64,000 bases of DNA from Faecalibacterium hattorii (lineage in GTDB: Bacteria > Bacillota > Clostridia > Oscillospirales > Ruminococcaceae), in NCBI RefSeq assembly GCF_003287455.1, contig NZ_PRLC01000001.1, positions 62,001-126,000 of the forward strand, in the 5' to 3' direction. The notes beneath the pieces are model-generated. The model worked only from the letters and a program-made list of their open reading frames with translations. It did not search any database and was not told the origin of the DNA. Shown here piece after piece: positions 1 through 64,000 of this stretch; the stretch's first letter is position 1, and each line of letters begins with the position of its first letter. The translations under genes and the position numbers were made by a program.

Positions 1-1000
1 CCTTCATCTTAGGTGTGCCGGAGTGCTTGTTCGTGTTGAACATGATGTCCACACCGTCCGGAAGATCATCCGAATATACAGCCATGCCCTTCAGGTAATG
101 ATCACCATCTACAAGGATGCGAACCTGCGCATAATGGCTCTTACCAAGGTCGAGGTCAGGCACGCCGCGGCGAATCTCCATGACGCCGTCTTTGTCCAAA
201 CCGCCTTCGTCACCATAGCGAATGGCAACGCGGCTGGAATCCAGACTTGTAGGGCGCTGGAGCTTCGTAAAGGTATCACCACCATCATCCGTGTGATAGT
301 CGCCCAGTGAATCGATCTGTTCCTGATGTTGGTAGGCATACTTCTGATCGAACTCTGGTTTTGCAAGCACCATAATATTGGTCTGCTGACGATTGTTTGT
401 CGGCTGCTTAATGCCTATGCCGTAACGTTTATAGCCGTATTCTGCCTCTAACGTATATACTGCATCCTGAAGTTCAGTATCAGTTACGCCCAACACAAAG
501 TTTGCGCCCTCCGAAACATCAATCATTCCCTTTTTATCGACTTCTTTTTTCAGAGTTTCGGCGATGTTTTTTGCACGCTGCGCTTTTTTGTCTGCATTTC
601 CGGCATATTTGGATCGAACGCTCGATTCGCTCATACCGAGTTGGTTCGCAATCTCCGTCCAACCGAGCCCTTTGTTGTCTTTCAGGTCCTTGATCTGCTC
701 GTATTCAGACTGCTTCCGCAAACTGATTGCTTTACTTCTCGCAACTCGAAACTCAGTAGGGCTCAGCTGATACTCCTTGGGGAGCGTGTCGTTTATAGCA
801 TTGATGATGTCCTTTTCGGACAGCCCTTTTTTCTTCAGCGTCTCAATACGAGACAGAAAGTCACCGGAATGCTGATACGGATTGTCGCCGGAACCCCAAG
901 GATAACGGCCAGAGTGGCGCTTGGTACCGTAGTGCTCCAGAACACTATCGTTGGAAGGAATGCCCAGATAGGCGTGGATATCTTTCTCAATCGCGTTCAT
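1..1000 (-). CDS. Large phage protein with an internal helix-turn-helix, C-terminus beyond the window
   Basis: The reading frame starts at an ATG that overlaps the stop of the upstream nuclease gene (ATGA) and stays open for about 333 codons to the window edge. The protein begins MNAIEKDIHAYLGIP and carries a GTKRHSGRYPWGSG motif near residues 26-39. Around residues 108-128 a segment WTEIANQLGMSESSVRSKY looks like a helix-turn-helix. The tail of the visible part is rich in beta-type sequence. From memory, proteins with the RYPWGSG motif plus such a segment occur in phages of Gram-positive bacteria without assigned function, so I do not name it. It is the most downstream gene visible in the leftward transcription unit. 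Confidence 0.75.
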   Translation of the reverse strand, partial: MNAIEKDIHAYLGIPSNDSVLEHYGTKRHSGRYPWGSGDNPYQHSGDFLSRIETLKKKGLSEKDIINAINDTLPKEYQLSPTEFRVARSKAISLRKQSEYEQIKDLKDNKGLGWTEIANQLGMSESSVRSKYAGNADKKAQRAKNIAETLKKEVDKKGMIDVSEGANFVLGVTDTELQDAVYTLEAEYGYKRYGIGIKQPTNNRQQTNIMVLAKPEFDQKYAYQHQEQIDSLGDYHTDDGGDTFTKLQRPTSLDSSRVAIRYGDEGGLDKDGVMEIRRGVPDLDLGKSHYAQVRILVDGDHYLKGMAVYSDDLPDGVDIMFNTNKHSGTPKMK

Positions 1001-1563
1001 GCTACTGCTACTGCTCCTAACTTCAAATCTGCAATCACTTTGTCGAACTCACGAATCTTCTCGATGATGGGATCAATGTCCTCGCAGGTGGGATTCTCGA
1101 TCCAAATATCATCGTTCTGGTAGATTCGCGTCTCGAACTGAATATCTTTCGGATTGATGTGATACTCCATGCAGAACAGAGCAGCATAAATAAAGAGCTG
1201 CTCCATGTGTGCAGGAACAGCTCCGGTTTTAAGATCATGAATGCGAAGGAGATTATCGTTGAATGCAATTGCGTCTGCGGTGCCGAAGCAGTTCTCGCTA
1301 TAATAGAGAACCATCTCCGGGTCCATGCGGAAACCGATTGCATCGTTAACGTATGCGTTCAGAGTTTTCTTACTCTTGGGCAGCTTCTGCCGGAGAGTAA
1401 TACACTCTGCGGCAAAAGCATGAAGGCGCGTTCCCTTCTCTTTTGCCTGAAAGTTCATGTACGCATCGGCCAGACGCTGTGCGTCATAATTGAGCCAATG
1501 GTACTTGCTGGCTCCGAGGAAGGCATGCTGCCCCGTGAGCCTCGAATGATCGTTCCATTGCAT
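997..1563 (-). CDS. PD-(D/E)XK family nuclease of phage type
   Basis: 188 residues. The core shows the PD-(D/E)XK signature as FGTADAI followed about 10 residues later by LRIHDLKTG (near residues 93-113), the pattern of RecB/Cas4-like nucleases that cut or resect DNA. The N-terminus (WNDHSRLTGQHAFLGAS) matches a phage branch of this family as I remember it. Start chosen because AAGGAGGAAG lies at good distance before the ATG. The gene overlaps the small nuclease gene upstream by 80 nt in another frame and its stop overlaps the next start. Probable role: DNA recombination or processing in the phage cycle; the exact substrate cannot be read from sequence. Confidence 0.8.
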   Translation of the reverse strand: MQWNDHSRLTGQHAFLGASKYHWLNYDAQRLADAYMNFQAKEKGTRLHAFAAECITLRQKLPKSKKTLNAYVNDAIGFRMDPEMVLYYSENCFGTADAIAFNDNLLRIHDLKTGAVPAHMEQLFIYAALFCMEYHINPKDIQFETRIYQNDDIWIENPTCEDIDPIIEKIREFDKVIADLKLGAVAVA

Positions 1564-1825
1564 TTAGAACTTCCTCCTTATTTTCGGGATAGATGAAAGC
1601 TGCAAAGCTCATACTGTTGAAATCCTGAACATAATAGTCCTGATTCGGTCGATGAGGCGCATCCGCTGACCGTTTGCCTTCCAACGCGCCCCAAGTGTGG
1701 CCATACAAAACCAAGAGGTCAGGATGCCCCTGCACCTCGTTCGGATCCAGATGGACCACCTTGCAGCCGGGAAAGCGCTCTTTCAGTTCTTTCACCAATC
1801 TCGTTTTGAATTTGTTTTCAAGCAT
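1484..1825 (-). CDS. Small VRR-NUC-like nuclease
   Basis: 113 residues from the ATG preceded by TTGGAGGTTGTAGC. The middle reads HPDLLVLYG then GALEGKRS, which fits the D...ExK catalytic pattern of VRR-NUC/PD-(D/E)XK nucleases commonly coded beside helicases and polymerases in siphophages. The last 80 nt are shared with the following nuclease gene in another frame. Probable role is structure-specific DNA cleavage in replication or recombination, inferred from family only. Confidence 0.7.
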   Translation of the reverse strand: MLENKFKTRLVKELKERFPGCKVVHLDPNEVQGHPDLLVLYGHTWGALEGKRSADAPHRPNQDYYVQDFNSMSFAAFIYPENKEEVLNAMERSFEAHGAACLPRSQQVPLAQL

Positions 1826-1955
1826 GCTACAACCTCCAAAATGAAAGGAATAGTGCGTAAGACGCATTCTATTCCCCCCATAAAAGGGGATGTTTTTATC
1901 GCGGGGGTTTTTGTGAGAAAGCGTGAATTTTTGTGAATTTTGGACAAAGAAAAAA

Positions 1956-1980
1956 GCCCCTGCGTTATTAGCGCAGAGGC
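1956..1980 (-). terminator. Intrinsic terminator after the 2005-2430 gene
   Basis: On the minus strand GCCTCTGCG pairs with CGCAGGGGC around a 7-nt loop and is followed by six T. It lies 25 nt past the stop of the zinc-ribbon gene and before the small nuclease gene. Confidence 0.8.
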
Positions 1981-2004
1981 TTCTACAGTTAAGAGTATTA
2001 GTGC

Positions 2005-2430
2005 TTAGAACCCATCAAAATCACGTTCATTATGCGGAACATGCGGGTTTTCATAGCAACCATCTAACCATTCAGGTTCGGGCTCAAAATCATCGGCATA
2101 GCTTGCTTCTTCTGTTGGGGAAGATGCGATATCTATATCTCTCTCCTCGATTTCGCTCTCGCATTCGGGGCATACCCAAAGCTCACCGTGTTGTTCCATT
2201 CGGCAATGGCAATCCCAGCACCAATGTTCACCTGTGGGTTGATCATAGCCCGGAGTATGAATCACACGGTATTCAAATGAACCATCCGGATGTTTCACCC
2301 ACAGAACTGGTAGACCCAATTCCAATGTGCTGTAAACCCAAACCTCATCGCCATTTGGAAGAACATCGCGTCCCTCGTAAGAACAGTCGTGTACCCGCCA
2401 GTTTTTAGCCAACTCGTCCATGTAGTCCAT
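2005..2430 (-). CDS. Uncharacterised protein with a zinc ribbon
   Basis: 141 residues; start ATG GAC TAC follows GAGGTAAAGAGT. Two Cys pairs, CWDC and CPEC, about 17 residues apart near residues 71-92 form a likely zinc ribbon. The second half is strongly acidic. I do not recognise the family. It has its own promoter upstream (2481-2509) and a terminator downstream, so it can be expressed as a single gene. Confidence 0.7.
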   Translation of the reverse strand: MDYMDELAKNWRVHDCSYEGRDVLPNGDEVWVYSTLELGLPVLWVKHPDGSFEYRVIHTPGYDQPTGEHWCWDCHCRMEQHGELWVCPECESEIEERDIDIASSPTEEASYADDFEPEPEWLDGCYENPHVPHNERDFDGF

Positions 2431-2480
2431 ACTCTTTACCTCGTAGAATCAGAAGCGTTACGCTCGTACACTGTGGTTCT

Positions 2481-2509
2481 ATGATACATCTATGGGCCAG
2501 CTGTTTCAA
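2481..2509 (-). promoter_or_regulatory. Sigma-A type promoter for the 2005-2430 gene
   Basis: Minus strand reads TTGAAA, 17 nt, TATCAT, about 50 nt before the start codon. It sits at the edge of the repeat-rich intergenic region. Confidence 0.55.
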
Positions 2510-2525
2510 GCCCCAAAAATAGCGC

Positions 2526-2702
2526 TGGCCAAAAACCCGTTTTTCAGTGCCAATTACTATATATAAATTTTCATTTTTTTCATTAACTGAAAGAAAAAAG
2601 TGGGTTTTTGGCCAAACGGCATAATTTTAACGAACTATCGTTATTTTTTGTGGTCATTTTTTCTAAAATTTTTGGCCACGAACCGGGTTTTTGGCCACGA
2701 AA
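2526..2702. repeat. AT-rich intergenic region with four TTTTTGGCCA repeats
   Basis: The 332-nt gap 2431-2762 has no convincing gene. TTTTTGGCCA occurs at about 2605, 2669 and 2688 in direct orientation, two of them as TTTTTGGCCACGAA, and once inverted as TGGCCAAAAACCCG at 2526-2539. Between them lie A/T tracts such as ATATATAAATTTTC. Spaced repeats in an AT-rich gap suggest a protein-binding region, either an operator array or part of a replication origin. Confidence 0.55.
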
Positions 2703-2762
2703 ATGACAGATTCTGACGTTTCATCACAAAAAGCGGCAAATTAAAATGGGCTGAAGTGGGCA

Positions 2763-3080
2763 TCAAGCGATACCTAAGCCCATGCAAATTATATACGCTA
2801 TGACCAAAATCACAATGACGATTCCAAGCCACTTGAAATAAGTAGCAGCAGTTTTGTTAGCGTCTTCGGTTCGCCATCTCTCCTGCTCCATCTCCTTAAT
2901 CCGGAGTTCCATAGCATCCTTGGACTCTTGTATCCGTGCTTCATCCACATACCGATGCGTCTCCCGATAGTCATCCAACCGAACCTTCGTCCCGCAGAAC
3001 TCGCAAAACATAAAGTCCCTGTTGTCGTCTTTCGCTGTAAGTTCAGCACCGCAGCTAGGGCATTTTACCGTCCGTGCCAT
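2763..3080 (-). CDS. Zinc-ribbon, coiled-coil, single-pass membrane protein
   Basis: 105 residues. An N-terminal zinc ribbon (CPSCGAEL, then CEFCGTKV about 18 residues on) is followed by a charged helical stretch likely to form a coiled coil (about residues 40-77) and one C-terminal transmembrane helix (LGIVIVILVIAYIICMGLGI). Start follows GAGGAGGTGCTTTT. Such tail-anchored zinc-ribbon proteins are common in phages and hosts but lack a defined role. Confidence 0.7.
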   Translation of the reverse strand: MARTVKCPSCGAELTAKDDNRDFMFCEFCGTKVRLDDYRETHRYVDEARIQESKDAMELRIKEMEQERWRTEDANKTAATYFKWLGIVIVILVIAYIICMGLGIA

Positions 3081-3183
3081 AAAAGCACCTCCTCATCTTG
3101 CTATAAGAATATCATGGAGACGTACCAGCGTCAAGGATTTTAAGGAGGTATAATCCAAATGATCAATTTATCGAATATCATTA

Positions 3184-3468
3184 CTATTTCACCTTATACT
3201 CCACAATGACATTATTCCAACTCACACCATAAACCTTATCATCAATCCGAGCCACAATCTTTTGGTCAGTAGATTTCAGCCAAAGCACTTCACCGTCACC
3301 CTCCAAATACACGTCTCTGCTGTTCGGATAATAGATAGCGATGTGATAATCCTGCTCGTCGCTCGTGGTGCTCTTGCTCTCCGTCCGTTTCGAGCACCCG
3401 CACAACCAGATGCACAGGCACAGCATCAGCGTACACCAAATCAGGCACACTGTTCGATTCTTATTCAT
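3184..3468 (-). CDS. Small predicted lipoprotein
   Basis: 94 residues with a signal sequence ending in a lipobox-like LCGC (Cys near residue 25), after which the chain is polar. AGGAGG precedes the ATG by 10 nt and the gene overlaps the end of the upstream gene by 8 nt. Being lipid-anchored outside the membrane, it could change the lysogen surface, for example in superinfection exclusion; that role is only a guess. Confidence 0.65.
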   Translation of the reverse strand: MNKNRTVCLIWCTLMLCLCIWLCGCSKRTESKSTTSDEQDYHIAIYYPNSRDVYLEGDGEVLWLKSTDQKIVARIDDKVYGVSWNNVIVEYKVK

Positions 3469-3802
3469 AACTCATAAGCCTCCTCGCCGCTGCATAAAGG
3501 AACTTCTTGACCGACCATGTATCGATGCGGAATTCAACCCGCAGTTTCTCCAGTTCGGGATTCGGATACTCCCCTGCCCGGAACTCCGTCATCTCCATCG
3601 CTCTGCGCAAACGACGATCCGCCGAACCGCGGCTGCAATTGAATTTATCTGCCAATGTGCATTCGACATCAGACAATGAAACGAACTGATGATGCGCCAG
3701 CTTATCCATGAAGATTTCAATTGCCTCACCCATGAGCTCGCCGCCGAAGGTAATCACCGGCACCCGCATCTGGATGAGGAAGTCATACGTTTTCTGCTGC
3801 AT
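3461..3802 (-). CDS. DNA-binding protein resembling the Spo0A C-terminal domain
   Basis: 113 residues with no receiver domain. VPVITFGGELMGEAI and LADKFNCSRGSADRRLRRAME resemble, position for position, the VPAHIKG...LREAI and AKKFNTT...RAIRHAIE segments of the Spo0A output domain, and the terminal FLYAAARRL resembles its last helix. Spo0A output domains bind DNA to control sporulation genes. A free-standing copy in a phage could compete with or mimic host Spo0A. The similarity was judged by eye, so the assignment is tentative. Confidence 0.5.
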   Translation of the reverse strand: MQQKTYDFLIQMRVPVITFGGELMGEAIEIFMDKLAHHQFVSLSDVECTLADKFNCSRGSADRRLRRAMEMTEFRAGEYPNPELEKLRVEFRIDTWSVKKFLYAAARRLMSYE

Positions 3803-4127
3803 TCTCGTTCACCATGCTTTCTTTATCGATCTTTACAAATGCAAGAGCTACTTTCAGGAGGAGAAGCTGAATTTTTTCCAGACTTTTAACTGTCTCGGCA
3901 AGCTCTTTGATTGAGCAGGGGCCCTCGATTTCAACCGAGGCATAGGTACTCGGATCAAATGTCTCTGCAAAGTTGATTAGGTTCTCTACAAAATTCTCGT
4001 CATTAAAATTTGCAGAGAATGTTCCACCTATCGGGTTATAGCACAGTTTATACCCGGTTTCGGTCGTGTATAAATGAAAGCCAAACTGTTGCAGCACGTC
4101 AATATATTTCTTATCAATTCCTTTCAT
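3783..4127 (-). CDS. Uncharacterised phage protein
   Basis: 114 residues, soluble, no motif I recognise. It lies 2 nt after thyX and overlaps the next gene by 20 nt, so it is co-transcribed. The ribosome site is weak (GGTGA), which fits translational coupling with thyX. Confidence 0.6.
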   Translation of the reverse strand: MKGIDKKYIDVLQQFGFHLYTTETGYKLCYNPIGGTFSANFNDENFVENLINFAETFDPSTYASVEIEGPCSIKELAETVKSLEKIQLLLLKVALAFVKIDKESMVNENAAENV

Positions 4128-4129
4128 AG

Positions 4130-4837
4130 TTACTTCACCATGCTCCCCTTCCGTGTCTGGTCATCCGCAGGCCAGTACGTGTAAATATCATCGAACACCA
4201 CCGGAATCTTCTTCTGAAGCTCCATCAGCAACGGGCACATGAGCTCCCGCATCTGAGGATGTGCTGCCACAGGAGTACGCAGCTTGAAGATGTTGCGCCA
4301 CTCACGGTAATTGGCCGTCACCACGATCTCGGTCTTCAGGCACAGCGGTAGCACACAACGAGCCTGTTCGGGACGCATACCGTTAGCGATCATAAGCTTG
4401 TAGTCCTTTTCGGCATAAGTCATGGCTTCAAGGAACGAACTCTTGATCGTAACCTCGCTATCGTTCAGTTCACAATACTGCTCGCCACGAATATAAGAAG
4501 GCCAGATAAACGTCAACTCTCCGCCAAACTTCTCCTTCGAGTAGTTGCAGTACCGGGTGCTCTCCTGTGCAAAAGAAGCAATGCGATGCCGCACCAGCTC
4601 GTTAGCCACGCCACGGTCACAGGTAAACAGCACAGACAGCTGAGAATGCTCCAGCATAGCCTCATGCCCCTGCTTCACCAGAAAGCCCACCAGCTTCTTT
4701 GCCGACTCACCATCCGGCGTGATTTTGTCCTCGCTCTTGTAGCAGACCCGCGCCACCCGCTCGATCTGCTGGAGCTCTTTGATGCCGTCCTGAGAAATAT
4801 CAGTGAGGATTTCGTACTTAGGTTCAACGATTTTCAT
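4130..4837 (-). CDS. thyX: Flavin-dependent thymidylate synthase ThyX
   Basis: 235 residues. The ThyX signature RHRxxSxxxxSxR is present as RHRIASFAQESTR near residues 83-95, and the C-terminal RTPxxAHPQMRELM segment also fits. The enzyme makes dTMP from dUMP with FAD, NADPH and methylenetetrahydrofolate. Length is normal. The start follows AAAGGAGATTTAATT. The phage copy would supply thymidine during replication, in line with the dNTP hydrolase-type gene at 8036. The two octamers TGATATTT inside this gene belong to the dispersed motif described in the findings. Confidence 0.95.
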   Translation of the reverse strand: MKIVEPKYEILTDISQDGIKELQQIERVARVCYKSEDKITPDGESAKKLVGFLVKQGHEAMLEHSQLSVLFTCDRGVANELVRHRIASFAQESTRYCNYSKEKFGGELTFIWPSYIRGEQYCELNDSEVTIKSSFLEAMTYAEKDYKLMIANGMRPEQARCVLPLCLKTEIVVTANYREWRNIFKLRTPVAAHPQMRELMCPLLMELQKKIPVVFDDIYTYWPADDQTRKGSMVK

Positions 4838-5048
4838 AATTAAATCTCCTTTTCATCAGTGAATCCACTATTTCGAGCTGACTGAGGCTCTTACCGTTAG
4901 CTCTTTGGGTAACTAAGTCAATGCTAAGATCTTCAATTGGGATAATGTATCCGAGATGAGCCAATTGCTTATGGTCACAAGATTCCACCTTCGGACACTT
5001 CTGGCATTTAGGGGCAAGTATCGTAAGTGCTCCGAAGTCGTTGTTCAT
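4824..5048 (-). CDS. Small Cys-containing phage protein
   Basis: 74 residues from the ATG overlapping the stop of the preceding gene (ATGA), with GGAG 8 nt upstream. A C-x2-C-x5-C-x-H arrangement (CQKCPKVESCDH) near residues 14-25 may bind metal. Its end overlaps the start of thyX. Function unknown. Confidence 0.6.
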   Translation of the reverse strand: MNNDFGALTILAPKCQKCPKVESCDHKQLAHLGYIIPIEDLSIDLVTQRANGKSLSQLEIVDSLMKRRFNYENR

Positions 5049-5224
5049 GTTGTCCACTCCGATATCAATCTGCAAGTCCAATCCCCACAGATATCACCCG
5101 AAGCATGCTTCTTCGCGAATGCCATGCCCTTCTTGATGGCTTCCTGCTTGTCATTTGCTACGACCACAAAACTCTGATGTCCGCCACCATTATCAGTACA
5201 TTCAAACCAAAACGTGTGCTTCAT
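5045..5224 (-). CDS. Small phage protein, 59 residues
   Basis: Begins MKHTFWFECTDNGGG and ends CRLISEWTT. It has a compact alpha/beta look (strand at the start, then DKQEAIKKGMAFAKKH helix) and no membrane segment. Start and stop overlap or nearly touch its neighbours, typical of this operon. No function assigned. Confidence 0.6.
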   Translation of the reverse strand: MKHTFWFECTDNGGGHQSFVVVANDKQEAIKKGMAFAKKHASGDICGDWTCRLISEWTT

Positions 5225-5226
5225 AA

Positions 5227-5481
5227 TTAGTTTCCCTTTTCTTTCTCAGGGTCTCTCAAAATAGAATCCCACTCTTTGATAAGCTGTTTCAGATTTGAGT
5301 CATCAATTACTCCCTGCATGCTGTTTTCGTTGTATGTCATCAGGACTGTGCCAGTTTTATCCGGACCAAGTCCACAATTACAACATGAAATCTCGTAATT
5401 AAGCTTCATGGTCGTACCACATGTAATAGCTCCCGTATTCTTCAAATATGCTTTGGAATAGCACATAGGACAACATCTCAT
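5227..5481 (-). CDS. Zinc-ribbon protein, Lar-like
   Basis: 84 residues. Two Cys pairs (CCPMC near the start, SCCNCG around residue 33) frame a short beta sheet in the way of Lar-type restriction-alleviation proteins (CPFCG ... C..CG). The typical C-terminal AxxxWN is missing, so the assignment is loose. Start preceded by TTTTGGAGGATTTTGT and overlapping the previous stop. Confidence 0.55.
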   Translation of the reverse strand: MRCCPMCYSKAYLKNTGAITCGTTMKLNYEISCCNCGLGPDKTGTVLMTYNENSMQGVIDDSNLKQLIKEWDSILRDPEKEKGN

Positions 5482-5873
5482 ACAAAATCCTCCAAAATCG
5501 AATTGATCAGAATTTCAAGACAGCGATTCAGAAAAGCCACCAGCCGATATGGCCACGGTTCTTTCTCTTGCGGCCTAGTATTATATGCACCCGTGAATTC
5601 TGGCCTTGGTTCAGAGATTCGCCTTAAAAACTCATATTGAGGAGCATTATTAACGAGGCACCAAGCTCGCGCCTCATATAAAGTACAATCGCCATTATTA
5701 AAATGCCAAATAACGTCTTCGAGCGTTCTGCAATCCTCAATAGTAATCCAATGGCAATGCTCTTCGTCCCATACCCTAAGTGGATAATGCACATTCTTCA
5801 CAGAGCAGTACGGAACATCATCTGCATACAGTGTCACCTCATCTTCCTCATAAGATACTCTTCCGTCATCCAT
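5478..5873 (-). CDS. Uncharacterised phage protein
   Basis: 131 residues from MDDGRVSYEED; this start is chosen because GAGGTGAG lies just before it. Soluble, with an aromatic-rich middle and a hydrophobic C-terminal helix (YRLVAFLNRCLEILINSILE). No family recognised. Confidence 0.6.
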   Translation of the reverse strand: MDDGRVSYEEDEVTLYADDVPYCSVKNVHYPLRVWDEEHCHWITIEDCRTLEDVIWHFNNGDCTLYEARAWCLVNNAPQYEFLRRISEPRPEFTGAYNTRPQEKEPWPYRLVAFLNRCLEILINSILEDFV

Positions 5874-5883
5874 TGCTCTCACC

Positions 5884-6021
5884 TCATACCAGAATCCGGA
5901 ACAAAATGAACCAGATCAGCTTCAGCGTGAACACAATGATTAGCAGCCACGCACAGATAGCCATGGTCAGGGCCAGCATACGTCCGAAGAATGTGCCAAT
6001 CTTATCCCAAACATCATTCAT
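5884..6021 (-). CDS. Single-pass membrane miniprotein
   Basis: 45 residues, start MNDVWDKIG inside the end of the preceding gene with AAGG upstream. Residues 14-42 are one or two membrane helices (LALTMAICAWLLIIVFTLKL and IWFILFRILV). Function unknown; one of many membrane miniproteins in this element. Confidence 0.6.
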   Translation of the reverse strand: MNDVWDKIGTFFGRMLALTMAICAWLLIIVFTLKLIWFILFRILV

Positions 6022-6223
6022 CCTTATCAACCCTTTCGAGACCTGTAAAATATCCAATGCCAATATGACCACCATCGCAATAATGAATTGGGCGGAACGC
6101 CATCAGACCGGCCAGATTGTTCTTCGCATCTTCGGGATTGCAGTAGGGACTCCCATCGTTAAATTCCCTCTCGCAAAATCGGCACTTGTAAGTCGGATAA
6201 TAAAATGTCTTCACCCCACACAC
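6014..6223 (-). CDS. Zinc-ribbon protein, paralogue of the 9200 gene
   Basis: 69 residues. YKCRFCEREF and, later, HYCDGGHIGIGYFTG match YKCRLCGELF and HHCKDGNFGIGDFQG in the protein coded at 9200-9433, with a shorter insert between. Cys and His spacing suggests a metal site. Role unknown. Confidence 0.65.
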   Translation of the reverse strand: MCGVKTFYYPTYKCRFCEREFNDGSPYCNPEDAKNNLAGLMAFRPIHYCDGGHIGIGYFTGLERVDKDE

Positions 6224-6492
6224 CTCCTCGCAGCATCCAAACGGCTTTCCGCAGCGTTCAACTCAAAGATAGCCGCCGTGATAAATGCCGGGTCGCAGTT
6301 CTCAAAGTGGTTCCTAGCAATTTCCAATTCTTGTAGAGGGTTACAATATTTATGGATTGCGCCAATTTGAGCTTCACATTCTGGGATTCCCAACCAACGA
6401 GCCCATTCTTCTGTTGGAGATTTAATTCCGAGAAGCCATTTGATTGGTTTCGTCCAAAATATCTTGATAAACTCAACGATTTTGCGCAGCAT
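6211..6492 (-). CDS. Uncharacterised phage protein with N-terminal hydrophobic helix
   Basis: 93 residues from MLRKIVEFIK, preceded by GGAGGTGTAGAA. The first 22 residues could be an amphipathic or membrane helix; the rest is soluble. It overlaps both neighbours, as expected for the operon. Confidence 0.6.
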   Translation of the reverse strand: MLRKIVEFIKIFWTKPIKWLLGIKSPTEEWARWLGIPECEAQIGAIHKYCNPLQELEIARNHFENCDPAFITAAIFELNAAESRLDAARRCVG

Positions 6493-6850
6493 TTCTACAC
6501 CTCCACATCTTTGTGACTTGGCGAGCCGTGAGCCAGCCCACAACATCATCATGGCCAAGTGCCTTCGTGCCCATCACCTCGATAAGCCCCTGCTCAAAGC
6601 CATAGGAACCCCAACCCCAAATGCCATCCCAGATACGATTTCCAGCAGCATCATATGCAATGATTTGCTCACCACCATCGTGTCGTCCGCCCGGAAGATA
6701 CTCTTGACAGTCCGGTCTGTCCATCTCCGGCCAACGACGTCCATAAGTATGCGGAACCTTAGCGTGCTTCAGCAGAATGTCCAGCTTCTGCATCTCGGTC
6801 ATGTGACTCCAAACCCGGAGTTTCCATGTTTTCTTAGACATGTTTCTCAT
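6473..6850 (-). CDS. Uncharacterised phage protein
   Basis: 125 residues from MRNMSKKTWKL; AAAGGAAATGCAGAA precedes the ATG. Contains a Gly/Trp-rich segment (WDGIWGWGSYGFEQG) and ends with Arg-rich residues. No recognised domain. Confidence 0.6.
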   Translation of the reverse strand: MRNMSKKTWKLRVWSHMTEMQKLDILLKHAKVPHTYGRRWPEMDRPDCQEYLPGGRHDGGEQIIAYDAAGNRIWDGIWGWGSYGFEQGLIEVMGTKALGHDDVVGWLTARQVTKMWRCRNAAQNR

Positions 6851-6998
6851 TTCTGCATTTCCTTTCGTCAGCCTCCATGGCCTTTGCGATTTTATGCTGA
6901 ATATAAAGCACACAGCCAGCCTGACTATCACACCCGAATGAAGCCAATAGTCCAGCAATAGCATTCAAAGAGTTCAAATCCTCTTCAGCAAATATCAT
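6834..6998 (-). CDS. Small helical phage protein, 54 residues
   Basis: MIFAEEDLNSLNAIAGLL start; ATG ATA TTT at the start lies in a TGATATTT octamer. Mostly helical with three Cys. GGAGG precedes at 15 nt, inside the end of the previous gene. Unknown function. Confidence 0.55.
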   Translation of the reverse strand: MIFAEEDLNSLNAIAGLLASFGCDSQAGCVLYIQHKIAKAMEADERKCRNEKHV

Positions 6999-7005
6999 TT
7001 AGCGT

Positions 7006-7233
7006 TCACCGTTCCTCCTGATACTCTACAATTTTGGTCACTTCACTCTGAACCCGGCGTAAGAAATCACACGCACCCAAGCAACCACATTCCATCAATG
7101 CCTCAGCGATATCGCCTAAACTATCCATGTCGGTTCTTGTGATATTAACTTGAGGAATGACTTCAATATTCTCCTCTGTGATAAATGGGGTATAGTCTCC
7201 ACAATGGCAACATTTGATGTTCATACGTTGCAT
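7006..7233 (-). CDS. Small zinc-finger-like phage protein
   Basis: 75 residues starting MQRMNIKCCHCGDYTP, chosen because AAGGAGATGCTTGT precedes it. CCHCG near the start and CGCLGAC later may bind zinc. It follows the terminator at 7264-7287, so it begins a new segment of the leftward block. Confidence 0.65.
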   Translation of the reverse strand: MQRMNIKCCHCGDYTPFITEENIEVIPQVNITRTDMDSLGDIAEALMECGCLGACDFLRRVQSEVTKIVEYQEER

Positions 7234-7263
7234 ACAAGCATCTCCTTCAATGATAAAAATAAA

Positions 7264-7287
7264 GAGCCGCAGATTTCTCCATGGCCC
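7264..7287 (-). terminator. GAAA-tetraloop terminator, copy 1
   Basis: Minus strand: GGGCC pairs with GGCTC, inner pairs close a GAAA loop, then a T-rich tail. Lies between the 7295 gene and the 7006 gene. Confidence 0.75.
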
Positions 7288-7294
7288 AGTTCTC

Positions 7295-7570
7295 TTATTT
7301 ATTGAGTTTTGTATTTGCCTCAACAAATTCTTTCCTAGCTTCAATCATATAATTATTGAAATATTCGCTCCCATTATGAGCATTCATATACAGGTCATTG
7401 GCACCCATCAACTTTCCTTGATAAAGTCCAAGTGCATATCCTTCATCATATCCTTTTCCATAGCGTTCGCAATATACTTTGCGAACCTCTGCATTGTGAA
7501 TACGAATCAACACACACGCCCCAACAATACCAGCAATAGTACTAATACCAATTTTCCACGCTTTTTTCAT
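7295..7570 (-). CDS. Small protein with N-terminal membrane anchor
   Basis: 91 residues. MKKAWKIGISTIAGIVGACV resembles the start of the 73-residue protein at 23205 (MKKALKIGAIGLLGCGALVY), so the two are probably paralogues with different bodies. One membrane helix, then a polar helical domain with repeated Gly-Tyr. Start follows GAAAGGAGATACTTATT. The leader holds repeat copy 1, whose CTCCTTT can pair with this ribosome site. Confidence 0.65.
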   Translation of the reverse strand: MKKAWKIGISTIAGIVGACVLIRIHNAEVRKVYCERYGKGYDEGYALGLYQGKLMGANDLYMNAHNGSEYFNNYMIEARKEFVEANTKLNK

Positions 7571-7601
7571 AATAAGTATCTCCTTTCAAATATGAGTTTA
7601 C

Positions 7602-7630
7602 CTCATAAAGGAGCCTGTTATTTTCGCGTC
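7602..7630 (-). repeat. Leader repeat, copy 1
   Basis: Minus strand GACGCGAAAATAACAGG then CTCCTTTATGAGG. Directly follows the terminator at 7640. CTCCTTTATGAG can pair with CTCAT and AAAGGAG further on, covering the ribosome site of the 7295 gene. Confidence 0.8.
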
Positions 7631-7639
7631 AAAAATAAA

Positions 7640-7663
7640 GAGCCGCAGATTTCTCCACGGCTC
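7640..7663 (-). terminator. GAAA-tetraloop terminator, copy 2
   Basis: GAGCCGTGGA, GAAA loop, TCTGCGGCTC, then TTTATTTTT: a 10-bp stem with two G-U pairs. Follows the 7670 gene. Confidence 0.85.
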
Positions 7664-7669
7664 ACGCCT

Positions 7670-7855
7670 TTAGCAAGACAACTCAACCCAGCAATGGTAT
7701 TGTCCACAAGGCAGTGCGTCCCAACTCGGATGCTTCATCTTATAGGGGCATTGGTTGCAATTCATGATATTATCAGGATCTGCAAGAAATGCACGGATAA
7801 GATTATTGCCTTCGTTATTGGTCCAATCCACTTTGCTCCAATCTCTTGTTGCCAT
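7670..7855 (-). CDS. Small Cys-rich phage protein
   Basis: 61 residues with CNQCPYK and PCGQYHCW near the end, four Cys plus His likely to hold one metal. The ribosome site GGAGGTGAG is part of leader repeat copy 2. Function unknown. Confidence 0.6.
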   Translation of the reverse strand: MATRDWSKVDWTNNEGNNLIRAFLADPDNIMNCNQCPYKMKHPSWDALPCGQYHCWVELSC

Positions 7856-7864
7856 TTATCTCAC

Positions 7865-7894
7865 CTCCATAAAGGAGCCTGTTATTTTCGCGCC
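7865..7894 (-). repeat. Leader repeat, copy 2
   Basis: Minus strand GGCGCGAAAATAACAGG then CTCCTTTATGGAGG. The first part codes the last residues and stop (Ala-Arg-Lys-stop) of the 7882 gene; CTCC pairs with GGAG, which is the ribosome site of the 7670 gene. Confidence 0.8.
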
Positions 7895-8043
7895 TTCTCC
7901 TTGAAGTTCAGAGGTTTCACAGTACCCTCCCGTGCACACTCCGTCAGGCACTCGTTGCAGGGCTCGTCCGTCTCCAGCACCTTGAAGTTCTCGCACTTCG
8001 GGCAGTAGGTCGCATAGTCTACTTCGCGCATCCAGTCATTCAT
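7882..8043 (-). CDS. Small zinc-ribbon protein, 53 residues
   Basis: MNDWMREVDYATYCPKCENF start; CPKC and CNEC pairs form a zinc ribbon. It ends in KARK coded by leader repeat 2 and its start overlaps the stop of the 8036 gene. The gene is too short for usual length cut-offs but is flanked tightly on both sides. Confidence 0.6.
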   Translation of the reverse strand: MNDWMREVDYATYCPKCENFKVLETDEPCNECLTECAREGTVKPLNFKEKARK

Positions 8044-8554
8044 TGGTGAACTCCTTCCAATTTACTACGGTCACTTTCTTGCACTCCGGGCAGCGGAGCA
8101 TCCATCTTAACATAGGTAAGTTAATATCTTGTTCAACGTCACGAAAAGCACGGCCATGCTCATCCGTTAAGGCTTTGCCGCATGTACACGTAATATCCTT
8201 CATCGACTTTTTGTTTTCTTTTATCTGGATTGCAAACCTATCATCCAACTCCGGGTGCGTCTCCCGCTGGTTCAATGCCCAGAGCAGGTTCCAGCAGGCA
8301 GCACGCAGGTGGTCCTCGTCGTCCATACCGACCATGTACTTGGCCAGATGTCGTGCAGCACTGTCCAGAAGCGAATGCAGCGGGATACCCTTATCCACGT
8401 TGTGCTCGCCGTACTTTAATGCACCCTCCTCGCAGTGCTTGCTGACCTCCATGATGCCGTACCAAGGCAGAAGGTCCATCCGCCCCTTCCCTGCGTGCAT
8501 ATCACGCTTTGCACCGGTTTCAAATTCGGTGCGATCTCCAGAATCTTTGATCAT
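8036..8554 (-). CDS. dATP/dGTP diphosphohydrolase-type protein with C-terminal zinc ribbon
   Basis: 172 residues from MIKDSGDRTEF; this start has GGAG 9 nt upstream and equals the start of the 8907 gene product. FETGAKRD, GKGRMDLLPW, GALKYGEHNVDKG, SAARHLAKYM and AACWNLLWALN are the hallmarks of the phage family annotated dATP/dGTP diphosphohydrolase N-terminal domain (from memory), thought to reshape dNTP pools. A zinc ribbon (CTCGKA ... CPECKK) forms the C-terminus, about residues 125-165. With ThyX it makes up a nucleotide-metabolism set. Whether it has the full catalytic site needs an alignment. Confidence 0.7.
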   Translation of the reverse strand: MIKDSGDRTEFETGAKRDMHAGKGRMDLLPWYGIMEVSKHCEEGALKYGEHNVDKGIPLHSLLDSAARHLAKYMVGMDDEDHLRAACWNLLWALNQRETHPELDDRFAIQIKENKKSMKDITCTCGKALTDEHGRAFRDVEQDINLPMLRWMLRCPECKKVTVVNWKEFTNE

Positions 8555-8907
8555 TTTCTTTTTCTCCATGTGTAATAAACAGCATAAAGCTGATTGTGTT
8601 CTTTTAATCTATTGACAATTTGTTTGTTGATTTCGATATACGCTCTTGGAGCAAATAATTGTTCTGGAGCATTGATGTAACAGTATCTCTCGCTGAAAGG
8701 AATATGTTTTTCGCTTCGATCAACCAAGAAACGACCTGTAAAAGCACCGTCATCTCTGATGCAGAGATATTTCCAAATAGCAGACAGTGGGCTGCTGTCA
8801 TAAGGAACAAACATTGCATTGTGCTCTCCAAAATGCGTTACACGATGGCAATTAGCATTGATAACTTTGACAAGTTTCTTTCTGTTTTTCTTTGAAATAT
8901 TTCCCAT
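8551..8907 (-). CDS. Uncharacterised phage protein
   Basis: 118 residues starting MGNISKKNRKKLVKVI, with AGGAGGTTCTGCTA upstream. Basic first third, mixed alpha/beta remainder, no known motif. Start and stop overlap the genes on both sides. Confidence 0.6.
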   Translation of the reverse strand: MGNISKKNRKKLVKVINANCHRVTHFGEHNAMFVPYDSSPLSAIWKYLCIRDDGAFTGRFLVDRSEKHIPFSERYCYINAPEQLFAPRAYIEINKQIVNRLKEHNQLYAVYYTWRKRK

Positions 8908-9203
8908 TAGCAGAACCTCCTGATTCTTCCCTGCATAACCTTGTTGGGAATATCCAGCCACCGGATTTTGCACTTGTCCTTGTAGTCAGGACGCAGCTTC
9001 TGTAGAATCATCTTCAATGGCGGCCTCTTGATTTCTTCAAACAAGTCCATAAAACAAGCCGTCACTTTCTCGCTGCATTCCGCAATCGCGTTTAAGACAT
9101 CTGCAAGTTTCTCAGAAATCGTCGCAGCAAGCCTCAAAAAATCATAAATATCGCGCTTGGCACCGGTTTCAAACTCCGTGCGATCTCCCGAATCTCTAAT
9201 CAT
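8907..9203 (-). CDS. Protein sharing the N-terminal tag of the dNTP hydrolase-type gene
   Basis: 98 residues from MIRDSGDRTEFETGAKRD; the first 17 residues almost equal the start of the 8036 product, and about 55 nt of DNA around both starts are alike. After that the sequences differ: here follow helices (ISEKLADVLNAIAECSEKV) and a basic C-terminus (VMQGRIRRFC). It looks like a fragment of the hydrolase start fused to another domain. Start preceded by AAAGGAGGAAGACAA. Confidence 0.6.
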   Translation of the reverse strand: MIRDSGDRTEFETGAKRDIYDFLRLAATISEKLADVLNAIAECSEKVTACFMDLFEEIKRPPLKMILQKLRPDYKDKCKIRWLDIPNKVMQGRIRRFC

Positions 9204-9433
9204 TTGTCTTCCTCCTTTTTGAATCCTTGAAAGTCTCCTATCCCAAAGTTTCCATCTTTGCAATGGTGAACGTCACGTACATGCGCACCAATTCCACAGC
9301 CTTTCGGATACCATTTACCATCATAGGCTGCACCCGAAACGGATTCAATTGCCGTATTTTCACTAGCAGTCGTAATAGGCTCAAATAATTCTCCACACAA
9401 GCGGCACTTGTAAATTTCATGAAACAGTGTCAT
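9200..9433 (-). CDS. Zinc-ribbon protein, paralogue of the 6014 gene
   Basis: 77 residues. YKCRLCGELF ... HHCKDGNFGIGDFQG matches the 6014 product at both ends, with a longer central insert. The pair probably arose by duplication within the element. Confidence 0.65.
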   Translation of the reverse strand: MTLFHEIYKCRLCGELFEPITTASENTAIESVSGAAYDGKWYPKGCGIGAHVRDVHHCKDGNFGIGDFQGFKKEEDK

Positions 9434-9639
9434 CCGTTTTCCGCCTCCAACTTTTCAATAATTTTACCAATCGCGCTAATAACATAATTTACAAGGAAAT
9501 TCTGAAAAGCAGCATCCTTGGTGGAGCGAATCATTATTTTTAGCGCCAACTCGTCAGAAACTGCATAATCAATCATTTCTTTGTTGGCTTTTTCTACGAT
9601 TTCCTTGGGAAACAGTTCTCGAATATCATTACTTTCCAT
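9430..9639 (-). CDS. Small helical phage protein
   Basis: 69 residues, all helical (IVEKANKEMIDYAV ... VISAIGKIIEKLEAENG). The start lies inside the last codons of the helicase gene with GAAAGG upstream. Function unknown. Confidence 0.6.
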   Translation of the reverse strand: MESNDIRELFPKEIVEKANKEMIDYAVSDELALKIMIRSTKDAAFQNFLVNYVISAIGKIIEKLEAENG

Positions 9640-10852
9640 AAAATTTCCTTTCGTTAAATGCCTTCTTCGAGTTCAGCGCTCTCGAAATCGCTAGATCAAT
9701 ACCGCTCCTACTCTTCAGATGGTAGTACCAGAGATCCTTGTAAGGCGTATTCAGCCGGTCGATACGCCCAGACGCCTGTTCCATGATCTTGTAGGAGTAG
9801 TTCTGACTGTAAAATATAATGGTGTCCGTCTTGATGCAGTTCCAGCCTTCTGCCCCGGCGCTATATTGCACGAGATAGACCCATCGCTCTCCATCCGGAA
9901 TCGGTTGATGCTTATGCCCGTTCCATTGTGCTACTTCCACGCCTTCGTCATAGGCCAGATTCAGCAGAATATCCAGCTCATAGTCGAAGTTATAGAAGAT
10001 GATGACTCTAGGCCGGGTCATGCAAATATCCAGCACTTCCCGCTGGCGGCTCTCATCCGAATTGACGAGCTTCCGCAGCAGATAGCAGAACTCGCTGGCT
10101 GTCTCGATTGGCTTGTTCTCCCAAGGGTCCCAGCGATTCCGACAGATTTGCAAATATCTCGGTTTATCGTAGTCCACAAAGACGTTTTCATGGTGCGAAA
10201 CCGTTGCCCGTTCGAAATCCATGTCTACCAGTACCCGCTCCCGTAACCGCACAAGCCTCTGTGTGTTCAGATAACGGTCAATCTTTGGATATTTTGAGAA
10301 GCGGGCATAGACAACGTGCTGGTTATTGAACTCTGTACGATTCCGGAAGAATCCGTTTGCGATAAACACCGGAATATAATCCGTCCAGCAGTCACCGGGC
10401 GTTGCACTCAGCAGAATCCACTCGTTCTCCTTTGTGATCTTCAGGAACGATTTCACCCATGCACCGCTGCCAACAACGCGCTGTTCGTCAAATATAAAGA
10501 AAGCGTTTTTCGCGCCTATATATTTTCCAATGTTGTTCCATGAATCCACAACTACGGTATGCTCATAAATATCATGCTCTGGATCCGTAGACATGTAGAA
10601 ATGGGCCAATTCTTCATCCCATTCGCCAGTATCCCGCTTCCGAGCGGTCGTGATGATGTACAAATCCGGTGGTTCTGTCATCTTAACGTAATTTTCCGTG
10701 TTCACCTGCCCGTCAAACAACGTATAATAAAACGCCAGACTCGTTCTTGATTTGCCGCTCCCGACGCCACCGCAAAGGATGCATCCAATTTTCATCCGTT
10801 TGAGTGCATCCAACTGGTAGTCATAGAGCGTTACTCCTGCCATCAGTTTCAT
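9629..10852 (-). CDS. SF2 (SNF2/DEAD-like) DNA helicase
   Basis: 407 residues. Walker A is GGVGSGKS (near residue 27), motif II is FIFDEQ, motif III LLSATPG, and motif VI EQASGRIDRLNTPYKD near the C-terminus. This compact helicase type is usual in siphophage replication blocks beside VRR-NUC and polymerase genes, where it unwinds or remodels forks. The start codon overlaps the preceding stop (TAATG); the ATG 9 nt downstream (MAGVTLYDYQ) has a better distance to GGAGG and may be used instead. Confidence 0.85.
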   Translation of the reverse strand: MKLMAGVTLYDYQLDALKRMKIGCILCGGVGSGKSRTSLAFYYTLFDGQVNTENYVKMTEPPDLYIITTARKRDTGEWDEELAHFYMSTDPEHDIYEHTVVVDSWNNIGKYIGAKNAFFIFDEQRVVGSGAWVKSFLKITKENEWILLSATPGDCWTDYIPVFIANGFFRNRTEFNNQHVVYARFSKYPKIDRYLNTQRLVRLRERVLVDMDFERATVSHHENVFVDYDKPRYLQICRNRWDPWENKPIETASEFCYLLRKLVNSDESRQREVLDICMTRPRVIIFYNFDYELDILLNLAYDEGVEVAQWNGHKHQPIPDGERWVYLVQYSAGAEGWNCIKTDTIIFYSQNYSYKIMEQASGRIDRLNTPYKDLWYYHLKSRSGIDLAISRALNSKKAFNERKFYGK

Positions 10853-11043
10853 TACCTCCATTCCCTGTGCACATGGATTGCGGACTTTCTGCAATGTTGC
10901 TCATAAGCCAGCAGTGCAATTGTCGCTTCCTGCTCGTCCTCGCCTTCGCCCAAAATGGTGTACGACCAAAGCTCTTTGCCGTTCTTCGTAAAGACCTTCC
11001 ACTCTTTCTTAGTAGAGTCCGTGCTTTTTGCAGTAGGACGCAT
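10852..11043 (-). CDS. Small uncharacterised phage protein
   Basis: 63 residues, basic at both ends with an acidic middle (LGEGEDEQEATIALLAYEQH). AAGGAGGGAC precedes the start, which lies inside the previous gene. Coupled to the helicase by TAATG. Confidence 0.6.
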   Translation of the reverse strand: MRPTAKSTDSTKKEWKVFTKNGKELWSYTILGEGEDEQEATIALLAYEQHCRKSAIHVHREWR

Positions 11044-11230
11044 ATTGCAGTCCCTCCTTATCGGCTTCTCTCATGATTTCCTGAAGGGTAAGCTTCTTCG
11101 GTTTCGGCTCGGCCTTCTTCAGAAATCGCTCTTTCCGGCATTTGTCGCAGTACCTCTTGCCCGGATAGACGTCGTACATCATCACCCCACAGTCCACACA
11201 CGGTTTATCGATCTTCCAAACTTTGCCCAT
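11009..11230 (-). CDS. Small zinc-finger protein
   Basis: 73 residues. CVDCG and YCDKC form a zinc site near residues 11-31, followed by a Lys/Pro stretch and a helix (LTLQEIMREADKEGLQYASY). Its leader carries the box AAAGGAGATTGATATTTATG, shared with several genes here. The leader begins just after the minimal tRNA-like structure at 11263-11310. Confidence 0.65.
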   Translation of the reverse strand: MGKVWKIDKPCVDCGVMMYDVYPGKRYCDKCRKERFLKKAEPKPKKLTLQEIMREADKEGLQYASYCKKHGLY

Positions 11231-11262
11231 AAATATCAATCTCCTTTATTCTGAGCATTTGC

Positions 11263-11310
11263 GAGTCATGCAGGAATCGAACCTGCCGTAACAGCCCTTG
11301 CTGATGACTC
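11263..11310 (-). ncRNA. Minimal tRNA-like structure: acceptor stem plus T-arm
   Basis: Minus strand: GAGTCAT pairs perfectly with ATGACTC (7 bp acceptor stem). GCAGG TTCGATT CCTGC is a complete T-arm with a canonical T-loop. In place of D-arm and anticodon arm there is only a 4-bp hairpin CAGC AAGG GCTG and a 5-nt linker. The total is 48 nt, with no anticodon. It lies in the 135-nt gap between the DUF3846-type gene and the 11009 gene, after a terminator. It could be a deleted tRNA gene or a processing signal for RNase P/RNase Z. Confidence 0.6.
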
Positions 11311-11319
11311 AAATAAAAA

Positions 11320-11343
11320 GAGCCGCAGATTTCTCCACGGCTC
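11320..11343 (-). terminator. GAAA-tetraloop terminator, copy 3
   Basis: Identical stem to copy 2 (GAGCCGTGGA, GAAA, TCTGCGGCTC), followed by a short T-rich tail and then the tRNA-like structure. Ends the DUF3846-type gene. Confidence 0.85.
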
Positions 11344-11365
11344 TCCGTTCTACACTAGCTTGAAG

Positions 11366-11773
11366 TTATTGCTCTTCCGGCTCACAGTAGTCGATTTTCA
11401 AATGAGATTGACCAGAAGCATCCACTTCTACCCAAAATTTTTCCGGTCGATGGAACAGCTTCTCATATTTCTCCAGAAGTTCGGGACTCAGCGATCCGAA
11501 ATCGTCTTCCGTAAGCCCGACGATCAGAAAGGTTCCTGCGATCACATCAATCGGCGTTCCATCATCAGACAAAAGCGTACGGTTAAAGTTATCCATCGAG
11601 CAGCCAAGCAGCTTGCCTTCTTCATTGCAGATCATTGCCACTGGATCGTCCCACGGATACGTTGCTTGAATCGGGCCACTCACTTCTTTCTGCAAGGAGT
11701 CCAGACTTAACGGGATCCGAACGATTTCGGGATAGCAATGCGCTTTGATACGGAGCACTTTGATTTGTTTCAT
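11366..11773 (-). CDS. DUF3846-type protein
   Basis: 135 residues from MKQIKVLRIKAH; chosen because TTGGAGGTTGACATC precedes it, although an upstream in-frame ATG follows TTGATATTT. YPWDDPVAMICNEEGKLLG, LSDDGTPIDVIAGTFLIVGL and the LLEKY ... F.RPE ending match the DUF3846 pattern I remember from phages and mobile elements. Function unknown; the family often sits near antirestriction and replication genes. Confidence 0.65.
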   Translation of the reverse strand: MKQIKVLRIKAHCYPEIVRIPLSLDSLQKEVSGPIQATYPWDDPVAMICNEEGKLLGCSMDNFNRTLLSDDGTPIDVIAGTFLIVGLTEDDFGSLSPELLEKYEKLFHRPEKFWVEVDASGQSHLKIDYCEPEEQ

Positions 11774-11904
11774 GATGTCAACCTCCAACTCGTTCATAAA
11801 TATCAATCGAGCTGTTTCCTCTGAGAACGCCATTTGCGACGTGGGCACTCACCGGCTGGAGCATTCAACCAAGGACTGACCCCGGCACTCGAAAATATCA
11901 ATGA

Positions 11905-12444
11905 TTAGAACGGCGTATCGTTCGGTTCATCCGGCTCTGCCATGTCTGCTTCCGGTGCAGCATAGCGTGCATACCGTTCTGCATACGGGTCGGCATCTGC
12001 ATCCTGCTCCACATACATGACATCCGCATACAGGCTGTATTCGCCCGGAGCGTTGCGCTTCTCCACGAGATTGGCCTGAAGGCAGACATTCTTGACACGG
12101 ATGAAGTCGAGCTGGCCGACCGTATCTGCATCGCACAGCAGACGCTTGCCCGCGGTCGTGATCCAGTAAACGCGCGGCGGCCACTTGGAACCCATGTTGA
12201 CATTGACCGGCACGTAGAGGGTAGGCACATACGGCTCATCATAAGTACGCTCCGGGTTCGGCTTGGTCTGCTTGACCTTTACGCCCAGAGATACCAGATA
12301 ATCCGCCTGCTCCTGCGTAGGAATGACCACGTTGACCCGGCGCTTATCCGAACCAAAGCGGTCGCGGCTGGGATCACCAGAGAAATTGGTTGCATAAATG
12401 AAACGGGTATCGTCAATATTGACTTTCTGACGCTTAGTGTACAT
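11905..12444 (-). CDS. Likely single-stranded DNA-binding protein
   Basis: 179 residues: an N-terminal beta-rich body, then an acidic tail (about residues 145-179) that ends EPDEPNDTPF. An acidic tail with a hydrophobic PF tip is the protein-docking signature of SSBs. It is coded between the polymerase block and the helicase, the usual place for an SSB. The body does not show an OB-fold signature that I can recognise, so the call rests on tail and context. The leader has the GGAGACTGATATTTATG box. Confidence 0.55.
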   Translation of the reverse strand: MYTKRQKVNIDDTRFIYATNFSGDPSRDRFGSDKRRVNVVIPTQEQADYLVSLGVKVKQTKPNPERTYDEPYVPTLYVPVNVNMGSKWPPRVYWITTAGKRLLCDADTVGQLDFIRVKNVCLQANLVEKRNAPGEYSLYADVMYVEQDADADPYAERYARYAAPEADMAEPDEPNDTPF

Positions 12445-12468
12445 AAATATCAGTCTCCTTTTATTGAT

Positions 12469-12954
12469 TTACGCCTGCTTAAACCCGCTCTGCTCAATCC
12501 AGTGACGGATTTCCTTATAATAGCCGCTATTATTACCAGCGCTGCGCTTCGCAATAGCCATGGCCAGTCCCTTCTCTGGGTCGAAAATATCATTCTCGCT
12601 GCACTTCACGACTGTCTTCGTACCATCCGTCCAGTAAACAACCGTGGCCGGAGGGTTGAAGATTACTTTCTTGATGGCACGTGCTGCCATCTGCCCATGC
12701 ACATCATCCAAAATTTCTTTTGCCGGATTTGCATAGCAGTAAGAATCATAAGAATCGATTGCTCTCCTATGAATTGTTCCACTTTTACGGATATGGGCAT
12801 CGCAATTGCTGTCCAAGTAAATATCATCCGGGTTGAACTGAAGTGCATGCCCCGTGTCTAACGTAATAATCATCGTGGACTCGCCCGACAGCATGCGAAT
12901 ATGCGCAATGCCCCCGATAAGATCACCCTTGGAATTGAATAATTTACATGCCAT
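12469..12954 (-). CDS. Conserved phage protein of unknown function
   Basis: 161 residues. The C-terminal half (FNPPATVVYWTDGTKTVVKC ... DPEKGLAMAIAKR) is a pattern I know from many Firmicutes phages without assigned role. Start preceded by GAGGTGATATTTT. It stands right after the polymerase fusion in the transcription order, 6 nt away. Confidence 0.65.
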   Translation of the reverse strand: MACKLFNSKGDLIGGIAHIRMLSGESTMIITLDTGHALQFNPDDIYLDSNCDAHIRKSGTIHRRAIDSYDSYCYANPAKEILDDVHGQMAARAIKKVIFNPPATVVYWTDGTKTVVKCSENDIFDPEKGLAMAIAKRSAGNNSGYYKEIRHWIEQSGFKQA

Positions 12955-12960
12955 AAAATA

Positions 12961-15900
12961 TCACCTCACATCAAAATTTCTTGCAGCTTCATCCTGTGCA
13001 TCACTCCACGGCAAGTCGGGTGCCGTCCACGGAGAAACACCGGAATCGTCCGCGGCAAACCACTCAAAGTCGCCGTACTTCGAAATTTCATCGACGGCTT
13101 CTTTGACTTCCTTATTGAAATAGCCCTTGTTGATCGCATCCTCCATCTGGAGAGAATAAACGCACTCGCTTTCCAGCCAGCGGTAATCCTTTGCGCCAGT
13201 GACCGAACTGTACTTTCGTTCGCCGTCTTCGGTCATTCCAGCTTCCCGCACCAGAAGAGCGCCGCCCTTTCCGGGCCTAATCGGGCAGAACTGACCAACG
13301 CGGCCCACAAAAATATAATTGTGCTCCCCTGCGGGCAGATCCTCATTCTTGTCCAGATAGATAGCACCTTTCGACACGGTTTTGGTCTCGCAAAGGTCAG
13401 AGAATACGATTGGCTCCTTCGAGAAGAGTGTCTTGAAGACATACGGGACTTGGAACTGGGTGCCCGTGGCCGTCCATTGGCCCCCTTTCTTCTCATTTTT
13501 CTCTGGAATATACCCATACTGGTCCTTGCAGCGGTCCGCGTCCATGTACCTTGCAATATAAACGGCGTTGTTCACAAGGCACATCTTCTCATAGGTAGCC
13601 TCGTGCTCGAACGTGTATCCGTACTTTTTCGCAAAGTTCATGCAGAAATCGATAATCTCCGGCGTAGCTTCAGGAATCTTGATAGAATCCGTCTTGATAT
13701 GTGCCACCGTAAAGCCGCGCTGTTGTACTTCATCCTGCAAAGTGCGCATAAATAAAGCCCCTCGAAGCGCCACGATATTGTTGGCGTTCTTGGGGTTGCG
13801 GAAGGGGTTATCAAAAGTTGCGCTGGTCAGACCGTAGACCGAGTTGATGGCGATCTTCAGTGCCTGTGCCAGTGCTTTTGCCTGACCGGGATCTTCCAGA
13901 TACTTCGCCAGTTTGCCGTCAAACAGCTTCTTAGCCTTGTCGTACTCGCCATGTTTTACATGGATACGTACATCCATCAGGTCATTGAAGTACTTGGTGT
14001 ACTCGCCAAAGTAATTCATGGCGACGGCGGAGTGCGGATGCAGCGACGCAACATCCAGCAGCGCAACATTGCTGTACATGTTCGGTTCTGCATAGACATA
14101 ACCGCCCATGCCGAGATCTGTGCCTCGGAACATGTTGTGCATTTTTCCATCCTCTCCGCGCACCCATTCGTAACCGGGAAACGCATTGATGATGTTTCGG
14201 TCGGTCAAAATATCAGGCTCGACCTCGACCACCGAATCCGATTTTCCCGTCGCAAGGTCGGTATAGACCAGCTTGGGGTGCTTTTCCCGTCCAAATATAA
14301 TTCGAGTCGTCAGACTATTGGTCGTGTCGTTGACCGTCATCCCCGCAAGGTCTGCCAGAATCTCACGCGCCACGAAATCCGCCTGTCGATCTTTGGAATA
14401 GAACAGTGCTTCCGTTGCCACCACGTCGTTGTCGCAATACTCGGCAACCTTGTCCCAGAGACTCTTCGGCACCGGCTGGTCCCACGGAAGTCCCAACTCC
14501 TGATGGTGGATGCCCAGCTCGATCTCAAACTTCTTCAGGCTCTGCTTTTTCGACGAGAAGTCGTAAATATCCGTGTAGGAGAGGTTGTACGCTTCTCCGA
14601 AGAACCCCGTATGCTGGTTGACGATCTGGTTCGACAGCGCATAGATCTGCTCGTTGGACATCCCCAGCATCCGTCCCCAGAGAATGTGGTTGTCGTACTT
14701 GCGGTTGTTGAAGCCGATCAGCCGGTACTTGGTCAGACTTTCGATCTCCGCCGGGGAGGGGTTGATCATCCGGTAGACTTTATCCTGCTTGGCAAACTTC
14801 CAGTTCACCAGCAGCAAGTTCGGAAACACTTCACAGTCGAAAAATATCAATGGCTTTTCTTCGCCGGTGGGTGCAGCACGCTCCACATCATCCTTCGACT
14901 TGAAGTGTATTTTTGATACGATTTTGAGGCATGCGTCTGCCTGATTGGTGCTGTTGGCCGCAAAGGCGAGGATCACGTTCCGCATGTCATCAATATCATA
15001 GGGAACATTCCCCTCGTAGGCTTCTTCCACGATGTGCGCAATGAAGTCCACGCTGGGCTTGGTGTAGGGGCTGATCTCTTTGGCGAGTGCTTTCTTGATG
15101 AGAACGCGCAGATGCCTCTCATCCTGAATCTGCTTTGTATCAACCATTTTTTCTCCCTTCAATGGTAGGCCGCTGCTGATGCTGGCAATGGGAATATCAT
15201 TGCATTCTGACAACTTTCTCCGGAGCGAGGATTTTCCCGTGAACACCTTGACCTCGATGCTCTCGTCGTAGACCCTGCTCAGTTTGGCCGCTTCACCGGT
15301 ATAAATATAATGCAGATGAATCCCTGCACCGGATTTGCTCAGCTCTGCGTATGTCTTGGGCCATTTGGATGCAGCTTCGAGGTTTCGCTCAAAGCTCTTT
15401 TTCCCATCTGGCCCCGGAATATCAAAGTCGATCACAATGTGGTTCTCCGGAACCTTCACGTAGTGCAGTTTCGAAGTGTCCAGATTTCCCAGCTTGGTTC
15501 TGATATTCTCCCACTTTTGCAGGGGCGTGCCATTTTCCGTCGCATACTGGGCCGGGCAGTCCTTGCAAATATCATTAAAGAGAGAATGCTGCTCTTTGAA
15601 TTCGATCCACGACGAGGGTGGGGGGTCTTTTTTCTCCTCACCCCCTAGGGGGGCATCCGCAAATTCCTTGAATTTTTCCGCCTTGAAACCGCTGTAATAG
15701 CTGCGCACCCGCTCGCCGTTCACGTCAGTTTCCCGCTCCTTGTAATCTTCAAAATAGTTCATCAGCTCTTCCCGGAAGGCACGGCGCGAATACGGATACG
15801 GCACATTCGCAGCCGTATTGTATTCGTTGTACATGGCCCATGCCCGCTTCAGGGAGACGCCGTTTTCCTTCTTGAAAATATAATAGGAATCCAGCATGAA

Positions 15901-16965
15901 ATTGTAGAAATCGTTGGATGCGCCCATCATACGAGTCGGAATATAATCGTCGTAGAAATGTTTATTCTCATCGTATACCTGTTTGCAATGCCATGCGATG
16001 CCGCCCAGCTCAAAGTTCACCTTTTCTACAAGGTCAAGGTACTTTTTCGCCGGGATCTTTTCGCCGCTGGGGTTCACATCAACGAGCCGTCGGATCAGAC
16101 CCGACTTTGCATCGGTGATCTTGACCGGCTTGTTGGTGCCCAGAAACAGGAAACACTTGAACTGGTTCGCATAAGCGCTCCGGAATTTCTCGTTTACCAT
16201 CATCGTCTCGTGGGAAACGAGCGAGTTCAGCCGGGTGTTGTCCTCGATATGCGACAGATCACCGTCGTGCTGGATCGCGATCAACGGGTTCGATTTGAAC
16301 GCTTCCAGCGCAAACGCATTGGAGGATGACCCCAGCGCCTTCGAGTCGAAGGTGCCGCAGTACCCCTCGAACAGCTTCTCCACGATGTTCAGCACAGTGG
16401 ACTTGCCGCTTCCGGGCGGGCCATACAGAACGAGGAACTTCTGGATCTTTTTCGAGTCACCATTGACGATGGCACCGATAGCCCATTCGATCTTCTCTCG
16501 CTCTTCCGGAGAATATAAGGTACCAATGAGCTCGTCATAAGCGCTGATATCCCCTTCCTCCAACGGATACGGCAGCCGCTTGGACGCATAGCTGTCCTTC
16601 TTGACCGGGGTGTTTGCAAATATCAATGTGTCATCGAGGGTGTGATAGTTGTCCCGCATCTGTCGCTGGCAGTATTTGTGCCAGTTGTCGATCATGCCGG
16701 ACTCGGCATCCCACATATGGAGTACCCGATAGCTGTCGTTGAGCAGTTGCTTGTGCTCCTGCACATAAATATCAAGCTCCCGGTCAATGAGCTGAAGGGC
16801 GTCCTGCTCTTCCGTGCTCCAAAGGCCGCGCTCTTCCAACCAGATCGCATAGAAGTCTGAGCCCCGGATCATCAAGTCTTTGGACTTTTTGATGATGAAC
16901 TTCGGGTAAATTTCGATCGTGTTGCGTTTTCCCATCCGCGTCGCGATCATCAGGAAATCAATCAT
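12961..16965 (-). CDS. SF3 helicase - primase-like domain - exonuclease - family B DNA polymerase fusion
   Basis: 1334 residues in one uninterrupted frame. Residues about 170-300 form an SF3/D5-type helicase: Walker A GPPGSGKS (182-189), Walker B LIAIQHDG (228-235), sensor FLFLGTNKPVK (272-282), Arg finger GLIRRLVDV. Residues about 460-600 look like an archaeo-eukaryotic primase: IVIDFDIPGPDGKK (510-523), SGAGIHLHY (545-553) and IEVKVF (570-575). Residues about 705-860 are a DnaQ-like proofreading exonuclease (FFDCEVFPN, GFNNRKYDNHIL, YCDNDVVAT). Residues about 945-1330 are a family B polymerase: motif A DVASLHPHSA (971), motif B KIAINSVYG (1037), motif C KTDS (1091) where DTDS is usual. It would act as a nearly complete replisome for the element. 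A start at internal MGKRNTIEIY cannot be excluded. Confidence 0.85.
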   Translation of the reverse strand: MIDFLMIATRMGKRNTIEIYPKFIIKKSKDLMIRGSDFYAIWLEERGLWSTEEQDALQLIDRELDIYVQEHKQLLNDSYRVLHMWDAESGMIDNWHKYCQRQMRDNYHTLDDTLIFANTPVKKDSYASKRLPYPLEEGDISAYDELIGTLYSPEEREKIEWAIGAIVNGDSKKIQKFLVLYGPPGSGKSTVLNIVEKLFEGYCGTFDSKALGSSSNAFALEAFKSNPLIAIQHDGDLSHIEDNTRLNSLVSHETMMVNEKFRSAYANQFKCFLFLGTNKPVKITDAKSGLIRRLVDVNPSGEKIPAKKYLDLVEKVNFELGGIAWHCKQVYDENKHFYDDYIPTRMMGASNDFYNFMLDSYYIFKKENGVSLKRAWAMYNEYNTAANVPYPYSRRAFREELMNYFEDYKERETDVNGERVRSYYSGFKAEKFKEFADAPLGGEEKKDPPPSSWIEFKEQHSLFNDICKDCPAQYATENGTPLQKWENIRTKLGNLDTSKLHYVKVPENHIVIDFDIPGPDGKKSFERNLEAASKWPKTYAELSKSGAGIHLHYIYTGEAAKLSRVYDESIEVKVFTGKSSLRRKLSECNDIPIASISSGLPLKGEKMVDTKQIQDERHLRVLIKKALAKEISPYTKPSVDFIAHIVEEAYEGNVPYDIDDMRNVILAFAANSTNQADACLKIVSKIHFKSKDDVERAAPTGEEKPLIFFDCEVFPNLLLVNWKFAKQDKVYRMINPSPAEIESLTKYRLIGFNNRKYDNHILWGRMLGMSNEQIYALSNQIVNQHTGFFGEAYNLSYTDIYDFSSKKQSLKKFEIELGIHHQELGLPWDQPVPKSLWDKVAEYCDNDVVATEALFYSKDRQADFVAREILADLAGMTVNDTTNSLTTRIIFGREKHPKLVYTDLATGKSDSVVEVEPDILTDRNIINAFPGYEWVRGEDGKMHNMFRGTDLGMGGYVYAEPNMYSNVALLDVASLHPHSAVAMNYFGEYTKYFNDLMDVRIHVKHGEYDKAKKLFDGKLAKYLEDPGQAKALAQALKIAINSVYGLTSATFDNPFRNPKNANNIVALRGALFMRTLQDEVQQRGFTVAHIKTDSIKIPEATPEIIDFCMNFAKKYGYTFEHEATYEKMCLVNNAVYIARYMDADRCKDQYGYIPEKNEKKGGQWTATGTQFQVPYVFKTLFSKEPIVFSDLCETKTVSKGAIYLDKNEDLPAGEHNYIFVGRVGQFCPIRPGKGGALLVREAGMTEDGERKYSSVTGAKDYRWLESECVYSLQMEDAINKGYFNKEVKEAVDEISKYGDFEWFAADDSGVSPWTAPDLPWSDAQDEAARNFDVR

Positions 16966-17000
16966 CGGTAACTGACTTCCTCCTTTCTATGAAATCTGTC

Positions 17001-17309
17001 TCAGACTTCTTTTTTGTCGATGCGGGCCTTACCATCGCAGCAAATATCTTTCTTGTTCTGGTCTTCCCAAAGCTGAGCCTCCGCTTTGGCGCAGCCCGCT
17101 TCTGCATTCCGTGCCCGGTCTTCTGCTTCCTTGCGCTTCTTTTCGCTCTCACCGAGCATCTTGCAAGCAGTCAGGCCAAACCAGACGAGGCCCGCAATGA
17201 CGAGATTCTTCCGCATGCACTTGCCGTTCAGGCGGCGGATGGTGTTGTTCGCAGCCACCAGTGCAGCCTTGCTGTTGCTCAGGTCGATCAAAATATCAGT
17301 CAGTTCCAT
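17001..17309 (-). CDS. Coiled-coil membrane-anchored phage protein
   Basis: 102 residues from MELTDILIDLS with GGAGGAAAATTG upstream. Helix 1 (residues 5-25), a membrane segment (LVIAGLVWFGLTACKML), then a long charged coiled coil (ESEKKRKEAEDRARNAEAGC). Overlaps the upstream gene by 14 nt. Possibly tethers replication proteins to the membrane; that is speculation from position. Confidence 0.65.
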   Translation of the reverse strand: MELTDILIDLSNSKAALVAANNTIRRLNGKCMRKNLVIAGLVWFGLTACKMLGESEKKRKEAEDRARNAEAGCAKAEAQLWEDQNKKDICCDGKARIDKKEV

Positions 17310-17466
17310 TGTCAATTTTCCTCCAGTAATTCGGGTCAGCCAGAATCAGCCGACCAATGTTATTCTCGTCTCGACACGCCGTGATTCGCAGCATCGCATG
17401 GGAATCGTCGAGTATCTTCTCAACGAATCCTTCCATAGGGATGCAGATTTTTGATTCATATGTCAT
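17296..17466 (-). CDS. Small uncharacterised phage protein, 56 residues
   Basis: MTYESKICIPMEGFVEKILD start, ends YWRKIDNGTD. Soluble, no motif. Its stop TGA is part of a TGATATTTT octamer and overlaps the next gene; its start overlaps the stop of the gene before (ATGA). Confidence 0.6.
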   Translation of the reverse strand: MTYESKICIPMEGFVEKILDDSHAMLRITACRDENNIGRLILADPNYWRKIDNGTD

Positions 17467-18017
17467 CAAAACTCGTTCTCATTCAGATACGCCATCAGCT
17501 GATACCAAATATCAAGCTGGCGCATGTCTTCGGTCGGATGGGAAAGCGTAAACAGACCACCGGCACCATTCGGCTGGTAGTCTCTGTGATCAAAGCGGTT
17601 GATGATAGATACAGCGCGTTCCTCGCTGAAGCGGTTGTCGTCCATCGCGGCCAACCCAAGGCTGACCACCATGTTCCAGAACCACTGCCCGACGCGGTTC
17701 CCGGCCGCCGCGTCTTCCATAATGTGCTCTTCGATGCGCAGCGCGAGCGCCACCATCATTTCCAGAAGGCTGCACGGCACGCCGTTAAACGTGTCCATGA
17801 CCTGTGCATATGGAATATCATTCTCGGTGGCAAATCGGTAGCGCAGGTTGATGCCATCCGTTGCGCGGCAGACGTCCATCTCACAGGCCGGAATATAACG
17901 GCGGTTGTACAGGAACATCAGCAGCCGGTGAAACGACAGGTTCCGCGGCTCCCATTCCCCGCATACGATCTTGTAGAGCCAGTCATAATACTGCTCCGTC
18001 ATCTTTGTTAAAATCAT
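17466..18017 (-). CDS. Uncharacterised phage protein
   Basis: 183 residues, GAGGAGGACGA before the ATG. Helical, with segments EDAAAGNRVGQWFWNMV and SHPTEDMRQLDIWYQLMAYL. It looks like a soluble globular protein; family not recognised. Three TKATATTY octamers fall within it. Confidence 0.65.
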   Translation of the reverse strand: MILTKMTEQYYDWLYKIVCGEWEPRNLSFHRLLMFLYNRRYIPACEMDVCRATDGINLRYRFATENDIPYAQVMDTFNGVPCSLLEMMVALALRIEEHIMEDAAAGNRVGQWFWNMVVSLGLAAMDDNRFSEERAVSIINRFDHRDYQPNGAGGLFTLSHPTEDMRQLDIWYQLMAYLNENEF

Positions 18018-18550
18018 TCGTCCTCCTCATTCGGATCAATATCCGACCAGTTCTGCCGTACCTGCATGATCTCATAATCCTTGTGGTAGTTGTGGTTGCG
18101 GACATGAATGGCGCTCGGCATGAATTCACCGATGTGCGTCAACGCCTCGGTACCGACGGTCTTCTGGACGTCCTCTTCGTCCAAAGGCTCCGCTTCCCCG
18201 TCGTAGACCAGCTTGCCATCTGCATAATAAGACAGGAAGCAGGTCTCGTACTCATCATCTTCTCCGAACTGATCCGGCTCGATGATCTCGATGGGGGCAT
18301 GCTCCACGATATCTTCCGGGTCAGATTCCGTACGGTACTTTCCTGCCAGCTGTTCAAAGCTCTTCTGGGTCGCCCGCTCTTCAATGGTCTTGTCCATGTC
18401 GGCCTCTTTCTGCCGCAGATTCTCGTGCTCCGCCTCGTACTTTTCCCCATAGTAGGTCTCGTACTTTTTCTGGAAGAAATGGTGCATCACGAAGGCACCC
18501 GCTCCAAATCCAGCAGCGAAAATCAGAATATCATGAAGGGTCTTGTTCAT
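18014..18550 (-). CDS. Membrane-anchored acidic phage protein
   Basis: 178 residues. N-terminal membrane helix (ILIFAAGFGAGAFVMHHFF), coiled-coil stretch, then a globular C-terminal domain ending in HNYHKDYEIMQVRQN. Start preceded by AAAGGAGAAGACA. Its partner proteins are probably the other membrane proteins of this block. Confidence 0.65.
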   Translation of the reverse strand: MNKTLHDILIFAAGFGAGAFVMHHFFQKKYETYYGEKYEAEHENLRQKEADMDKTIEERATQKSFEQLAGKYRTESDPEDIVEHAPIEIIEPDQFGEDDEYETCFLSYYADGKLVYDGEAEPLDEEDVQKTVGTEALTHIGEFMPSAIHVRNHNYHKDYEIMQVRQNWSDIDPNEEDE

Positions 18551-18698
18551 TGTCTTCTCCTTTGATGGTCATCATAGTAAATGCCAAGCCGCCAAAGAAA
18601 AGGGAGACACTCATCAGAATGCCTCCCACCATGTGACGTTTGCGCTTGGTATCGGTCAGATAGTCCAGAAACAGGAATGCGTTTTCCAAACTGTCCAT
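18531..18698 (-). CDS. Membrane miniprotein, 55 residues
   Basis: MDSLENAFLFLDYLTDTKRK start, one membrane helix (GILMSVSLFFGGLAFTMM), polar tail. Overlaps the following gene by 20 nt. Unknown function. Confidence 0.6.
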   Translation of the reverse strand: MDSLENAFLFLDYLTDTKRKRHMVGGILMSVSLFFGGLAFTMMTIKGEDNEQDPS

Positions 18699-18707
18699 CG
18701 TGTTACC

Positions 18708-18797
18708 TCACTCCGAAAGGACTGCCAGACCAGAGACGAAGCACACTCCGGCCATGGCAGCAAACAGATAAGAAAGCTTCTTAGCGTATCTGGTCAT
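18708..18797 (-). CDS. Membrane miniprotein, 29 residues
   Basis: MTRYAKKLSYLFAAMAGVCF, then VSGLAVLSE: a positively charged start and one membrane helix. AGGAGGGAATCGCT precedes the ATG, which is the main support for such a short gene. Confidence 0.5.
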   Translation of the reverse strand: MTRYAKKLSYLFAAMAGVCFVSGLAVLSE

Positions 18798-18834
18798 AGC
18801 GATTCCCTCCTGAAAATATCAATAAATATCGGTC

Positions 18835-19821
18835 TCAGATCTTGTCGATGATCGGGCCGTCGCAGTTGAAGCGCAGCATCACCGAGCGCTCGTGCCCACT
18901 GATGAAACTGTTCAGTGCTTCATCGCCGTCCACATAGTTCGTGACGCCGAAGTCCACATGGTTCTGCTTGGTGGGGTCGTTCGGGTCATAGATCCAGCCT
19001 ACGATCTGCCCTTCCGGGGTCTTCATGGACACGCCCCCGTGGGTGCCGATCGTTGCCAGAACCTCATTCAGGAACAGATGCCCCTGCATCCGCAGACGCT
19101 TGTTGGCGCTCTGCTCCATCAGAAACAGGTAGTTCCGGTTCAACTGGTTGTCCGGCTGCCACGTGTCCACCGTCTCATCAAAGATGCAGGTGTACGGGTT
19201 CGTGTGCTGCATGGCAACATCCTTGTACTCCTTGATGGTCTCCTCGACGCCCTGCTCGTTGGTGCTCTTGTTCTCGATCTCCACAGCCTTGATGTTGTGC
19301 TCCAGCTCTTCCTGTACACGGCTGCCAAAGCGGTCTCCAACGCGGGTCTTGTATTCGTTGAATGCCTGATCCAGCGCGATATATGCCGCCGTCAGGCTTG
19401 CATTGCGACGAGTCATGATGTGGTGGGAACCGAACATGCAGCCGAGAGACGCTGCACCCAGCCCGACCGCAGGCGCGTAGACCTTGGCCAGCTTCAGACC
19501 GGTCTGGATGTAGGCCGTGGTGATGTCCTGCTTAAACTCCTTCTCGGTGTAGCTCTCGCCTTCGTCCAGCTGGAGCTCACCGTTTTTGATCTGGTCTTGC
19601 GCAGCGTGAATGCTCTCTACCGTTGCGTTGTGCTCAGCGAGAATATCCTGTGCCTTGATGGTCGCCTTGCAGGCCAGAACCGTCGCGGTTACGCCGCCAA
19701 TGGCAGCGCCCACGATCATGATGGTCGGGCTTGCCTTTTTCAGCTTGTGGCCATACTTGTATGCGGTACGGCTCACTTTTTCGATGATCTCATCTTTCTT
19801 GATGCTCTTCAGAAACTTCAT
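18835..19821 (-). CDS. Two-helix membrane protein, DUF6353-like, paralogue 1
   Basis: 328 residues. Helix 1 around 30-52 (ASPTIMIVGAAIGGVTATVL) and helix 2 around 113-132 (KVYAPAVGLGAASLGCMFGS) flank a helical hairpin; TRRNASLTAAYIALDQAFN follows, then a large soluble C-terminal domain. The genes at 20950 and 22273 share this plan and many residues. I associate it with DUF6353 of Firmicutes phages, from memory. Start preceded by AAAGGAATGATATTTT, a variant of the start box. Confidence 0.7.
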   Translation of the reverse strand: MKFLKSIKKDEIIEKVSRTAYKYGHKLKKASPTIMIVGAAIGGVTATVLACKATIKAQDILAEHNATVESIHAAQDQIKNGELQLDEGESYTEKEFKQDITTAYIQTGLKLAKVYAPAVGLGAASLGCMFGSHHIMTRRNASLTAAYIALDQAFNEYKTRVGDRFGSRVQEELEHNIKAVEIENKSTNEQGVEETIKEYKDVAMQHTNPYTCIFDETVDTWQPDNQLNRNYLFLMEQSANKRLRMQGHLFLNEVLATIGTHGGVSMKTPEGQIVGWIYDPNDPTKQNHVDFGVTNYVDGDEALNSFISGHERSVMLRFNCDGPIIDKI

Positions 19822-19840
19822 AAAATATCATTCCTTTCTA

Positions 19841-20452
19841 TTAGTGCAGCGGCGTAGGGCGAGGCAGGACAAGGCGGTATCCACCGGCAATGCCCTTGAT
19901 GTAGGCCTGATCGAGCCCATACCAGCCGTAATTGTAGTCCGTCGAGTCATTGGAAACGCCCATCAGATCCCACAGGTCGCCCACAGATACCTGACCGTAG
20001 CGACGGATCGCGTCGTACATCTGAACCAGCGTGTCGTCTGCATCGCCGCGGAACTCAAAGTCCAGATTCTGCAAGCTCCTCTGCGGCGGACGGTTCGGAT
20101 TTCCCTGCCGGGCATTCTGGCTTCCCTGATAGTAGCCGTCGTAGCTGTTGCGCTGGGTGCGGCCACTGTAATTTGTTGCCCCATTGCGGGAACGGTCATC
20201 GCCGAACAGCGCAATGCTGATGGCAGAATTCACCACGCTGCACAGCCCGTTTTTGAGCATCGGCAGCAGATAATCCACGATGATGCGGTCTTTCACTGTT
20301 TTGAGGTCTTCGGCAAGAAATTCGTTTGCGATCTTCTGGATGTCATTCTGCTCCTTCACGATCACTTTGCCTTTCACGACCTTCTCAAACTTTTTCTTCG
20401 GCTGCTCCGGCTTCTGGCCGATGCTGGACTTCGGCATATCTACTTGTGCCAT
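19841..20452 (-). CDS. Conserved phage protein beside the DUF6353-like genes
   Basis: 203 residues. Basic N-terminus with a KKFEKVVKGKVIVK strand, then KNGLCSVVNSAISIALFGDD, a Gly/Asn/Arg-rich linker and a C-terminal YGQVSVGDLWDLMGV domain. It is probably associated with the membrane proteins on both sides; family unnamed. GAAAGGGGTAGACC precedes the ATG. Confidence 0.65.
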   Translation of the reverse strand: MAQVDMPKSSIGQKPEQPKKKFEKVVKGKVIVKEQNDIQKIANEFLAEDLKTVKDRIIVDYLLPMLKNGLCSVVNSAISIALFGDDRSRNGATNYSGRTQRNSYDGYYQGSQNARQGNPNRPPQRSLQNLDFEFRGDADDTLVQMYDAIRRYGQVSVGDLWDLMGVSNDSTDYNYGWYGLDQAYIKGIAGGYRLVLPRPTPLH

Positions 20453-20482
20453 GGTCTACCCCTTTCAAAAATAAAAAAGTAA

Positions 20483-20506
20483 GAGCCTACGATTTCTCGT
20501 AAGCTC
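20483..20506 (-). terminator. GAAA-tetraloop terminator, copy 4
   Basis: GAGCTTACGA, GAAA, TCGTAGGCTC (10 bp, one G-U), then T-rich tail. After the 20522 gene. Confidence 0.85.
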
Positions 20507-20521
20507 TCGCTTCGTCAAACA

Positions 20522-20851
20522 TTACTTTTCTTCACAAGTTTCCTCGTCAGAAGTCACATCTTTCGACTCGACATCAATGACCTCGTCCTTCTTTGCCTTC
20601 TTGCTTGCAATCTTCTCCTTGATGTGCTTAAATCCCTTCTTTACCAGCGGAACGCCATACTTCACGCCAACGGCAACGCCAAGCACCACACCAGTGCCAA
20701 CCTTGACAATCGTGCCAAAGTCAACCCCGGAGCTGCTTTCGCAGTCGTTGTTATAAGCAGGGTTCTCTGCCTCAGCAGGAACAACGCTCTCAACAGGAGC
20801 GACCTCCACAGAAGTCTCGTTCTCCATAGTCACATTATTCATTTCGTCCAT
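20522..20851 (-). CDS. Acidic protein with one membrane segment
   Basis: 109 residues: acidic N-terminus, membrane segment around 50-68 (GTIVKVGTGVVLGVAVGV), basic helix (KHIKEKIASKKAKK) and acidic tail. AAAGAGGTAACAAAA precedes the start. The 5' leader holds leader repeat 3. Confidence 0.6.
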   Translation of the reverse strand: MDEMNNVTMENETSVEVAPVESVVPAEAENPAYNNDCESSSGVDFGTIVKVGTGVVLGVAVGVKYGVPLVKKGFKHIKEKIASKKAKKDEVIDVESKDVTSDEETCEEK

Positions 20852-20898
20852 TTTTGTTACCTCTTTCTTTTATTAAAGTTCATAATGTCGGAGTATTA

Positions 20899-20929
20899 CC
20901 TCCATAAAGGAAGATGAATTTTTCGCGTC
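20899..20929 (-). repeat. Leader repeat, copy 3
   Basis: GACGCGAAAAATTCATCTTCC then TTTATGGAGG. CTTCC can pair with GGAGG. About 20 nt after the stop of the 20950 gene. Confidence 0.8.
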
Positions 20930-20949
20930 TGCACGGGGTATCGAAAATA

Positions 20950-21732
20950 TCAATACCCCAGCCACTTCGGCGGAGTGGAATAATCCAGCACCAAGCAGGG
21001 CATTCCTTCCTCATCCAGCTTCGAGGAATAGAACGTCTCGATCCCAAGTGTCGTTTCGGTATCCCAGCCCAGCAGATCACCGTTCCGATTGTGCTCCATG
21101 CCCAGATAATCATAGAGGTCGTTCTCTGTCACCCGAAGATCACTGAGGAGCTGCTTGTTTGCGCCGTTGAGGGCTCGCTCCAGCGCATTCTTGGTCGTCC
21201 AGATGTACTTCCCGGACAGGCTTTCCCAGCATTTCACGCGCTGGTCATAGGAAATATCAGTCTCCTTGAGTCCTTTTGCGGTGGGAACGACAGTCGGTTC
21301 CGGGCACTTGGCCATCTTGTCGAGTGTCACCGCCTCGCGAATCTCTTGTTCTTTCTCTTTGCCAATGGTCTCCACGATCTTGTCCTGATAGGTCTTGAGG
21401 CTGCTCTCTGCCAGCGTGCACGCCGCCGCCAGTGCAGCGTTCCGGCGCTCATCCACATGGATGGCTCCAATCGTGCACGCTGCGCTCAGGCTCATGCTCA
21501 CCGCCGTCGGAATATAAACCGGGCCCGCCGTCTTGACGATGGTTTTCACGTCCAGTTTTTCGACGCCAAGCTCCTTCTTTTTCTCATCCAGCAGGATCAT
21601 GGCCTTCGGGGTGGCCGTCACTGCAAAATAAACGGCCGTGATGCCGCCGGTAATGGCCAGACCACCCAGAATCTTGGATGCGTTCCGGCTCACGCTTCTC
21701 CGCGCAGCCTTTGCAAATGTCTTCAGGTTCAT
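20950..21732 (-). CDS. Two-helix membrane protein, DUF6353-like, paralogue 2
   Basis: 260 residues. Same plan as the 18835 and 22273 products: a short basic start, helix around 17-37 (KILGGLAITGGITAVYFAV), second helix around 72-92, then DERRNAALAAACTLAESSLK and a soluble C-terminal domain with a WESLSGKYIW strand. TTTTTGGAGGTACGAAC lies before the ATG. The stop TGA is in a TGATATTTTC octamer. Confidence 0.7.
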   Translation of the reverse strand: MNLKTFAKAARRSVSRNASKILGGLAITGGITAVYFAVTATPKAMILLDEKKKELGVEKLDVKTIVKTAGPVYIPTAVSMSLSAACTIGAIHVDERRNAALAAACTLAESSLKTYQDKIVETIGKEKEQEIREAVTLDKMAKCPEPTVVPTAKGLKETDISYDQRVKCWESLSGKYIWTTKNALERALNGANKQLLSDLRVTENDLYDYLGMEHNRNGDLLGWDTETTLGIETFYSSKLDEEGMPCLVLDYSTPPKWLGY

Positions 21733-21763
21733 GTTCGTACCTCCAAAAATTTATAAAAAGAAA

Positions 21764-21787
21764 GAGCCTACGATTTCTCGTAAGCTC
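21764..21787 (-). terminator. GAAA-tetraloop terminator, copy 5
   Basis: Same 10-bp stem and GAAA loop as copy 4, followed by T-rich DNA; ends the 21795 gene. Confidence 0.85.
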
Positions 21788-21794
21788 TCGCCTT

Positions 21795-22019
21795 TCAGAT
21801 ATGTCCGTGCTGCTTCAAATTCTCGAAGCGAATTTCTGTTTCACGCTGATAATCACGCTCCAGTTGGATCCGGTAACGGATATATTCGCACAGTCTGGTC
21901 GGCTGCATGAACAGGTACATTGCGATCGCGTTCAGTGTCCGCAGTCCGTTCAGTGCAGTGTGCTTCAGCAGCTTCACCATTGCCTGATCCAGAGTTGCAT
22001 AATAATCATGGTTGTACAT
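21795..22019 (-). CDS. Small helical phage protein
   Basis: 74 residues from MYNHDYYATLDQAMVKLL; the start has the full box AAAGGAGATTGATATTTATG, so longer starts upstream are rejected. Middle is a hydrophobic helix (LNAIAMYLFMQPTRLC). Leader repeat 4 precedes it. Confidence 0.65.
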   Translation of the reverse strand: MYNHDYYATLDQAMVKLLKHTALNGLRTLNAIAMYLFMQPTRLCEYIRYRIQLERDYQRETEIRFENLKQHGHI

Positions 22020-22056
22020 AAATATCAATCTCCTTTGTTTGTCAGTTTGGATATCT

Positions 22057-22085
22057 CTTCCATAAGGGAGACTGAAATTTTCGCG
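22057..22085 (-). repeat. Leader repeat, copy 4
   Basis: ACGCGAAAATTTCAGTCTCC then CTTATGGAAGAG. TCTC can pair with GAGA. Begins 1 nt after the stop of the 22087 gene. Confidence 0.8.
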
Positions 22086-22086
22086 T

Positions 22087-22251
22087 TTACAGGTTCTTTT
22101 CCGCAAGCTGACGGCGCACTTCTTCCTGCACCATGTCTTGCAGTTCCTCTTCGCTGCGCTGGTCCTCGATCAGGTCATGCCCGAAGCCCAGAATAGCGCT
22201 TGCGGCCATCATGGCCACGGATGCCACCTTCCACCAGTTGATATGTTTCAT
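22087..22251 (-). CDS. Membrane-associated miniprotein, 54 residues
   Basis: MKHINWWKVASVAMMAASAI start (one helix), then an acidic coiled stretch ending RRQLAEKNL. Start carries AAAGGAGACTGATATTTATG. Unknown function. Confidence 0.6.
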   Translation of the reverse strand: MKHINWWKVASVAMMAASAILGFGHDLIEDQRSEEELQDMVQEEVRRQLAEKNL

Positions 22252-22272
22252 AAATATCAGTCTCCTTTGCTC

Positions 22273-23136
22273 TCAGAATGGTAAATCATTTTTCAGTTTT
22301 TCGATCGTGCTTTTTGTAACGCTCTCTGCTAACCCTTCGTACGGATCAAAATTCAAATAATCCTCGATTGGCTCCTCAAAGGCAGTGACATAATATACTT
22401 CCAGACCGTCATCTGTTTGTTGCTTTGCATAGCTGAAATCGATCCAACAATTGTCCCACATTTCGTTCATGTAGTCGATGCTCCAGCCCCGACCGTTCAG
22501 TTCCGGAATGAAGTCAAGATTAAGGTATCCGTATACGTCATTCAGTGCAATATAGCCATTGACATTGAAGTCGCGGTTTGCTTCATAGAACGCCGTCAGA
22601 AGCTCAGCTTCCGTTGCATGAAAATATCTTTTTCCGATAGGGTCATAGCAAAGCAGCTTTTCGGTTGCGGCATTCTTGACTGTCTGATCTTTTTCCGCCA
22701 TCTCGATGGATTTGGCAGTCTCGAAGATCTCATCTTCCTGTTGATCGCCAATGGTTCGCCGCACCTGCGCCCGGTAGGTCTGACACGTCCTTCCCAGCGC
22801 CATATATGCCGCGGTCAGGCTTGCGAGCTGCTTCTTGTTCAGCGCGTTGGAACCCAGAATGCACGCAATGGTGCCACCGCCCAGAATCACTGCCGGTACG
22901 TAGGCCTTCCAGCATACCAGAACGATTTGCTTCTTTGTCGGTGGCTCCTCCACAATGCCCTGTTCATCTTCGTTGTATTTTCGCAAGGCTTCGTCCACTT
23001 CGAGCAGATGCTTCGCCTTCGTGGTTGCCCGGCCAGTCTCAATGGCTGTAGCCACAACACCCACCGATGCCGCCACCGCCAGAATAGTCCCGCCGTGCTT
23101 ACGTAAGAATCTCGCGCATGCTTTCGTCAGTTTCAT
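22273..23136 (-). CDS. Two-helix membrane protein, DUF6353-like, paralogue 3
   Basis: 287 residues from MKLTKACARFLRKHGG (GGAGGTTGAACATC upstream). Helix 1 about 17-37 (ILAVAASVGVVATAIETG), helix 2 about 77-97 (YVPAVILGGGTIACILGSNA), then KQLASLTAAYMALGRTCQ as in paralogue 1, and a soluble C-terminal domain with YFHATEAELLTAFYEANRDF. The last 100 residues differ most among the three copies. Confidence 0.7.
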   Translation of the reverse strand: MKLTKACARFLRKHGGTILAVAASVGVVATAIETGRATTKAKHLLEVDEALRKYNEDEQGIVEEPPTKKQIVLVCWKAYVPAVILGGGTIACILGSNALNKKQLASLTAAYMALGRTCQTYRAQVRRTIGDQQEDEIFETAKSIEMAEKDQTVKNAATEKLLCYDPIGKRYFHATEAELLTAFYEANRDFNVNGYIALNDVYGYLNLDFIPELNGRGWSIDYMNEMWDNCWIDFSYAKQQTDDGLEVYYVTAFEEPIEDYLNFDPYEGLAESVTKSTIEKLKNDLPF

Positions 23137-23168
23137 GATGTTCAACCTCCATTTTGAAAAAAATTAAA

Positions 23169-23192
23169 GAGCCTACGATTTCTCGTAAGCTC
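23169..23192 (-). terminator. GAAA-tetraloop terminator, copy 6
   Basis: Same stem and loop as copies 4 and 5; follows the 23205 gene and precedes the 22273 gene. Confidence 0.85.
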
Positions 23193-23204
23193 TCGCCTTT
23201 ACAA

Positions 23205-23426
23205 TTAGCTCTTAGATTTGGTGTAGTATTTCACTGCATTTTCAATCAGCCATCTTGGAACATCCCTAAACGTGCACTTTGCTACATAGAGCAACGCGTC
23301 TGCGCCAACATAGTTTCCCCTATCAAAAAGTTCTTTCCATGCGCATACATATCCGCATACTCCTCCATATACCAATGCTCCACATCCAAGAAGCCCAATC
23401 GCTCCAATCTTCAATGCTTTTTTCAT
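23205..23426 (-). CDS. Small membrane-anchored protein
   Basis: 73 residues. MKKALKIGAIGLLGCGALVY is a membrane helix, like the start of the 7295 product; the rest is soluble. GGAGGTATAACTT precedes the ATG. Leader repeat 5 stands upstream. Confidence 0.6.
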   Translation of the reverse strand: MKKALKIGAIGLLGCGALVYGGVCGYVCAWKELFDRGNYVGADALLYVAKCTFRDVPRWLIENAVKYYTKSKS

Positions 23427-23464
23427 AAGTTATACCTCCAAAATATAATTCCGAGACTAATCAT

Positions 23465-23493
23465 CTCATAAAGCATCGAGATTTTTTCGCGTC
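23465..23493 (-). repeat. Leader repeat, copy 5
   Basis: GACGCGAAAAAATCTCGATGC then TTTATGAGAT. ATCTC pairs with GAGAT. Overlaps the stop of the 23492 gene. Confidence 0.8.
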
Positions 23494-23716
23494 AGATCAC
23501 ATGATTCTTCTTCAAAATATCTACGAGCTGTGCCTTGGTCACCTCGGCGTCCAGCTCCAGATGCACCTTCATTTTCTGCTCCTTTTCAGACCAATTCGCC
23601 TGTGCATCCTTCAGCTCCAGCTCAACACCGGGAAATTGCTTTTTCAGCATCTTATTGATGATCTGCGAGATGATGCGGCGCAGAAAACTCGACCGGATCA
23701 GCATAATGTCCTCCAT
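23492..23716 (-). CDS. Small uncharacterised phage protein
   Basis: 74 residues, helix-strand pattern (FLRRIISQIINKMLKKQF then VELELKDAQANW ... MKVHLELDAEVTK). Soluble. TTTTTGGAGGTACTACATC before the ATG. It follows the tRNA-like gene in the transcript. Confidence 0.6.
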   Translation of the reverse strand: MEDIMLIRSSFLRRIISQIINKMLKKQFPGVELELKDAQANWSEKEQKMKVHLELDAEVTKAQLVDILKKNHVI

Positions 23717-23745
23717 GATGTAGTACCTCCAAAAATATAAATGAA

Positions 23746-23814
23746 AAAGAGAATGGGCCTAGAACCCATAACCTCCACCCGAAAGTGGCGCTCTACCAAT
23801 TGAGCTATCTCCTC
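23746..23814 (-). tRNA. tRNA-like gene, anticodon uncertain (CGG, proline, is the best fit)
   Basis: Minus strand folds as a cloverleaf of 69 nt: acceptor GAGGAGA/TCTCTTT (7 pairs with G-U), D-arm GCTC AATTGGTA GAGC, anticodon arm CCACT TTCGGGT GGAGG, T-arm ATGGG TTCTAGG CCCAT. Oddities: an A-A mismatch in the anticodon stem, a variable loop of 2 nt, T instead of purine at position 57, no encoded CCA. The anticodon loop TTCGGGT matches proline CGG tRNAs. Lies between the 23868 and 23492 genes and starts inside leader repeat 6. It may be a decayed tRNA or a tRNA-like processing element. Confidence 0.5.
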
Positions 23815-23841
23815 CATAAAGGCAACTGAAATTTTCGCGTC
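23811..23841 (-). repeat. Leader repeat, copy 6
   Basis: GACGCGAAAATTTCAGTTGCC then TTTATGGAGG; its GAGG end is the first base pairs of the tRNA-like gene. Confidence 0.8.
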
Positions 23842-23867
23842 TGAAAAAGATAAGAGGGCGTGATCTT

Positions 23868-24053
23868 TCAGATATTGTCCTCTTCCAGATTGCTCTCTTG
23901 CATCTCTTTCAATGCCTTCTTCTCGTTCCACTTTGCCCATGCTGCAAATGCACCAAGGATTGCCGACGACAATCCCGCACCAACTCCGCAGCACTTAAAA
24001 TAAGTACCCCAAGTCCAAGGTTTGTTCATAAAGTTCTTAATAGCTTTCATCAT
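23868..24053 (-). CDS. Membrane miniprotein, 61 residues
   Basis: MMKAIKNFMNKPWTWGTYFK, then one helix (GVGAGLSSAILGAFAAWAKW) and an acidic end. GAAAGGAGAAAAACT precedes the tandem ATG codons. Downstream of leader repeat 7. Confidence 0.6.
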   Translation of the reverse strand: MMKAIKNFMNKPWTWGTYFKCCGVGAGLSSAILGAFAAWAKWNEKKALKEMQESNLEEDNI

Positions 24054-24084
24054 AGTTTTTCTCCTTTCAATGTAAGCCCTCTTA

Positions 24085-24115
24085 CCTCCATAATAGAAGC
24101 TGTATTTTTCGCGCC
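24085..24115 (-). repeat. Leader repeat, copy 7
   Basis: GGCGCGAAAAATACAGCTTCT then ATTATGGAGG. CTTC pairs with GGAG; followed by a second small hairpin GTAAG AGGG CTTAC. Confidence 0.8.
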
Positions 24116-24124
24116 GAAAAGAAA

Positions 24125-24148
24125 GAGCCCATGCTTTCGCATCAGCTC
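24125..24148 (-). terminator. GAAA-tetraloop terminator, copy 7
   Basis: GAGCTGATGC, GAAA, GCATGGGCTC; nine of ten positions pair. T-rich tail follows. Ends the 24201 gene. Confidence 0.8.
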
Positions 24149-24200
24149 TTCTCCGGGACGGCCCAACTCAAGTTGTGTTCAACCGGTCTATCGTCAAATA

Positions 24201-24338
24201 TCAGTCTTTCGACGGCCGGAATGCCCGACACAACAGCCATACAATAACGGTTACAATCGCCATTGCAATTGCTGTCATAATCATCTGCCCAACCGTAATC
24301 GAATAATTCCAAATTTTCTTAAAAATAGATTCGTTCAT
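24201..24338 (-). CDS. Membrane miniprotein, 45 residues
   Basis: MNESIFKKIWNYSITVGQMI start; residues about 16-37 are a membrane helix, tail CRAFRPSKD. GGAGAATGTAAT before the ATG. Its stop TGA is part of a TGATATTTG octamer. Function unknown. Confidence 0.6.
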   Translation of the reverse strand: MNESIFKKIWNYSITVGQMIMTAIAMAIVTVIVWLLCRAFRPSKD

Positions 24339-24366
24339 ATTACATTCTCCTTTTCTTGGGCCTTTA

Positions 24367-24396
24367 TCCCATAAAGCACGGAGAATTTTTCGCGCC
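24367..24396 (-). repeat. Leader repeat, copy 8
   Basis: GGCGCGAAAAATTCTCCGTGC then TTTATGGGAT. CTTTAT pairs with ATAAAG across GGG. Directly after the stop of the 24396 gene. Confidence 0.8.
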
Positions 24397-24758
24397 TAGA
24401 TCAAACTCCTGTCAAACACAGTCTCCCACCGTTCCCGTTTGATGGGCTTCATGCGCAGGGCCCACATGATCTGTCGGACGGTCACAGTCGGATATTCTCC
24501 ATTTTGATTTCTCCGCTTGGCGTGACTGTCAAAGTATTCCTTGAAGCCATTTCGCAGATAAATTTTGTCGGTCAGCCAAGGGTCGATGGCACTCCAGTAC
24601 GTTGCTTTTGTCTTCTCATTGTACCGCTGTTGGATGACACATAGTCCTTTCGAACCCTCCCGGTACAGCGTGCATACACGGTACACCGGATGATTGCAGC
24701 GGTAGACACTTCCGTAGTAGCTCGTCCATTCGCGGGGCGGCATTTCATGATATCGCAT
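24396..24758 (-). CDS. Conserved mobile-element protein of unknown function
   Basis: 120 residues. CNHPVYRVCTLYREGSKG, IDPWLTDKIYL and VTVRQIMWALRMKPIKRERW form a pattern I know from many Clostridia phages and integrative elements, function unassigned. The terminator at 24769 ends only about 10 nt before the start, and no clear ribosome site is visible; the start may be leaderless or lie at the second ATG (MPPREW). Confidence 0.7.
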   Translation of the reverse strand: MRYHEMPPREWTSYYGSVYRCNHPVYRVCTLYREGSKGLCVIQQRYNEKTKATYWSAIDPWLTDKIYLRNGFKEYFDSHAKRRNQNGEYPTVTVRQIMWALRMKPIKRERWETVFDRSLI

Positions 24759-24768
24759 AAAAAATAAA

Positions 24769-24798
24769 GAGAGCCCGCAGCTTTCGCCACGAACCCTC
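24769..24798 (-). terminator. GAAA-tetraloop terminator, copy 8
   Basis: 13-bp stem (GAGGGTTCGTGGC with GCTGCGGGCTCTC, several G-U) and GAAA loop, then TTTATTTTTT. Longest of the family; follows the 24812 gene. Confidence 0.85.
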
Positions 24799-24811
24799 CT
24801 CGGTTCCTCCT

Positions 24812-25216
24812 TTACTTTCTGTCCGTAAAGCCTCGTTTCATTTCATGGAGTCCATCGCTAATTGCTCTGGAAAGCTGCGTCACACCGCCAGCCTCAAGGA
24901 TCGACCAGTAAATCGTCATAGCGCCCGTTCCCAGAAACGTCACGCAGCTCAGTCCGAACTTTGCCCATTCAAGGCGACGCGCCTTCGCAGCCTTTTCCTG
25001 ATCGTTGATGACCTCTTGGCCCTTACGCCGTTCTTCATCTTCTTTCAGATTCTGGTCGCTCTCCTGCGCCTCTGCCTTGATCTGCATGTCGTACAGCTGC
25101 AACGCTGCCTTCGCCGTGTTCGCGTACTCGTCCGTACCCGGTTCCAGATCCTTCAGTTTTGCCAGCGATTGCTTCGCCGCTTCCTTCAGCAATTCTTTGT
25201 TTTCGTAGTTTTCCAT
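24812..25216 (-). CDS. Coiled-coil membrane protein
   Basis: 134 residues: a long charged helix (about 1-78), one membrane helix around 88-108 (LSCVTFLGTGAMTIYWSIL) and a short tail. AAAGGAGAAATTCAAA precedes the ATG. Leader repeat 9 lies upstream. Confidence 0.65.
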   Translation of the reverse strand: MENYENKELLKEAAKQSLAKLKDLEPGTDEYANTAKAALQLYDMQIKAEAQESDQNLKEDEERRKGQEVINDQEKAAKARRLEWAKFGLSCVTFLGTGAMTIYWSILEAGGVTQLSRAISDGLHEMKRGFTDRK

Positions 25217-25252
25217 TTTGAATTTCTCCTTTACAAAGTAATTTCGGAGTTT

Positions 25253-25283
25253 CCTCCATGAAACAGCACGTTATTTTCGCGCC
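25253..25283 (-). repeat. Leader repeat, copy 9
   Basis: GGCGCGAAAATAACGTGCTG then TTTCATGGAGG; the most divergent core (TTCATG). GTTTC pairs with GAAAC. Like copy 2 it codes the Ala-Arg-Lys-stop end of the gene before it. Confidence 0.75.
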
Positions 25284-25510
25284 GTAATTTTCTTGACCCG
25301 AAGCACGACCTTCTCGTCTTTTGTAAGGCTTTCAGGGTTCATGTCAAGGTCAAGGAACATGTAGTTCGGTGCGTCCTCGTCTCCCGGCGCGATCACAAGG
25401 TTTCCTGCCGTGCGTTGGTCTTCGCTGAGCTGGAACCCGATCGCCACACCGACGAGGAGGGCCATGCCAAAGATCAGGATGCCAAAAATCAATCCAAGTT
25501 CTGCGTTCAT
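25271..25510 (-). CDS. Membrane-anchored phage protein
   Basis: 79 residues: N-terminal membrane helix (LIFGILIFGMALLVGVAIGF), then a beta domain (AGNLVIA ... YMFLDLDMNPESL ... VVLRVK). The domain pattern is familiar from Clostridia phages without a role. AAAGGAGAATTCAAA before the ATG. A degenerate leader repeat may lie at about 25532-25559. Confidence 0.65.
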   Translation of the reverse strand: MNAELGLIFGILIFGMALLVGVAIGFQLSEDQRTAGNLVIAPGDEDAPNYMFLDLDMNPESLTKDEKVVLRVKKITARK

Positions 25511-25574
25511 TTTGAATTCTCCTTTGTACTACTATAAAGTGGATTTCGGTCGTTTGCGTGATGAAAAAATAAAA

Positions 25575-25598
25575 GAGCCTACGATTTCTCGTAAGCTC
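25575..25598 (-). terminator. GAAA-tetraloop terminator, copy 9
   Basis: Same stem as copies 4-6, tail TTTTATTTTTT; after the 25606 gene. Confidence 0.85.
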
Positions 25599-25605
25599 TT
25601 ACGCC

Positions 25606-25839
25606 TTAGATGTCGTTTCGAATCAGGAATAAATCATTCTTGCTTCGAGTTGCTCTCACAATTCCTCCTGCCCGGATCAATGTAATTGCATTTACATAAG
25701 CCGCGCGTGCATTTTTTGCATCCTTGTATTCGTCTGTATTCACATACATCACTTTCTGGTTGCTTTCAATAAACACCCGCACCTTATCCATTGCGTTCAC
25801 ATAGCCCCGGTCAAAGTTCGTCTTTACTCGATAGTACAT
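25606..25839 (-). CDS. Small soluble phage protein
   Basis: 77 residues from MYYRVKTNFDRGYVNAMDKV with AAAGGAGATTGATATTTATG at the start. Alpha/beta pattern, basic second half. Unknown function. Leader repeat 10 lies upstream. Confidence 0.6.
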   Translation of the reverse strand: MYYRVKTNFDRGYVNAMDKVRVFIESNQKVMYVNTDEYKDAKNARAAYVNAITLIRAGGIVRATRSKNDLFLIRNDI

Positions 25840-25875
25840 AAATATCAATCTCCTTTCAAATTCCGGAAGACATCT

Positions 25876-25904
25876 CTTCCATAAAGCGCGGAGATTTTTT
25901 CGCG
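25876..25904 (-). repeat. Leader repeat, copy 10
   Basis: ACGCGAAAAAATCTCCGCGC then TTTATGGAAGAGAT. ATCTC pairs with GAGAT. Confidence 0.8.
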
Positions 25905-25955
25905 TTGTTTCGAAGCATTCTATGCTAGGTTAGAAAATTCTATGCAAAAAGAAAA

Positions 25956-25977
25956 GAGCGTATGTTTCCATACACCC
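25956..25977 (-). terminator. GAAA-tetraloop terminator, copy 10
   Basis: GGGTGTATG, GAAA, CATACGCTC (9 bp) then TTTTCTTTTT; after the 25996 gene. Confidence 0.85.
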
Positions 25978-25995
25978 GTTTTCCGGTAGAATCCA

Positions 25996-26142
25996 TCAGC
26001 GGATACCACACCGAACATCATTCAGCATGAGGAGTTCCTCTCCTTCGTTCCAGCCAGCATACGGGTCGCTCATCGACTCGTTAAATGCCTTCAGGATCGA
26101 ATTCATCATTTCCTCAAAACCATTCACAATATTCTTCAGCAT
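25996..26142 (-). CDS. Helical miniprotein, 48 residues
   Basis: MLKNIVNGFEEMMNSILKAF start, ends LNDVRCGIR. TATAGGAGGAAACTACT gives a strong ribosome site. Lies between leader repeat 11 and terminator 10. Function unknown. Confidence 0.55.
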   Translation of the reverse strand: MLKNIVNGFEEMMNSILKAFNESMSDPYAGWNEGEELLMLNDVRCGIR

Positions 26143-26171
26143 AGTAGTTTCCTCCTATAATTGGTTTATTT

Positions 26172-26202
26172 CTTCCATAATAGGAGCCGAAATTTTCGCG
26201 TC
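26172..26202 (-). repeat. Leader repeat, copy 11
   Basis: GACGCGAAAATTTCGGCTCCT then ATTATGGAAGAAAT. ATTTC pairs with GAAAT. Confidence 0.8.
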
Positions 26203-26216
26203 TGCGTAAAAAATAA

Positions 26217-26238
26217 GAGCCTGCGTTTCCACAAGCTC
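26217..26238 (-). terminator. GAAA-tetraloop terminator, copy 11
   Basis: GAGCTTGTG, GAAA, CGCAGGCTC (9 bp), tail TTATTTTTT; after the 26248 gene. Confidence 0.85.
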
Positions 26239-26247
26239 CATTTTGAT

Positions 26248-26358
26248 TCAGTGTTTTTTCTTTGTTCTTTGCTTCACCTCATTTGTCTTTGCTCCGATCA
26301 GTTTTGCAATCCTGACCAAGATCACAACGATCAAAATCCAGAGAATCAAATTAAACAT
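26248..26358 (-). CDS. Membrane miniprotein, 36 residues
   Basis: MFNLILWILIVVILVRIAKL, then a basic tail ending RTKKKH. AAAGGTGG precedes the start and is itself paired in leader repeat 12. Function unknown. Confidence 0.6.
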   Translation of the reverse strand: MFNLILWILIVVILVRIAKLIGAKTNEVKQRTKKKH

Positions 26359-26374
26359 TTTTCATACCACCTTT

Positions 26375-26403
26375 CTCATAAAGGCGGCTGTATTTTTCGC
26401 GTC
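26375..26403 (-). repeat. Leader repeat, copy 12
   Basis: GACGCGAAAAATACAGCCGCC then TTTATGAGAAAGG. CCGCCTTT pairs with AAAGGTGG over 8 bp, which hides the ribosome site of the 26248 gene. Overlaps the stop of the 26402 gene. Confidence 0.8.
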
Positions 26404-26815
26404 ATCCGCGTTCTTTGCTGAGCAGCCAGAAGAAATGGCGATAATATTCGTAGTAAAGTTCCCGGCAGCAAGGACAGCCGTTAGCTCGCAGTGCATCGTA
26501 GCCGACGCCTTCGGTCACGCCTTTTAATAAGTACGGAGAGATCGCCGGGTCGATTTCTGGCAGACAGCTCTCCAAAATATCAATGTGGCCGGAATAGTAC
26601 ACCCGCGCCAGTGCTTGCCGCTCCGTCGGGTTTGAGGGAGGATTCCCTTTGAGCACACCGGAAATATCATTGGGTGGCACATGCCATGCGTCGATCAGAT
26701 TGAGCGCTTTCTTCCAATCGTAATACTGGCGGCAGAAGTGCTTCAGCTCATAGTAGCGCTCTGCCGGGATGTAGTAGGGGTTCCTTCTCGAAAGTTTGGC
26801 CCGTTCCCCTTTCAT
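26402..26815 (-). CDS. Conserved phage protein of unknown function
   Basis: 137 residues from MKGERAKLSRRNPYYI with GGAGGGGCGAAAA upstream. PAERYYELKHFCRQYYDWKK, PTERQALARVYYSGHIDILE and CPCCRELYYEYYRHFFWLL are the blocks of a family frequent in Clostridia phages, possibly regulatory. It overlaps the end of the excisionase-like gene (ATGA). Confidence 0.7.
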   Translation of the reverse strand: MKGERAKLSRRNPYYIPAERYYELKHFCRQYYDWKKALNLIDAWHVPPNDISGVLKGNPPSNPTERQALARVYYSGHIDILESCLPEIDPAISPYLLKGVTEGVGYDALRANGCPCCRELYYEYYRHFFWLLSKERG

Positions 26816-27060
26816 TTTTCGCCCCTCCATTCAAAACCGGTCTGTTCATAAAGGAGCTTCGGCGAAATATAATAGTTGATCCGCCCGTACTTCGAGTTCA
26901 TCTGCTTCATGCCGGTAACCGGCACGCCGTTCCGCGTCGCCTGTCCGATCGGCAGCCATCCGGAAATGATCCCGGCTCTTACCCATGAAGGGTCACGTCC
27001 GTACACCTTTGCTGCCACTCGTACCGGAACTGAGCCAAATTCTAATCTAGGATTGTCCAT
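26812..27060 (-). CDS. Excisionase-like DNA-binding protein
   Basis: 82 residues. VPVRVAAKVYGRDPSWVRAG plus IISGWLPIGQATRNG forms a winged-helix or MerR-like reading head, and the gene stands divergent to the integrase, the normal place for an excisionase or a lysogeny regulator. AAAAGGAGTAAGATAAA precedes the ATG. Role inferred from context. Confidence 0.6.
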   Translation of the reverse strand: MDNPRLEFGSVPVRVAAKVYGRDPSWVRAGIISGWLPIGQATRNGVPVTGMKQMNSKYGRINYYISPKLLYEQTGFEWRGEK

Positions 27061-27085
27061 TTTATCTTACTCCTTTTTACTTATT

Positions 27086-27110
27086 CTAAGTGCATTTTTC
27101 TGCATCTTAG
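27086..27110. promoter_or_regulatory. 25-bp dyad in the integrase/excisionase intergenic region
   Basis: CTAAGTGCA and TGCATCTTAG form an interrupted inverted repeat around TTTTTC. Placed just upstream of the excisionase-like gene start, it could be an operator or a small hairpin. Confidence 0.4.
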
Positions 27111-27179
27111 GTTCAAAAGGATATTACCTGATAACCCGGTCGTCCGCGTGATGCTTTTTTCCTTTTTCCGCTTGAGGGA

Positions 27180-27206
27180 TTGACAATTGAAAGGCTATCG
27201 TATACC
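27180..27206 (+). promoter_or_regulatory. Putative integrase promoter
   Basis: TTGACA (perfect -35) then 15 nt and TATACC; the spacer is short, so the -10 assignment is weak. Lies about 60 nt before the integrase start. Confidence 0.4.
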
Positions 27207-27264
27207 CTAGAATCGCTTTTCACCCTGAAAAGCAGTCTATTTTCTAAAATACTAGGAGGTTTTT

Positions 27265-28500
27265 ATGCTCATACTCTGTCCAGAGTGCGAAATGCAAGTC
27301 AGTGATAAGGCTGTGTCCTGCCCCCACTGCGGTTATCCGCTTCGATCAAAACAGTCTCCCCCGCCCAAGAAGAAACACATGCGTCTTCCCAATGGATTTG
27401 GGCAAATCTGTGAGATTCGAGGGCACAACCTACGCAAGCCATTCCGCGTAACACTCACTGTTGGAAGAACTAACGAAGGTAAACCAATCACCAAGCCGCT
27501 CCGGCCAGTTGCCTATTTTGAAACCTATAATGAGGCCTACCAAGCGCTCGTCAAATATCATGCTCACCCGTTCGACTTGTCGAACAACATGACCATGCAA
27601 GACTTGTACGATGTGTGGATCACGACCCGAAAAGGAAAAGTGGACAGCTCGACTCTTGCTCGCTATCGAACCGCTTGGAGTTACTCCGAATCCATTCACA
27701 ATATGCTTGTCCGTGATGTCCATATTCCCGATATGCTCAACTGCATTGAGCACGGAACTATCACCATCGGCGGAGAGGTCCGGACGCCCAAGAATAACTC
27801 CATTAACTCTATGAAGACGCTCTATAACCTGTTGTTTGACTATGCAGTTTCCATCGAGATCGTCGATAAAAATTATGCCCGGTTGTTTAATGTAGAAAGC
27901 GGCTATGTCCGGAGTCCCACTTGTCATATGGCCTATACTTCAGAAGAACTCGATCTTCTCTGGGCTAACGTTGATAAGCACCCGATCATCGATATGATCC
28001 TAATCCAATGTTATTCAGGCTGGCGTCCGGGTGAAATGTGTGAGCTGCTCATGAAGGATATCGATCTGGAGCGCGGCTGCATGATGGGCGGATTAAAAAC
28101 AAAAGCGGGGATCAACCGGACAGTCCCGATTCATCCCCGCATTTTCCATTTGGTGAAAGCCCGCTACGAAAAAGCACTCGCTGCAAACTCACCCTATTTA
28201 TTTTTTTCGATTCGAATGAAAAGCAATGGCCCGACTCGGCCAAAAGGCGAGCTGATGCAAATGCGCTACTCCGCCTTTCAAGAGCAGCTCGTCGAAGAAG
28301 TTATTCCTCTTTTGTCTCTCAATCCTGCACATAAGGGACATGACGGCCGCAAGACTTTTGTTACAATGGCGAAGGCCGCTGGCATTGATGACTTTGCTAT
28401 CAAGCGCATCGTCGGCCACTACATCAAAGACCTGACGGAGCGTGTTTATACAGAGCGTAGCCTGAAATGGCTCAAAAGTGAGATAGAAAAGATCCCCTGA
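27265..28500 (+). CDS. int: Tyrosine-type site-specific integrase with N-terminal zinc ribbon
   Basis: 411 residues. An N-terminal zinc ribbon (CPECEM ... CPHCGYPL, residues about 4-25) is followed by an arm-binding domain, a core-binding helical domain, and the catalytic domain with Arg in SGWRPGEMCELL (near 256), HxxR in HDGRKTFVTMA (near 361), His in VGHYIK and the nucleophile in RVYTERS. AGGAGG precedes the ATG. It is the only plus-strand gene of the element and marks its right end, next to pfkA. The zinc ribbon may help recognise the attachment site. Confidence 0.9.
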   Translation: MLILCPECEMQVSDKAVSCPHCGYPLRSKQSPPPKKKHMRLPNGFGQICEIRGHNLRKPFRVTLTVGRTNEGKPITKPLRPVAYFETYNEAYQALVKYHAHPFDLSNNMTMQDLYDVWITTRKGKVDSSTLARYRTAWSYSESIHNMLVRDVHIPDMLNCIEHGTITIGGEVRTPKNNSINSMKTLYNLLFDYAVSIEIVDKNYARLFNVESGYVRSPTCHMAYTSEELDLLWANVDKHPIIDMILIQCYSGWRPGEMCELLMKDIDLERGCMMGGLKTKAGINRTVPIHPRIFHLVKARYEKALAANSPYLFFSIRMKSNGPTRPKGELMQMRYSAFQEQLVEEVIPLLSLNPAHKGHDGRKTFVTMAKAAGIDDFAIKRIVGHYIKDLTERVYTERSLKWLKSEIEKIP

Positions 28501-28620
28501 TCATATACTCCTTCTCCATCTGCATGAAGGGAATGTATACGAGTGACCCAATCCTCCCTACACTTTATCCAATCCGTATATCACGATTTTTCCGTATCCA
28601 CGTTCATTTCCTGCTGTTCC
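28501..28620. other. Junction between element and chromosome
   Basis: 120 nt between the integrase stop and the pfkA stop. An interrupted inverted repeat ATACTCCTTC / GAAGGGAATGTAT lies at about 28506-28540 and may end integrase transcription. One attachment site should be in or near this stretch, but its partner is outside the window, so the core cannot be defined. No normal pfkA terminator is visible here. Confidence 0.45.
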
Positions 28621-29595
28621 TTAGATAGAAATAGTATTGGCAACGTCCACCAGCACGGGGTCGAGGCTCTTGGTCATCTCCAGTGCCTCATCCACGGGGT
28701 AGTCCACCAGATGCTCCCCCTTCATGCCGACGATGCGGTTATACTTCCCCTGCTCCAACAGGCAGACGGCGTGATAGCCCATTGCGGAGGCATTCACGCG
28801 GTCACGCAGGGTGGGAGAGCCGCCGCGCTGGACGTGGCCCAGAATGGTGGCACGGGTGTCGATGCCGGTGCGGGCCTGAATCTCGTTGGCGATCTCCTGC
28901 GAGTGGCCGATGCCCTCGGCAACGATCACGATAAAGTGACGCTTACCGGTGCGCTGGGTCTCGGTGATCTTATCGAGGATGTCGTGCTGCATGTCGAATT
29001 CCTTCTCCGGCAGCAGGACCGCCATAGCGCCCGAAGCAATGGCGACGTTCAGAGCGATGTAACCCGCGTTGCGGCCCATGACCTCGACGACACTGCAGCG
29101 GTCGTGGCTCTGGGTGGTATCGCGGAGCTTATCGATCATTTCCAGTGCGGTGTTCATAGCCGTATCGTAACCGATGGTGTAATCGGTGCAGGCAATATCG
29201 TTGTCGATGGTGCCGGGCAGACCGATCATCGGGATGCCGCGGTGTGCCAGCTCGCGGGCACCACGGTAGGAACCGTCGCCGCCGATGACGACCAGCGCAT
29301 CAATGCCCAGTTCGCGGCACTTGGCCGCGCCCTTATCCTGACCTTCCTTGGTCTTGAACTCCAAGCAGCGGGCCGTGTAAAGGATCGTGCCGCCGGCCTG
29401 AATGATGTTGGAGACACTGCGCAGATTCATTTCAAAGCATTCGCCGTTCAGCAAACCATTGTAGCCGCGCTGAATGCCGATCATCCGATAGCCCTTGTGC
29501 AGACCTGTACGCACCACCGCACGAACTGCGGCATTCATGCCGGGGGCGTCGCCGCCGCTGGTCAACACACCGATCGTTTTGATTTGCTTTTCCAT
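28621..29595 (-). CDS. pfkA: ATP-dependent 6-phosphofructokinase
   Basis: 324 residues, the normal length. Signatures: GGDAPGMNAAVRA at the start, IGGDGSYRGA (ATP site, Gly at the discriminating position), GLPGTIDNDI (catalytic Asp), MGRNAGYIAL and VVAEGIGH. It phosphorylates fructose 6-phosphate in glycolysis as a tetramer in the cytosol. GGAGGGAATCTCTCTT gives the start. It has its own promoter at 29702-29730 and lies 240 nt from dnaE, an order frequent in Clostridia. Confidence 0.95.
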   Translation of the reverse strand: MEKQIKTIGVLTSGGDAPGMNAAVRAVVRTGLHKGYRMIGIQRGYNGLLNGECFEMNLRSVSNIIQAGGTILYTARCLEFKTKEGQDKGAAKCRELGIDALVVIGGDGSYRGARELAHRGIPMIGLPGTIDNDIACTDYTIGYDTAMNTALEMIDKLRDTTQSHDRCSVVEVMGRNAGYIALNVAIASGAMAVLLPEKEFDMQHDILDKITETQRTGKRHFIVIVAEGIGHSQEIANEIQARTGIDTRATILGHVQRGGSPTLRDRVNASAMGYHAVCLLEQGKYNRIVGMKGEHLVDYPVDEALEMTKSLDPVLVDVANTISI

Positions 29596-29701
29596 AAGAG
29601 AGATTCCCTCCAATTGTTTCTTCATTCACCTTGGAGCAGCGTTCCCTTCTATCAAACGCCGTTCCTTTGCTTTGCTCATCTTGCATGACTTGCCTTCAAA
29701 T

Positions 29702-29730
29702 ATTATAGCACAGATTTCCCGTGAATCCAA
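29702..29730 (-). promoter_or_regulatory. pfkA promoter
   Basis: Minus strand TTGGAT, 17 nt, TATAAT: good sigma-A type promoter about 105 nt before the pfkA start. Confidence 0.65.
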
Positions 29731-29833
29731 TACCTTTTTGAGACTCTGTTAAACTTTTATTGAAGTCTGCTTTTAAACGTTTCTGCGACCGATTTTAAGT
29801 TTTCACTCTTTGTAAGATTCGTTTCTTGACATG

Positions 29834-32800
29834 TTATTTTGTTGCAATGTTCTTTTCGCCGACCACGCGCCGCAGCTCCTCAAAGAAGAGCGGATGGCCC
29901 GACGTGTACAACCTGCGCGGGGCTGCCAGCTTCTGTTTGGTGTCCTCCAGATAGAAGATGACCGGCATATCACCGTCAAAAATCTCCAGCAGATTGATTA
30001 CCTTCGCGTATTGCGGGCAGCTGCGGGAAGGCAGCCGGATATACAGCCGCCGGGCCGCGTCCCGCATAGGATCGGGGCGGTTCGCCTGTGGGTTCTTCGG
30101 GTTGTAGCTTTCAATGGGCGAGATCGTCTCAGCCATCAGTTTTGCGGCCTCATCCTCGCGGACGGACAGCCGCCCCTCGATGACGACGACGGCGTTTTCC
30201 TTCAGCACATCCCGGAATGCGTCCAGCACTTTGGGGAAGACGATGACCTCCATCGTGCCGGTCAGATCCTCGACGCTGGTAAAGGCCATCATGTTGTTGG
30301 ACTTGGTGGTCATCATCCGGCTCTTGACGACGGTGCAGACGATGCGGACATGGGCATTGTCCAGCCCATGTGCCTCCTCGCCGGTCAGAGCCTTGATGGA
30401 ATGAGTGGCAAACTTCGCCGACTGCTCACGGTAAGCGTCCAGCGGGTGCCCGGAAAGGTACAGACCGCTGACCTCCTTTTCCTGCTGGAGCAGTTCGGTG
30501 TGGGTATATTCCGGCAGATGCTTGATCTCATACGCCTTCTCGGCGGCAGGCTCTGCACCTCCGCTCGTCAGCGAGAACAGGTCGATCTGGCCTTCCAGAT
30601 TCCGCTTGGCGTCACTTTCCACGCTCTTGATCACGCCATCCACGGCCTCCACGAGGCTGTGGCGGTTCTCCCCCATGCTGTCGAACGCACCGGCCTTGAC
30701 GAGGCTTTCCACGGCCCGGCGGTTCATTTCGTTGCCGTACAGCCGCTTGCAGAAATCGTACAGGCTGGTGTAGGGGCGATCCTCGCGCTCGGCCACGACC
30801 CGCTCCACGAGGTTGCGGCCGACACTCTTCACCGCGTTCAGGCCGAAACGGATCTGCCCGTTCGCATCGGCGGTAAAACCGCCATTGGAAACATTGATAT
30901 CCGGTGGAAGGACCTTGATGCCAAGGCGGGCGCACTCGCCAGAATACTCGATGACTTTATCGGTATTATCCAGCACGCTGGTCAGCAGCGCCGCCATAAA
31001 CTCGCTGGGGTAATGGCACTTGAGGTACGCAGTCTGGAATGCCACATAGGCATAGCACGCCGCATGGCTCTTATTGAAGGCATAAGACGCAAAACTCGAC
31101 ATCTCATCGTAGATCTCATTGGCCACTTTCTCGGAGATGCCGTTGGCAACACAGCCGGGGCATTCGTGGCCCGGCTCGGTGCAGCCGTGGACAAAATGCT
31201 CCCGTTCCGCCTCCATCACGGCGTGCTTCTTTTTGCTCATGGCGCGGCGGACATTGTCTGCCTGTCCGAACGAGAAGCCCGCCAGTTCCCGGAAGATCTG
31301 CATGACCTGCTCCTGATAGACGATGCAGCCGTTGGTGACGTCCAGAATGTGCGCCAGCTGCGGTGTCTTGTAGCTGATCTTGTCCGGTTCATGGCGGTTG
31401 CGCAGGTAGGTCGGGATCGAGTCCATGGGGCCGGGGCGGTACAGGCTGATCAGAGCGATGACATCTTCAAGGTTCTGCGGCTGCAGACCGGCCAGAACCT
31501 GCTTCATGCCCGAAGATTCGAGCTGGAACACGCCCTCCGTCTCACCCTGCCCCAGCATCTTGTAGGTGTCCGGGTCATCGTAATCGAGCTTTGCAACGGA
31601 AAAGTCCGGGTCCTTTTTCTGGACAGCCACTTCGGCGTCCCGGATGACGGTCAGGGTGCGCAGACCGAGGAAGTCCATCTTCAGCAGACCCAGCTCCTCG
31701 ATCTCGGTCATATTGAACTGGGTCACGGGGAGACCGTCGTTGGTGGCCAGCGGCAGATAGTAATCCGTCGGCTCCGGCGTAATGACAACGCCAGCCGCGT
31801 GGGTGGAGGCATGGCGCGGCATTCCCTCCACTTTCAGGGCGGTGTCGATCAGCTCCGTCACCTTCGGGTCGGTGTCATACATCCGCTTCAGCTCCGGCGA
31901 GACCTCCAACGCGCGTTTCAGCGTCATTTTCAGCTCCATCGGGACCTGTTTTGCCACCACATCCACGTCCTGATACGGCATTCCCATCACGCGGCCCACG
32001 TCGCGGATGGCGTTGCGGGCGGCCATGGTGCCAAAGGTGACGATCTGTGCCACATGGTCGGCACCGTATTTGCGGTTGACGTAGTCGATGACCTCCTGCC
32101 GGCGCTCGTAGCAGAAGTCCACGTCGAAATCGGGCATACTGACACGTTCCGGGTTCAAGAAGCGCTCGAAGATCAGGTTGTAGCGGATAGGGTCGATGTC
32201 GGTGATGCCGACGCTGTAGGCCGCAATGCTGCCCGCGCCGGAACCACGGCCGGGGCCCACCGGAATGCCCTGACTCTTGGCGTAGTTGATATAATCCCAG
32301 ACGATGAGGTAGTAGTTGGTGTAGCCCATGGTTTTGACCACACCGATCTCGTACGTCAGGCGATCCTTGTTGGCTTGCGGGACATGGGGGCCGTACCGGC
32401 GCTCCAAGCCATCCCAGCAGAGCTTTTCAAAGAACTCCTGATTGTCCATCCCATTCGGGGCTTTGTAGTAGGGGATCTTGGTGTGGCCGAACTCGAAATC
32501 AAAATTGCACTGATCTGCGATGATCTGGGTGTTGGAGCAAGCCTCCGGCACCATGGCGAACAGATCATACATCTCATCCGTCGTCTTGACGTAGAATTCG
32601 TCGGTCTGGAACTCCATTTTGTCGGCGTCCTGCATGGTCTTGCCGGTCTGGATGCAAAGCAGGATGCTCTGCATCTTGGCATCGTCCCTGCGCAGATAGT
32701 GAGCGTCGTTCGTAGCCGCCATGGGGATGCCTGTTTCCCGCGCCAGCTTGATGAGCTGGGGCAGAACGATGGTGTCCTCTTCAAGGCCGTGGTCCTGCAG

Positions 32801-33349
32801 TTCAATGTAGTAATTGCCCTCGCCGAACAGGTCACGGTACCACAGCGCCGTCGTCTTGGCGCGCTCATAGTCACCTGCGAGGATGGCTTGGGGGATCTCG
32901 CCTGCAAGGCACGCCGACAGGCAGATCAGGCCCTCATGGTACTGCTCCAGCAACTGTTTGTCCACACGGGGCTTGGAGTAAAAGCCTTCGGTAAAGGCCG
33001 CCGAGACCATTTTGATCAGGTTTTTGTAGCCCGTTTCGTTTTTGCACAGCAGGATCAGGTGATTGTTGCCGTCGATCTTGTTGACCTTATCGAAACGGGT
33101 GCGGGTGGCAACGTAGACTTCGCACCCGATGATGGGCTTGATGCCCGCCTTTTTGGCCGCCTTATAAAACTGCACGCAGCCGTACATCACGCCGTGGTCG
33201 GTGCAGGCAATGGCGGTCTGGCCGCACTCCTTCACCCGATCCATCAGTTGATCGATGCGGCATGCGCCGTCCAGCAAGCTGTATTCCGTATGGATATGGA
33301 GGTGAACAAACTCCCGCCCAAGGTGATTGTTTTCGCTGATCTCGGTCAA
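29834..33349 (-). CDS. dnaE: DNA polymerase III alpha subunit (DnaE type)
   Basis: 1171 residues. N-terminal PHP domain (HLHIHTEYSLLDGA at about 17), polymerase core with the catalytic MPDFDVDFCYERR near 400, tandem helix-hairpin-helix and a C-terminal OB domain (VRIVCTVVKSR ... MAFTSVEDLTG). In low-GC Gram-positives DnaE extends primers and works with PolC. Its start overlaps the whiA stop (ATGA), so it belongs to the hprK-murB-rapZ-whiA operon. Confidence 0.95.
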   Translation of the reverse strand: MTEISENNHLGREFVHLHIHTEYSLLDGACRIDQLMDRVKECGQTAIACTDHGVMYGCVQFYKAAKKAGIKPIIGCEVYVATRTRFDKVNKIDGNNHLILLCKNETGYKNLIKMVSAAFTEGFYSKPRVDKQLLEQYHEGLICLSACLAGEIPQAILAGDYERAKTTALWYRDLFGEGNYYIELQDHGLEEDTIVLPQLIKLARETGIPMAATNDAHYLRRDDAKMQSILLCIQTGKTMQDADKMEFQTDEFYVKTTDEMYDLFAMVPEACSNTQIIADQCNFDFEFGHTKIPYYKAPNGMDNQEFFEKLCWDGLERRYGPHVPQANKDRLTYEIGVVKTMGYTNYYLIVWDYINYAKSQGIPVGPGRGSGAGSIAAYSVGITDIDPIRYNLIFERFLNPERVSMPDFDVDFCYERRQEVIDYVNRKYGADHVAQIVTFGTMAARNAIRDVGRVMGMPYQDVDVVAKQVPMELKMTLKRALEVSPELKRMYDTDPKVTELIDTALKVEGMPRHASTHAAGVVITPEPTDYYLPLATNDGLPVTQFNMTEIEELGLLKMDFLGLRTLTVIRDAEVAVQKKDPDFSVAKLDYDDPDTYKMLGQGETEGVFQLESSGMKQVLAGLQPQNLEDVIALISLYRPGPMDSIPTYLRNRHEPDKISYKTPQLAHILDVTNGCIVYQEQVMQIFRELAGFSFGQADNVRRAMSKKKHAVMEAEREHFVHGCTEPGHECPGCVANGISEKVANEIYDEMSSFASYAFNKSHAACYAYVAFQTAYLKCHYPSEFMAALLTSVLDNTDKVIEYSGECARLGIKVLPPDINVSNGGFTADANGQIRFGLNAVKSVGRNLVERVVAEREDRPYTSLYDFCKRLYGNEMNRRAVESLVKAGAFDSMGENRHSLVEAVDGVIKSVESDAKRNLEGQIDLFSLTSGGAEPAAEKAYEIKHLPEYTHTELLQQEKEVSGLYLSGHPLDAYREQSAKFATHSIKALTGEEAHGLDNAHVRIVCTVVKSRMMTTKSNNMMAFTSVEDLTGTMEVIVFPKVLDAFRDVLKENAVVVIEGRLSVREDEAAKLMAETISPIESYNPKNPQANRPDPMRDAARRLYIRLPSRSCPQYAKVINLLEIFDGDMPVIFYLEDTKQKLAAPRRLYTSGHPLFFEELRRVVGEKNIATK

Positions 33350-34278
33350 TGCTGTCCCTCCTGTTCCATACGCTCCCGCATCGACTGCGCGAGGGCTTCC
33401 AGTTTCTTCATCCGGTGGGAAAGGCCGGATTTGCTCACCGGCGGGTCAAAGCAAGCGCAGAGCGCCGCCAGCGAGAGATCCGGGTTCTCCATCCGTTTGG
33501 CAGCCGCTTCCTGCAAGACCTCCGGCAGAGTTTCCAGCGCCTTTTGTTCCTGCAAAAAGCGGATCGCTTTTAAAGTTTGTGCGTTGGCACGCGCCGTTTT
33601 GCCCAGATTGGCGGTATCGCAATTGGTGTGGCGATTGATCTGGTTGCGCACCTGCTTCATGGCTTTCTGCGCCCCGATCTGCTGCGCCGCCTGTGCCGCA
33701 CCCATAAACGCCAGAATGCGCTCCACGTTGGCGCAGCTCTTGACGTAAACGAGGTTCACACCGTTGCGGCGGGTGCGGTGGGGCGCAAATTCATGCTCGG
33801 CCAAAAGGGCTTCGAAATCCTTGGCAAGGTTGGTGCGGCTCGTCAGAAATTCGAGATTGTATTCTTTCTGTGGGTCGGTCACGGTGCCGCTGCAGAGGAA
33901 GGCCGCGCCGATGTAGGCGCTGACGCAGGTCTGGCAGCGGATCAGCTTGGGGTCGATCTGTAAGCTTGTCTCGCTGCCGGTGGTGCCGAACAGCTCATGC
34001 AGCCGCACCACCTGTTCCGGCTCCCGGATGCCAAATTCGTACACCACGCCGCTGGGGCGGCTTTTTTCGGTGATGGTTCCCTGCACGCCGCAGCGGGCAA
34101 ACAATTGCTCGGCCACGCGGGCGGTCAGTTCCTGCTCGGTCTGGAGCACAAGGCCCTTGGCGTCGAAATACTTGGCAAAACAGGCGATGCCGTAAGCCGC
34201 CGCGCGGACACAGCAGTCCTTTTGCAACTGCAAACTGCGCTGCGCGATCTCTTCCCGCGCTTGGGATGCAAAACTCAT
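33346..34278 (-). CDS. whiA: DNA-binding protein WhiA
   Basis: 310 residues from MSFASQAREEIAQ; GAAGGAAAG precedes the ATG. N-terminal LAGLIDADG-like fold, C-terminal helix-turn-helix (PEVLQEAAAKRMENPDLSL ... SKSGLSHRMKKLEALA). WhiA regulates division or sporulation genes in Gram-positives. It always neighbours rapZ and the gluconeogenesis-factor family; here rapZ lies 25 nt upstream. Confidence 0.95.
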   Translation of the reverse strand: MSFASQAREEIAQRSLQLQKDCCVRAAAYGIACFAKYFDAKGLVLQTEQELTARVAEQLFARCGVQGTITEKSRPSGVVYEFGIREPEQVVRLHELFGTTGSETSLQIDPKLIRCQTCVSAYIGAAFLCSGTVTDPQKEYNLEFLTSRTNLAKDFEALLAEHEFAPHRTRRNGVNLVYVKSCANVERILAFMGAAQAAQQIGAQKAMKQVRNQINRHTNCDTANLGKTARANAQTLKAIRFLQEQKALETLPEVLQEAAAKRMENPDLSLAALCACFDPPVSKSGLSHRMKKLEALAQSMRERMEQEGQH

Positions 34279-34303
34279 GTTTCTTTCCTTCTTTTTCTGC
34301 CGG

Positions 34304-35167
34304 TCAGCGGGAAGCGTCACGGTGCTGGACGCCGGGCTGATAGCCAAGCTTCTCACAGTATTCCGCGATCTTCCGCGCAAAGGTGATGGAGCGGTGCTTG
34401 CCGCCGGTACAGCCCACCGCAATGGTCAACTGGCTTTTGCCCTCTTTCACATAGAGCGGCAGAGCATATTCCAAAAATGCCTCGTACCGGCGCAGCAGCT
34501 CCTGCGCCTCCGGGTGGCCCATCACAAAATCCACGACCTCCTGATCGAGGCCGGTCTTGAATTTCAGCTCCGGCACATAGAAGGGATTGGGCAGACAACG
34601 CACATCCAGCACAAGGTCGGAATCCGCCGGGACGCCGAACTTGAACCCGAAGGACATGATGGTGAGCCGCATGGCATTCTTTGCCCCGCCGTTCTGTACA
34701 AAGAGTTCGCAGATGCGCTCCTTGTTCTGCGCCGTGGAGAGAAGGGCCGTATCAATGATATAATTTGCGCGCTCCTTGAAAGGGCGGAGGATCTGGTGCT
34801 CTTTCTGGAAGGCTTCCCGCGTGGAGATGCCCTCGGCAATGCTGATCGGGTGGCGGCGGCGGGTCTCGCTGTAGCGGCGCATCAGCACATCGTCCGGTGC
34901 GTCCAAGAAGAGGATCTCGTAGGAGATGCCCTGCTTGTCCAGCAGACCCAGCGCCTTTTCGATCTCCTCGCTGGAGCGGCAGCCGCGGACGTCCATCGAC
35001 AGGGCGACCCGCTTGAGCTGATTGTCTCCAGCCATGGAAAAGGCGGTGATGCTCGGCAAAAGCTCCGCAGGGACGTTATCGATGCAGAAAAAGCCGATAT
35101 CCTCCAGCGCGTTCATTGCCACAGACTTTCCCGCGCCGGAAAGTCCGCTCACGATCAGAAGCTCCAT
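34304..35167 (-). CDS. rapZ: RNase adapter / nucleotide-binding protein RapZ (YvcJ)
   Basis: 287 residues. Walker A GLSGAGKS at residues 8-15, Walker B-like LFLDAPDD, and the C-terminal CTGGKHRSITFA signature. It binds nucleotides and in Firmicutes influences competence and cell-wall metabolism; the RNase adapter role is known only from enteric bacteria. Lies 12 nt after murB. Confidence 0.95.
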   Translation of the reverse strand: MELLIVSGLSGAGKSVAMNALEDIGFFCIDNVPAELLPSITAFSMAGDNQLKRVALSMDVRGCRSSEEIEKALGLLDKQGISYEILFLDAPDDVLMRRYSETRRRHPISIAEGISTREAFQKEHQILRPFKERANYIIDTALLSTAQNKERICELFVQNGGAKNAMRLTIMSFGFKFGVPADSDLVLDVRCLPNPFYVPELKFKTGLDQEVVDFVMGHPEAQELLRRYEAFLEYALPLYVKEGKSQLTIAVGCTGGKHRSITFARKIAEYCEKLGYQPGVQHRDASR

Positions 35168-35179
35168 ACTTGTTTCCTC

Positions 35180-36118
35180 TTATGCTTTTACGACACGAAT
35201 TTCTTTTTCCAGTTCGTACCCGGTCTTTTCCTTTACAATGGCCCGCACCTCATCGCACAGCGCCAGAACGTCGGCGCAGGTCGCGCCGCCCATGTTTACC
35301 ACAAAGCCGCAGTGCTTCTCGCTGACGGCAGCGCCGCCGTGGCGGTAGCCCCGCAGACCGCACTGGTCGATAAGGGCCGCCGCGAACGCACCCGCCGGGC
35401 GCTTGAAGGTGCTGCCCGCGCTGGGTTTGTCCAGAGGCTGCTTTTCCACCCGCTTGGCCATCAGCTCGTTCATCCGGGCACGGATGGCTTCCGGGTCGCC
35501 CCGTTTCAGGTGGAACTGTGCACTCAGGATGCAGCCGCCGTTTTCCTCAAAGATGCTGTGCCGGTAGGCAAGGTCCAGCTTCGCGGCCTCCTCCGTCACG
35601 ATCTGACCCTCTTGGGTCAGATAGGTCACCTTATCCAGCACGTCCTTCATCTCGCCGCCGTAGGCACCGGCGTTCATGTAGACGGCTCCGCCGACGGTGC
35701 CGGGGATGCCGTAGGCAAATTCCAGCCCGGTCAGGCCGTTTTCCAGCGCCCCAGCGCACAGAGCCGAAAGCTTCAGCCCCGCACCGGCTGCCACGGCATC
35801 GTAGACCTCGCCCGGCGCGGCACCCGGATGACAGACGTTTTCCAAAATGCCGATTCCCATTTTCAGAGCGGTGGTGTCAATGACAACACCGCGGTATCCG
35901 GTATCCTCAAACAGGATGTTGCTGCCGTTGCCCAGCAGATAATACTTCACGCCGCATTCCCTGCACAAGGCGATGGTACGGCAAAGCTGCTCTTCGGTCT
36001 CCGGCTGGGCGAATACATCCGCCGGGCCGCCGATCTTAAAGGTACAGTGGGCGGCCAGCGGCTCATTTTCCCGATACGCGATGCCCTCAGCCCGCAGCTG
36101 TTGTTTCAGTTGTTCCAT
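35180..36118 (-). CDS. murB: UDP-N-acetylenolpyruvoylglucosamine reductase
   Basis: 312 residues. FAD-binding motifs GNGSNILFEDTGYRGVV and GIPGTVGGAVYMNAGAYG, the proton-donor serine in KPSAGSTFKRP, and the terminal HCGFVVNMGGAT. It reduces the enolpyruvyl ether to UDP-MurNAc in peptidoglycan synthesis. Part of the hprK-murB-rapZ-whiA-dnaE string. Confidence 0.95.
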   Translation of the reverse strand: MEQLKQQLRAEGIAYRENEPLAAHCTFKIGGPADVFAQPETEEQLCRTIALCRECGVKYYLLGNGSNILFEDTGYRGVVIDTTALKMGIGILENVCHPGAAPGEVYDAVAAGAGLKLSALCAGALENGLTGLEFAYGIPGTVGGAVYMNAGAYGGEMKDVLDKVTYLTQEGQIVTEEAAKLDLAYRHSIFEENGGCILSAQFHLKRGDPEAIRARMNELMAKRVEKQPLDKPSAGSTFKRPAGAFAAALIDQCGLRGYRHGGAAVSEKHCGFVVNMGGATCADVLALCDEVRAIVKEKTGYELEKEIRVVKA

Positions 36119-36144
36119 AAACTCGTTGTTCCTCTTTTCGGGTG

Positions 36145-37080
36145 TTATTCCATGGTGCCTTCCAAGCCCAGCCGGATGAGCAGCTCCTTCGCGGCGTTAT
36201 AGCCCATCTTCTTCTGGCGGTTGTTGATGGCGGCCGTCTCCAGCACAACGGCAAGGTTGCGTCCCGGCGAAACAGGGATGCTGGTGCTGGGGATGTTGAC
36301 GCCCAGAATTTCGTAGTATTCGCTCTCAAGGCCGGTACGCTGGTAATTCTTGGTTGGGTCCCAAGCCTCCAACTGAACGACCAGATCGAGGCTTTCGCTC
36401 ACCTTGACCGCGCCCACACCGAACACGCGGGCCACGTTGACGATGCCGATGCCGCGCAGTTCGATGAAGTGGCGGATGTTCTCCGGAGCCGTGCCCATAA
36501 TCTGCCGGTTGGAGACTTTGCGCAACTCCACAGCGTCGTCGGCCACAAGGCGGTGGCCGCGCTTGACCAGCTCAATGGCCAGCTCGCTCTTGCCGATGCC
36601 GCTGTCGCCGAGGATGAGGATGCCTTCGCCGTACACTTCCACCAGCACGCCGTGGCGGGTGATGCGGGGGGCCAGCTCCAAGTTCAGCACGCTGATCAGG
36701 CTGCCCATCAGGGTGCAGGTCGTCTCATTGGAGCGCAGCAGGGCCACGCCGTGCTTCTTGGCCAGTTCCTGCATCTCCGGGAAGGGTTTCAGCTCCTCGC
36801 TGCGGCCGACGATCACGGCCGGCGGCTGCTGGCGGAACAGCTGGTCCAGCGCTTCATAGCGCTTTTCCGGAGAAAGGCCGGACAGAAAATTCATCTCGGC
36901 CAGACCCATGATCTGCAGCCGAAGCTTATCAAAATAATCGTAGTAGCCTGCCAGAAACAGACCCGGACGGTTGACTTCCGCGATCTCAACGCTGATGTTT
37001 TCGAGGTCCTGCGGCGCATAGACCACATCCATGCTGACTTTTTCGGTCAGCTTCTTGAGCGAAACGGTAAAATTCGCCAT
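36145..37080 (-). CDS. hprK: HPr kinase/phosphorylase
   Basis: 311 residues from MANFTVSLKKL; GGAGGAAGAACG precedes the ATG, which rules out the longer frame. Walker A ILGDSGIGKSELA near residues 149-161, and the HprK signature ELRGIGIVNVARVFG. It phosphorylates HPr on serine and so controls carbon catabolite repression. First gene of the operon; promoter at 37147-37175. Confidence 0.95.
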   Translation of the reverse strand: MANFTVSLKKLTEKVSMDVVYAPQDLENISVEIAEVNRPGLFLAGYYDYFDKLRLQIMGLAEMNFLSGLSPEKRYEALDQLFRQQPPAVIVGRSEELKPFPEMQELAKKHGVALLRSNETTCTLMGSLISVLNLELAPRITRHGVLVEVYGEGILILGDSGIGKSELAIELVKRGHRLVADDAVELRKVSNRQIMGTAPENIRHFIELRGIGIVNVARVFGVGAVKVSESLDLVVQLEAWDPTKNYQRTGLESEYYEILGVNIPSTSIPVSPGRNLAVVLETAAINNRQKKMGYNAAKELLIRLGLEGTME

Positions 37081-37146
37081 CGTTCTTCCTCCTGCGTAGT
37101 TTCCTCTCTGCGGGTCACACATCTGCCCGCAGACACTCCTTATTTT

Positions 37147-37175
37147 ATTATAAGCGAAATGGTTTCGGATTACAA
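37147..37175 (-). promoter_or_regulatory. hprK operon promoter
   Basis: Minus strand TTGTAA, 17 nt, TATAAT, about 67 nt before hprK. Confidence 0.65.
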
Positions 37176-37209
37176 TGTTTCTTTTGAGAAAAGTCCTATG
37201 GTTCCGCCC

Positions 37210-37237
37210 TTGCATCCTCCCGGATTTTCTTTATAAT
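37210..37237 (+). promoter_or_regulatory. Possible upstream promoter of the phosphate operon
   Basis: TTGCAT, 16 nt, TATAAT on the plus strand; a possible basal promoter 140 nt before the transporter gene. Confidence 0.5.
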
Positions 37238-37274
37238 AGGAAGTACCACCCCGTAGGCGGAAAAAGTCCGTCAT

Positions 37275-37330
37275 TTTACATGAGTTTTACATTTCCCCGA
37301 TTTCCGATTTTACATTCCGTGCTTATACTC
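37275..37330 (+). promoter_or_regulatory. Pho box promoter
   Basis: TTTACAT occurs at 37275, 37286 and 37309, spaced by 11 and 23 nt, about one and two helical turns, followed 8 nt later by TATACT as -10. This is the layout of PhoP/PhoB sites that replace a -35 element. It precedes the phosphate transporter and its two-component genes, so the operon is probably autoregulated by phosphate starvation. Confidence 0.7.
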
Positions 37331-37375
37331 ACAAATAGGAGAATTTCACGTCAACTAAAAGTGAGGAAAGCACAT

Positions 37376-39178
37376 ATGACAGTCTTCAACCTCTTTTCGC
37401 TTCTGGGCGGTCTTGCTCTGTTCTTGTTCGGCATGGACATCATGGGCAAGGCACTGGAAAAACAGGCGGGCGGCCAGCTCCAGAAAATCCTGAGCAAGCT
37501 GACCGATAACCCCCTCAAGGGCTTTTTCCTTGGCCTCGGCGTCACCGCCGTGATCCAGTCCTCCAGCGCCACCACCGTTATGGTGGTCGGCTTTGTCAAC
37601 AGTGGCATCATGGAGCTGCATCAGGCCATCGGCATCATCATGGGCAGCAACGTGGGCACCACCGTCACCAGTTGGATCCTGAGCCTTTCCGGCTTGCAGG
37701 GTGACAGCTTCTGGATCACGATGCTCAAGCCCACCTCCTTCAGCCCGATCCTCGCCTTCATTGGCATCCTGCTCTACATGGGCAAGAACGAAAAGCGGAA
37801 AGGCATCGGCACGATCCTGATCGGCTTTGCCGTTCTGATGACCGGCATGACCACCATGTCCAGCGCAGTGGCTCCGCTGCAGAACGAGACATGGTTCACC
37901 AACCTCTTCGTCCGTTTCTCCAACCCCCTGCTGGGCGTTCTGGTGGGTGCCATCGTCACCGGCATCATCCAGAGTTCCAGTGCCAGCGTCGGCATCCTGC
38001 AGGCCCTCAGTTCTACGGGCGTTATCACCTACGGCAGCGCCATCCCCATCATCATGGGCCAGAACATCGGCACCTGCGTCACCGCGCTGATCTCCTCGGT
38101 GGGTGCCAACAAGAACGCCCGCCGCGCTGCCATGGTGCACTTGTACTTCAACATCATCGGCGTGACCCTCTTCCTCGCCGTGTTCTACGGCCTGAATCTG
38201 GTGCTGGACTTCTCCTTCATCAACGAAACGGTGACCCCGTGGGGCATCGCCGTGGTCCACTCCATCTTCAACCTGACGGCCACCGCTGTGCTGCTGCCCT
38301 TCGCAAACGGGCTGGAAAAGCTGGCGATTCTGACCATCCCCGACGATGCCGAGAAGGAGAGCTTTGCTCTGCTGGATGAGCGTCTGCTCAAGACCCCCGC
38401 CGTTGCCGTGGAGCGCGCCCGCGCCGCCACCGCCGAAATGGCCGAGCTGGCCCGCGTCGGCGTCGTTCAGGCCATGAGCCTGACTCATACGTGGGATGAC
38501 AGCCTCGCCCAGAAGGTCCGGGATGAGGAGCAGAAGGTGGACCAGTACGAGGATGCCCTCGGCACCTACCTCGTCAAGCTGTCCAGCCGGGAGCTGAGCC
38601 ACGCCGACAGCCAGAGCGTGAACACCCTGCTCCACACCATCAGCGATTTCGAGCGCATCAGCGATCACTCCGTGAATCTGCTGAGCTCGGCCGAGGAGAT
38701 CCACTCCAAGAATATTGAATTTTCCAAGGACGCCCGCGAGGAACTGCAGGTGCTGGAAGGTGCGGTGCAGGATGTGCTGAGCCGCACCACCGACGCCTTC
38801 CGTAAAGACGACCTGCACCTTGCCGGGAAAGTCGAACCCATGGAGACCGTTGTGGATGAGCTGGTGCGTGCCATCAAGGCGCGGCATGTGGCCCGTCTGC
38901 AGGCGGGCAGCTGCTCCATCGAATACGGCTTCGTGCTTGAAGATCTGCTCACTAACTACGAGCGCGTCTGCGATCATTGCAGCAACGTCGCCGTGGCCCA
39001 GATCGAGGTGGCGCAGGACAGCTTCGACACCCACGCTTACCTGAACGATCTCCGTTATGGCAACGACACCAAGGAGAGCGAGCAGTTCCGCCGCCGTCTG
39101 GACCGCTACCGCGAGCGCTATCTCTTCCCGGACGGCGAGCCCGCTGTGGCCAGTGAAAAGGAGGAACCCAACAAATGA
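37376..39178 (+). CDS. Na/Pi cotransporter family protein with PhoU-like domain
   Basis: 600 residues from MTVFNLFSLLGGLALFLFGM; GTGAGGAAAG precedes it. Two inverted repeats of the NptA family are visible: GVTAVIQSSSATTVMVVGF (near 59) and GIIQSSSASVGILQ (near 199). After about 340 residues of membrane helices a soluble PhoU-like helical domain follows (TLLHTISDFERISDHSVNLL). It takes up phosphate with sodium, or exports it. It is followed by overlapping response regulator and kinase genes. Confidence 0.9.
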   Translation: MTVFNLFSLLGGLALFLFGMDIMGKALEKQAGGQLQKILSKLTDNPLKGFFLGLGVTAVIQSSSATTVMVVGFVNSGIMELHQAIGIIMGSNVGTTVTSWILSLSGLQGDSFWITMLKPTSFSPILAFIGILLYMGKNEKRKGIGTILIGFAVLMTGMTTMSSAVAPLQNETWFTNLFVRFSNPLLGVLVGAIVTGIIQSSSASVGILQALSSTGVITYGSAIPIIMGQNIGTCVTALISSVGANKNARRAAMVHLYFNIIGVTLFLAVFYGLNLVLDFSFINETVTPWGIAVVHSIFNLTATAVLLPFANGLEKLAILTIPDDAEKESFALLDERLLKTPAVAVERARAATAEMAELARVGVVQAMSLTHTWDDSLAQKVRDEEQKVDQYEDALGTYLVKLSSRELSHADSQSVNTLLHTISDFERISDHSVNLLSSAEEIHSKNIEFSKDAREELQVLEGAVQDVLSRTTDAFRKDDLHLAGKVEPMETVVDELVRAIKARHVARLQAGSCSIEYGFVLEDLLTNYERVCDHCSNVAVAQIEVAQDSFDTHAYLNDLRYGNDTKESEQFRRRLDRYRERYLFPDGEPAVASEKEEPNK

Positions 39179-39864
39179 TCTATATCGTAGAGGATGATGC
39201 AGCAATCCGGGAGCTGGAGCAGTACGCGCTCCAGTCCAGCGGATACGAGGTGCAGAGCTTTGAATCTTCCGAAGGCTTCTGGCAGGCTATGCACGCCGCC
39301 GAACCGGAGCTGGTGATCCTTGACGTGATGCTCCCCGGTGAGGATGGCTTTTCCATCCTGAAAAAGCTGCGCAACACCCCTTCCCTGCGTCGGCTGCCCA
39401 TCATCATGGTCACCGCAAAGTCCAGCGAGCTGGACACCGTGCGCGGGCTGGACTGCGGCGCCGATGATTACATCACCAAGCCCTTCGGCATCATGGAGTT
39501 TCTGAGCCGGGTGCGGGCTGCGCTGCGCCGCTCGGCTCCGGAGGAAAAGACCAACGTTTACGCCTTCCATGAGATCTTGCTGGACAACGCCCGCCACAGC
39601 GTGACTGTGAACGGGGCCCATGTGGACCTGACCTACAAAGAGTACAGTCTGCTTCGGCTGCTGCTGGAAAACACGAACCTCGTCGTGACCCGCGAGACCA
39701 TTTTGCAGGTGGTGTGGGGCACCGACATTTCGGTGGAGAGCCGCACCGTGGATATGCACATCCGCACCCTGCGCAAAAAGCTGGGCGATGCCGGGAAGTA
39801 CATCTGCACCGTGCGCAAGGTCGGCTATAAGCTGGCCGACAGCGAGGAGGAGAGCGAAGAATGA
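39175..39864 (+). CDS. PhoB/PhoP-type response regulator
   Basis: 229 residues. Receiver domain with acidic start (VEDDAA), phospho-acceptor in LVILDVMLPGEDG (Asp near 51), TAKSS and the conserved Lys in TKPFG; C-terminal winged helix (LLENTNLVVTRETILQVVWG ... VDMHIRTLRKKLGD). The start overlaps the transporter stop (ATGA). Probably acts on the Pho box upstream. Confidence 0.9.
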   Translation: MIYIVEDDAAIRELEQYALQSSGYEVQSFESSEGFWQAMHAAEPELVILDVMLPGEDGFSILKKLRNTPSLRRLPIIMVTAKSSELDTVRGLDCGADDYITKPFGIMEFLSRVRAALRRSAPEEKTNVYAFHEILLDNARHSVTVNGAHVDLTYKEYSLLRLLLENTNLVVTRETILQVVWGTDISVESRTVDMHIRTLRKKLGDAGKYICTVRKVGYKLADSEEESEE

Positions 39865-41210
39865 AACCACGGAGCATGGAAGAAAAAATCAGCTACCGGC
39901 TTTTCCTGATGGGCTTTGTCGGGCTCGTCTGCACCGCCGCGCTCTGCATCTTCGTGTTCCATAAGGCGTTCCGGGAACAGGCATGGGCCGCGCTGGAAAA
40001 TGAAGCGGATCTGGTTGCTGCCGGCTGTGAGCAGATCGACACACCGAGCCAGCTTTCCTCCTACGTCAACTCCAATCTGCGCATCACGCTGATTGCATCG
40101 GACGGCACGGTGCTGTTTGAGTCCGCAACGAGTCAGCAGATGGAAAACCACCTTTCCCGCCCGGAGATCCAAGCCGCTATGCAAAAGGGCGTGGGCCGCG
40201 ACCGCCGCGACTCGCAGACGCTGGGCTACGAGACCTATTACTACGCCATGCTCCTGCCGGACGGCAACATCCTCCGGGTGGCGCAGGACTCCGAGACCAT
40301 CTGGTCCATCTACGATGCGGCCCTGCCCGCCATCATCCTGAGCTGTATGCTGATGATGGGAGCCGCCGCCATCATGGCCGGGCTGCTGACCCGCAGCCTT
40401 GTGCAGCCGATTTTGAAGATGACGGACGACCTCGAACACATTCAGGAAAATGTTCCTTACAAGGAGCTGATCCCCTTTGCGGAGAGCATCCATTCCGACC
40501 GGCTGCTGCGTGAAAACAACGAGAAGATGCGGCAGGAGTTCACCGCCAATGTCAGCCACGAGCTGAAAACGCCGCTGACGAGCATTTCCGGCTACGCAGA
40601 ACTGATCGAGACCGGCATCGCGAAGCCCGCCGATGTGCCGGAGTTTGGCCGGAAGATCCATGTAGAAGCCAGCCGGATGATCCAACTGGTCAACGATATT
40701 CTGCAATTGTCCCATCTGGACAACGTCTCCGAAAGCCACGATACGCCCCAGATGGAGACGGTCGATCTGCTGGACGTTGCCAAGGAATGCGTCGAACGCC
40801 AGAAGGTCAACGCGCAGAAGTCCTTCATCTCCCTGACCTACATCGGCGAAAGCGCCCCGATCCTTGGCAGCCGCAGCTTGCTGGATGAGTTGTGCCAGAA
40901 CCTGTGCGACAACGCCATCCGCTACAATCACCCCGGCGGCAAGGTTCAGCTTATCACCGCGTGCGCGCGGGACGGCCACTGTTCCCTGACCGTGAAAGAC
41001 AACGGCATCGGCATTCCAAAAGAAGCCCAGTCCAGCGTTTTTGAACGGTTCTACCGCGTGGACAAGAGCCGAAGCAAGGCGACCGGCGGCACCGGTCTGG
41101 GACTGGCCATCGTCAAGCACATTGCCCGCATTCACAACGCCCGCATCAAGCTGGAAAGCGAAGTGGACGTCGGCACGACCATTACCGTGATCTTCGAGAC
41201 CGCACACTGA
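39861..41210 (+). CDS. PhoR-type sensor histidine kinase
   Basis: 449 residues: transmembrane helix about 14-34, extracytoplasmic domain, second helix about 155-178, HAMP-like linker, H-box NVSHELKTPLTSISGYAE (His near 234), N-box DNAIRYNHPGG, G-boxes DNGIGIPKEA and GGTGLGLAIVKHI. Partner of the response regulator with overlapping start. A terminator lies 23 nt after the stop. Confidence 0.9.
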   Translation: MKPRSMEEKISYRLFLMGFVGLVCTAALCIFVFHKAFREQAWAALENEADLVAAGCEQIDTPSQLSSYVNSNLRITLIASDGTVLFESATSQQMENHLSRPEIQAAMQKGVGRDRRDSQTLGYETYYYAMLLPDGNILRVAQDSETIWSIYDAALPAIILSCMLMMGAAAIMAGLLTRSLVQPILKMTDDLEHIQENVPYKELIPFAESIHSDRLLRENNEKMRQEFTANVSHELKTPLTSISGYAELIETGIAKPADVPEFGRKIHVEASRMIQLVNDILQLSHLDNVSESHDTPQMETVDLLDVAKECVERQKVNAQKSFISLTYIGESAPILGSRSLLDELCQNLCDNAIRYNHPGGKVQLITACARDGHCSLTVKDNGIGIPKEAQSSVFERFYRVDKSRSKATGGTGLGLAIVKHIARIHNARIKLESEVDVGTTITVIFETAH

Positions 41211-41214
41211 ACCC

Positions 41215-42162
41215 TTAAAATTCCAGCATTTCAACGCTTACCCGCACAGCCGGGTAGGCGTTTTTTGTTGTCAACTTCTCCCCGCTCCCCTGCTTCAGGG
41301 CCCGGACGGCCCCCAGATGCAGAAGGTCCAGCCCGTTTTCCCAGCAGCGGGCAAGGGTCTGGGTACAAAGTGCTTCCAGTTGGCGGCACTGCACCTCCGA
41401 AACAGGCGGAGTGCCCGCTTTCCGCTGGCCCGTCAGTGCCACCGCAAAGCCGGTCCCTTCTGCCTCTACCGACACCACGCAGCGCCGGAGCGTGATCGTG
41501 CTTTCTTCCAGCTCGAAGGAGACGGGCAGCTTCTCCTGCAAAAGCTGCGCCATGGCGGTTTCTTCCGAGGAGAGCGGCGCGCTTCCCTGCGCCGTCAGCA
41601 ATCGGCTTTCTTTTGAAAGAGCCGCCGTCTCTTCTTCCAGCCCCACCACCGGGAGGATCATTTCCCCGGCGGCTTCGTACAAATGCGGCGCACCGGCTGC
41701 GTGATCTTCCGCGCACTGCAAAAGCGGCTCTGCCTGTTGCTGCAAGGGCGCTGTCTGCTCCACCAAAAACGCCCGCGCCGATAAGCGGCTGACCGGGTTT
41801 GTTTGTAGAAACTCCTGCACTTCCAGCAGTTCTGTTTGCGACGCAGCTTCGTCAAAGAGAAGGTATTCGCAGAGGCGGTAATTTGCAGTTTTGGGCAGAG
41901 CCTGTTCTGCCGTTTGGATAGCCCGCTCCAGCGTTTCGCCTTCAGCCGTACAGGCTCGGATCTCCGCCTCTGCATCCGAGGCATCGGCGGCGGCTTCCGG
42001 GAACTGATACAGCAAGCTCACCGTCCAGCCTTGCCCTCCCTGCCGGAGAAAAAGCGCCCGCACCATGCTCTTTTCCGTGGTCTCGGCCCGCAGAAAGGCC
42101 ACGCACCAGAGAGCCAGTAAGCACCCGGCCATCCAGCGGGCGGTTCGTGATGCGTGTTTCAT
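41215..42162 (-). CDS. GerAC-type spore germination lipoprotein-like subunit
   Basis: 315 residues from MKHASRTARWMAGCLLALWC; GGAGGTGCCGGA precedes it. A signal-like N-terminus is followed by a chain with the GerAC C-terminal pattern (LEALCTQTLARCWENGLDLL ... VRVSVEMLEF). The usual lipobox is not clear: Cys lies in MAGC within the hydrophobic stretch. Third gene of a GerA receptor operon. Sequence is diverged, so the call leans on the neighbours. Confidence 0.7.
   Translation of the reverse strand: MKHASRTARWMAGCLLALWCVAFLRAETTEKSMVRALFLRQGGQGWTVSLLYQFPEAAADASDAEAEIRACTAEGETLERAIQTAEQALPKTANYRLCEYLLFDEAASQTELLEVQEFLQTNPVSRLSARAFLVEQTAPLQQQAEPLLQCAEDHAAGAPHLYEAAGEMILPVVGLEEETAALSKESRLLTAQGSAPLSSEETAMAQLLQEKLPVSFELEESTITLRRCVVSVEAEGTGFAVALTGQRKAGTPPVSEVQCRQLEALCTQTLARCWENGLDLLHLGAVRALKQGSGEKLTTKNAYPAVRVSVEMLEF
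41233..41266 (+). terminator. Terminator of the phosphate operon, inside the gerAC 3' end
   Basis: AACGCTTACCCG pairs with CGGGTAGGCGTT around a short loop, then six T on the plus strand. The DNA is also the last codons of the convergent germination gene. Confidence 0.8.
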
Positions 42163-42986
42163 TCCGGCACCTCCTGTTCCCCGCAGCCAAATGCCCGGCA
42201 GAGCAGCACCCGCAGGGTGCACACGAGCATCCCGCACCGGAAGAGCGCCGCCGCAAGCCAAACGAGGAGAAAGGCCGCATCGAACCGCGCAATGCCTCCA
42301 ATGCTCCCCGCCCGCAGCAATTCAAGGCCCTGCAAGCCATGGGCCGGGCCAAACACAGCCTCTCGGCCAAAGGCAAAGAGCGCCTGCACCAAAAAGGCCG
42401 CAAAAGGAAGAACCCAGTGCCTTTGAGATTTCTGCCCATCGGTTTCAAAAAAGAGCGGAAGAGCAAAGAATTCCGCGTAAATCGGCAGCTGCATTGGTCC
42501 GGTCATTTCCGGTTCCGGAAACAGGTTCTCCCAGTGGAGCTGGCCGCTCAGGCTGAAAAAGCAGATGGCCGCCGCCAGAACCACAGCCCACCACAAAATT
42601 CCGGCACTTCGGGAGAAAACACCCGGTTCCAGCGTCCATCCGGCCCAGAGCAGAAGCGGCAGGATACCGACCAGCGCCATGGACGAAAACTGCTCCCAGC
42701 AGAGCGTCTGTATCTGGCCCAGTGTTTCCACCAGTTCCGCGCCAAACCAGAGCGTCGCCAGCAGGCAGAAGAGCTTTGAGCAGAAGGTGTTTCCGGAAAA
42801 GGTGCCCTGTTCCACTTCTGCAAGAGCCAACAGCCGCGAGATCACCGCCAGTGCCAAGGCCATCGGGAGCCCCTGCAACAGCAGCGTCCGCGCAGAGACT
42901 GCTTCGCCGGACAGGATGCACTGCCCCATCACGGTGGTCAGAACGCTGAGGGAAACGGCCGCACCGGAAAAGTTCAGCTTTCTCAT
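42159..42986 (-). CDS. GerAB-type spore germination permease
   Basis: 275 residues from MRKLNFSGAAVSLSVL with GGAGGAAAGCGCC upstream. Eight or so membrane helices, length and position match GerAB, the germinant-sensing transporter-like subunit. GerAB usually has about 365 residues, so this copy is short. Overlaps both neighbours by 4 nt. Confidence 0.65.
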   Translation of the reverse strand: MRKLNFSGAAVSLSVLTTVMGQCILSGEAVSARTLLLQGLPMALALAVISRLLALAEVEQGTFSGNTFCSKLFCLLATLWFGAELVETLGQIQTLCWEQFSSMALVGILPLLLWAGWTLEPGVFSRSAGILWWAVVLAAAICFFSLSGQLHWENLFPEPEMTGPMQLPIYAEFFALPLFFETDGQKSQRHWVLPFAAFLVQALFAFGREAVFGPAHGLQGLELLRAGSIGGIARFDAAFLLVWLAAALFRCGMLVCTLRVLLCRAFGCGEQEVPE

Positions 42987-44446
42987 GGCGCTTTCCTCCG
43001 TTTCTGCCAAATGGTAAAGGGGCGGGCTGACAGGGTGCGGTAGGTGCGCCGGGTCACGCCGTCCTGCGAGATCCCCGTCTTGGGGAACGGAAGCGGCGCG
43101 CAGTAGGGCACTCCCAGCGCTGAGACCCGTGTCAGCGCCAGCAATACCGCCAACGCCGCCGTCACAAAGCCCACCGGCCCGGCGATACCTGCCGCCAGCA
43201 GGACCAAAAGCCGGAAGATCGTAGCCGCCTCGTACAGCGACGGCACCACGAACACTGCGATGGACGCCACTGCCGCGATCAGGATGACCGGGGTGCTCAT
43301 CAAGCCGGTGGCGATGGCGGCGTCTCCGATGATGATGGCGGCCACTAAGCTGACCGAATGGCCCAGCGTCTGCGGCATCCTCAGCCCGGCCTCCCGGATG
43401 ACTTCCAGCAGCAGGATGACCACCACCATCTCGGCAAACAGCGGCAGCGGGGTCGCCCGCTCCGCCGCTTCGATCTTAAAAAGCAGTTGCGGCGGCATCA
43501 GCTCCGGCAGATAGACCGCAAGGCAGACAAAGACTCCCGGCAGAAAGATGCTCAGGTAGAACGCCCCGTACTTTAGCACCCGCAGAAAGGATGCGAAAAA
43601 GGCGGGCTGGGCATAATCGTCAAGGCACTCAAAGTTTTCGCAGAAGAGGGTCGGCAGGATCATCGCCGACGGGCTTCCGTTGACTAGGATCAGAATTTTC
43701 CCCTCGCAGAGCTTTGCAGCGGCCACAGCAGGGCGCTCGGTGTAGCCCACAGGCGAAGCCGTCCGCACCCGGCATGGGAAAAGCCACGGCACGAAATAGC
43801 TGGAATCCAACAGCATCTGCGGCCGGGCGCGGCGAAGGGTCTCTTTCACTCGCTCGACGGCGGCGGGCGATGCCTTCCCCTTACAGTAACAGACCGCATA
43901 CTCCGTTTTCATCTCGCAATCCCCTTGCCGCACCTCCATGACCAACGCCTCGGTGCGGATGAGCCGCCGCAGCAAACTCAGGTTGACCCGCAGCAGATCG
44001 CAGAAGCCCTCCCGCGAACCCCGGATGTTCCCTTCCCCGGAGGGTTCTTCCACCGAACGATATTTCAGGCTCTGCACCGAAAAAGCAATTCCCTTGGCAC
44101 AGCCGTCCAAAAGCAGCACCGCCATCCCAGCGGTCAGCCGCTGCATCAGGCTCTCCCAGTCCTCTACCGGGGCACTCTCGGCAGGAAGAGCCGAGTGCTC
44201 CCAGAGGAGTTGATATACCCGCTCGCCGCCGGGCGCAGCCTGACCGGAAAGGAGAGGCGGCGTCTGGCGGCTGGCCGCGTCCAGCAGAAGTTCCCACAGG
44301 GACTCCAAGCTCGCCATCCCGTCAAAGAGAAAAATTGCACCCCGGCAGCGGTACAACTCGATCCGCTTCGCATAAAAATCGGCGGAACTGCCCAATCTAG
44401 CGTTGAGCGCCGTGAGATTCGTTTCCAGATGTTCGGAAAGCTGCAT
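42983..44446 (-). CDS. GerAA-type spore germination protein
   Basis: 487 residues. N-terminal soluble domain, then KILILVNGSPSAMILPTLFC, LYLSIFLPGVFVCLAVYLPE (in FYLSIFLPGVFV form), VILLLEVIREAGLRMP and LVAAIIIGDAAIATGLMSTP, which are the conserved blocks of GerAA/GerKA membrane proteins. With GerAB and GerAC it forms a nutrient receptor in the spore inner membrane. Confidence 0.85.
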   Translation of the reverse strand: MQLSEHLETNLTALNARLGSSADFYAKRIELYRCRGAIFLFDGMASLESLWELLLDAASRQTPPLLSGQAAPGGERVYQLLWEHSALPAESAPVEDWESLMQRLTAGMAVLLLDGCAKGIAFSVQSLKYRSVEEPSGEGNIRGSREGFCDLLRVNLSLLRRLIRTEALVMEVRQGDCEMKTEYAVCYCKGKASPAAVERVKETLRRARPQMLLDSSYFVPWLFPCRVRTASPVGYTERPAVAAAKLCEGKILILVNGSPSAMILPTLFCENFECLDDYAQPAFFASFLRVLKYGAFYLSIFLPGVFVCLAVYLPELMPPQLLFKIEAAERATPLPLFAEMVVVILLLEVIREAGLRMPQTLGHSVSLVAAIIIGDAAIATGLMSTPVILIAAVASIAVFVVPSLYEAATIFRLLVLLAAGIAGPVGFVTAALAVLLALTRVSALGVPYCAPLPFPKTGISQDGVTRRTYRTLSARPFTIWQKRRKAP

Positions 44447-44515
44447 GGTTCCATCCCCCTTTTGCCCTAGGGTGCCCGCAGCGGCGGCGGTTATTCCCGC
44501 AGGAGGTGTTCGCCT

Positions 44516-45214
44516 TTGAAATTACTGATCTTTCGCACAATTTTGATCTATCTCTGCGTCCTGTTCGCCATGCGGCTGATGGGCAAGCGGCAGTTGGGAG
44601 AATTGCAGCCGGAGGAGCTGGTCTCCACCATCCTCATCTCCAATCTGGCGTCCATCTCCATCGAAAGCGAGGAAGTCCCGGTGACCGCCAGCCTGATCCC
44701 GCTCTTCCTGATCGCGGCACTGGAGCTTCTGGGCTCGATTTTGAGCTTCCGGAGCCAGAAATTCTTCAACCTGATGTCCGGACGGCCCAAGACCGTCATC
44801 CTGAACGGAGAGATTGACCAAGACGCCCTGCGCACTCTGCGGCTGACCACCGCCGACCTGATGGAGGCCCTGCGCGGCAAGGATGTCTTCGACCCGCGGG
44901 ATGTCTCCTACGCCGTCGTGGAGACGAACGGGAACCTTTCGGTGGCGCTCCGGCCCGAAAAGGAAACGACCACCCTCGCGGACCTCCGCCTGAACGCCGA
45001 ACGAACACAGGCCACCATCCCCTTTGTGCTGGACGGGCAGATACTGGACGACAACCTCCACTGGTGCGGCAAGGACCGCGCGTGGCTGGAGCGGACCGCC
45101 GAGGCAAACACCCTGCTGGTGGAAGAGATCCTGCTGCTCATCGGCAACGACACCGAGGACTATTTTCTTTTGAAAAAGCAGCCGCGCCGCCCGGCGGGAA
45201 AGGAGAAGCCATGA
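44516..45214 (+). CDS. DUF421 (YetF-like) membrane protein
   Basis: 232 residues from a TTG codon with GGAGGTGTTCGCC before it. Three N-terminal membrane helices (RTILIYLCVLFAMRLMGKRQ) and the double cytoplasmic domain with GRPKTVILNGEID. In spore formers YetF-like proteins are often spore membrane proteins; the neighbouring gerA genes fit this. It is divergent to gerAA. Confidence 0.85.
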   Translation: MKLLIFRTILIYLCVLFAMRLMGKRQLGELQPEELVSTILISNLASISIESEEVPVTASLIPLFLIAALELLGSILSFRSQKFFNLMSGRPKTVILNGEIDQDALRTLRLTTADLMEALRGKDVFDPRDVSYAVVETNGNLSVALRPEKETTTLADLRLNAERTQATIPFVLDGQILDDNLHWCGKDRAWLERTAEANTLLVEEILLLIGNDTEDYFLLKKQPRRPAGKEKP

Positions 45215-45579
45215 AGCGCATCTACGCCTGTCTCGCCATCGTGGCGGCGCTGCTCGTCATCGCCTTTTACAGCAGTTTCCGGGTGCAGCAATTCGCCGAG
45301 GAGATCTCGGAGGATCTGGACAACGCCATGGGGGCCATCCGGGACGAAGATCTGACCGGTGCGCGGCAAGCCCTTGCCGAAGGGGCAGAGCTGTGCGACC
45401 GGATGCGGGAAGGGATGAACCATCTTCTCCGCACCGAGGACTTCACCGAGCTGGAAGCCGCCCTCCGCGCGGCGGACGGCCACTTGGAGTGGAATGCTCC
45501 GGAGGAAGCCTTCGGTGAGCTGCGCCGCGCACAGGTTCAGGTCGAAACGCTGGCGTGGCTGGCCCAGCGCATCATCTGA
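45211..45579 (+). CDS. DUF4363-type protein
   Basis: 122 residues: signal-anchor helix (MKRIYACLAIVAALLVIAFY) and a helical soluble domain. DUF4363 proteins typically follow DUF421 genes, as here with a 4-nt overlap. Confidence 0.75.
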   Translation: MKRIYACLAIVAALLVIAFYSSFRVQQFAEEISEDLDNAMGAIRDEDLTGARQALAEGAELCDRMREGMNHLLRTEDFTELEAALRAADGHLEWNAPEEAFGELRRAQVQVETLAWLAQRII

Positions 45580-45583
45580 ACGC

Positions 45584-45638
45584 AAAAAAGCGCACCGCCC
45601 ACCCGCTTGGAAAACCAAACGGAGGCAGTGCGCTTTTG
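45584..45638. terminator. Bidirectional terminator between convergent genes
   Basis: AAAAGCGCAC and GTGCGCTTTT form the stem with T runs on both sides; serves the DUF4363 gene and nrdR. Confidence 0.75.
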
Positions 45639-45650
45639 CCTATTCAATGA

Positions 45651-46112
45651 TCACTTGCTGCGGTTGCCCATCAGCTTTTTCAGTTCATTGAAAAAGCTTT
45701 CGACATCCGCAAACTGCTGGTAAACCGAGGCGAAGCGGACATAGGCCACCTCGTCGATCTGCTTCAGTTCCTGCATGGTCAGCTCGCCGATCCGGACGCT
45801 GGTCACCTCACGGTCATAAGAACTCATGAGGGTCTGCTCGATGCTGCTGACGGCCCGCTCCAGCGTTTCGAAGCTGACGGGGCGCTTGGCACAGGCGCGA
45901 AGCATGGCATTGAGGAGCTTCTGCCGATCGAAGGGCTCGCGGGAGTTGTCCTTTTTAATGACGATCAGCGGGACGGTCTCCACCACCTCGTAGGTCGTGA
46001 ACCGCATATGGCAGCGCAGACACTCCCGGCGGCGGCGGATGCGCTCGCCGTCTTCGGTCGGGCGGGAATCAATGACCTTGGATTCCTCATCGCCGCAATA
46101 GGGACATTTCAT
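45651..46112 (-). CDS. nrdR: Transcriptional repressor NrdR
   Basis: 153 residues, full length. Zinc ribbon [15 protein letters not shown] ... [14 protein letters not shown], then the ATP-cone ([19 protein letters not shown]). It senses dATP/ATP and represses ribonucleotide reductase genes. Confidence 0.97.
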
Positions 46113-46157
46113 GGTTTGTTCCTCCTGATGTTGGTCACGGTCAAGTTCGGGCGAAGA

Positions 46158-48491
46158 TCATGCGTTCTTCTTGCCCTTTCGCTCGCTCCACAGCACCCAC
46201 GCGGAGGTGGAAACGCACAGCGAAGTGTACACGCCGCTGACCATACCCATCATCAGCGGGAAAGCAAAGGTGAAGATACTGTCCAGCCCATAGAGCTTGG
46301 AGATGACGCACATTACACCCAGCGCCATCACGGTGGTGATGGTGGTGATGAGGGTGCGGCGGGCCGACTGGTTGACCGAGTGGTTGACCAGCTCCTCGAA
46401 GGAAGTCTTCTTGCCCATCAGCGCGCGGTTCTCACGGATACGGTCATAGACAACGACGGTATCGTTGATGGAGTAGCCCAGAATGGTCAGCATGGCCGCA
46501 ATGAAGTTGCCGTCCAGCGGGGTGCGCAGGAGCACAAAGGTGCCGAACACCACCATCAGGTCGTTCAGCAGGGCCAGAACGGCCATCATGCCGCCGGTCA
46601 GGCCGCCGATCTTCTTGAAGCGGATGCCGATGTACAGCAGGATCAGGATCAGCGCAAAGACCACCGCGACCAGACTCTTCTGCAGGAACTTGGTGCCCAT
46701 GGCGGCGCTGACGTTGCTGAGCGAGAGCTGGGCAAAGGCGTTGTCCGGGTACGTCTCGTTCAGGGAGTCCAGCAGGTTTTCCACCTGATCGGTGGTCACG
46801 GTCTCGTTGCCGGGCATCGAGATCTTCAGGGTCTGCTCGCCCGTGGCGACGTTCTCGCCGCTCTGCAAGGTCAGGTCATTGCTGCCCAGCGCAGCGGAAG
46901 CGGTCTTCTGCACCTCGGAGGTGGTGAACTCGCCCTCATAGCTCAGGGTGATCATGGCACCACCGGTGAACTCGGTATCCAGACGGACGCCGAACCCCAC
47001 GGCACAGAGCAGGATAGCCGCCATCAGGCAGGCGGAAAAGGTCAGGAAACGCTTGCGCAGCGCCACAAAGTTGATGGGCTTCTTTTCTGCGGGCTCCTTG
47101 CCGGGCTTGTCCGCACCATAGAGCCACGGGTTCCGCAGAGCTTTGAGGGCCGCCGCACCACGGATCATCACGCGGGTCGCAAAAACGCCGAAGACGAAGT
47201 TCAGCAGCACGCCGGTGAGCAGCGTGTAGCCGAAGGCGTAGATCGTACCCGCCGTGGACGGACCAAAGGCAAAGAACACAAAGTGCAGGGCCTTGGCGAA
47301 GAAACCATCCGACGGGCCGAAGGCGCCCATCAGGACGATGGCGACGATGACGATGGTCACGTTGCCGTCGATGATGGGGGTCAAACCGCGGGCAAAGCCG
47401 CTCTTGAGGGCACCGTCCAGCGATTTGCCGCTGCGAAGCTCTTCCTTGATGCGCTCGGCCGTGATGACGTTGGCGTCAACGCCCATGCCGATGGCAAGGA
47501 TGATGCCCGCGATGCCGGGCAGCGTCAGGGTGAAGCTCTCAAACACAGAGAAGTAACCGGAGACAAAGGCCAGCGTAGCAGCCACCTGACCGGCCAGCGC
47601 GATGCACGCAAGGAAGCCGGGCAGACGGTACAGCACCGTCATCAGGACCACGATGAGGGCAAAGGCAATGAGGCCGGCCAGCACCATGGCGCTCAGGCTG
47701 TTCTCACCGAGGCTGGGGCTGATGGTCGAATAGCTGTCCACCGTCAGCGCAAAAGGCAGCGAGCCGGAGTTGATCTGGCGCGCCATCTTGACCACATCCT
47801 CCTGCGTGAAGGGGTTGGCCGCGGAGCTGGTGATGATGGCGGAGCCATCGGTGATGGCCGCGTTGACGGATGCCGTGCTCACGTTCTCATCGTCCAGCCA
47901 GATGCTGATGGTGCCGCTGCTCTGGTAGAGCTTGGTGGTGGCATCACCAAAGGCTTTGGCACCTTCATCGGTGAACTTGAGGGCGACGTAGTATTCCGAC
48001 GAACTGCCGTTCACCGGGCCATACTGCGCCGCAGCGCTCTCGACCATGGAGCCGTCCAAGATCAGCTCGCCGTCCGCACTGCTTCCCTCCCGGAAGGTCA
48101 GATAGGCGGTGGTGCCGATCTCTTCGATGGCCGCTTCGGGGTCGAAATCCGTCTCGCCGGACTGCCACGGGAATTCGAGGATCAGCCGGTCGGAGTCATA
48201 GTCCACGTACAGCTCGTAGTCGGTCACATTCAGGGCAACCAGACGGTTCTCAATGACGAGCTGCGCGGCGTCCAGCTGGTCGTCGGTGGCATCGTAGCCG
48301 TCCGAGGGTCCAAACGTCACGTTGACGCCGCCTTTGATATCCACGCCGAAGCGGATATCCTGCGCGCCCTTGATGTAGGTCTTGGTCACATCGCCATACT
48401 TGACCGCAACGCCAAAGAACGCCGTGTAGACGAACGCCGCGATCAGGAGCACCGTGACAACAAGCTGCCATGCTTTGCCTTTAGTCTTCAT
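46158..48491 (-). CDS. secDF: Protein translocase SecD-SecF fusion
   Basis: 777 residues. SecD part: membrane helix, DIRFGVDIKGGVNVTF near 46, periplasmic P1 domain, then GIAGIILAIGMGVDANVITA. SecF part: DTEFTGGAMITLSY near 500 and GYSINDTVVVYDRIREN near 670. It uses the proton gradient to pull proteins through SecYEG. A single fused gene is normal for several Firmicutes. Confidence 0.95.
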   Translation of the reverse strand: MKTKGKAWQLVVTVLLIAAFVYTAFFGVAVKYGDVTKTYIKGAQDIRFGVDIKGGVNVTFGPSDGYDATDDQLDAAQLVIENRLVALNVTDYELYVDYDSDRLILEFPWQSGETDFDPEAAIEEIGTTAYLTFREGSSADGELILDGSMVESAAAQYGPVNGSSSEYYVALKFTDEGAKAFGDATTKLYQSSGTISIWLDDENVSTASVNAAITDGSAIITSSAANPFTQEDVVKMARQINSGSLPFALTVDSYSTISPSLGENSLSAMVLAGLIAFALIVVLMTVLYRLPGFLACIALAGQVAATLAFVSGYFSVFESFTLTLPGIAGIILAIGMGVDANVITAERIKEELRSGKSLDGALKSGFARGLTPIIDGNVTIVIVAIVLMGAFGPSDGFFAKALHFVFFAFGPSTAGTIYAFGYTLLTGVLLNFVFGVFATRVMIRGAAALKALRNPWLYGADKPGKEPAEKKPINFVALRKRFLTFSACLMAAILLCAVGFGVRLDTEFTGGAMITLSYEGEFTTSEVQKTASAALGSNDLTLQSGENVATGEQTLKISMPGNETVTTDQVENLLDSLNETYPDNAFAQLSLSNVSAAMGTKFLQKSLVAVVFALILILLYIGIRFKKIGGLTGGMMAVLALLNDLMVVFGTFVLLRTPLDGNFIAAMLTILGYSINDTVVVYDRIRENRALMGKKTSFEELVNHSVNQSARRTLITTITTVMALGVMCVISKLYGLDSIFTFAFPLMMGMVSGVYTSLCVSTSAWVLWSERKGKKNA

Positions 48492-48576
48492 AAAAATCGG
48501 GAAACCTCCAAATATAATAAACCTCCGCCGTGCGGCAACGGCTGCCGCGCGGGGAGATTTTCAACAACGGGAATGC

Positions 48577-49857
48577 TTACGCCTTTTCCGCCAGCAGCTT
48601 TTCCACCGTAGCCAGCTTCACGCAGACACACAGCAGGTCGGAAGCGGTCTCCACTTCATCTAAGCTGGGATAAGTCGGCGCAATGCGCAGGTGGGAGTCC
48701 TCCGGGTCCTTGTGGTAGGGGTAAGCGGAACCGGCACCGGTCAGGGTCAGGCCGCACTCTTTGCAGAGGGCCGCCACCCGCTTTGCGCAGCCGGGCATGA
48801 CGTACAGGCTGATAAAGTAGCCGCCCTTGGGGTTGGTCCAGTGGGCGATGTTGCCGCAGGGCGTCAATTCCTCGGTGAAAGCAGTCTTCACAGCGTCAAA
48901 GCAGGGCACCAGACGACGGCGGTGCTTTGCCATATGGGCCAGAACGCCTTCCTTGTTCTTCAGGAAGCGGACATGGCGCAGCTGGTTCATCTTGTCGTAG
49001 CTGATGATCATCACCGAGAAGCGCTTGCACATATACTTCATGGAGTTCTCGCTGCAGGCAATGGCTGAGACGCCCGCACCGGGGAAGGTGATCTTACTGG
49101 TGGACGTGAACATGAAAACGCGATCCTGCGTGCCGTACTTCTTGCACTCGTTCAGCAGAACAGGAGTCTCGATGATCTCGTCGGTCAGGTGATGGACGAT
49201 GTATGCCTCATCCCAGAAGATCTTGAAATCGGGGGCGGCGGTCTTCATCTTCGCAAAACGCTCGATGGTCTCATCGCTGTAGGTGTAGCCATCGGGGTTG
49301 GAATACTGGGGCACGCACCAGATGCCCTTGATGGTGTCATCCTTGGCCACCAGATCTTCCACGATGTCCATATCCGGGCCATCGGGGGTCATGGGGACGC
49401 TGATGAGCTCAAAACCGAACTCCTCGGTAATCGCAAAATGGCGGTCATAGCCGGGCACCGGGCAGAGGAACTTGCGCTTCTCCACCTGAGACCACGGGCA
49501 GGGAGACTCCGGGAAGCCGAACACATAGCCGATGTTGATGAGGTTGTACATCAGCTGCAGGCTGGAGTTGCCGCCCACGAAGACCTCTTCGGGCTTGACG
49601 CCGAAGATATCCGCGAACAGAACGCGGGCTTCGTGCAGACCCTCCAGATCACCGTAGTTGCGGGCATCGGTGCCGGCGTCGGTGGTGTAATCGGTCATCT
49701 GCAGCAGACCCATAGCCAGATCCATCTGGTGAGGGCCGGGCTTTCCGCGGGCCATGTTCAGCTTCAGGTGCATATCCTGAAACTTCTTGTACTGCTCTTT
49801 CAGCTTTTCCTGCTCAGCTACGAGCTCGTCGCGGTTCATCTCAAAATAATTTGCCAT
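48577..49857 (-). CDS. PLP-dependent aspartate-type aminotransferase (MocR-like class)
   Basis: 426 residues from MANYFEMNRDELVAEQEKL. Lys in TSTSKITFPGAG (PLP lysine), Tyr in PGYDRHF, Asn/Asp/Tyr in YSNPDGYTYS and FWDEAYIVHH. This large subgroup is often annotated aspartate aminotransferase subgroup Ic. It would transfer the amino group between aspartate or alanine and a keto acid. Confidence 0.85.
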   Translation of the reverse strand: MANYFEMNRDELVAEQEKLKEQYKKFQDMHLKLNMARGKPGPHQMDLAMGLLQMTDYTTDAGTDARNYGDLEGLHEARVLFADIFGVKPEEVFVGGNSSLQLMYNLINIGYVFGFPESPCPWSQVEKRKFLCPVPGYDRHFAITEEFGFELISVPMTPDGPDMDIVEDLVAKDDTIKGIWCVPQYSNPDGYTYSDETIERFAKMKTAAPDFKIFWDEAYIVHHLTDEIIETPVLLNECKKYGTQDRVFMFTSTSKITFPGAGVSAIACSENSMKYMCKRFSVMIISYDKMNQLRHVRFLKNKEGVLAHMAKHRRRLVPCFDAVKTAFTEELTPCGNIAHWTNPKGGYFISLYVMPGCAKRVAALCKECGLTLTGAGSAYPYHKDPEDSHLRIAPTYPSLDEVETASDLLCVCVKLATVEKLLAEKA

Positions 49858-49966
49858 TGAAAACACACTCCTTTATCGTACTTCCTGTTCCCACAGTGTC
49901 CGGGAGAGCGGCTTACCGGAAAGTCCTGCCAGAGAGCGTTCCCACCGCAGTCGTCCAGACTTTAAT

Positions 49967-49995
49967 ATTATAGCTCATATCCCGCATGAAAACAA
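49967..49995 (-). promoter_or_regulatory. Promoter of the aminotransferase gene
   Basis: Minus strand TTGTTT, 17 nt, TATAAT, about 110 nt before the start. Confidence 0.6.
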
Positions 49996-50004
49996 GCATA
50001 TCTC

Positions 50005-50042
50005 AAAAAAGCCCTGCTAAAAGCCGAAGCTCTCAGCAGGGC
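50005..50042 (-). terminator. clpX terminator
   Basis: CGCCCTGCTGAGAGC ... GCAGGGC with a T tract on the minus strand, about 30 nt past the clpX stop. Confidence 0.8.
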
Positions 50043-50073
50043 GTCCACCCCAAGCGGGCTGCAAAGGCAGCGC

Positions 50074-51399
50074 TCAACTCAGGGAGGTCAGGTTCTTATA
50101 GCGTTTGCGGACCGCGCCGTATTCCAGCTTCGGCTCGCCGCCGTCCACGGTGTCCTCGTCGATGGTCACACGGATGATGGTGGCATCGCTGGGGACTTTG
50201 TACATGATGGGCATCAGGATGCTCTCCATCACGCTGCGCAGACCACGGGCACCGGTCTTCCGCTCGATGGTCTTGCGGGCGATGGCATGGAGGGCCTCGT
50301 CGGTGATCTCCAGCTCCACGTTGTCCATATTCAGCAGCTCTTTGTACTGCTTGACCAGACTGTTGCGGGGCTCCTTCAGCACGCGGACCAGTGCATCCTC
50401 GTCCAGATCGTCCAGCACGGTGATGACCGGCAGACGGCCGATCAGCTCCGGGATGAGGCCGAACTTGACCAGATCGTGCGGCTCCACCTTGCGCAGCAGG
50501 GCCTTTTGGAAATCGTCGGAGTTGTCCTTCAGGGAGCTGCCGAAGCCCAGCGCGGACTTATCGGTGCGGCGCTGAATGTACTTGTCCAGTCCATCAAAGG
50601 CACCGCCGCAGATGAAGAGGATGTTGGTGGTATCGATCTGGATGAACTCCTGCTGCGGGTGCTTGCGGCCGCCCTGCGGCGGGACATTGCTGACCGTGCC
50701 TTCCAAGATCTTCAGCAGCGCCTGCTGCACGCCCTCGCCGCCCACATCGCGGGTGATGGAAGGGTTCTCGCTTTTGCGGGTGATCTTGTCGATCTCATCG
50801 ATATAGATGATGCCGATCTGAGCCTTCTGCACGTCGAAATCCGCTGCCTGCAAGAGCTTGAGCAGGATGTTCTCCACGTCCTCGCCAACATAACCGGCCT
50901 CGGTGAGGGTGGTGGCGTCCGCGATGGCGAAGGGCACGCCCAGCATCTTAGCCAGCGTCTGTGCCAGCAGCGTCTTGCCGACGCCGGAGGGGCCGAGGAG
51001 CAGGACGTTGGACTTCTGCAGTTCCACGTCCGAGCCCTTGCCGCTCAGGATGCGCTTGTAGTGGTTGTAGACGGAGACCGCCAGCACACGCTTGGCCTCG
51101 TCCTGCCCGATGACGTACTGATCCAGACCGTCCTTGATCTCCTCCGGGGTCAGGATGTTGACCGAGAGACCGTCCGTCGCCTGTACGTGGGCACGGCTCG
51201 CGCCGCCGCGGTTCGGGCGGTTTGCGCCCGGATGCTCCGGCTTGTCCGAGAGCAGGTCATAGCACAGGCCGATGCACTCGCTGCAGATGTTGACACCGGG
51301 GCCAATGATCATCCGCTCCACTTCGTCCTGATGCTTGCCGCAGAAACTGCAAACCAGATCTTTTTCGTTTTTATCTCTGCCGGAATTGTTGTTTGCCAT
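50074..51399 (-). CDS. clpX: ATP-dependent Clp protease ATP-binding subunit ClpX
   Basis: 441 residues. Zinc-binding domain [15 protein letters not shown] ... CSECIGLC, Walker A GPSGVGKT, Walker [11 protein letters not shown], sensor 2 [14 protein letters not shown]. It unfolds substrates for ClpP. Directly downstream of clpP. Confidence 0.97.
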
Positions 51400-51475
51400 A
51401 GCCGTTTTTCCTTATTCTGGGTCGTCTGACGCAGCAAGGGTCTCCCCCGCTGCGCCGATTGGTTTCAGCGATTCC

Positions 51476-52075
51476 TTAGCGGTGGGTGATGACCTCATCG
51501 ATCAGGCCGTATTCCTTTGCCTGCTGGGCGGACATATAGTTGTCGCGCTCCGTATCCAGCTGCAGCTTTTCCAGCGGCTGACCGGTGTACTCGCTGAGCA
51601 TCCGGTTCATCTTGTCGCGGATATAGACCATGTGCTCGGCATGGATCTTGATGTCCGTGGTCTGGCCGGAAAGGCCGCCGTTCTGGCCGCCTGCAATGAG
51701 CGGCTGGTGGATCATGATCTCTGCGTTGGGCAGTGCAAAGCGCTTGCCCTTGGTGCCGCTGGCCAGCAGGAAGGCACCCATGGAAGCAGCCATGCCCATG
51801 CAGATGGTGGAAACATCGCACTTGATATACCGCATGGTGTCATGGATGGCCATGCCCGCGCTGATGGAGCCGCCGGGGCTGTTGATATACAGGCTGATAT
51901 CCTTATCCGGGTCCTGCCCTTCCAGATACAGCAGCTGCGCCACAACAAGGCTGGCCGTGGTATCGTTGACATCCTCGCTCAGCACGATGATGCGGTCGTT
52001 CAGCAAACGGGAGAAAATGTCATAGGACCGCTCGCCGTGTGCCGACTGTTCAACAACATACGGAACAAAACTCAT
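51476..52075 (-). CDS. clpP: ATP-dependent Clp protease proteolytic subunit
   Basis: 199 residues. Catalytic Ser in [14 protein letters not shown] (near 98), His in [10 protein letters not shown] (near 123), Asp in TERDNYMSA. Forms the protease barrel used by ClpX. Order tig-clpP-clpX is the standard cluster. Confidence 0.97.
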
Positions 52076-52113
52076 AAAGTTCGCCTCCTAGAAATCGAAA
52101 TAATGGTATCTGC

Positions 52114-52161
52114 AAAATTGACCGATACGGCAAAAGAAACAGGGCCGTATCGGTCAATTTT
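52114..52161 (-). terminator. Bidirectional hairpin between tig and clpP
   Basis: AAAATTGACCGATACGG and CCGTATCGGTCAATTTT are a perfect 17-bp inverted repeat with A/T runs at both ends; partial terminator after tig. Confidence 0.85.
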
Positions 52162-52223
52162 AACTACCTTTGCTTACAAAACAGCGTGCTGCCGTTTCAT
52201 AACTGCGGCCTTGGAAGCTGAGA

Positions 52224-53540
52224 TCACTCAGCGTCCTCGGTCTTCTCGGCCTCAGCAGCCTTCTCCACGATGTTGGCGTGGCTCTTGATGAAGTCGATGG
52301 CCTTGTTGACGGCCAGATCCTTCTTCAGATCCTCGACATTGACCAGCTCACGGACCTTATCCTCTTCCATCTTGTACTGGTCAGCGATGCGCTTGATCTC
52401 AGCGGAAACTTCCTCCTCGGAAGCCTCGATGTTCTCAGCGGCAGCAACTGCCTCCAGAGCCAGACGGATCTTAACCTGCTTCTCAGCCTGCGGCATGAAG
52501 GAAGCGCGGAACTGATCGACGGTCTGGCCCATATACTTCAGGTAGTCTTCCAGACGCAGACCCTGCTGCTCCACACGGAAAGCGAAGTCGTTGACCATCT
52601 CGTCCATGCGGGCATCGTACATAGCCTGAGGGATCTCAGCTTCCATGCCGTCGATGACCTGATCGACCAGAGCGTTCTCAACCGCCAGATCGTCCTGCTT
52701 GTCGAGCTGCTCCTGATTGTTCTTGCGGATGGACTCCTTGAAAGCGTCCAGCGTGTCGTACTCGGAGACGTCCTTTGCCAGCTCGTCGTCCAGAGCGGGC
52801 AGCTCCTTGTACTTGACCTCGTGCAGCTTGATCTTGAAGACAGCTTCCTTGCCAGCCAGCTCAGCAGCCTGATACTCGGTGGGGAAGGTCACGTTGACAT
52901 CGAACTCCTCGCCAGCGGAATGGCCGACGATCTGATCCTCGAAGCCGGGGATGAAGGAGCCGCTGCCCAGAGTCAGGCTGTAGTGCTCTGCCTTGCCGCC
53001 ATCGAAAGCAACGCCATCGACGAAGCCCTCGAAGTCGATATCGGTGATGTCGCCGTTCTGTGCAGCACCCTCACGGGTCAGCTCACGGGCATTGCGCTCC
53101 TGCACACGCTTCAGCTCAGCGTCCACAGCCTCATCGGTAACAGTATGGACCGTCTTCTCCACGGTCAGACCGGAATAATTGCCGACCTTGACTTCGGGCT
53201 TGACAGCGACCTTCACGGTCAGGGTAGCACCCTCGGTCTCGCTTGCGGAATCAACGGTGACCTCCGGGCGGCCAACAGGCTCAACGCCAGCTTCCTTGAC
53301 GGCTGCCTCGTAAGCTTCGGGGAACAGCTCGTTGATGGCGTCATAGGTAAAGACATCAGCGCCGTACATCTTCTCGATCAGAGCACGGGGAGCCTTGCCC
53401 TTACGGAAGCCGGGCACAGCGTACTTCTTGCCCTCCTTCTTGAAGACGTCGGCAACTGCAGCCTTGAAGGCCTCAGCGTCAACAGAGAACTGCAGCTCTG
53501 CCATGCTCTTTTCGAGCTTTTCGCACTTGATGAAATTCAT
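52224..53540 (-). CDS. tig: Trigger factor
   Basis: 438 residues from MNFIKCEKLEKSMAELQF (GAGGATACACAA upstream). Ribosome-binding GFRKGKAPRALIEKMYG near 45, PPIase domain with GSGSFIPGFEDQIVGHSAGE, C-terminal helical arms. Folding helper at the ribosome exit. Confidence 0.96.
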   Translation of the reverse strand: MNFIKCEKLEKSMAELQFSVDAEAFKAAVADVFKKEGKKYAVPGFRKGKAPRALIEKMYGADVFTYDAINELFPEAYEAAVKEAGVEPVGRPEVTVDSASETEGATLTVKVAVKPEVKVGNYSGLTVEKTVHTVTDEAVDAELKRVQERNARELTREGAAQNGDITDIDFEGFVDGVAFDGGKAEHYSLTLGSGSFIPGFEDQIVGHSAGEEFDVNVTFPTEYQAAELAGKEAVFKIKLHEVKYKELPALDDELAKDVSEYDTLDAFKESIRKNNQEQLDKQDDLAVENALVDQVIDGMEAEIPQAMYDARMDEMVNDFAFRVEQQGLRLEDYLKYMGQTVDQFRASFMPQAEKQVKIRLALEAVAAAENIEASEEEVSAEIKRIADQYKMEEDKVRELVNVEDLKKDLAVNKAIDFIKSHANIVEKAAEAEKTEDAE

Positions 53541-53752
53541 TTGTGTATCCTCCACTCAAAAATTCTATTGCGTTGGGGCGGGTGGACCCGCCTCCTGCAA
53601 CCGCGCACCGCGTCCTAGCTGTTTGCGAAATGCGGGGACGCGCGCGCTCAATTGGGTGCAACAATCGCGTCAAAACTTATTATAGCACGTTCCAGACACA
53701 ATTGCCAGCCCAAATTTTGACTTTTTGTTCTTTTTGCCCGCGCGGTCCGCCT

Positions 53753-54436
53753 TTAATTGATGCGGTACGGGCAGAAACGCAGCCCATCCGCGCTGACGAG
53801 CTTGTATTGGATGCCGTCCACATTCCCCTGCACTGCATACCGGATGGCGTTGCCGTGCAGATGACCGTAGAAACAGCGCTTGATACCGTATTCCTTCAGC
53901 GTCGCCACGATCTCCGGGGCGCTGGTGCCGGTGTAGACCGGCGGATAATGCAAAAACACGAGCTTTTCAAGGCCCGGCTCTGCGGCATCCAAGCTCATTT
54001 TCAGCCGCCCGATCTCCCGGTTCATCACCTTTTCGTCGTGGGGTTCCCCCACATCGAACAGCCAGCCCCGCGTGCCGCACAGAGCGCACCCTTCCACGGC
54101 GTAGGAGTTGTTGTGCAGGATGTGCAGGGTATCGAAGCCTTCCGCTTTTAAGTAAGCGTTCATCTTGTTGGCCGTAGTCCACCAGTAATCGTGGTTGCCC
54201 TTCATGATGAGCTTCTGACCCGGAAGCTGCTGCAGAAATTCAAAATCCTTGCGGGTATCGGTCAGGCGCATGGCCCAGCTGATATCCCCCGCCAACACGA
54301 TGGTATCCTGCGGGGTGATCAGCTTGCGCCAGTTGCGCTCCAGCCGCTCCACGTAGCCATCCCACCCCGGAAAAATGTCCATGGGCTTGGACCCGCCGAG
54401 GGAGAGATGGGTATCGCCAAGCACATAAAGTGCCAT
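53753..54436 (-). CDS. Metallophosphoesterase
   Basis: 227 residues. Metal-binding blocks GDTHLSLG, GDISWAM, GNHDYWW and GHLHGNAIR in the correct order. This group is often annotated YkuE/SbcD-like phosphohydrolase; its substrate is not known. Follows thrC by 26 nt. Confidence 0.85.
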   Translation of the reverse strand: MALYVLGDTHLSLGGSKPMDIFPGWDGYVERLERNWRKLITPQDTIVLAGDISWAMRLTDTRKDFEFLQQLPGQKLIMKGNHDYWWTTANKMNAYLKAEGFDTLHILHNNSYAVEGCALCGTRGWLFDVGEPHDEKVMNREIGRLKMSLDAAEPGLEKLVFLHYPPVYTGTSAPEIVATLKEYGIKRCFYGHLHGNAIRYAVQGNVDGIQYKLVSADGLRFCPYRIN

Positions 54437-54462
54437 TCTGTTACTCCTGTTCTAACGTTGCA

Positions 54463-55923
54463 TCACGCCTGATAGCTCAGCGCCACCTGTGCGATCTGCT
54501 CCGGGTCGATGACGGTGTTGAAGCGCTCGGCCTTCCGGCGCAGCGCCGACAAGCTGGCCGGTGCGGTGCGGCCGGTGATCTCTTCCAGCTGCTGCATGGC
54601 CTCGAAATCGTTGGCCGGTGCGGTCTGGCCCAGCGCTTCCAGCACGCTGCGGGGGAACTTGAAGGGCGATGCGGTGGAGAGCACCACCATGGGCACGCCG
54701 TCCCGCTTGTGCTGCGCGGCCACATGGAAGGCCACCGCCGTGTGGGTATCGCAGAGGTAGCCGTCCTGTTCGTAACGGGCGCGGATCTCCCCTGCCACCT
54801 GCTCCTCGCTGCTCCAGCCGCACGCGAAGCTCTCCTGAATGGTCCGGAGCGTTTCGGGGCGGACGGTGTAGCTGCCGGTCTCGGCGAGGCTCTTCATCAG
54901 CGCGGCCACCTCGGTATCGCTGCCGGTGACGTGGTAGAGCAGACGCTCCAGATTCGACGAGACCAGAATATCCATGCTGGGCGAAGTGGTCTTGAAGAAC
55001 TCCCGCTTGGCCGCATACGTGCCGGTGGTGAGGAAGTCCGTCAAGACGTTGTTCTCGTTGGACGCGCAGACCAGCTTGCCCACAGGCAGACCCATCTGCT
55101 TGGCATAATAGCCCGCAAGGATGTCGCCGAAGTTGCCGGTGGGGACGCAGAAGTCCACCTTGTCGCCAAAGGCGATCTTTCCGGCTTTGAGCAGCTGGGC
55201 ATAGGCCGCGAAGTAGTAGACGATCTGCGGCACCAGACGGCCCCAGTTGATCGAATTGGCACTGGACAGGCGGATATTCCGCTTTGCCAGCTCTGCCGCG
55301 ATGGCCCCATCGCCGAAGACCCGCTTCACGCCGGTCTGGGCATCGTCAAAGTTGCCACGCACGGCGTAGACGGCGACATTTTCGCCCTCCTGCGTTGCCA
55401 TCTGCAGACGCTGGATCTCGCTGGTGCCGCCCGTGGGGAAGAAGACTGCGATCTCCACACCGGGGATGTCGTGGTAACCGTCCAGCGCGGCCTTGCCGGT
55501 ATCGCCGCTGGTCGCCACGAGGATCAGGGTCTTCTCTGTGCGGTTCAGATTCTTTTTTGCCTCCACCAAAAGCTTCGGCATGAGTTGGAGGGCGTAATCC
55601 TTGAACGCACAGGTCGGGCCGTGCCACAGCTCCAGCGAATAAACGCTGTCGGACACCGGGGCCAGATACCCTGCCTTGCCGCCGAAGGCTTCCCCATAAG
55701 TGGCCTTCGCCGCCTCGGCGAGGAACTGCTGTGAATAATCGGTCAGGTACTGCCCCACGATGGCCGCTGCCATTTCGGGGTATTCCAACTCACAGATCGC
55801 TTGGACATCCACCTGCGGAAAGCTCTGCGGAACAAACAAACCGCCCTCGTCGGACAGGCCCTGTGCAATGGCCTGAGACGCACTTACCACGCGGTTCCGG
55901 TCTCTCGTGCTGAAAAACTGCAT
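54463..55923 (-). CDS. thrC: Threonine synthase
   Basis: 486 residues from MQFFSTRDRNRVVSASQAIA with AAAGGAGCGACGACA upstream. PLP lysine in TCAFKDYALQLMPK (near 107), phosphate-binding SGDTGKAAL, and GNFGDILAGYYAK. Converts O-phosphohomoserine to threonine. Confidence 0.95.
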   Translation of the reverse strand: MQFFSTRDRNRVVSASQAIAQGLSDEGGLFVPQSFPQVDVQAICELEYPEMAAAIVGQYLTDYSQQFLAEAAKATYGEAFGGKAGYLAPVSDSVYSLELWHGPTCAFKDYALQLMPKLLVEAKKNLNRTEKTLILVATSGDTGKAALDGYHDIPGVEIAVFFPTGGTSEIQRLQMATQEGENVAVYAVRGNFDDAQTGVKRVFGDGAIAAELAKRNIRLSSANSINWGRLVPQIVYYFAAYAQLLKAGKIAFGDKVDFCVPTGNFGDILAGYYAKQMGLPVGKLVCASNENNVLTDFLTTGTYAAKREFFKTTSPSMDILVSSNLERLLYHVTGSDTEVAALMKSLAETGSYTVRPETLRTIQESFACGWSSEEQVAGEIRARYEQDGYLCDTHTAVAFHVAAQHKRDGVPMVVLSTASPFKFPRSVLEALGQTAPANDFEAMQQLEEITGRTAPASLSALRRKAERFNTVIDPEQIAQVALSYQA

Positions 55924-56019
55924 TGTCGTCGCTCCTTTTCGTCCGCGGGCCCACAATGGCCCTTTTTTGATGGCAGCGGCAAACGCCATTTTCTGCCTTT
56001 TCCCACCGGTGCACCCCGT

Positions 56020-56382
56020 TTATGCGGTAAATGCACCCTTTATAATATGTACCATCCAGCGCCCGCTGTCAAGAGGGGTGACCTCCGCCACGTCAAAACG
56101 GGCGGGTTCATCGCTTTGGCCGGTCTGCTGGAGATAATATTTTGTGGCACGGATGAGTTTGCGCTGCTTGGCTAAGGTCACAGCCTCCGCCGGGCTGGCC
56201 AATGGGTCCGGGCTGCGGGTCTTGACCTCGCACAGAACGATGGTACCGTCCGGCTCCCGCAGGATGAGGTCGATCTCCCCCATCTTGACGCGGTAATTGT
56301 GGACCAGCAGCGTACAGCCCTGTTTTTGGTAATAGCGTGCCGCCACGGCTTCGCCCCTGCGGCCGATCTCGGCCCGGTTCAT
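56020..56382 (-). CDS. UPF0102 protein YraN
   Basis: 120 residues from [20 protein letters not shown]; a GTG one codon upstream is possible. Predicted endonuclease-like fold with GEIDLILREPDGTIVLCEVK (E..D..ExK). Sits after rnhB as usual. Confidence 0.9.
   Translation of the reverse strand: MNRAEIGRRGEAVAARYYQKQGCTLLVHNYRVKMGEIDLILREPDGTIVLCEVKTRSPDPLASPAEAVTLAKQRKLIRATKYYLQQTGQSDEPARFDVAEVTPLDSGRWMVHIIKGAFTA
56042..56072 (-). promoter_or_regulatory. Possible thrC promoter within the yraN 3' end
   Basis: Minus strand TTGACA, 19 nt, TATTAT, about 120 nt before thrC; the spacer is long. Confidence 0.4.
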
Positions 56383-57026
56383 CACTTGCCCTCCGGCCAG
56401 TAGCCCTGCTTTTTAAGGAAGCTGCGGCGGTAGAACGGCTGGATGCCGTACTGCGCGATCAGCTCATAGTGGAGCTTGGTCGGATAGCCCTTGTGCTTTG
56501 CAAGCTGATACTGGGGGTACTGCCTGTCCAGCTCCATCATATAGCGGTCCCGGCTGACCTTCGCCAGCACGGACGCCGCGCCGATGCTGGCGCTGGTGGC
56601 GTCGCCCTTGACCACCGGCTGCGCGGGCATGGTCAGCCCGGCCGGAGTGCGGTTTCCGTCAATGAGGACGAGGTTCGGCACGATGTCCAGCCCTTCCACG
56701 GCCTGACGCATCCCGCCCATGGTGGCGTTGAGGATGTTGTCGCGGTCGATGATGTCCGGCCCCACGAACACGATCTTGTAGGCCAGCGCCTTTTCCACGA
56801 TCTCGTCAAACAGGGCTTCCCGCTTTTTCTCGGTCAGCTTTTTGGAGTCGTTGATGCCGTAGACCGGATGCTCCGGGTCGAGGATGCACGCCGCCACGCA
56901 GACGGGGCCGCACAGCGGGCCGCGCCCGGCTTCGTCCACCCCGGCAAAACAGCCGTACTGGGCCCGGACGTCGGCGTCATACGCATAGAGAGGTGCGGAG
57001 ATCTCTTCGTCGGAGCGCCGTTTCAT
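56382..57026 (-). CDS. rnhB: Ribonuclease HII
   Basis: 214 residues from [17 protein letters not shown]. Catalytic blocks [27 protein letters not shown], and [15 protein letters not shown]. Cleaves RNA in RNA-DNA hybrids. Overlaps rbgA and yraN by a few bases. Confidence 0.96.
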
Positions 57027-57946
57027 TCGTCGTCCTCCTCCGCAAAATCCACGAGGTCGTCCCGCTGGGGCGGGCGCTCCAGCGAGATGCGGCCCCACTT
57101 GCAGGCGCGGAACTCATCCACCAGCATGACTGCACAGCGCTCGGTGTTCACCTCGCCGCCCCGCACCAGCAAGCCGCGCTTCCGGCCAATGGCTTCCATC
57201 AGCTCGTAGGGCGGCAGTGCCAGCGTCTCGGCGTCCAGCTTGTAGCGCTGAGCCACCAAGTCGGGGTAGTTGCGGCGCACCTCGTCCAGCAGGTTCATCG
57301 CCAGCTCCTCTACGTCAAGGATATCGTCCTTGATGGAGCCGATGAAGGCCAGATTGGAGGCCGTCGTCTTGGAATCGAACTTTTTCCAGAGCACGCCGGG
57401 CATATCCAGCAGATCAAACTTTTCGGTGCTGACCCACTGCTTGCCCTTGGTCACACCGGGGCGGTCGGCGGCTTTGGCGCGGGCCGAGCCCGCAAAGGTG
57501 TTGATGAAGGTGGACTTGCCGACGTTGGGAATGCCGCAGAGCATCACCTGCGTCTTTGCGCCGCCCATGCCGCGCACCTGACGGCGCTCCAAAAGGCCCG
57601 CCAGCTCTTTTTCGATGGCGGTCTGGACGGCCTTGGCGCCGCCCTTCTGCTTGGCGCTGATGGCGACGCAGCCCGCATCCGCCGCGCGGAAGTAGCGGAT
57701 CCACTCCTCCGTCACAGCCGGATCGGCCAGATCGGCCTTGTTCAGCGCGTAGAGCTTGGGTTTCCGGGCCGTGATCCGCTCGATCTCCGGGTTCAGGCTG
57801 GAAAGCGGGATGCGGGCGTCCAACAGCACGAGGCTGGCGTCTACGTGCTGGATCTCCTGCTCCATCATCCGCAGGGTCTTGGTCATATGGCCGGGGAACC
57901 ACTGGATGTTATATTGGTTTGTAAACCGGGTGTCCTGATTGTTCAT
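57023..57946 (-). CDS. rbgA: Ribosome biogenesis GTPase YlqF/RbgA
   Basis: 307 residues. Circularly permuted GTPase: G4 LNKADLAD precedes G1 [12 protein letters not shown] and G3 DMPGVLW. Assists late assembly of the large ribosomal subunit. It stands in the typical rplS-lepB-rbgA-rnhB order. Confidence 0.95.
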
Positions 57947-58497
57947 TTTACCACTCCAAAATCCGAAAAGGGCAGAAAGCAGACCAGTACCTTGCCCAGA
58001 ATATCACGTTCGTCGATGCAGCCCACATAGGAAGAGCGGCTGTCCAGCGAATTGTTGCGGTTGTCCCCCATCACGAAGACAGTGCCCTCCGGCACGGTGT
58101 AGGGAAACTCCACATCGTAGCCGAGATAAGTCGGCTCGGCAATGTAATCTTCGTCCAGCACCTCGCCGTTGACGGTGACGGTACCGCTGGCATAATCGAT
58201 GCTGATGGTGTCGCCACCCTTGGCGATGACCCGCTTGACCAGCGGCTTGCCGTAGGCCGTGTAGCTGTCCACGATGACGACATCGCCCCGCTGGGGTTCG
58301 TACCCCGCGCCCCAGACGATGAGCTTATCGCCGTTTTGCAAGGTGGGCACCATGGACGCGCCGTCCACCTGAATGATCCGGAAAAAGAACGAAAAGACCA
58401 GCACCAGCACCAGCGCAGCCGAGATCAGCGCCTCGTACCACTCAAATGCTCCTTGGCCCTTGGCCGCTGCGGGCTGCGCCGCCGTTTGCTTTTCCAT
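57943..58497 (-). CDS. lepB: Signal peptidase I
   Basis: 184 residues from MEKQTAAQPAAAKGQ. One membrane helix about 23-43, catalytic Ser in GASMVPTLQNGD, Lys in VKRVIAKGGDTI, and the terminal VMGDNRNNSLDSR box. Removes signal peptides of secreted proteins. Confidence 0.95.
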   Translation of the reverse strand: MEKQTAAQPAAAKGQGAFEWYEALISAALVLVLVFSFFFRIIQVDGASMVPTLQNGDKLIVWGAGYEPQRGDVVIVDSYTAYGKPLVKRVIAKGGDTISIDYASGTVTVNGEVLDEDYIAEPTYLGYDVEFPYTVPEGTVFVMGDNRNNSLDSRSSYVGCIDERDILGKVLVCFLPFSDFGVVK

Positions 58498-58554
58498 ATC
58501 CCGATGCACCTCTCAATCCAGTTTGCCGGACAAACCCGACAAATAAAGAAAAAA

Positions 58555-58572
58555 GGGACAACAAGTTGTCCC
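58555..58572 (-). terminator. rplS terminator
   Basis: GGGACAAC/GTTGTCCC hairpin followed by TTTTTT on the minus strand, between rplS and lepB. Confidence 0.85.
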
Positions 58573-58597
58573 TTTCTTCCCGTTTACGCGGGGATCA

Positions 58598-58939
58598 TCA
58601 AATATCGCTCTTGACCTTGGCAGCCTTGCCGGTACGGCCACGCAGATAGAACAGCTTTGCGCGGCGGACCTTGCCCTTGCGGACAACAGTGACCTTCTCA
58701 ACGAAGGGGCTGTTGATGGGGAAGACACGCTCGACGCCAACGCCATAAGACACGCGGCGGACGGTAAAGGTCTCAGCAACGCCGCCGTGCTTCTTTGCGA
58801 TCACAGTGCCCTCAAAGGCCTGAATGCGCTCACGGTCGCCGTCCTTGATACGAACATCAACGCGGACGGTGTCGCCAACGTTGAACTGGGGCTTCTCAGC
58901 CTTGATGCTGCCTTCGGAAATAATCTTCAGTGCGTCCAT
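58598..58939 (-). CDS. rplS: Ribosomal protein L19
   Basis: 113 residues. [52 protein letters not shown] and [19 protein letters not shown] are all typical for L19. TTGGAGGATTC lies upstream. Promoter at 59061; the leader is structured. Confidence 0.98.
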
Positions 58940-59056
58940 TTTTGAATCCTCCATTTGTTTTTAGACGTTCATACACGGCTCCTTGCCGTCAGAGGACCGC
59001 CCGTTTAATGAGTTGTGTCATTAACCCCGCTGTGGTTTCAGCGGACACTAACGCCT
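58940..59056 (-). promoter_or_regulatory. Structured rplS leader
   Basis: Minus strand leader has three hairpins: CCGCTGAAACCACAGCGG, TTAATGACACAACTCATTAA and CGGTCC ... GGAGCCG. Ribosomal protein leaders upstream of L19 are known in Firmicutes; whether this is one needs a covariance search. Confidence 0.4.
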
Positions 59057-59060
59057 TAAT

Positions 59061-59089
59061 AGGATAGCACAAAACGCCCGCAAATGCAA
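59061..59089 (-). promoter_or_regulatory. rplS promoter
   Basis: Minus strand TTGCAT, 17 nt, TATCCT, about 120 nt before rplS. Confidence 0.6.
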
Positions 59090-59156
59090 GCGATTTGCCC
59101 AAAATTATCCCAAAATTTTTCCGTTCTGCCCAAAAGACGTTCTTCCGGCCCGGTGC

Positions 59157-59801
59157 TCAGGCGAAAAGCGTCTTTTCAGCGGTCAGGAACTTCGTGCGCA
59201 GGATGTTGGCCGCTGCCGCCGGGACACCGAGGTGCTCTTCCAGCGCCGCCGTCAAAAGCGAGGGGTTCAGGGTCAGATCCTGCGAAGCGGGCAGACAGAT
59301 CTCAAACCGCACCCGCTCCCCCGCTTCCGTCAATTCCAGCGCGGGGATATGCTCCTTCAGCTCCACGGTCTTGGTGTTCCGCTTGCTCTTTTTCTCCACC
59401 GGAACGCTTTCCAGCGCGTTGTACTGCGCCAGCTTTTCCGCTTCGGCGGCCGGGTAGCTGATCTCATAGCACGCATAGGCGATGAGGTCGGCTTTCATCT
59501 CCACCGGGGCCACTTTGGTGACCACGATGCCGGCGGGCATGATGGCATTGAGGGCCGTCTTCCAATGCTCAAAATCGGGCTGTTCCGCTTCGGTCTTGAC
59601 GTCCACACACTCGCACTCGCTCTCCTGCCCCAGCGAAAGCGGACAGGCGAAGGTCATATAGATATGGGGGTTGAAGCCCAGCGTATGCCACACCGGCAGC
59701 CCGCTGCGCTTGAGGATCCGCTGCATCACCCGCTGCATGTCCAGCAGCGAGATGTAGGAGGCCTCATTTTTCTTTTCAAACGAGATTCTGACTGTAATCA
59801 A
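59157..59801 (-). CDS. TIGR03936-type radical SAM-linked protein (DUF2344)
   Basis: 214 residues. ASYISLLDMQRVMQRILKRS and PHIYMTFACPLSLGQESE are typical of the family that always follows a TIGR03960 radical SAM protein; the gene here starts inside that gene's end (26-nt overlap). Function unknown. Confidence 0.85.
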   Translation of the reverse strand: MITVRISFEKKNEASYISLLDMQRVMQRILKRSGLPVWHTLGFNPHIYMTFACPLSLGQESECECVDVKTEAEQPDFEHWKTALNAIMPAGIVVTKVAPVEMKADLIAYACYEISYPAAEAEKLAQYNALESVPVEKKSKRNTKTVELKEHIPALELTEAGERVRFEICLPASQDLTLNPSLLTAALEEHLGVPAAAANILRTKFLTAEKTLFA

Positions 59802-61641
59802 AGCAGGGACCTCCTAACAGATGATTGGCACCGCAGCCGTGGCATGCGCGGTTGCAGGGCTGGGTGGTCTGGGCTGCAAGGGCCTTCTGGTACTCGCGCA
59901 CCAGATACTCGTGGGTCACGCCGTAATCCATGTGGCTCCACGGGGTCACTTCGTCCAGCCCGATGGGGCGCTGGCAGTAGAAGAACGGATCCACGCCGAG
60001 GTCTTCGAAGGTCTGCATCCACGTGTCATACCGGAAGCACTCGTCCCAGCCGTCGAAGTAGCAGCCGCGCTTGTAGGCTTCGAGGATGACCGGAGCCAAG
60101 CGGCGGTCGCCCTTGGCGAAGACGCCCTCAAGGAAGCTGGTCTTGCTGTCGTGGTAGTTGACCTTGATCTTCCGGCTGCGGGCGCGGGCACACTCCACCA
60201 GATGCTTCTGCTTTTCACGCAGCATCTCCTCGGTGTCCATGGGCACGAACTGGAAGGGGGTGTGGGGCTTGGGGACAAAGCAGGAGCAGCTGATGGTCAC
60301 CTGCACGCCGCGGCCCTTGGCGTGGGGGGTGTTGTAGTACAGGTCCACGACTTTCTGGGCCGTTTCGGCAATGCCCTCGATGTCCTCCATCGTCTCGGTG
60401 GGAAGGCCCATCATGAAGTAGAGCTTGACCGACGAATAGCCGTTGGCAAAGGCGATGGAGCAGGTCTTTTCGATCTCGTCCCACGTAACGTTCTTGTTGA
60501 TGACGTCGCGCAGACGCTGGGTGCCTGCCTCGGCGGCAAAGGTCAGGCCGCTCTTGCGCACCTTGGTGGTTTTTTCGATAAGGCTCTGGGAGAAGTTGTC
60601 CATTCGCAGAGAGGGCAGCGACAGGCTGACGTGCTCTTCCGGGGCCCACTCGTTCAAATCGTCCAGCAGCTCTTCGAGCTGGCTGTGGTCGGAGGTGGAC
60701 AGGCTGGAAAGGCTCAGCTCCTCATAGCCGGTATTGGCGCACAGGTCCTGCGCAGCCTTGTTCAGCAGGTTCGCGTCCCGCTGGCGCATGGGGCGGTACA
60801 GGAAACCCGCCTGACAGAACCGGCAGCCGCGCACGCAGCCGCGCAGCACCTCGATGCTGGCGCGATCCTGAATGGCACCCACCATCGGCACAACGAAGTT
60901 CGTCGGGGGCGCAAAATCGTTCAGATCCTTGATGATGGCCTTGGTGATCACTGCCGGGATGCCCGGCTCGTTGGGGGTGATGGACTTCACCCGGCCGTCC
61001 TCGTAATAGTCCACATCATAAAAGGCCGGGATATAGATGCCGGGGATCTTCGCGATGCGCCGCAGCAGTTCCTTTTTGGGAACGCCGCCCTCTTTTTTCG
61101 CCTTCTCGATCTCGGCGCAGATGCCGGGCAGTTGGTTCTCGCCCTCACCCAGCTGGATGACGTCGAAGAAGTCCGCAATGGGTTCCGAGTTGCACGCGCA
61201 GGGGCCGCCCGCCACGATCAGCGGCCAGCTTTCATCGCGGTCCTTGGCGTAGAACGGGATGTGCGCAAGGTCCAGCATGGCCAGAATGTTGGTGTAGGAA
61301 AGCTCGTATTGCAGCGTAAAGCCCACCGCATCAAAAGCGGTCAGCGGGTCCTTGCTCTCCATGGTGTAAAGGGGCAGATCCAACCGCTCCATCTCGGCCT
61401 TCATATCCAGCCACGGCATGAATGCGCGCTCGCACCACCAGTTTTCATGGCTGTTGAGCAGCTCGTACAGGATCTTTTCGCCGAGGAAGGACATGCCCAC
61501 CTCGTAGGTATCCGGGAAGCAGAACGCAAACCGGACATCCATCTTTTCCTTCTCTTTATATACGCTGCCCGGCTCGCCGCCCGTATAACGGCCCGGCTTC
61601 TGCACCCGGCCCAGCGCTTCCTTCAGTTTCGGATCAAACAT
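59776..61641 (-). CDS. TIGR03960-type B12-binding/radical SAM protein
   Basis: 621 residues from MFDPKLKEALGRVQKPGRY. N-terminal B12-binding-like domain, radical SAM cluster motif RGCVRGCRFCQAGF near residue 255 (CxxxCxxC), TFAAEAGTQRLRDVINKNV, and a C-terminal Cys-rich segment (CNRACHGCGAN). The reaction is not known; its partner is the 59157 gene. In Clostridia the pair usually lies between SpoIVFB and RNase G/rplU. Confidence 0.88.
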   Translation of the reverse strand: MFDPKLKEALGRVQKPGRYTGGEPGSVYKEKEKMDVRFAFCFPDTYEVGMSFLGEKILYELLNSHENWWCERAFMPWLDMKAEMERLDLPLYTMESKDPLTAFDAVGFTLQYELSYTNILAMLDLAHIPFYAKDRDESWPLIVAGGPCACNSEPIADFFDVIQLGEGENQLPGICAEIEKAKKEGGVPKKELLRRIAKIPGIYIPAFYDVDYYEDGRVKSITPNEPGIPAVITKAIIKDLNDFAPPTNFVVPMVGAIQDRASIEVLRGCVRGCRFCQAGFLYRPMRQRDANLLNKAAQDLCANTGYEELSLSSLSTSDHSQLEELLDDLNEWAPEEHVSLSLPSLRMDNFSQSLIEKTTKVRKSGLTFAAEAGTQRLRDVINKNVTWDEIEKTCSIAFANGYSSVKLYFMMGLPTETMEDIEGIAETAQKVVDLYYNTPHAKGRGVQVTISCSCFVPKPHTPFQFVPMDTEEMLREKQKHLVECARARSRKIKVNYHDSKTSFLEGVFAKGDRRLAPVILEAYKRGCYFDGWDECFRYDTWMQTFEDLGVDPFFYCQRPIGLDEVTPWSHMDYGVTHEYLVREYQKALAAQTTQPCNRACHGCGANHLLGGPCFDYSQNLV

Positions 61642-61680
61642 CAGGTTCCTCCATTGACAGAACATTATTCTTGAACCTTT

Positions 61681-62169
61681 TTATTTTACCTGATTTCGCG
61701 GGGAATTGCAATCCTTCTTTTTGCGGTGTGCCAGCTCCCACAGCGCCGCCGCCATCTGTGCCCCATCCAGCGGCGGGATGGGCAGAAGGTTGAACGCCCC
61801 GGTCAGAAGGTTTGCGGCGAGAAAAGCGCTGCCCCGGATGGTGGCGGCATCGGACAGTTTCCCGGCCCAGAGCGCCGCCAGTAGGGCGTTCGTCAGCGGG
61901 CCTGCCGCCGCCAGCCAGAAGGTCTGCTGCGGCATCAGAGCTTTGCCGCGGGTGCGCATACAAAAGCCGGTCATGTTCACTTCCAACGTTGGCATCTCAT
62001 GGAGCATGGCAAGATACGCCGCCACATGCCCGCATTCGTGGAGGAACGCCGCCCACAGCCCGATGCGCAGAAAACCACTCGCGTCGAACCAGAGCAGCCC
62101 ATACAAGATGCCGCAGAGCAGTACCGGGTCCCGGAACACAAACGGCCCGGCGCGGAGCGTCCGCTTCAT
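61681..62169 (-). CDS. M50 metalloprotease, SpoIVFB-like
   Basis: 162 residues, four to five membrane helices. Zinc motif HECGH near 46 and NLLPIPPLDGAQ near 130 are the M50 site-2 protease signature. SpoIVFB cuts pro-sigma-K in sporulation; the position beside an M23 gene and the TIGR03960 pair fits. The protein is shorter than Bacillus SpoIVFB. Confidence 0.8.
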   Translation of the reverse strand: MKRTLRAGPFVFRDPVLLCGILYGLLWFDASGFLRIGLWAAFLHECGHVAAYLAMLHEMPTLEVNMTGFCMRTRGKALMPQQTFWLAAAGPLTNALLAALWAGKLSDAATIRGSAFLAANLLTGAFNLLPIPPLDGAQMAAALWELAHRKKKDCNSPRNQVK

Positions 62170-62735
62170 GGCAGAGGAAGGGCGGCGGCGGGGTTCTGCC
62201 GGACACCCTGCGTCAAAAATTCAAAGTGCAGGTGCGGCCCCGTCGCCCGGCCCGTCTGCCCGGCGGTGCCGAGGCACTCCCCCGCCCGGACGACTTCCCC
62301 GGCCCGGACGTAGAGATACTGCATATGGGCATAGATCGTTTCCTGCCCGTCGGCGTGGGAAAGGCAGAGGTAGTTGCCGTAGGTCGCGCTGCGGCGGGCG
62401 GCGGTCACGGTGCCCGCCAGCGCCGCCAACACCGGGGTTCCCTCTGCACAGGCAAGGTCCACGCCCCGGTGGAAGGTCTCGTCTCCGGTGAAGGGGTCTT
62501 CCCGCCAGCCGTAGGCATCCGAAAGCCAGCAGCTCCCCGCCAGCGGGAAAGTCAGCGCCTGCGTGGGCTTGGCCACCTTGAGCGATGTTCCCGCCGGGGC
62601 CCGCTGCGCCGCTTTCGCACAGGCCGGAAGCATGACCCCCGCCAGCAGCCCAAAGAGCAGCGCCGCTAATATCCCCACCGCTGCGCCCCTTCGAATGATT
62701 TTCAACACCCCGGCTCGTCCTGTTTTTCTCTGCAT
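62166..62735 (-). CDS. M23 (LytM) family protein, SpoIVFA/SpoIIQ-like
   Basis: 189 residues from MQRKTGRAGVLKIIRRGAAV with GGAGGAACAAGACG upstream. Membrane helix about 19-40, then an M23 domain with HRGVDLAC (H..D) and GPHLHFEF (HxH), so the zinc site is intact, unlike classic SpoIVFA. Overlaps the M50 gene by 4 nt; the two probably work together at the membrane. Confidence 0.8.
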   Translation of the reverse strand: MQRKTGRAGVLKIIRRGAAVGILAALLFGLLAGVMLPACAKAAQRAPAGTSLKVAKPTQALTFPLAGSCWLSDAYGWREDPFTGDETFHRGVDLACAEGTPVLAALAGTVTAARRSATYGNYLCLSHADGQETIYAHMQYLYVRAGEVVRAGECLGTAGQTGRATGPHLHFEFLTQGVRQNPAAALPLP

Positions 62736-62793
62736 CGTCTTGTTCCTCCGTCGGAACAGTGTATGCTGCGGCAAGGCAGCTGAGAACGCAAAA

Positions 62794-62819
62794 ACACCCG
62801 CAAGTCTCCCTGCGGGTGT
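62794..62819 (-). terminator. ppk terminator
   Basis: ACACCCGCA / TGCGGGTGT hairpin with TTTT tail on the minus strand, 9 nt past the ppk stop. Confidence 0.85.
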
Positions 62820-62827
62820 CGGTTTCC

Positions 62828-64000
62828 TTATCTTCTTCTGGGGCGGAACCAGTTGTGGATCCGCTCAAAAAAGCTCTGACGCCCGTGCGATTCCGTGTGC
62901 GGTGCCGGGCTTTGGGCCACAGGGTGCGGCTTTTCCGGGGCGGGCGGCACAGGCTGCGGCGCTTCGGGGGCCGGAGCCGGCTTCGGATTTGCTTCCGGCT
63001 TGGGCGGTATCTGGGGCGTCTCCGGGGCCTTGGGGGCGGCAGGAGCTTCCGGCTGCTTCGGCTGGGGCTGCGTCACGGCTTTGGAAGCCTCGGTATCGTG
63101 GCGGGTCCAATCGTCCTTCAGCAGGTCGTACATATCCATCTGGCCGTTGACCAGTTCTTCGCCGGGGGCGGATTTCACCTTCTGGTAACTGCCGTCGGCC
63201 CGCATCTCGCGGGCGTTGACGTTATCCCGCAGCTGGAGCTGCAAAATATCGCTGAGCTTCTGGATGAGAATGGGGTCTTCCACCCGGACGCCCACCTCCA
63301 CGCGGCACTCTGTGTTGCGGGTGAGGAAGTCGCCGGAGGCGATATAGATGCGGGTCTCGGTGCCGTCGTAGAAGCTGTAAATGCGGCCATGCTCCAAGTA
63401 GCGGCCCACAAGGCTGCGGATGTGAAGATTCTCGGTCTTGCCCGGCACCTCGGCACGGACGCAGCAGATACCGCGGACGATCATATCGATGCGGACCCCG
63501 GCGCAGCTTGCTTCCTGCAATTTCAGGATGATGTCACGATCCGAGATGGAGTTGTTCTTCAGGATCATGGACGCCGGGCGGCCCAGACGGGCGGCGGTGA
63601 TGACCCGGTCCATCTCGTCCAGCAGGACGCTCTTGAACCGCAGCGGGGCCACCAGCATTTTTTCGCTGGTCTCCGTCAGTTTCTGCACGGCGAGATTCTG
63701 GAAGACGTTGGACGCCTCCTCGCCGATGCCGTGGTCAGCGGTGATGAAGGAGTAATCGGTGTAGAGTTCGCTGGTCTTTTCGTTGTAGTTGCCGGTGCCG
63801 ATCTGGGTGATATAGCTGTAGCCCTGCGCACTCTTTTTGGTGATGAGGGTCAGCTTGGAGTGGACCTTGTAATCCTCGAAGCCATACAGCACGGTACAGC
63901 CCGCTTCCTCCAGCTGCTTCGACCAGTCGATGTTGTTCTGTTCGTCAAAGCGGGCGCGCAGCTCCACCAGCGCCACAACTTCCTTGCCATTTTCGGCTGC
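62828..64000 (-). CDS. ppk1: Polyphosphate kinase 1, N-terminus beyond the window
   Basis: About 390 visible residues of the C-terminal half; the frame is open to the window edge (AAENGKEVVALVELRARFDE). VALVELRARFDEQNNI, GFEDYKVHSKLTLI (catalytic His in VHSK), QIGTGNYNEKT, and SGDFLTRNTECRVEV are Ppk1 blocks. It makes polyphosphate from ATP. After the kinase fold (about 110 residues before the stop) there is a Pro/Ala/Glu-rich tail ending in an Arg-rich tip, unusual for Ppk1. Confidence 0.92.
   Translation of the reverse strand, partial: AAENGKEVVALVELRARFDEQNNIDWSKQLEEAGCTVLYGFEDYKVHSKLTLITKKSAQGYSYITQIGTGNYNEKTSELYTDYSFITADHGIGEEASNVFQNLAVQKLTETSEKMLVAPLRFKSVLLDEMDRVITAARLGRPASMILKNNSISDRDIILKLQEASCAGVRIDMIVRGICCVRAEVPGKTENLHIRSLVGRYLEHGRIYSFYDGTETRIYIASGDFLTRNTECRVEVGVRVEDPILIQKLSDILQLQLRDNVNAREMRADGSYQKVKSAPGEELVNGQMDMYDLLKDDWTRHDTEASKAVTQPQPKQPEAPAAPKAPETPQIPPKPEANPKPAPAPEAPQPVPPAPEKPHPVAQSPAPHTESHGRQSFFERIHNWFRPRRR

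Follow-up and report, generated by a model that had tools for sequence, protein, structure and literature searches.

A repeated 25-base signal in a Faecalibacterium prophage looks like an RNA start site, probably one read by the phage's own single-chain RNA polymerase

The window analysed here, a 64,000-nt stretch of Faecalibacterium hattorii (contig NZ_PRLC01000001.1, positions 62,001-126,000 of the forward strand), carries a prophage in which a 25-base signal that looks like an RNA start site is repeated in one orientation upstream of phage genes. Judging from sequence, we favour the reading, with a probability of roughly 0.78, that the prophage's own single-chain two-barrel RNA polymerase uses these repeats as promoters, its own promoter included, and that they are not elements that act in RNA.

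The first-pass annotation had described twelve copies in one orientation with rigid spacing, and all twelve are present on the minus strand. NTTATG follows exactly 11 nt after CGCGAAAA in 11 of the 12, the exception being the copy at 25281, which reads TTTCATG. Genes of 36-134 codons do lie 3' of the copies, as had been claimed, and a tRNA-like gene abuts one of them. A 13th copy, at 1903-1879 on the minus strand, had been missed because its sequence reads CGCGATAA. The list below gives each copy as the full 25-mer, whereas the copies had earlier been located by their TTATG ends.

26377..26401, minus strand: motif copy 1 (predicted promoter), before a 36-aa ORF at 26248-26358
26176..26200, minus strand: motif copy 2 (predicted promoter), before a 48-aa ORF at 25996-26142
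25880..25904, minus strand: motif copy 3 (predicted promoter), before a 77-aa ORF at 25606-25839
25257..25281, minus strand: motif copy 4 (predicted promoter), TTTCATG variant, before a 134-aa ORF at 24812-25216
24370..24394, minus strand: motif copy 5 (predicted promoter), before a 45-aa ORF at 24201-24338
24089..24113, minus strand: motif copy 6 (predicted promoter), before a 61-aa ORF at 23868-24053
23815..23839, minus strand: motif copy 7 (predicted promoter), its final base doubling as base 1 of the predicted tRNA-like gene
23743..23815, minus strand: tRNA-like gene without CCA; anticodon loop short by eye; ARAGORN 'tRNA-???'
23467..23491, minus strand: motif copy 8 (predicted promoter), before a 73-aa ORF at 23205-23426
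22061..22085, minus strand: motif copy 9 (predicted promoter), before a 74-aa ORF at 21795-22019
20903..20927, minus strand: motif copy 10 (predicted promoter), before a 109-aa ORF at 20522-20851
12961..16965, minus strand: helicase/primase-DNA polymerase, 1334 aa (phrog_4210, DUF5906), marker of the phage lineage
7868..7892, minus strand: motif copy 11 (predicted promoter), before a 61-aa ORF at 7670-7855
7604..7628, minus strand: motif copy 12 (predicted promoter), before a 91-aa ORF at 7295-7570
1879..1903, minus strand: motif copy 13 (CGCGATAAAAACATCCCCTTTTATG; predicted promoter), 5' of consecutive homologues of Oengus gp53, gp54 and gp55
1843..1879, minus strand: leader hairpin starting at the last base of copy 13 (60-nt fold, -18.8 kcal/mol), possibly an attenuator
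1520..1825, minus strand: matched stretch of the Oengus gp53 homologue (annotated endonuclease), 84% identity
1021..1458, minus strand: matched stretch of the Oengus gp54 homologue (annotated exonuclease), 84% identity
1..1000, minus strand: RNA polymerase, N-terminal 333 of 924 residues; the gene runs beyond the window to contig C13:60226

The exact pattern (CGCGAAAA, 12 N, TTATG) has 11 matches in the 2.79-Mb genome, every one inside the element and none in the remaining host sequence; the reversed control pattern had no match in the same 2.79 Mb. The first-pass annotation had held that confinement to this one element would speak against the motif; hundreds of copies were found elsewhere, which favours function. 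Among de-duplicated loci with relatives of the prophage DNA polymerase, sites of the family form CGCRAAAWWWACA-N4-C-TWTWATG numbered 478 sense and 10 antisense in 71 loci, and 614 sense and 17 antisense in 149. The gap between the boxes was exactly 5 nt in 375 pairs from the 149 loci, with any other gap seen in at most 4 pairs. The motif also occurs in named phages of Faecalibacterium, Arthrobacter, Streptomyces, Gordonia and Rhodococcus, and seven named phage records outside the set used to build the matrix, mostly partial genomes, gave 64 sense matches and 1 antisense match at score 11. Lactococcus phage P078 had one match in the sense orientation, at score 11, and two in antisense at 9 or above, and phage 1706 two good matches, to a variant form of the motif. 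In the 49 of 134 kb of SPbeta that were scanned, the late-gene strand had no good match (best score 8.0), and a match of 12.1 lay on the other strand.

The position of the copies relative to genes suggests where RNA would begin. Across 607 family copies, the motif ends a median of 31 nt before a start codon that has a separate ribosome site, and a ribosome site with start codon lies within 130 nt of 538 copies. All ten tRNA-like genes that were found without an encoded CCA, four of them from closely related phages (the window's own, Oengus, L079 and L087), start within motif positions 25-33 (at 25, 26, 26, 26, 27, 27, 28, 29, 32 and 33); the window's example matches the Rfam tRNA model with 48.9 bits at 23745-23814. 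In contrast, none of 11 CCA-bearing tRNAs starts there, one of them beginning at position 69. The tRNA-like 5' ends would place the RNA start at or just after TATG, which speaks, indirectly, against a sigma-A promoter.

A candidate for the enzyme that reads the motif is encoded by the prophage itself. Its RNA polymerase is a single chain of 924 aa from the two-barrel phrog_4291 family, and DFDGD, a form of the DxDGD active-site motif, is invariant in 65 aligned proteins and also present in the window element's enzyme. The C-terminus gave HTH and sigma-70-region-4 matches, and the region near the N-terminus further HTH matches. At E≤0.001 no structure matched an earlier, shallower model; the structure predicted from the 65-sequence alignment (pTM 0.65) matched QDE-1 best among PDB entries (E 7.5e-10), followed by the phage polymerase P74 gp62 (E 1.6e-6), with a global TM of only about 0.25-0.33. 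As modelled, the polymerase belongs to the single-chain two-barrel (QDE-1/phage) fold class and is predicted to carry out DNA-dependent RNA synthesis.

The polymerase is found in 250 phage records. Of 102 polymerase loci, 84 have a motif copy (score at least 7) in the 3.5 kb upstream of the gene, the other 18 having none nearby, and in 66 of 79 distinct loci a copy lies 840-960 nt upstream. Starting from the motif, we searched 38 bacterial genomes that have a motif cluster and detected the polymerase in 30 and, in a further search, in one more cluster genome, G405; among genomes of the host family, 2 of 148 carry it, the window's own included. Starting from the polymerase, the other positive genome of that family proved to hold 8 motif copies within 80 kb, every one on the same strand as the polymerase. 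No polymerase was detected in 8 of the 38 cluster genomes, nor in the many-copy contigs L037 (16 copies), L080 (11) and L090 (8); these may be fragments. When Oengus was compared by tblastn with parts of six named phages and with the G020 element, just 6 of its 64 proteins were detected in all seven records: the DNA polymerase, the helicase, two nucleases, the RNA polymerase and an adjoining 89-aa protein. However, 34 of 37 DNA-polymerase-bearing contigs also carry the RNA polymerase, and 20 of 21 RNA-polymerase-bearing contigs the DNA polymerase; because the two nearly always occur together, the RNA polymerase cannot be told apart from other genes of the lineage by co-occurrence.

If the phage polymerase reads the motif, the CGCRAAAWWWACA box would be bound by an HTH domain near one end of the enzyme, the candidates being the one near the N-terminus and the sigma-region-4-like one at the C-terminus. 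The polymerase core would then melt the TWTWAT stretch, and the first RNA base should be the G of TATG or lie no more than about 2 bases away, the initial bases being rich in purines. The many copies would split the small-gene region into many short transcription units. The polymerase's own operon would be headed by one copy, followed by a hairpin that could attenuate it, and with this arrangement the enzyme may feed back on itself. More broadly, we regard it as likely that a single sigma-independent code, CGCRAAAWWWACA-N4-C-TWTWATG with G as +1, serves a large lineage of single-chain phage polymerases with their own promoter-reading HTH domains, and that phages of both Bacillota and Actinomycetota have retained this code, which would drive small-gene units, tRNA mimics and the polymerase's attenuated operon.

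Could the host RNA polymerase read the motif instead? TWTWAT would then be a sigma-A -10 element, and a phage activator at the CGCRAAAWWWACA box would replace the missing -35, as in the middle promoters of phage T4. TATAAT is indeed the most frequent hexamer (166 of 607 family copies), T24 is almost invariant (591 of 607), the fixed spacing to the upstream box suits an activator, and the conserved 89-aa protein beside the polymerase is a candidate for this role, though it has no Pfam match. Yet the second hexamer position, where sigma-A -10 elements have A as their key base, holds A in only 2 of 13 window copies, 8 of which read CTTTAT, and in 348 of 607 family copies. Similarity to TTGACA is slightly raised 16 and 18 bp upstream (2.01 and 1.90 bases against about 1.5) but falls below background at 17 bp (1.23 bases), with at least four TTGACA bases at 16 or 18 bp in 6-8% of copies. 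Extended -10 TGn is not raised (6.4% of the 607 copies, 6.5% expected), and a start 7 nt past the hexamer would cut the acceptor stem of 8 of the 10 tRNA-like genes. We consider host recognition unlikely.

Very improbable, in our estimate, is that the motif works at the RNA level, either as a site of processing or as a structured leader, giving tRNA-like RNAs and mRNAs defined 5' ends. The coincidence of tRNA-like 5' ends with the motif would fit, as would hairpins starting from positions 25-28, which with stems of at least 3 occur in 8 of 13 window copies (23% expected) and with stems of at least 4 in 18% of the family (7.6% expected). But the CCA-bearing tRNAs from that set begin elsewhere, and a T run, as after a terminator, directly precedes 31% of the 607 copies (11% at the control position), which would leave little RNA to process. 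The covarying arm hairpin of the first-pass annotation is not supported in the window: pairing among the 13 window copies is at chance, 57 of 200 permutations reaching the observed value, and the family's mean longest stem of 3.71 exceeds all 30 permutations by a tiny margin (3.58). What stands of that interpretation is a rigid, oriented, regulon-like element before small genes, with a spacing that suits a protein-binding site. Its analogy to actinophage stoperators and start-associated sequences, likewise oriented motifs repeated between genes in the accounts available, fared less well; those are described there as repressor sites or as lying at ribosome sites, whereas the motif here is common to phages from several genera of hosts and is linked to tRNA-like 5' ends. 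A start-associated sequence is not supported, because the start codon comes a median of 31 nt after the end of the motif and has a separate ribosome site in 538 of 607 copies. A stoperator, or another repressor-binding site of the prophage immunity system, would share the asymmetry, orientation and intergenic repetition; the same accounts describe a part of the stoperator sequence as differing between immune specificities. Conservation of one sequence across phages of several host genera, and its fixed position relative to tRNA-like 5' ends, make such a site highly unlikely, to the point of being almost negligible.

The proposed promoters have parallels in known polymerase systems. T7-like promoters are short and conserved, start at their 3' end and have purine-rich first bases, all of which the predicted promoter shares; the enzyme here, however, is of the two-barrel type, and the box would lie at -24 to -12 with G as +1. 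As far as the literature surveyed extends, no promoter has been described for the enzyme of these phages. One resemblance is to phiKZ. In the sections available, late promoters of its non-virion RNA polymerase have the consensus TATG with G as +1, and a middle-promoter motif, AAanTTACc, is centred near -24 (PMC4666361; PMC7618050); the motif here contains AAAWWWACA and ends in TATG. The phiKZ enzyme is also described as having a sigma-like subunit with a part corresponding to sigma region 4 (PMC7618050), and the polymerase here has a region-4-like C-terminus. On the same partial text, the phiKZ enzyme is multi-subunit and its two motifs belong to different promoter classes, whereas here the enzyme is a single chain and both motifs stand together at fixed spacing, and the resemblance need not mean common descent. 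P23-45 gp96 and gp64 are reported, in the text available, to be phage polymerases of the single-chain, two-barrel kind; motifs recur upstream, and one of these tracks the polymerase gene among relatives (PMC10770324). Sequence likeness of our polymerase to gp96 and gp64 is confined to the surroundings of the active site (E 0.15-0.5), and the term 'helix-turn-helix' does not appear in the available main text of that paper (PMC10770324), in contrast to the HTH matches here. YonO of phage SPbeta is likewise a single-chain phage RNA polymerase, whose promoter sequence was stated in 2017, in the part available, to be undetermined (PMC5467207); the polymerase here has no significant sequence similarity to YonO.

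If our reading holds, a single 100-kDa protein together with a short DNA sequence would make up a transcription system that can be tested and is possibly portable. Gene control in a large group of phages that infect gut and soil bacteria would find an explanation, and their unnamed small genes would gain anchors. A TATG start in common with phiKZ would be relevant to promoter finding by two-barrel polymerases that work without the host sigma factor. The proposed code would correspond to a dozen or more short small-gene units per phage. The genome stretches that carry it range from 33% to 60% GC, the Lactococcus end being represented by the variant form.

The window is part of a prophage, whose closest named relative found was Faecalibacterium phage FP_oengus (Oengus below; 85% identity in the helicase/primase-DNA polymerase). 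The minus-strand repeat that the first-pass annotation had reported before tiny genes was recovered at all 12 places named. A genome-wide pattern search for CGCGAAAA-N12-TTATG returned 11 exact matches, all inside the prophage element, and none for the reversed control pattern; the twelfth copy reads TTTCATG in place of the TTATG box. Scanning 104 kb of the contig with a matrix revealed an extra copy at 1903-1879 and, besides, three weak matches (scores 10.1-11.6). This brings the total to 13 motif copies, on the minus strand only. The observation holds and is larger in extent than first reported. The RNA hairpin suggested earlier, formed by pairing of the motif arms, was rejected for the window after testing. 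The motif-driven genes at 20522-26358 (minus strand) are tiny, and several seem, by eye, to contain a single membrane span.

Features of the prophage in the window:
27265-28500, integrase
12961-16965, helicase/primase-DNA polymerase, 1334 aa

The same signal is carried by 79 viral-contig loci with relatives of the DNA polymerase. After removal of near-duplicate loci (80 to 71), an iterated matrix detected 478 sense and 10 antisense sites, with two of the 71 loci lacking a sense site, and dinucleotide shuffles of 30 of these loci yielded 1 site. The consensus reads CGCRAAAWWWACA-N4-C-TWTWATG, followed by purines. A larger set, reduced from 168 to 149 loci, contained 614 sense vs 17 antisense sites, and the exact box gap occurred in 375 pairs, compared to at most 4 at any other gap. 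For the logo and later tests, we used the copies with enough flank (474 of 478 and 607 of 614). The motif was also present in named phages, in scanned stretches ranging in GC from 0.33 to 0.60.

Motif sites in named phages at score 11 (sense/antisense; records mostly in part)
Faecalibacterium phage Oengus, 15/0
Lactococcus phage 1706, 2/0
Lactococcus phage P078, 1/0
Arthrobacter phage Circum, 9/1
Streptomyces phage Rima, 13/0
Gordonia phage Chikenjars, 8/0
Rhodococcus phage ReqiPepy6, 16/0

In species genomes, the strict motif form matched 112 stretches, 64 of them with two or more copies and 48 with one; at score 13, every stretch had its sites on a single strand.

Gene context points to a role in transcription initiation. 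Terminator-type T runs lie directly upstream of 31% of copies, compared to 11% at a control place, and 538 of 607 copies are followed by a ribosome site with a start codon at no more than 130 nt (median 31 nt). ARAGORN predicted 21 tRNA genes in the 149 loci; all 10 CCA-less tRNA-like genes begin at motif positions 25-33, as do 0 of the 11 CCA-bearing tRNAs, one of which starts at motif position 69. For independent genes, the chance of such a clean separation would be 1 in 352,716; independence does not fully hold, since four of the ten come from closely related phages.

CCA-less tRNA-like genes (ARAGORN):
23743-23815, minus strand, gene in the window
viral loci L079, L087, L111, L035, L056, L073, L095, L105 and L120, further members of the class

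Because the first base of the window gene is the last base of its motif, RNA there would have to start no later than about position 25. Judged from these gene positions, the distance from TWTWAT to the transcript start would be one to a few bases, whereas about seven would be expected with a sigma factor. It is very probable that the motif is a promoter of some kind. By eye, several of the CCA-less genes have 6-nt anticodon loops, and the class may possibly represent tRNA mimics or decoys.

The main rival reader is the host RNA polymerase assisted by a phage activator, which is possible. Sigma-A depends above all on one A within the -10 element; that position holds A in only 2 of the 13 window copies, yet in 348 of 607 family copies. 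Similarity to TTGACA was slightly above background at 16 and 18 bp and below it at 17 bp, and an extended -10 was absent from the motif. We favour the reading in which the phage-encoded RNA polymerase uses the motif as its promoter, to which we assign a probability of roughly 0.78.

The candidate enzyme is the 924-aa homologue of Oengus gp55, encoded from window position 1000 to contig position 60226 in a frame that stays open across the window edge, with gp53 and gp54 homologues before it and a gp56 homologue after it. FP_oengus gp55 is annotated as RNA-dependent RNA polymerase. In the ReqiPepy6 record, a similarity to a 'structural protein' of Lactococcus phage 1706 is noted; were the polymerase carried in the virion, its use for early genes would be accounted for. 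In its family, phrog_4291, a DFDGD motif is present in 65 of 65 aligned members, and the three members scanned gave sub-threshold Pfam RdRP matches around this stretch. HTH matches lie near both ends of the polymerase, the C-terminal one resembling sigma-70 region 4. PDB matches of an AlphaFold2 model from 65 sequences (pLDDT 79.6, pTM 0.65) included QDE-1 (E 7.5e-10) and P74 gp62, a phage RNA polymerase (E 1.6e-6), and the viral models included a match to a P23-45 protein; a shallower model (15 sequences, pTM 0.44) had no PDB match at E<=0.001. With global TM-scores of only about 0.25-0.33, the modelling supports the fold class but not its details.

We then compared the distributions of motif and polymerase. 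When 64 Oengus proteins were searched against parts of six named phages and the element of bacterial genome G020, six were detected in all seven records: DNA polymerase, helicase, endonuclease, exonuclease, RNA polymerase and an 89-aa neighbour. Co-occurrence with the DNA polymerase was dropped as a discriminating test because the two polymerase genes travel together. Enterococcus and Listeria records were dropped as negative controls; among the matches listed, they had only a distant stretch, about a third of the polymerase. The polymerase was present in 30 of 38 genomes chosen by motif clusters alone, a set spanning many families, and in 2 of 148 background genomes from the window's family only, its own genome included; the limit on the E-value was 0.001 for the former set and 1e-30 for the latter, and all 30 positives pass 1e-100. 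Presence was assessed solely from 80 listed of the 112 stretches (47 multi-copy, 33 single), covering 41 of the 47 and 32 of the 33. Five of the six omitted multi-copy loci share a contig with a tested locus, and the sixth, L276, lies in G405, one further cluster genome with a polymerase match. With cluster genomes set aside, the polymerase occurred in 3 of 27 single-hit genomes, one more (G416) having weak HTH-type hits only; the nine matching single-hit genomes comprise four already in the cluster set, G405, G416 and these three. Conversely, in the second positive genome of the family, chosen by its polymerase, 80 kb contain 8 motif copies on the polymerase strand and 0 on the opposite strand. 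Of 102 polymerase loci, 84 have a copy no more than 3.5 kb upstream of the gene; among 79 distinct loci, the distance is 840-960 nt in 66. These comparisons link the motif to the lineage and to the polymerase it encodes; another gene of the lineage could be the reader.

The assignment to the phage polymerase resembles the logic of the P23-45 enzymes, where motifs track a single-chain polymerase, as described in the available part of PMC10770324. According to the accessible portions of PMC4666361 and PMC7618050, phiKZ late promoters carry TATG, with G as +1, and middle promoters AAanTTACc near -24; phiKZ thus has the two elements in separate promoter classes, whereas the prophage motif would unite both kinds within one promoter. 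The YonO promoter was unknown as of 2017, according to the text available of PMC5467207. YonO has no significant sequence similarity to the polymerase under study, and in 49 of 134 kb of SPbeta scanned, the late-gene strand lacked a good motif match. The available sections of genome papers on Arthrobacter, Gordonia, Microbacterium, Rhodococcus and Faecalibacterium phages do not mention the motif (PMC5513430, PMC5559632, PMC7302621, PMC13313380, PMC5883640); the repeat was possibly noticed before in ReqiPepy6, in the 2011 paper on that phage. Halovirus repeats carrying promoters are the topic of PMC8707807, as far as its accessible part indicates.

The polymerase operon itself has a distinctive leader. 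In 68 of 79 distinct cases, the predicted transcript would have a hairpin and then a T-rich stretch at its very start, judged by lenient criteria that 218 of all 607 motif copies pass too; the stem begins at positions 25-28 in 47 of those 68 leaders, and 18 of the 79 contain an ATAGAAT-like core. The leader looks like an attenuator or small RNA. Directly 3' of the polymerase, the 89-aa gp56, detected in 7 of 7 compared records and in the window's contig, is a candidate partner of the enzyme.

Features of the polymerase operon:
1843-1879, minus strand, leader hairpin with T-rich tail at the predicted start of the nuclease-nuclease-RNA polymerase operon
L111:31391-31660, Oengus gp56 (phrog_4303, 89 aa)
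L114:17933-18199, gp56 homologue in a second viral locus

The prophage contains further repeated features, the last of which is perhaps a different regulatory site:
18835-19821, 20950-21732 and 22273-23136, minus strand, three DUF6353 paralogues in one element, amid many small genes
about 25600, 23195, 21790 and 20505, minus strand, four near-identical terminator hairpins (GAGCTTACGAGAAATCGTAGGCTCTT) between small genes, a repeat family of their own
about 25560 and 27150, minus strand, another short repeat, CACGC(AA/GG)ACGACCG, preceding two genes without a good motif copy
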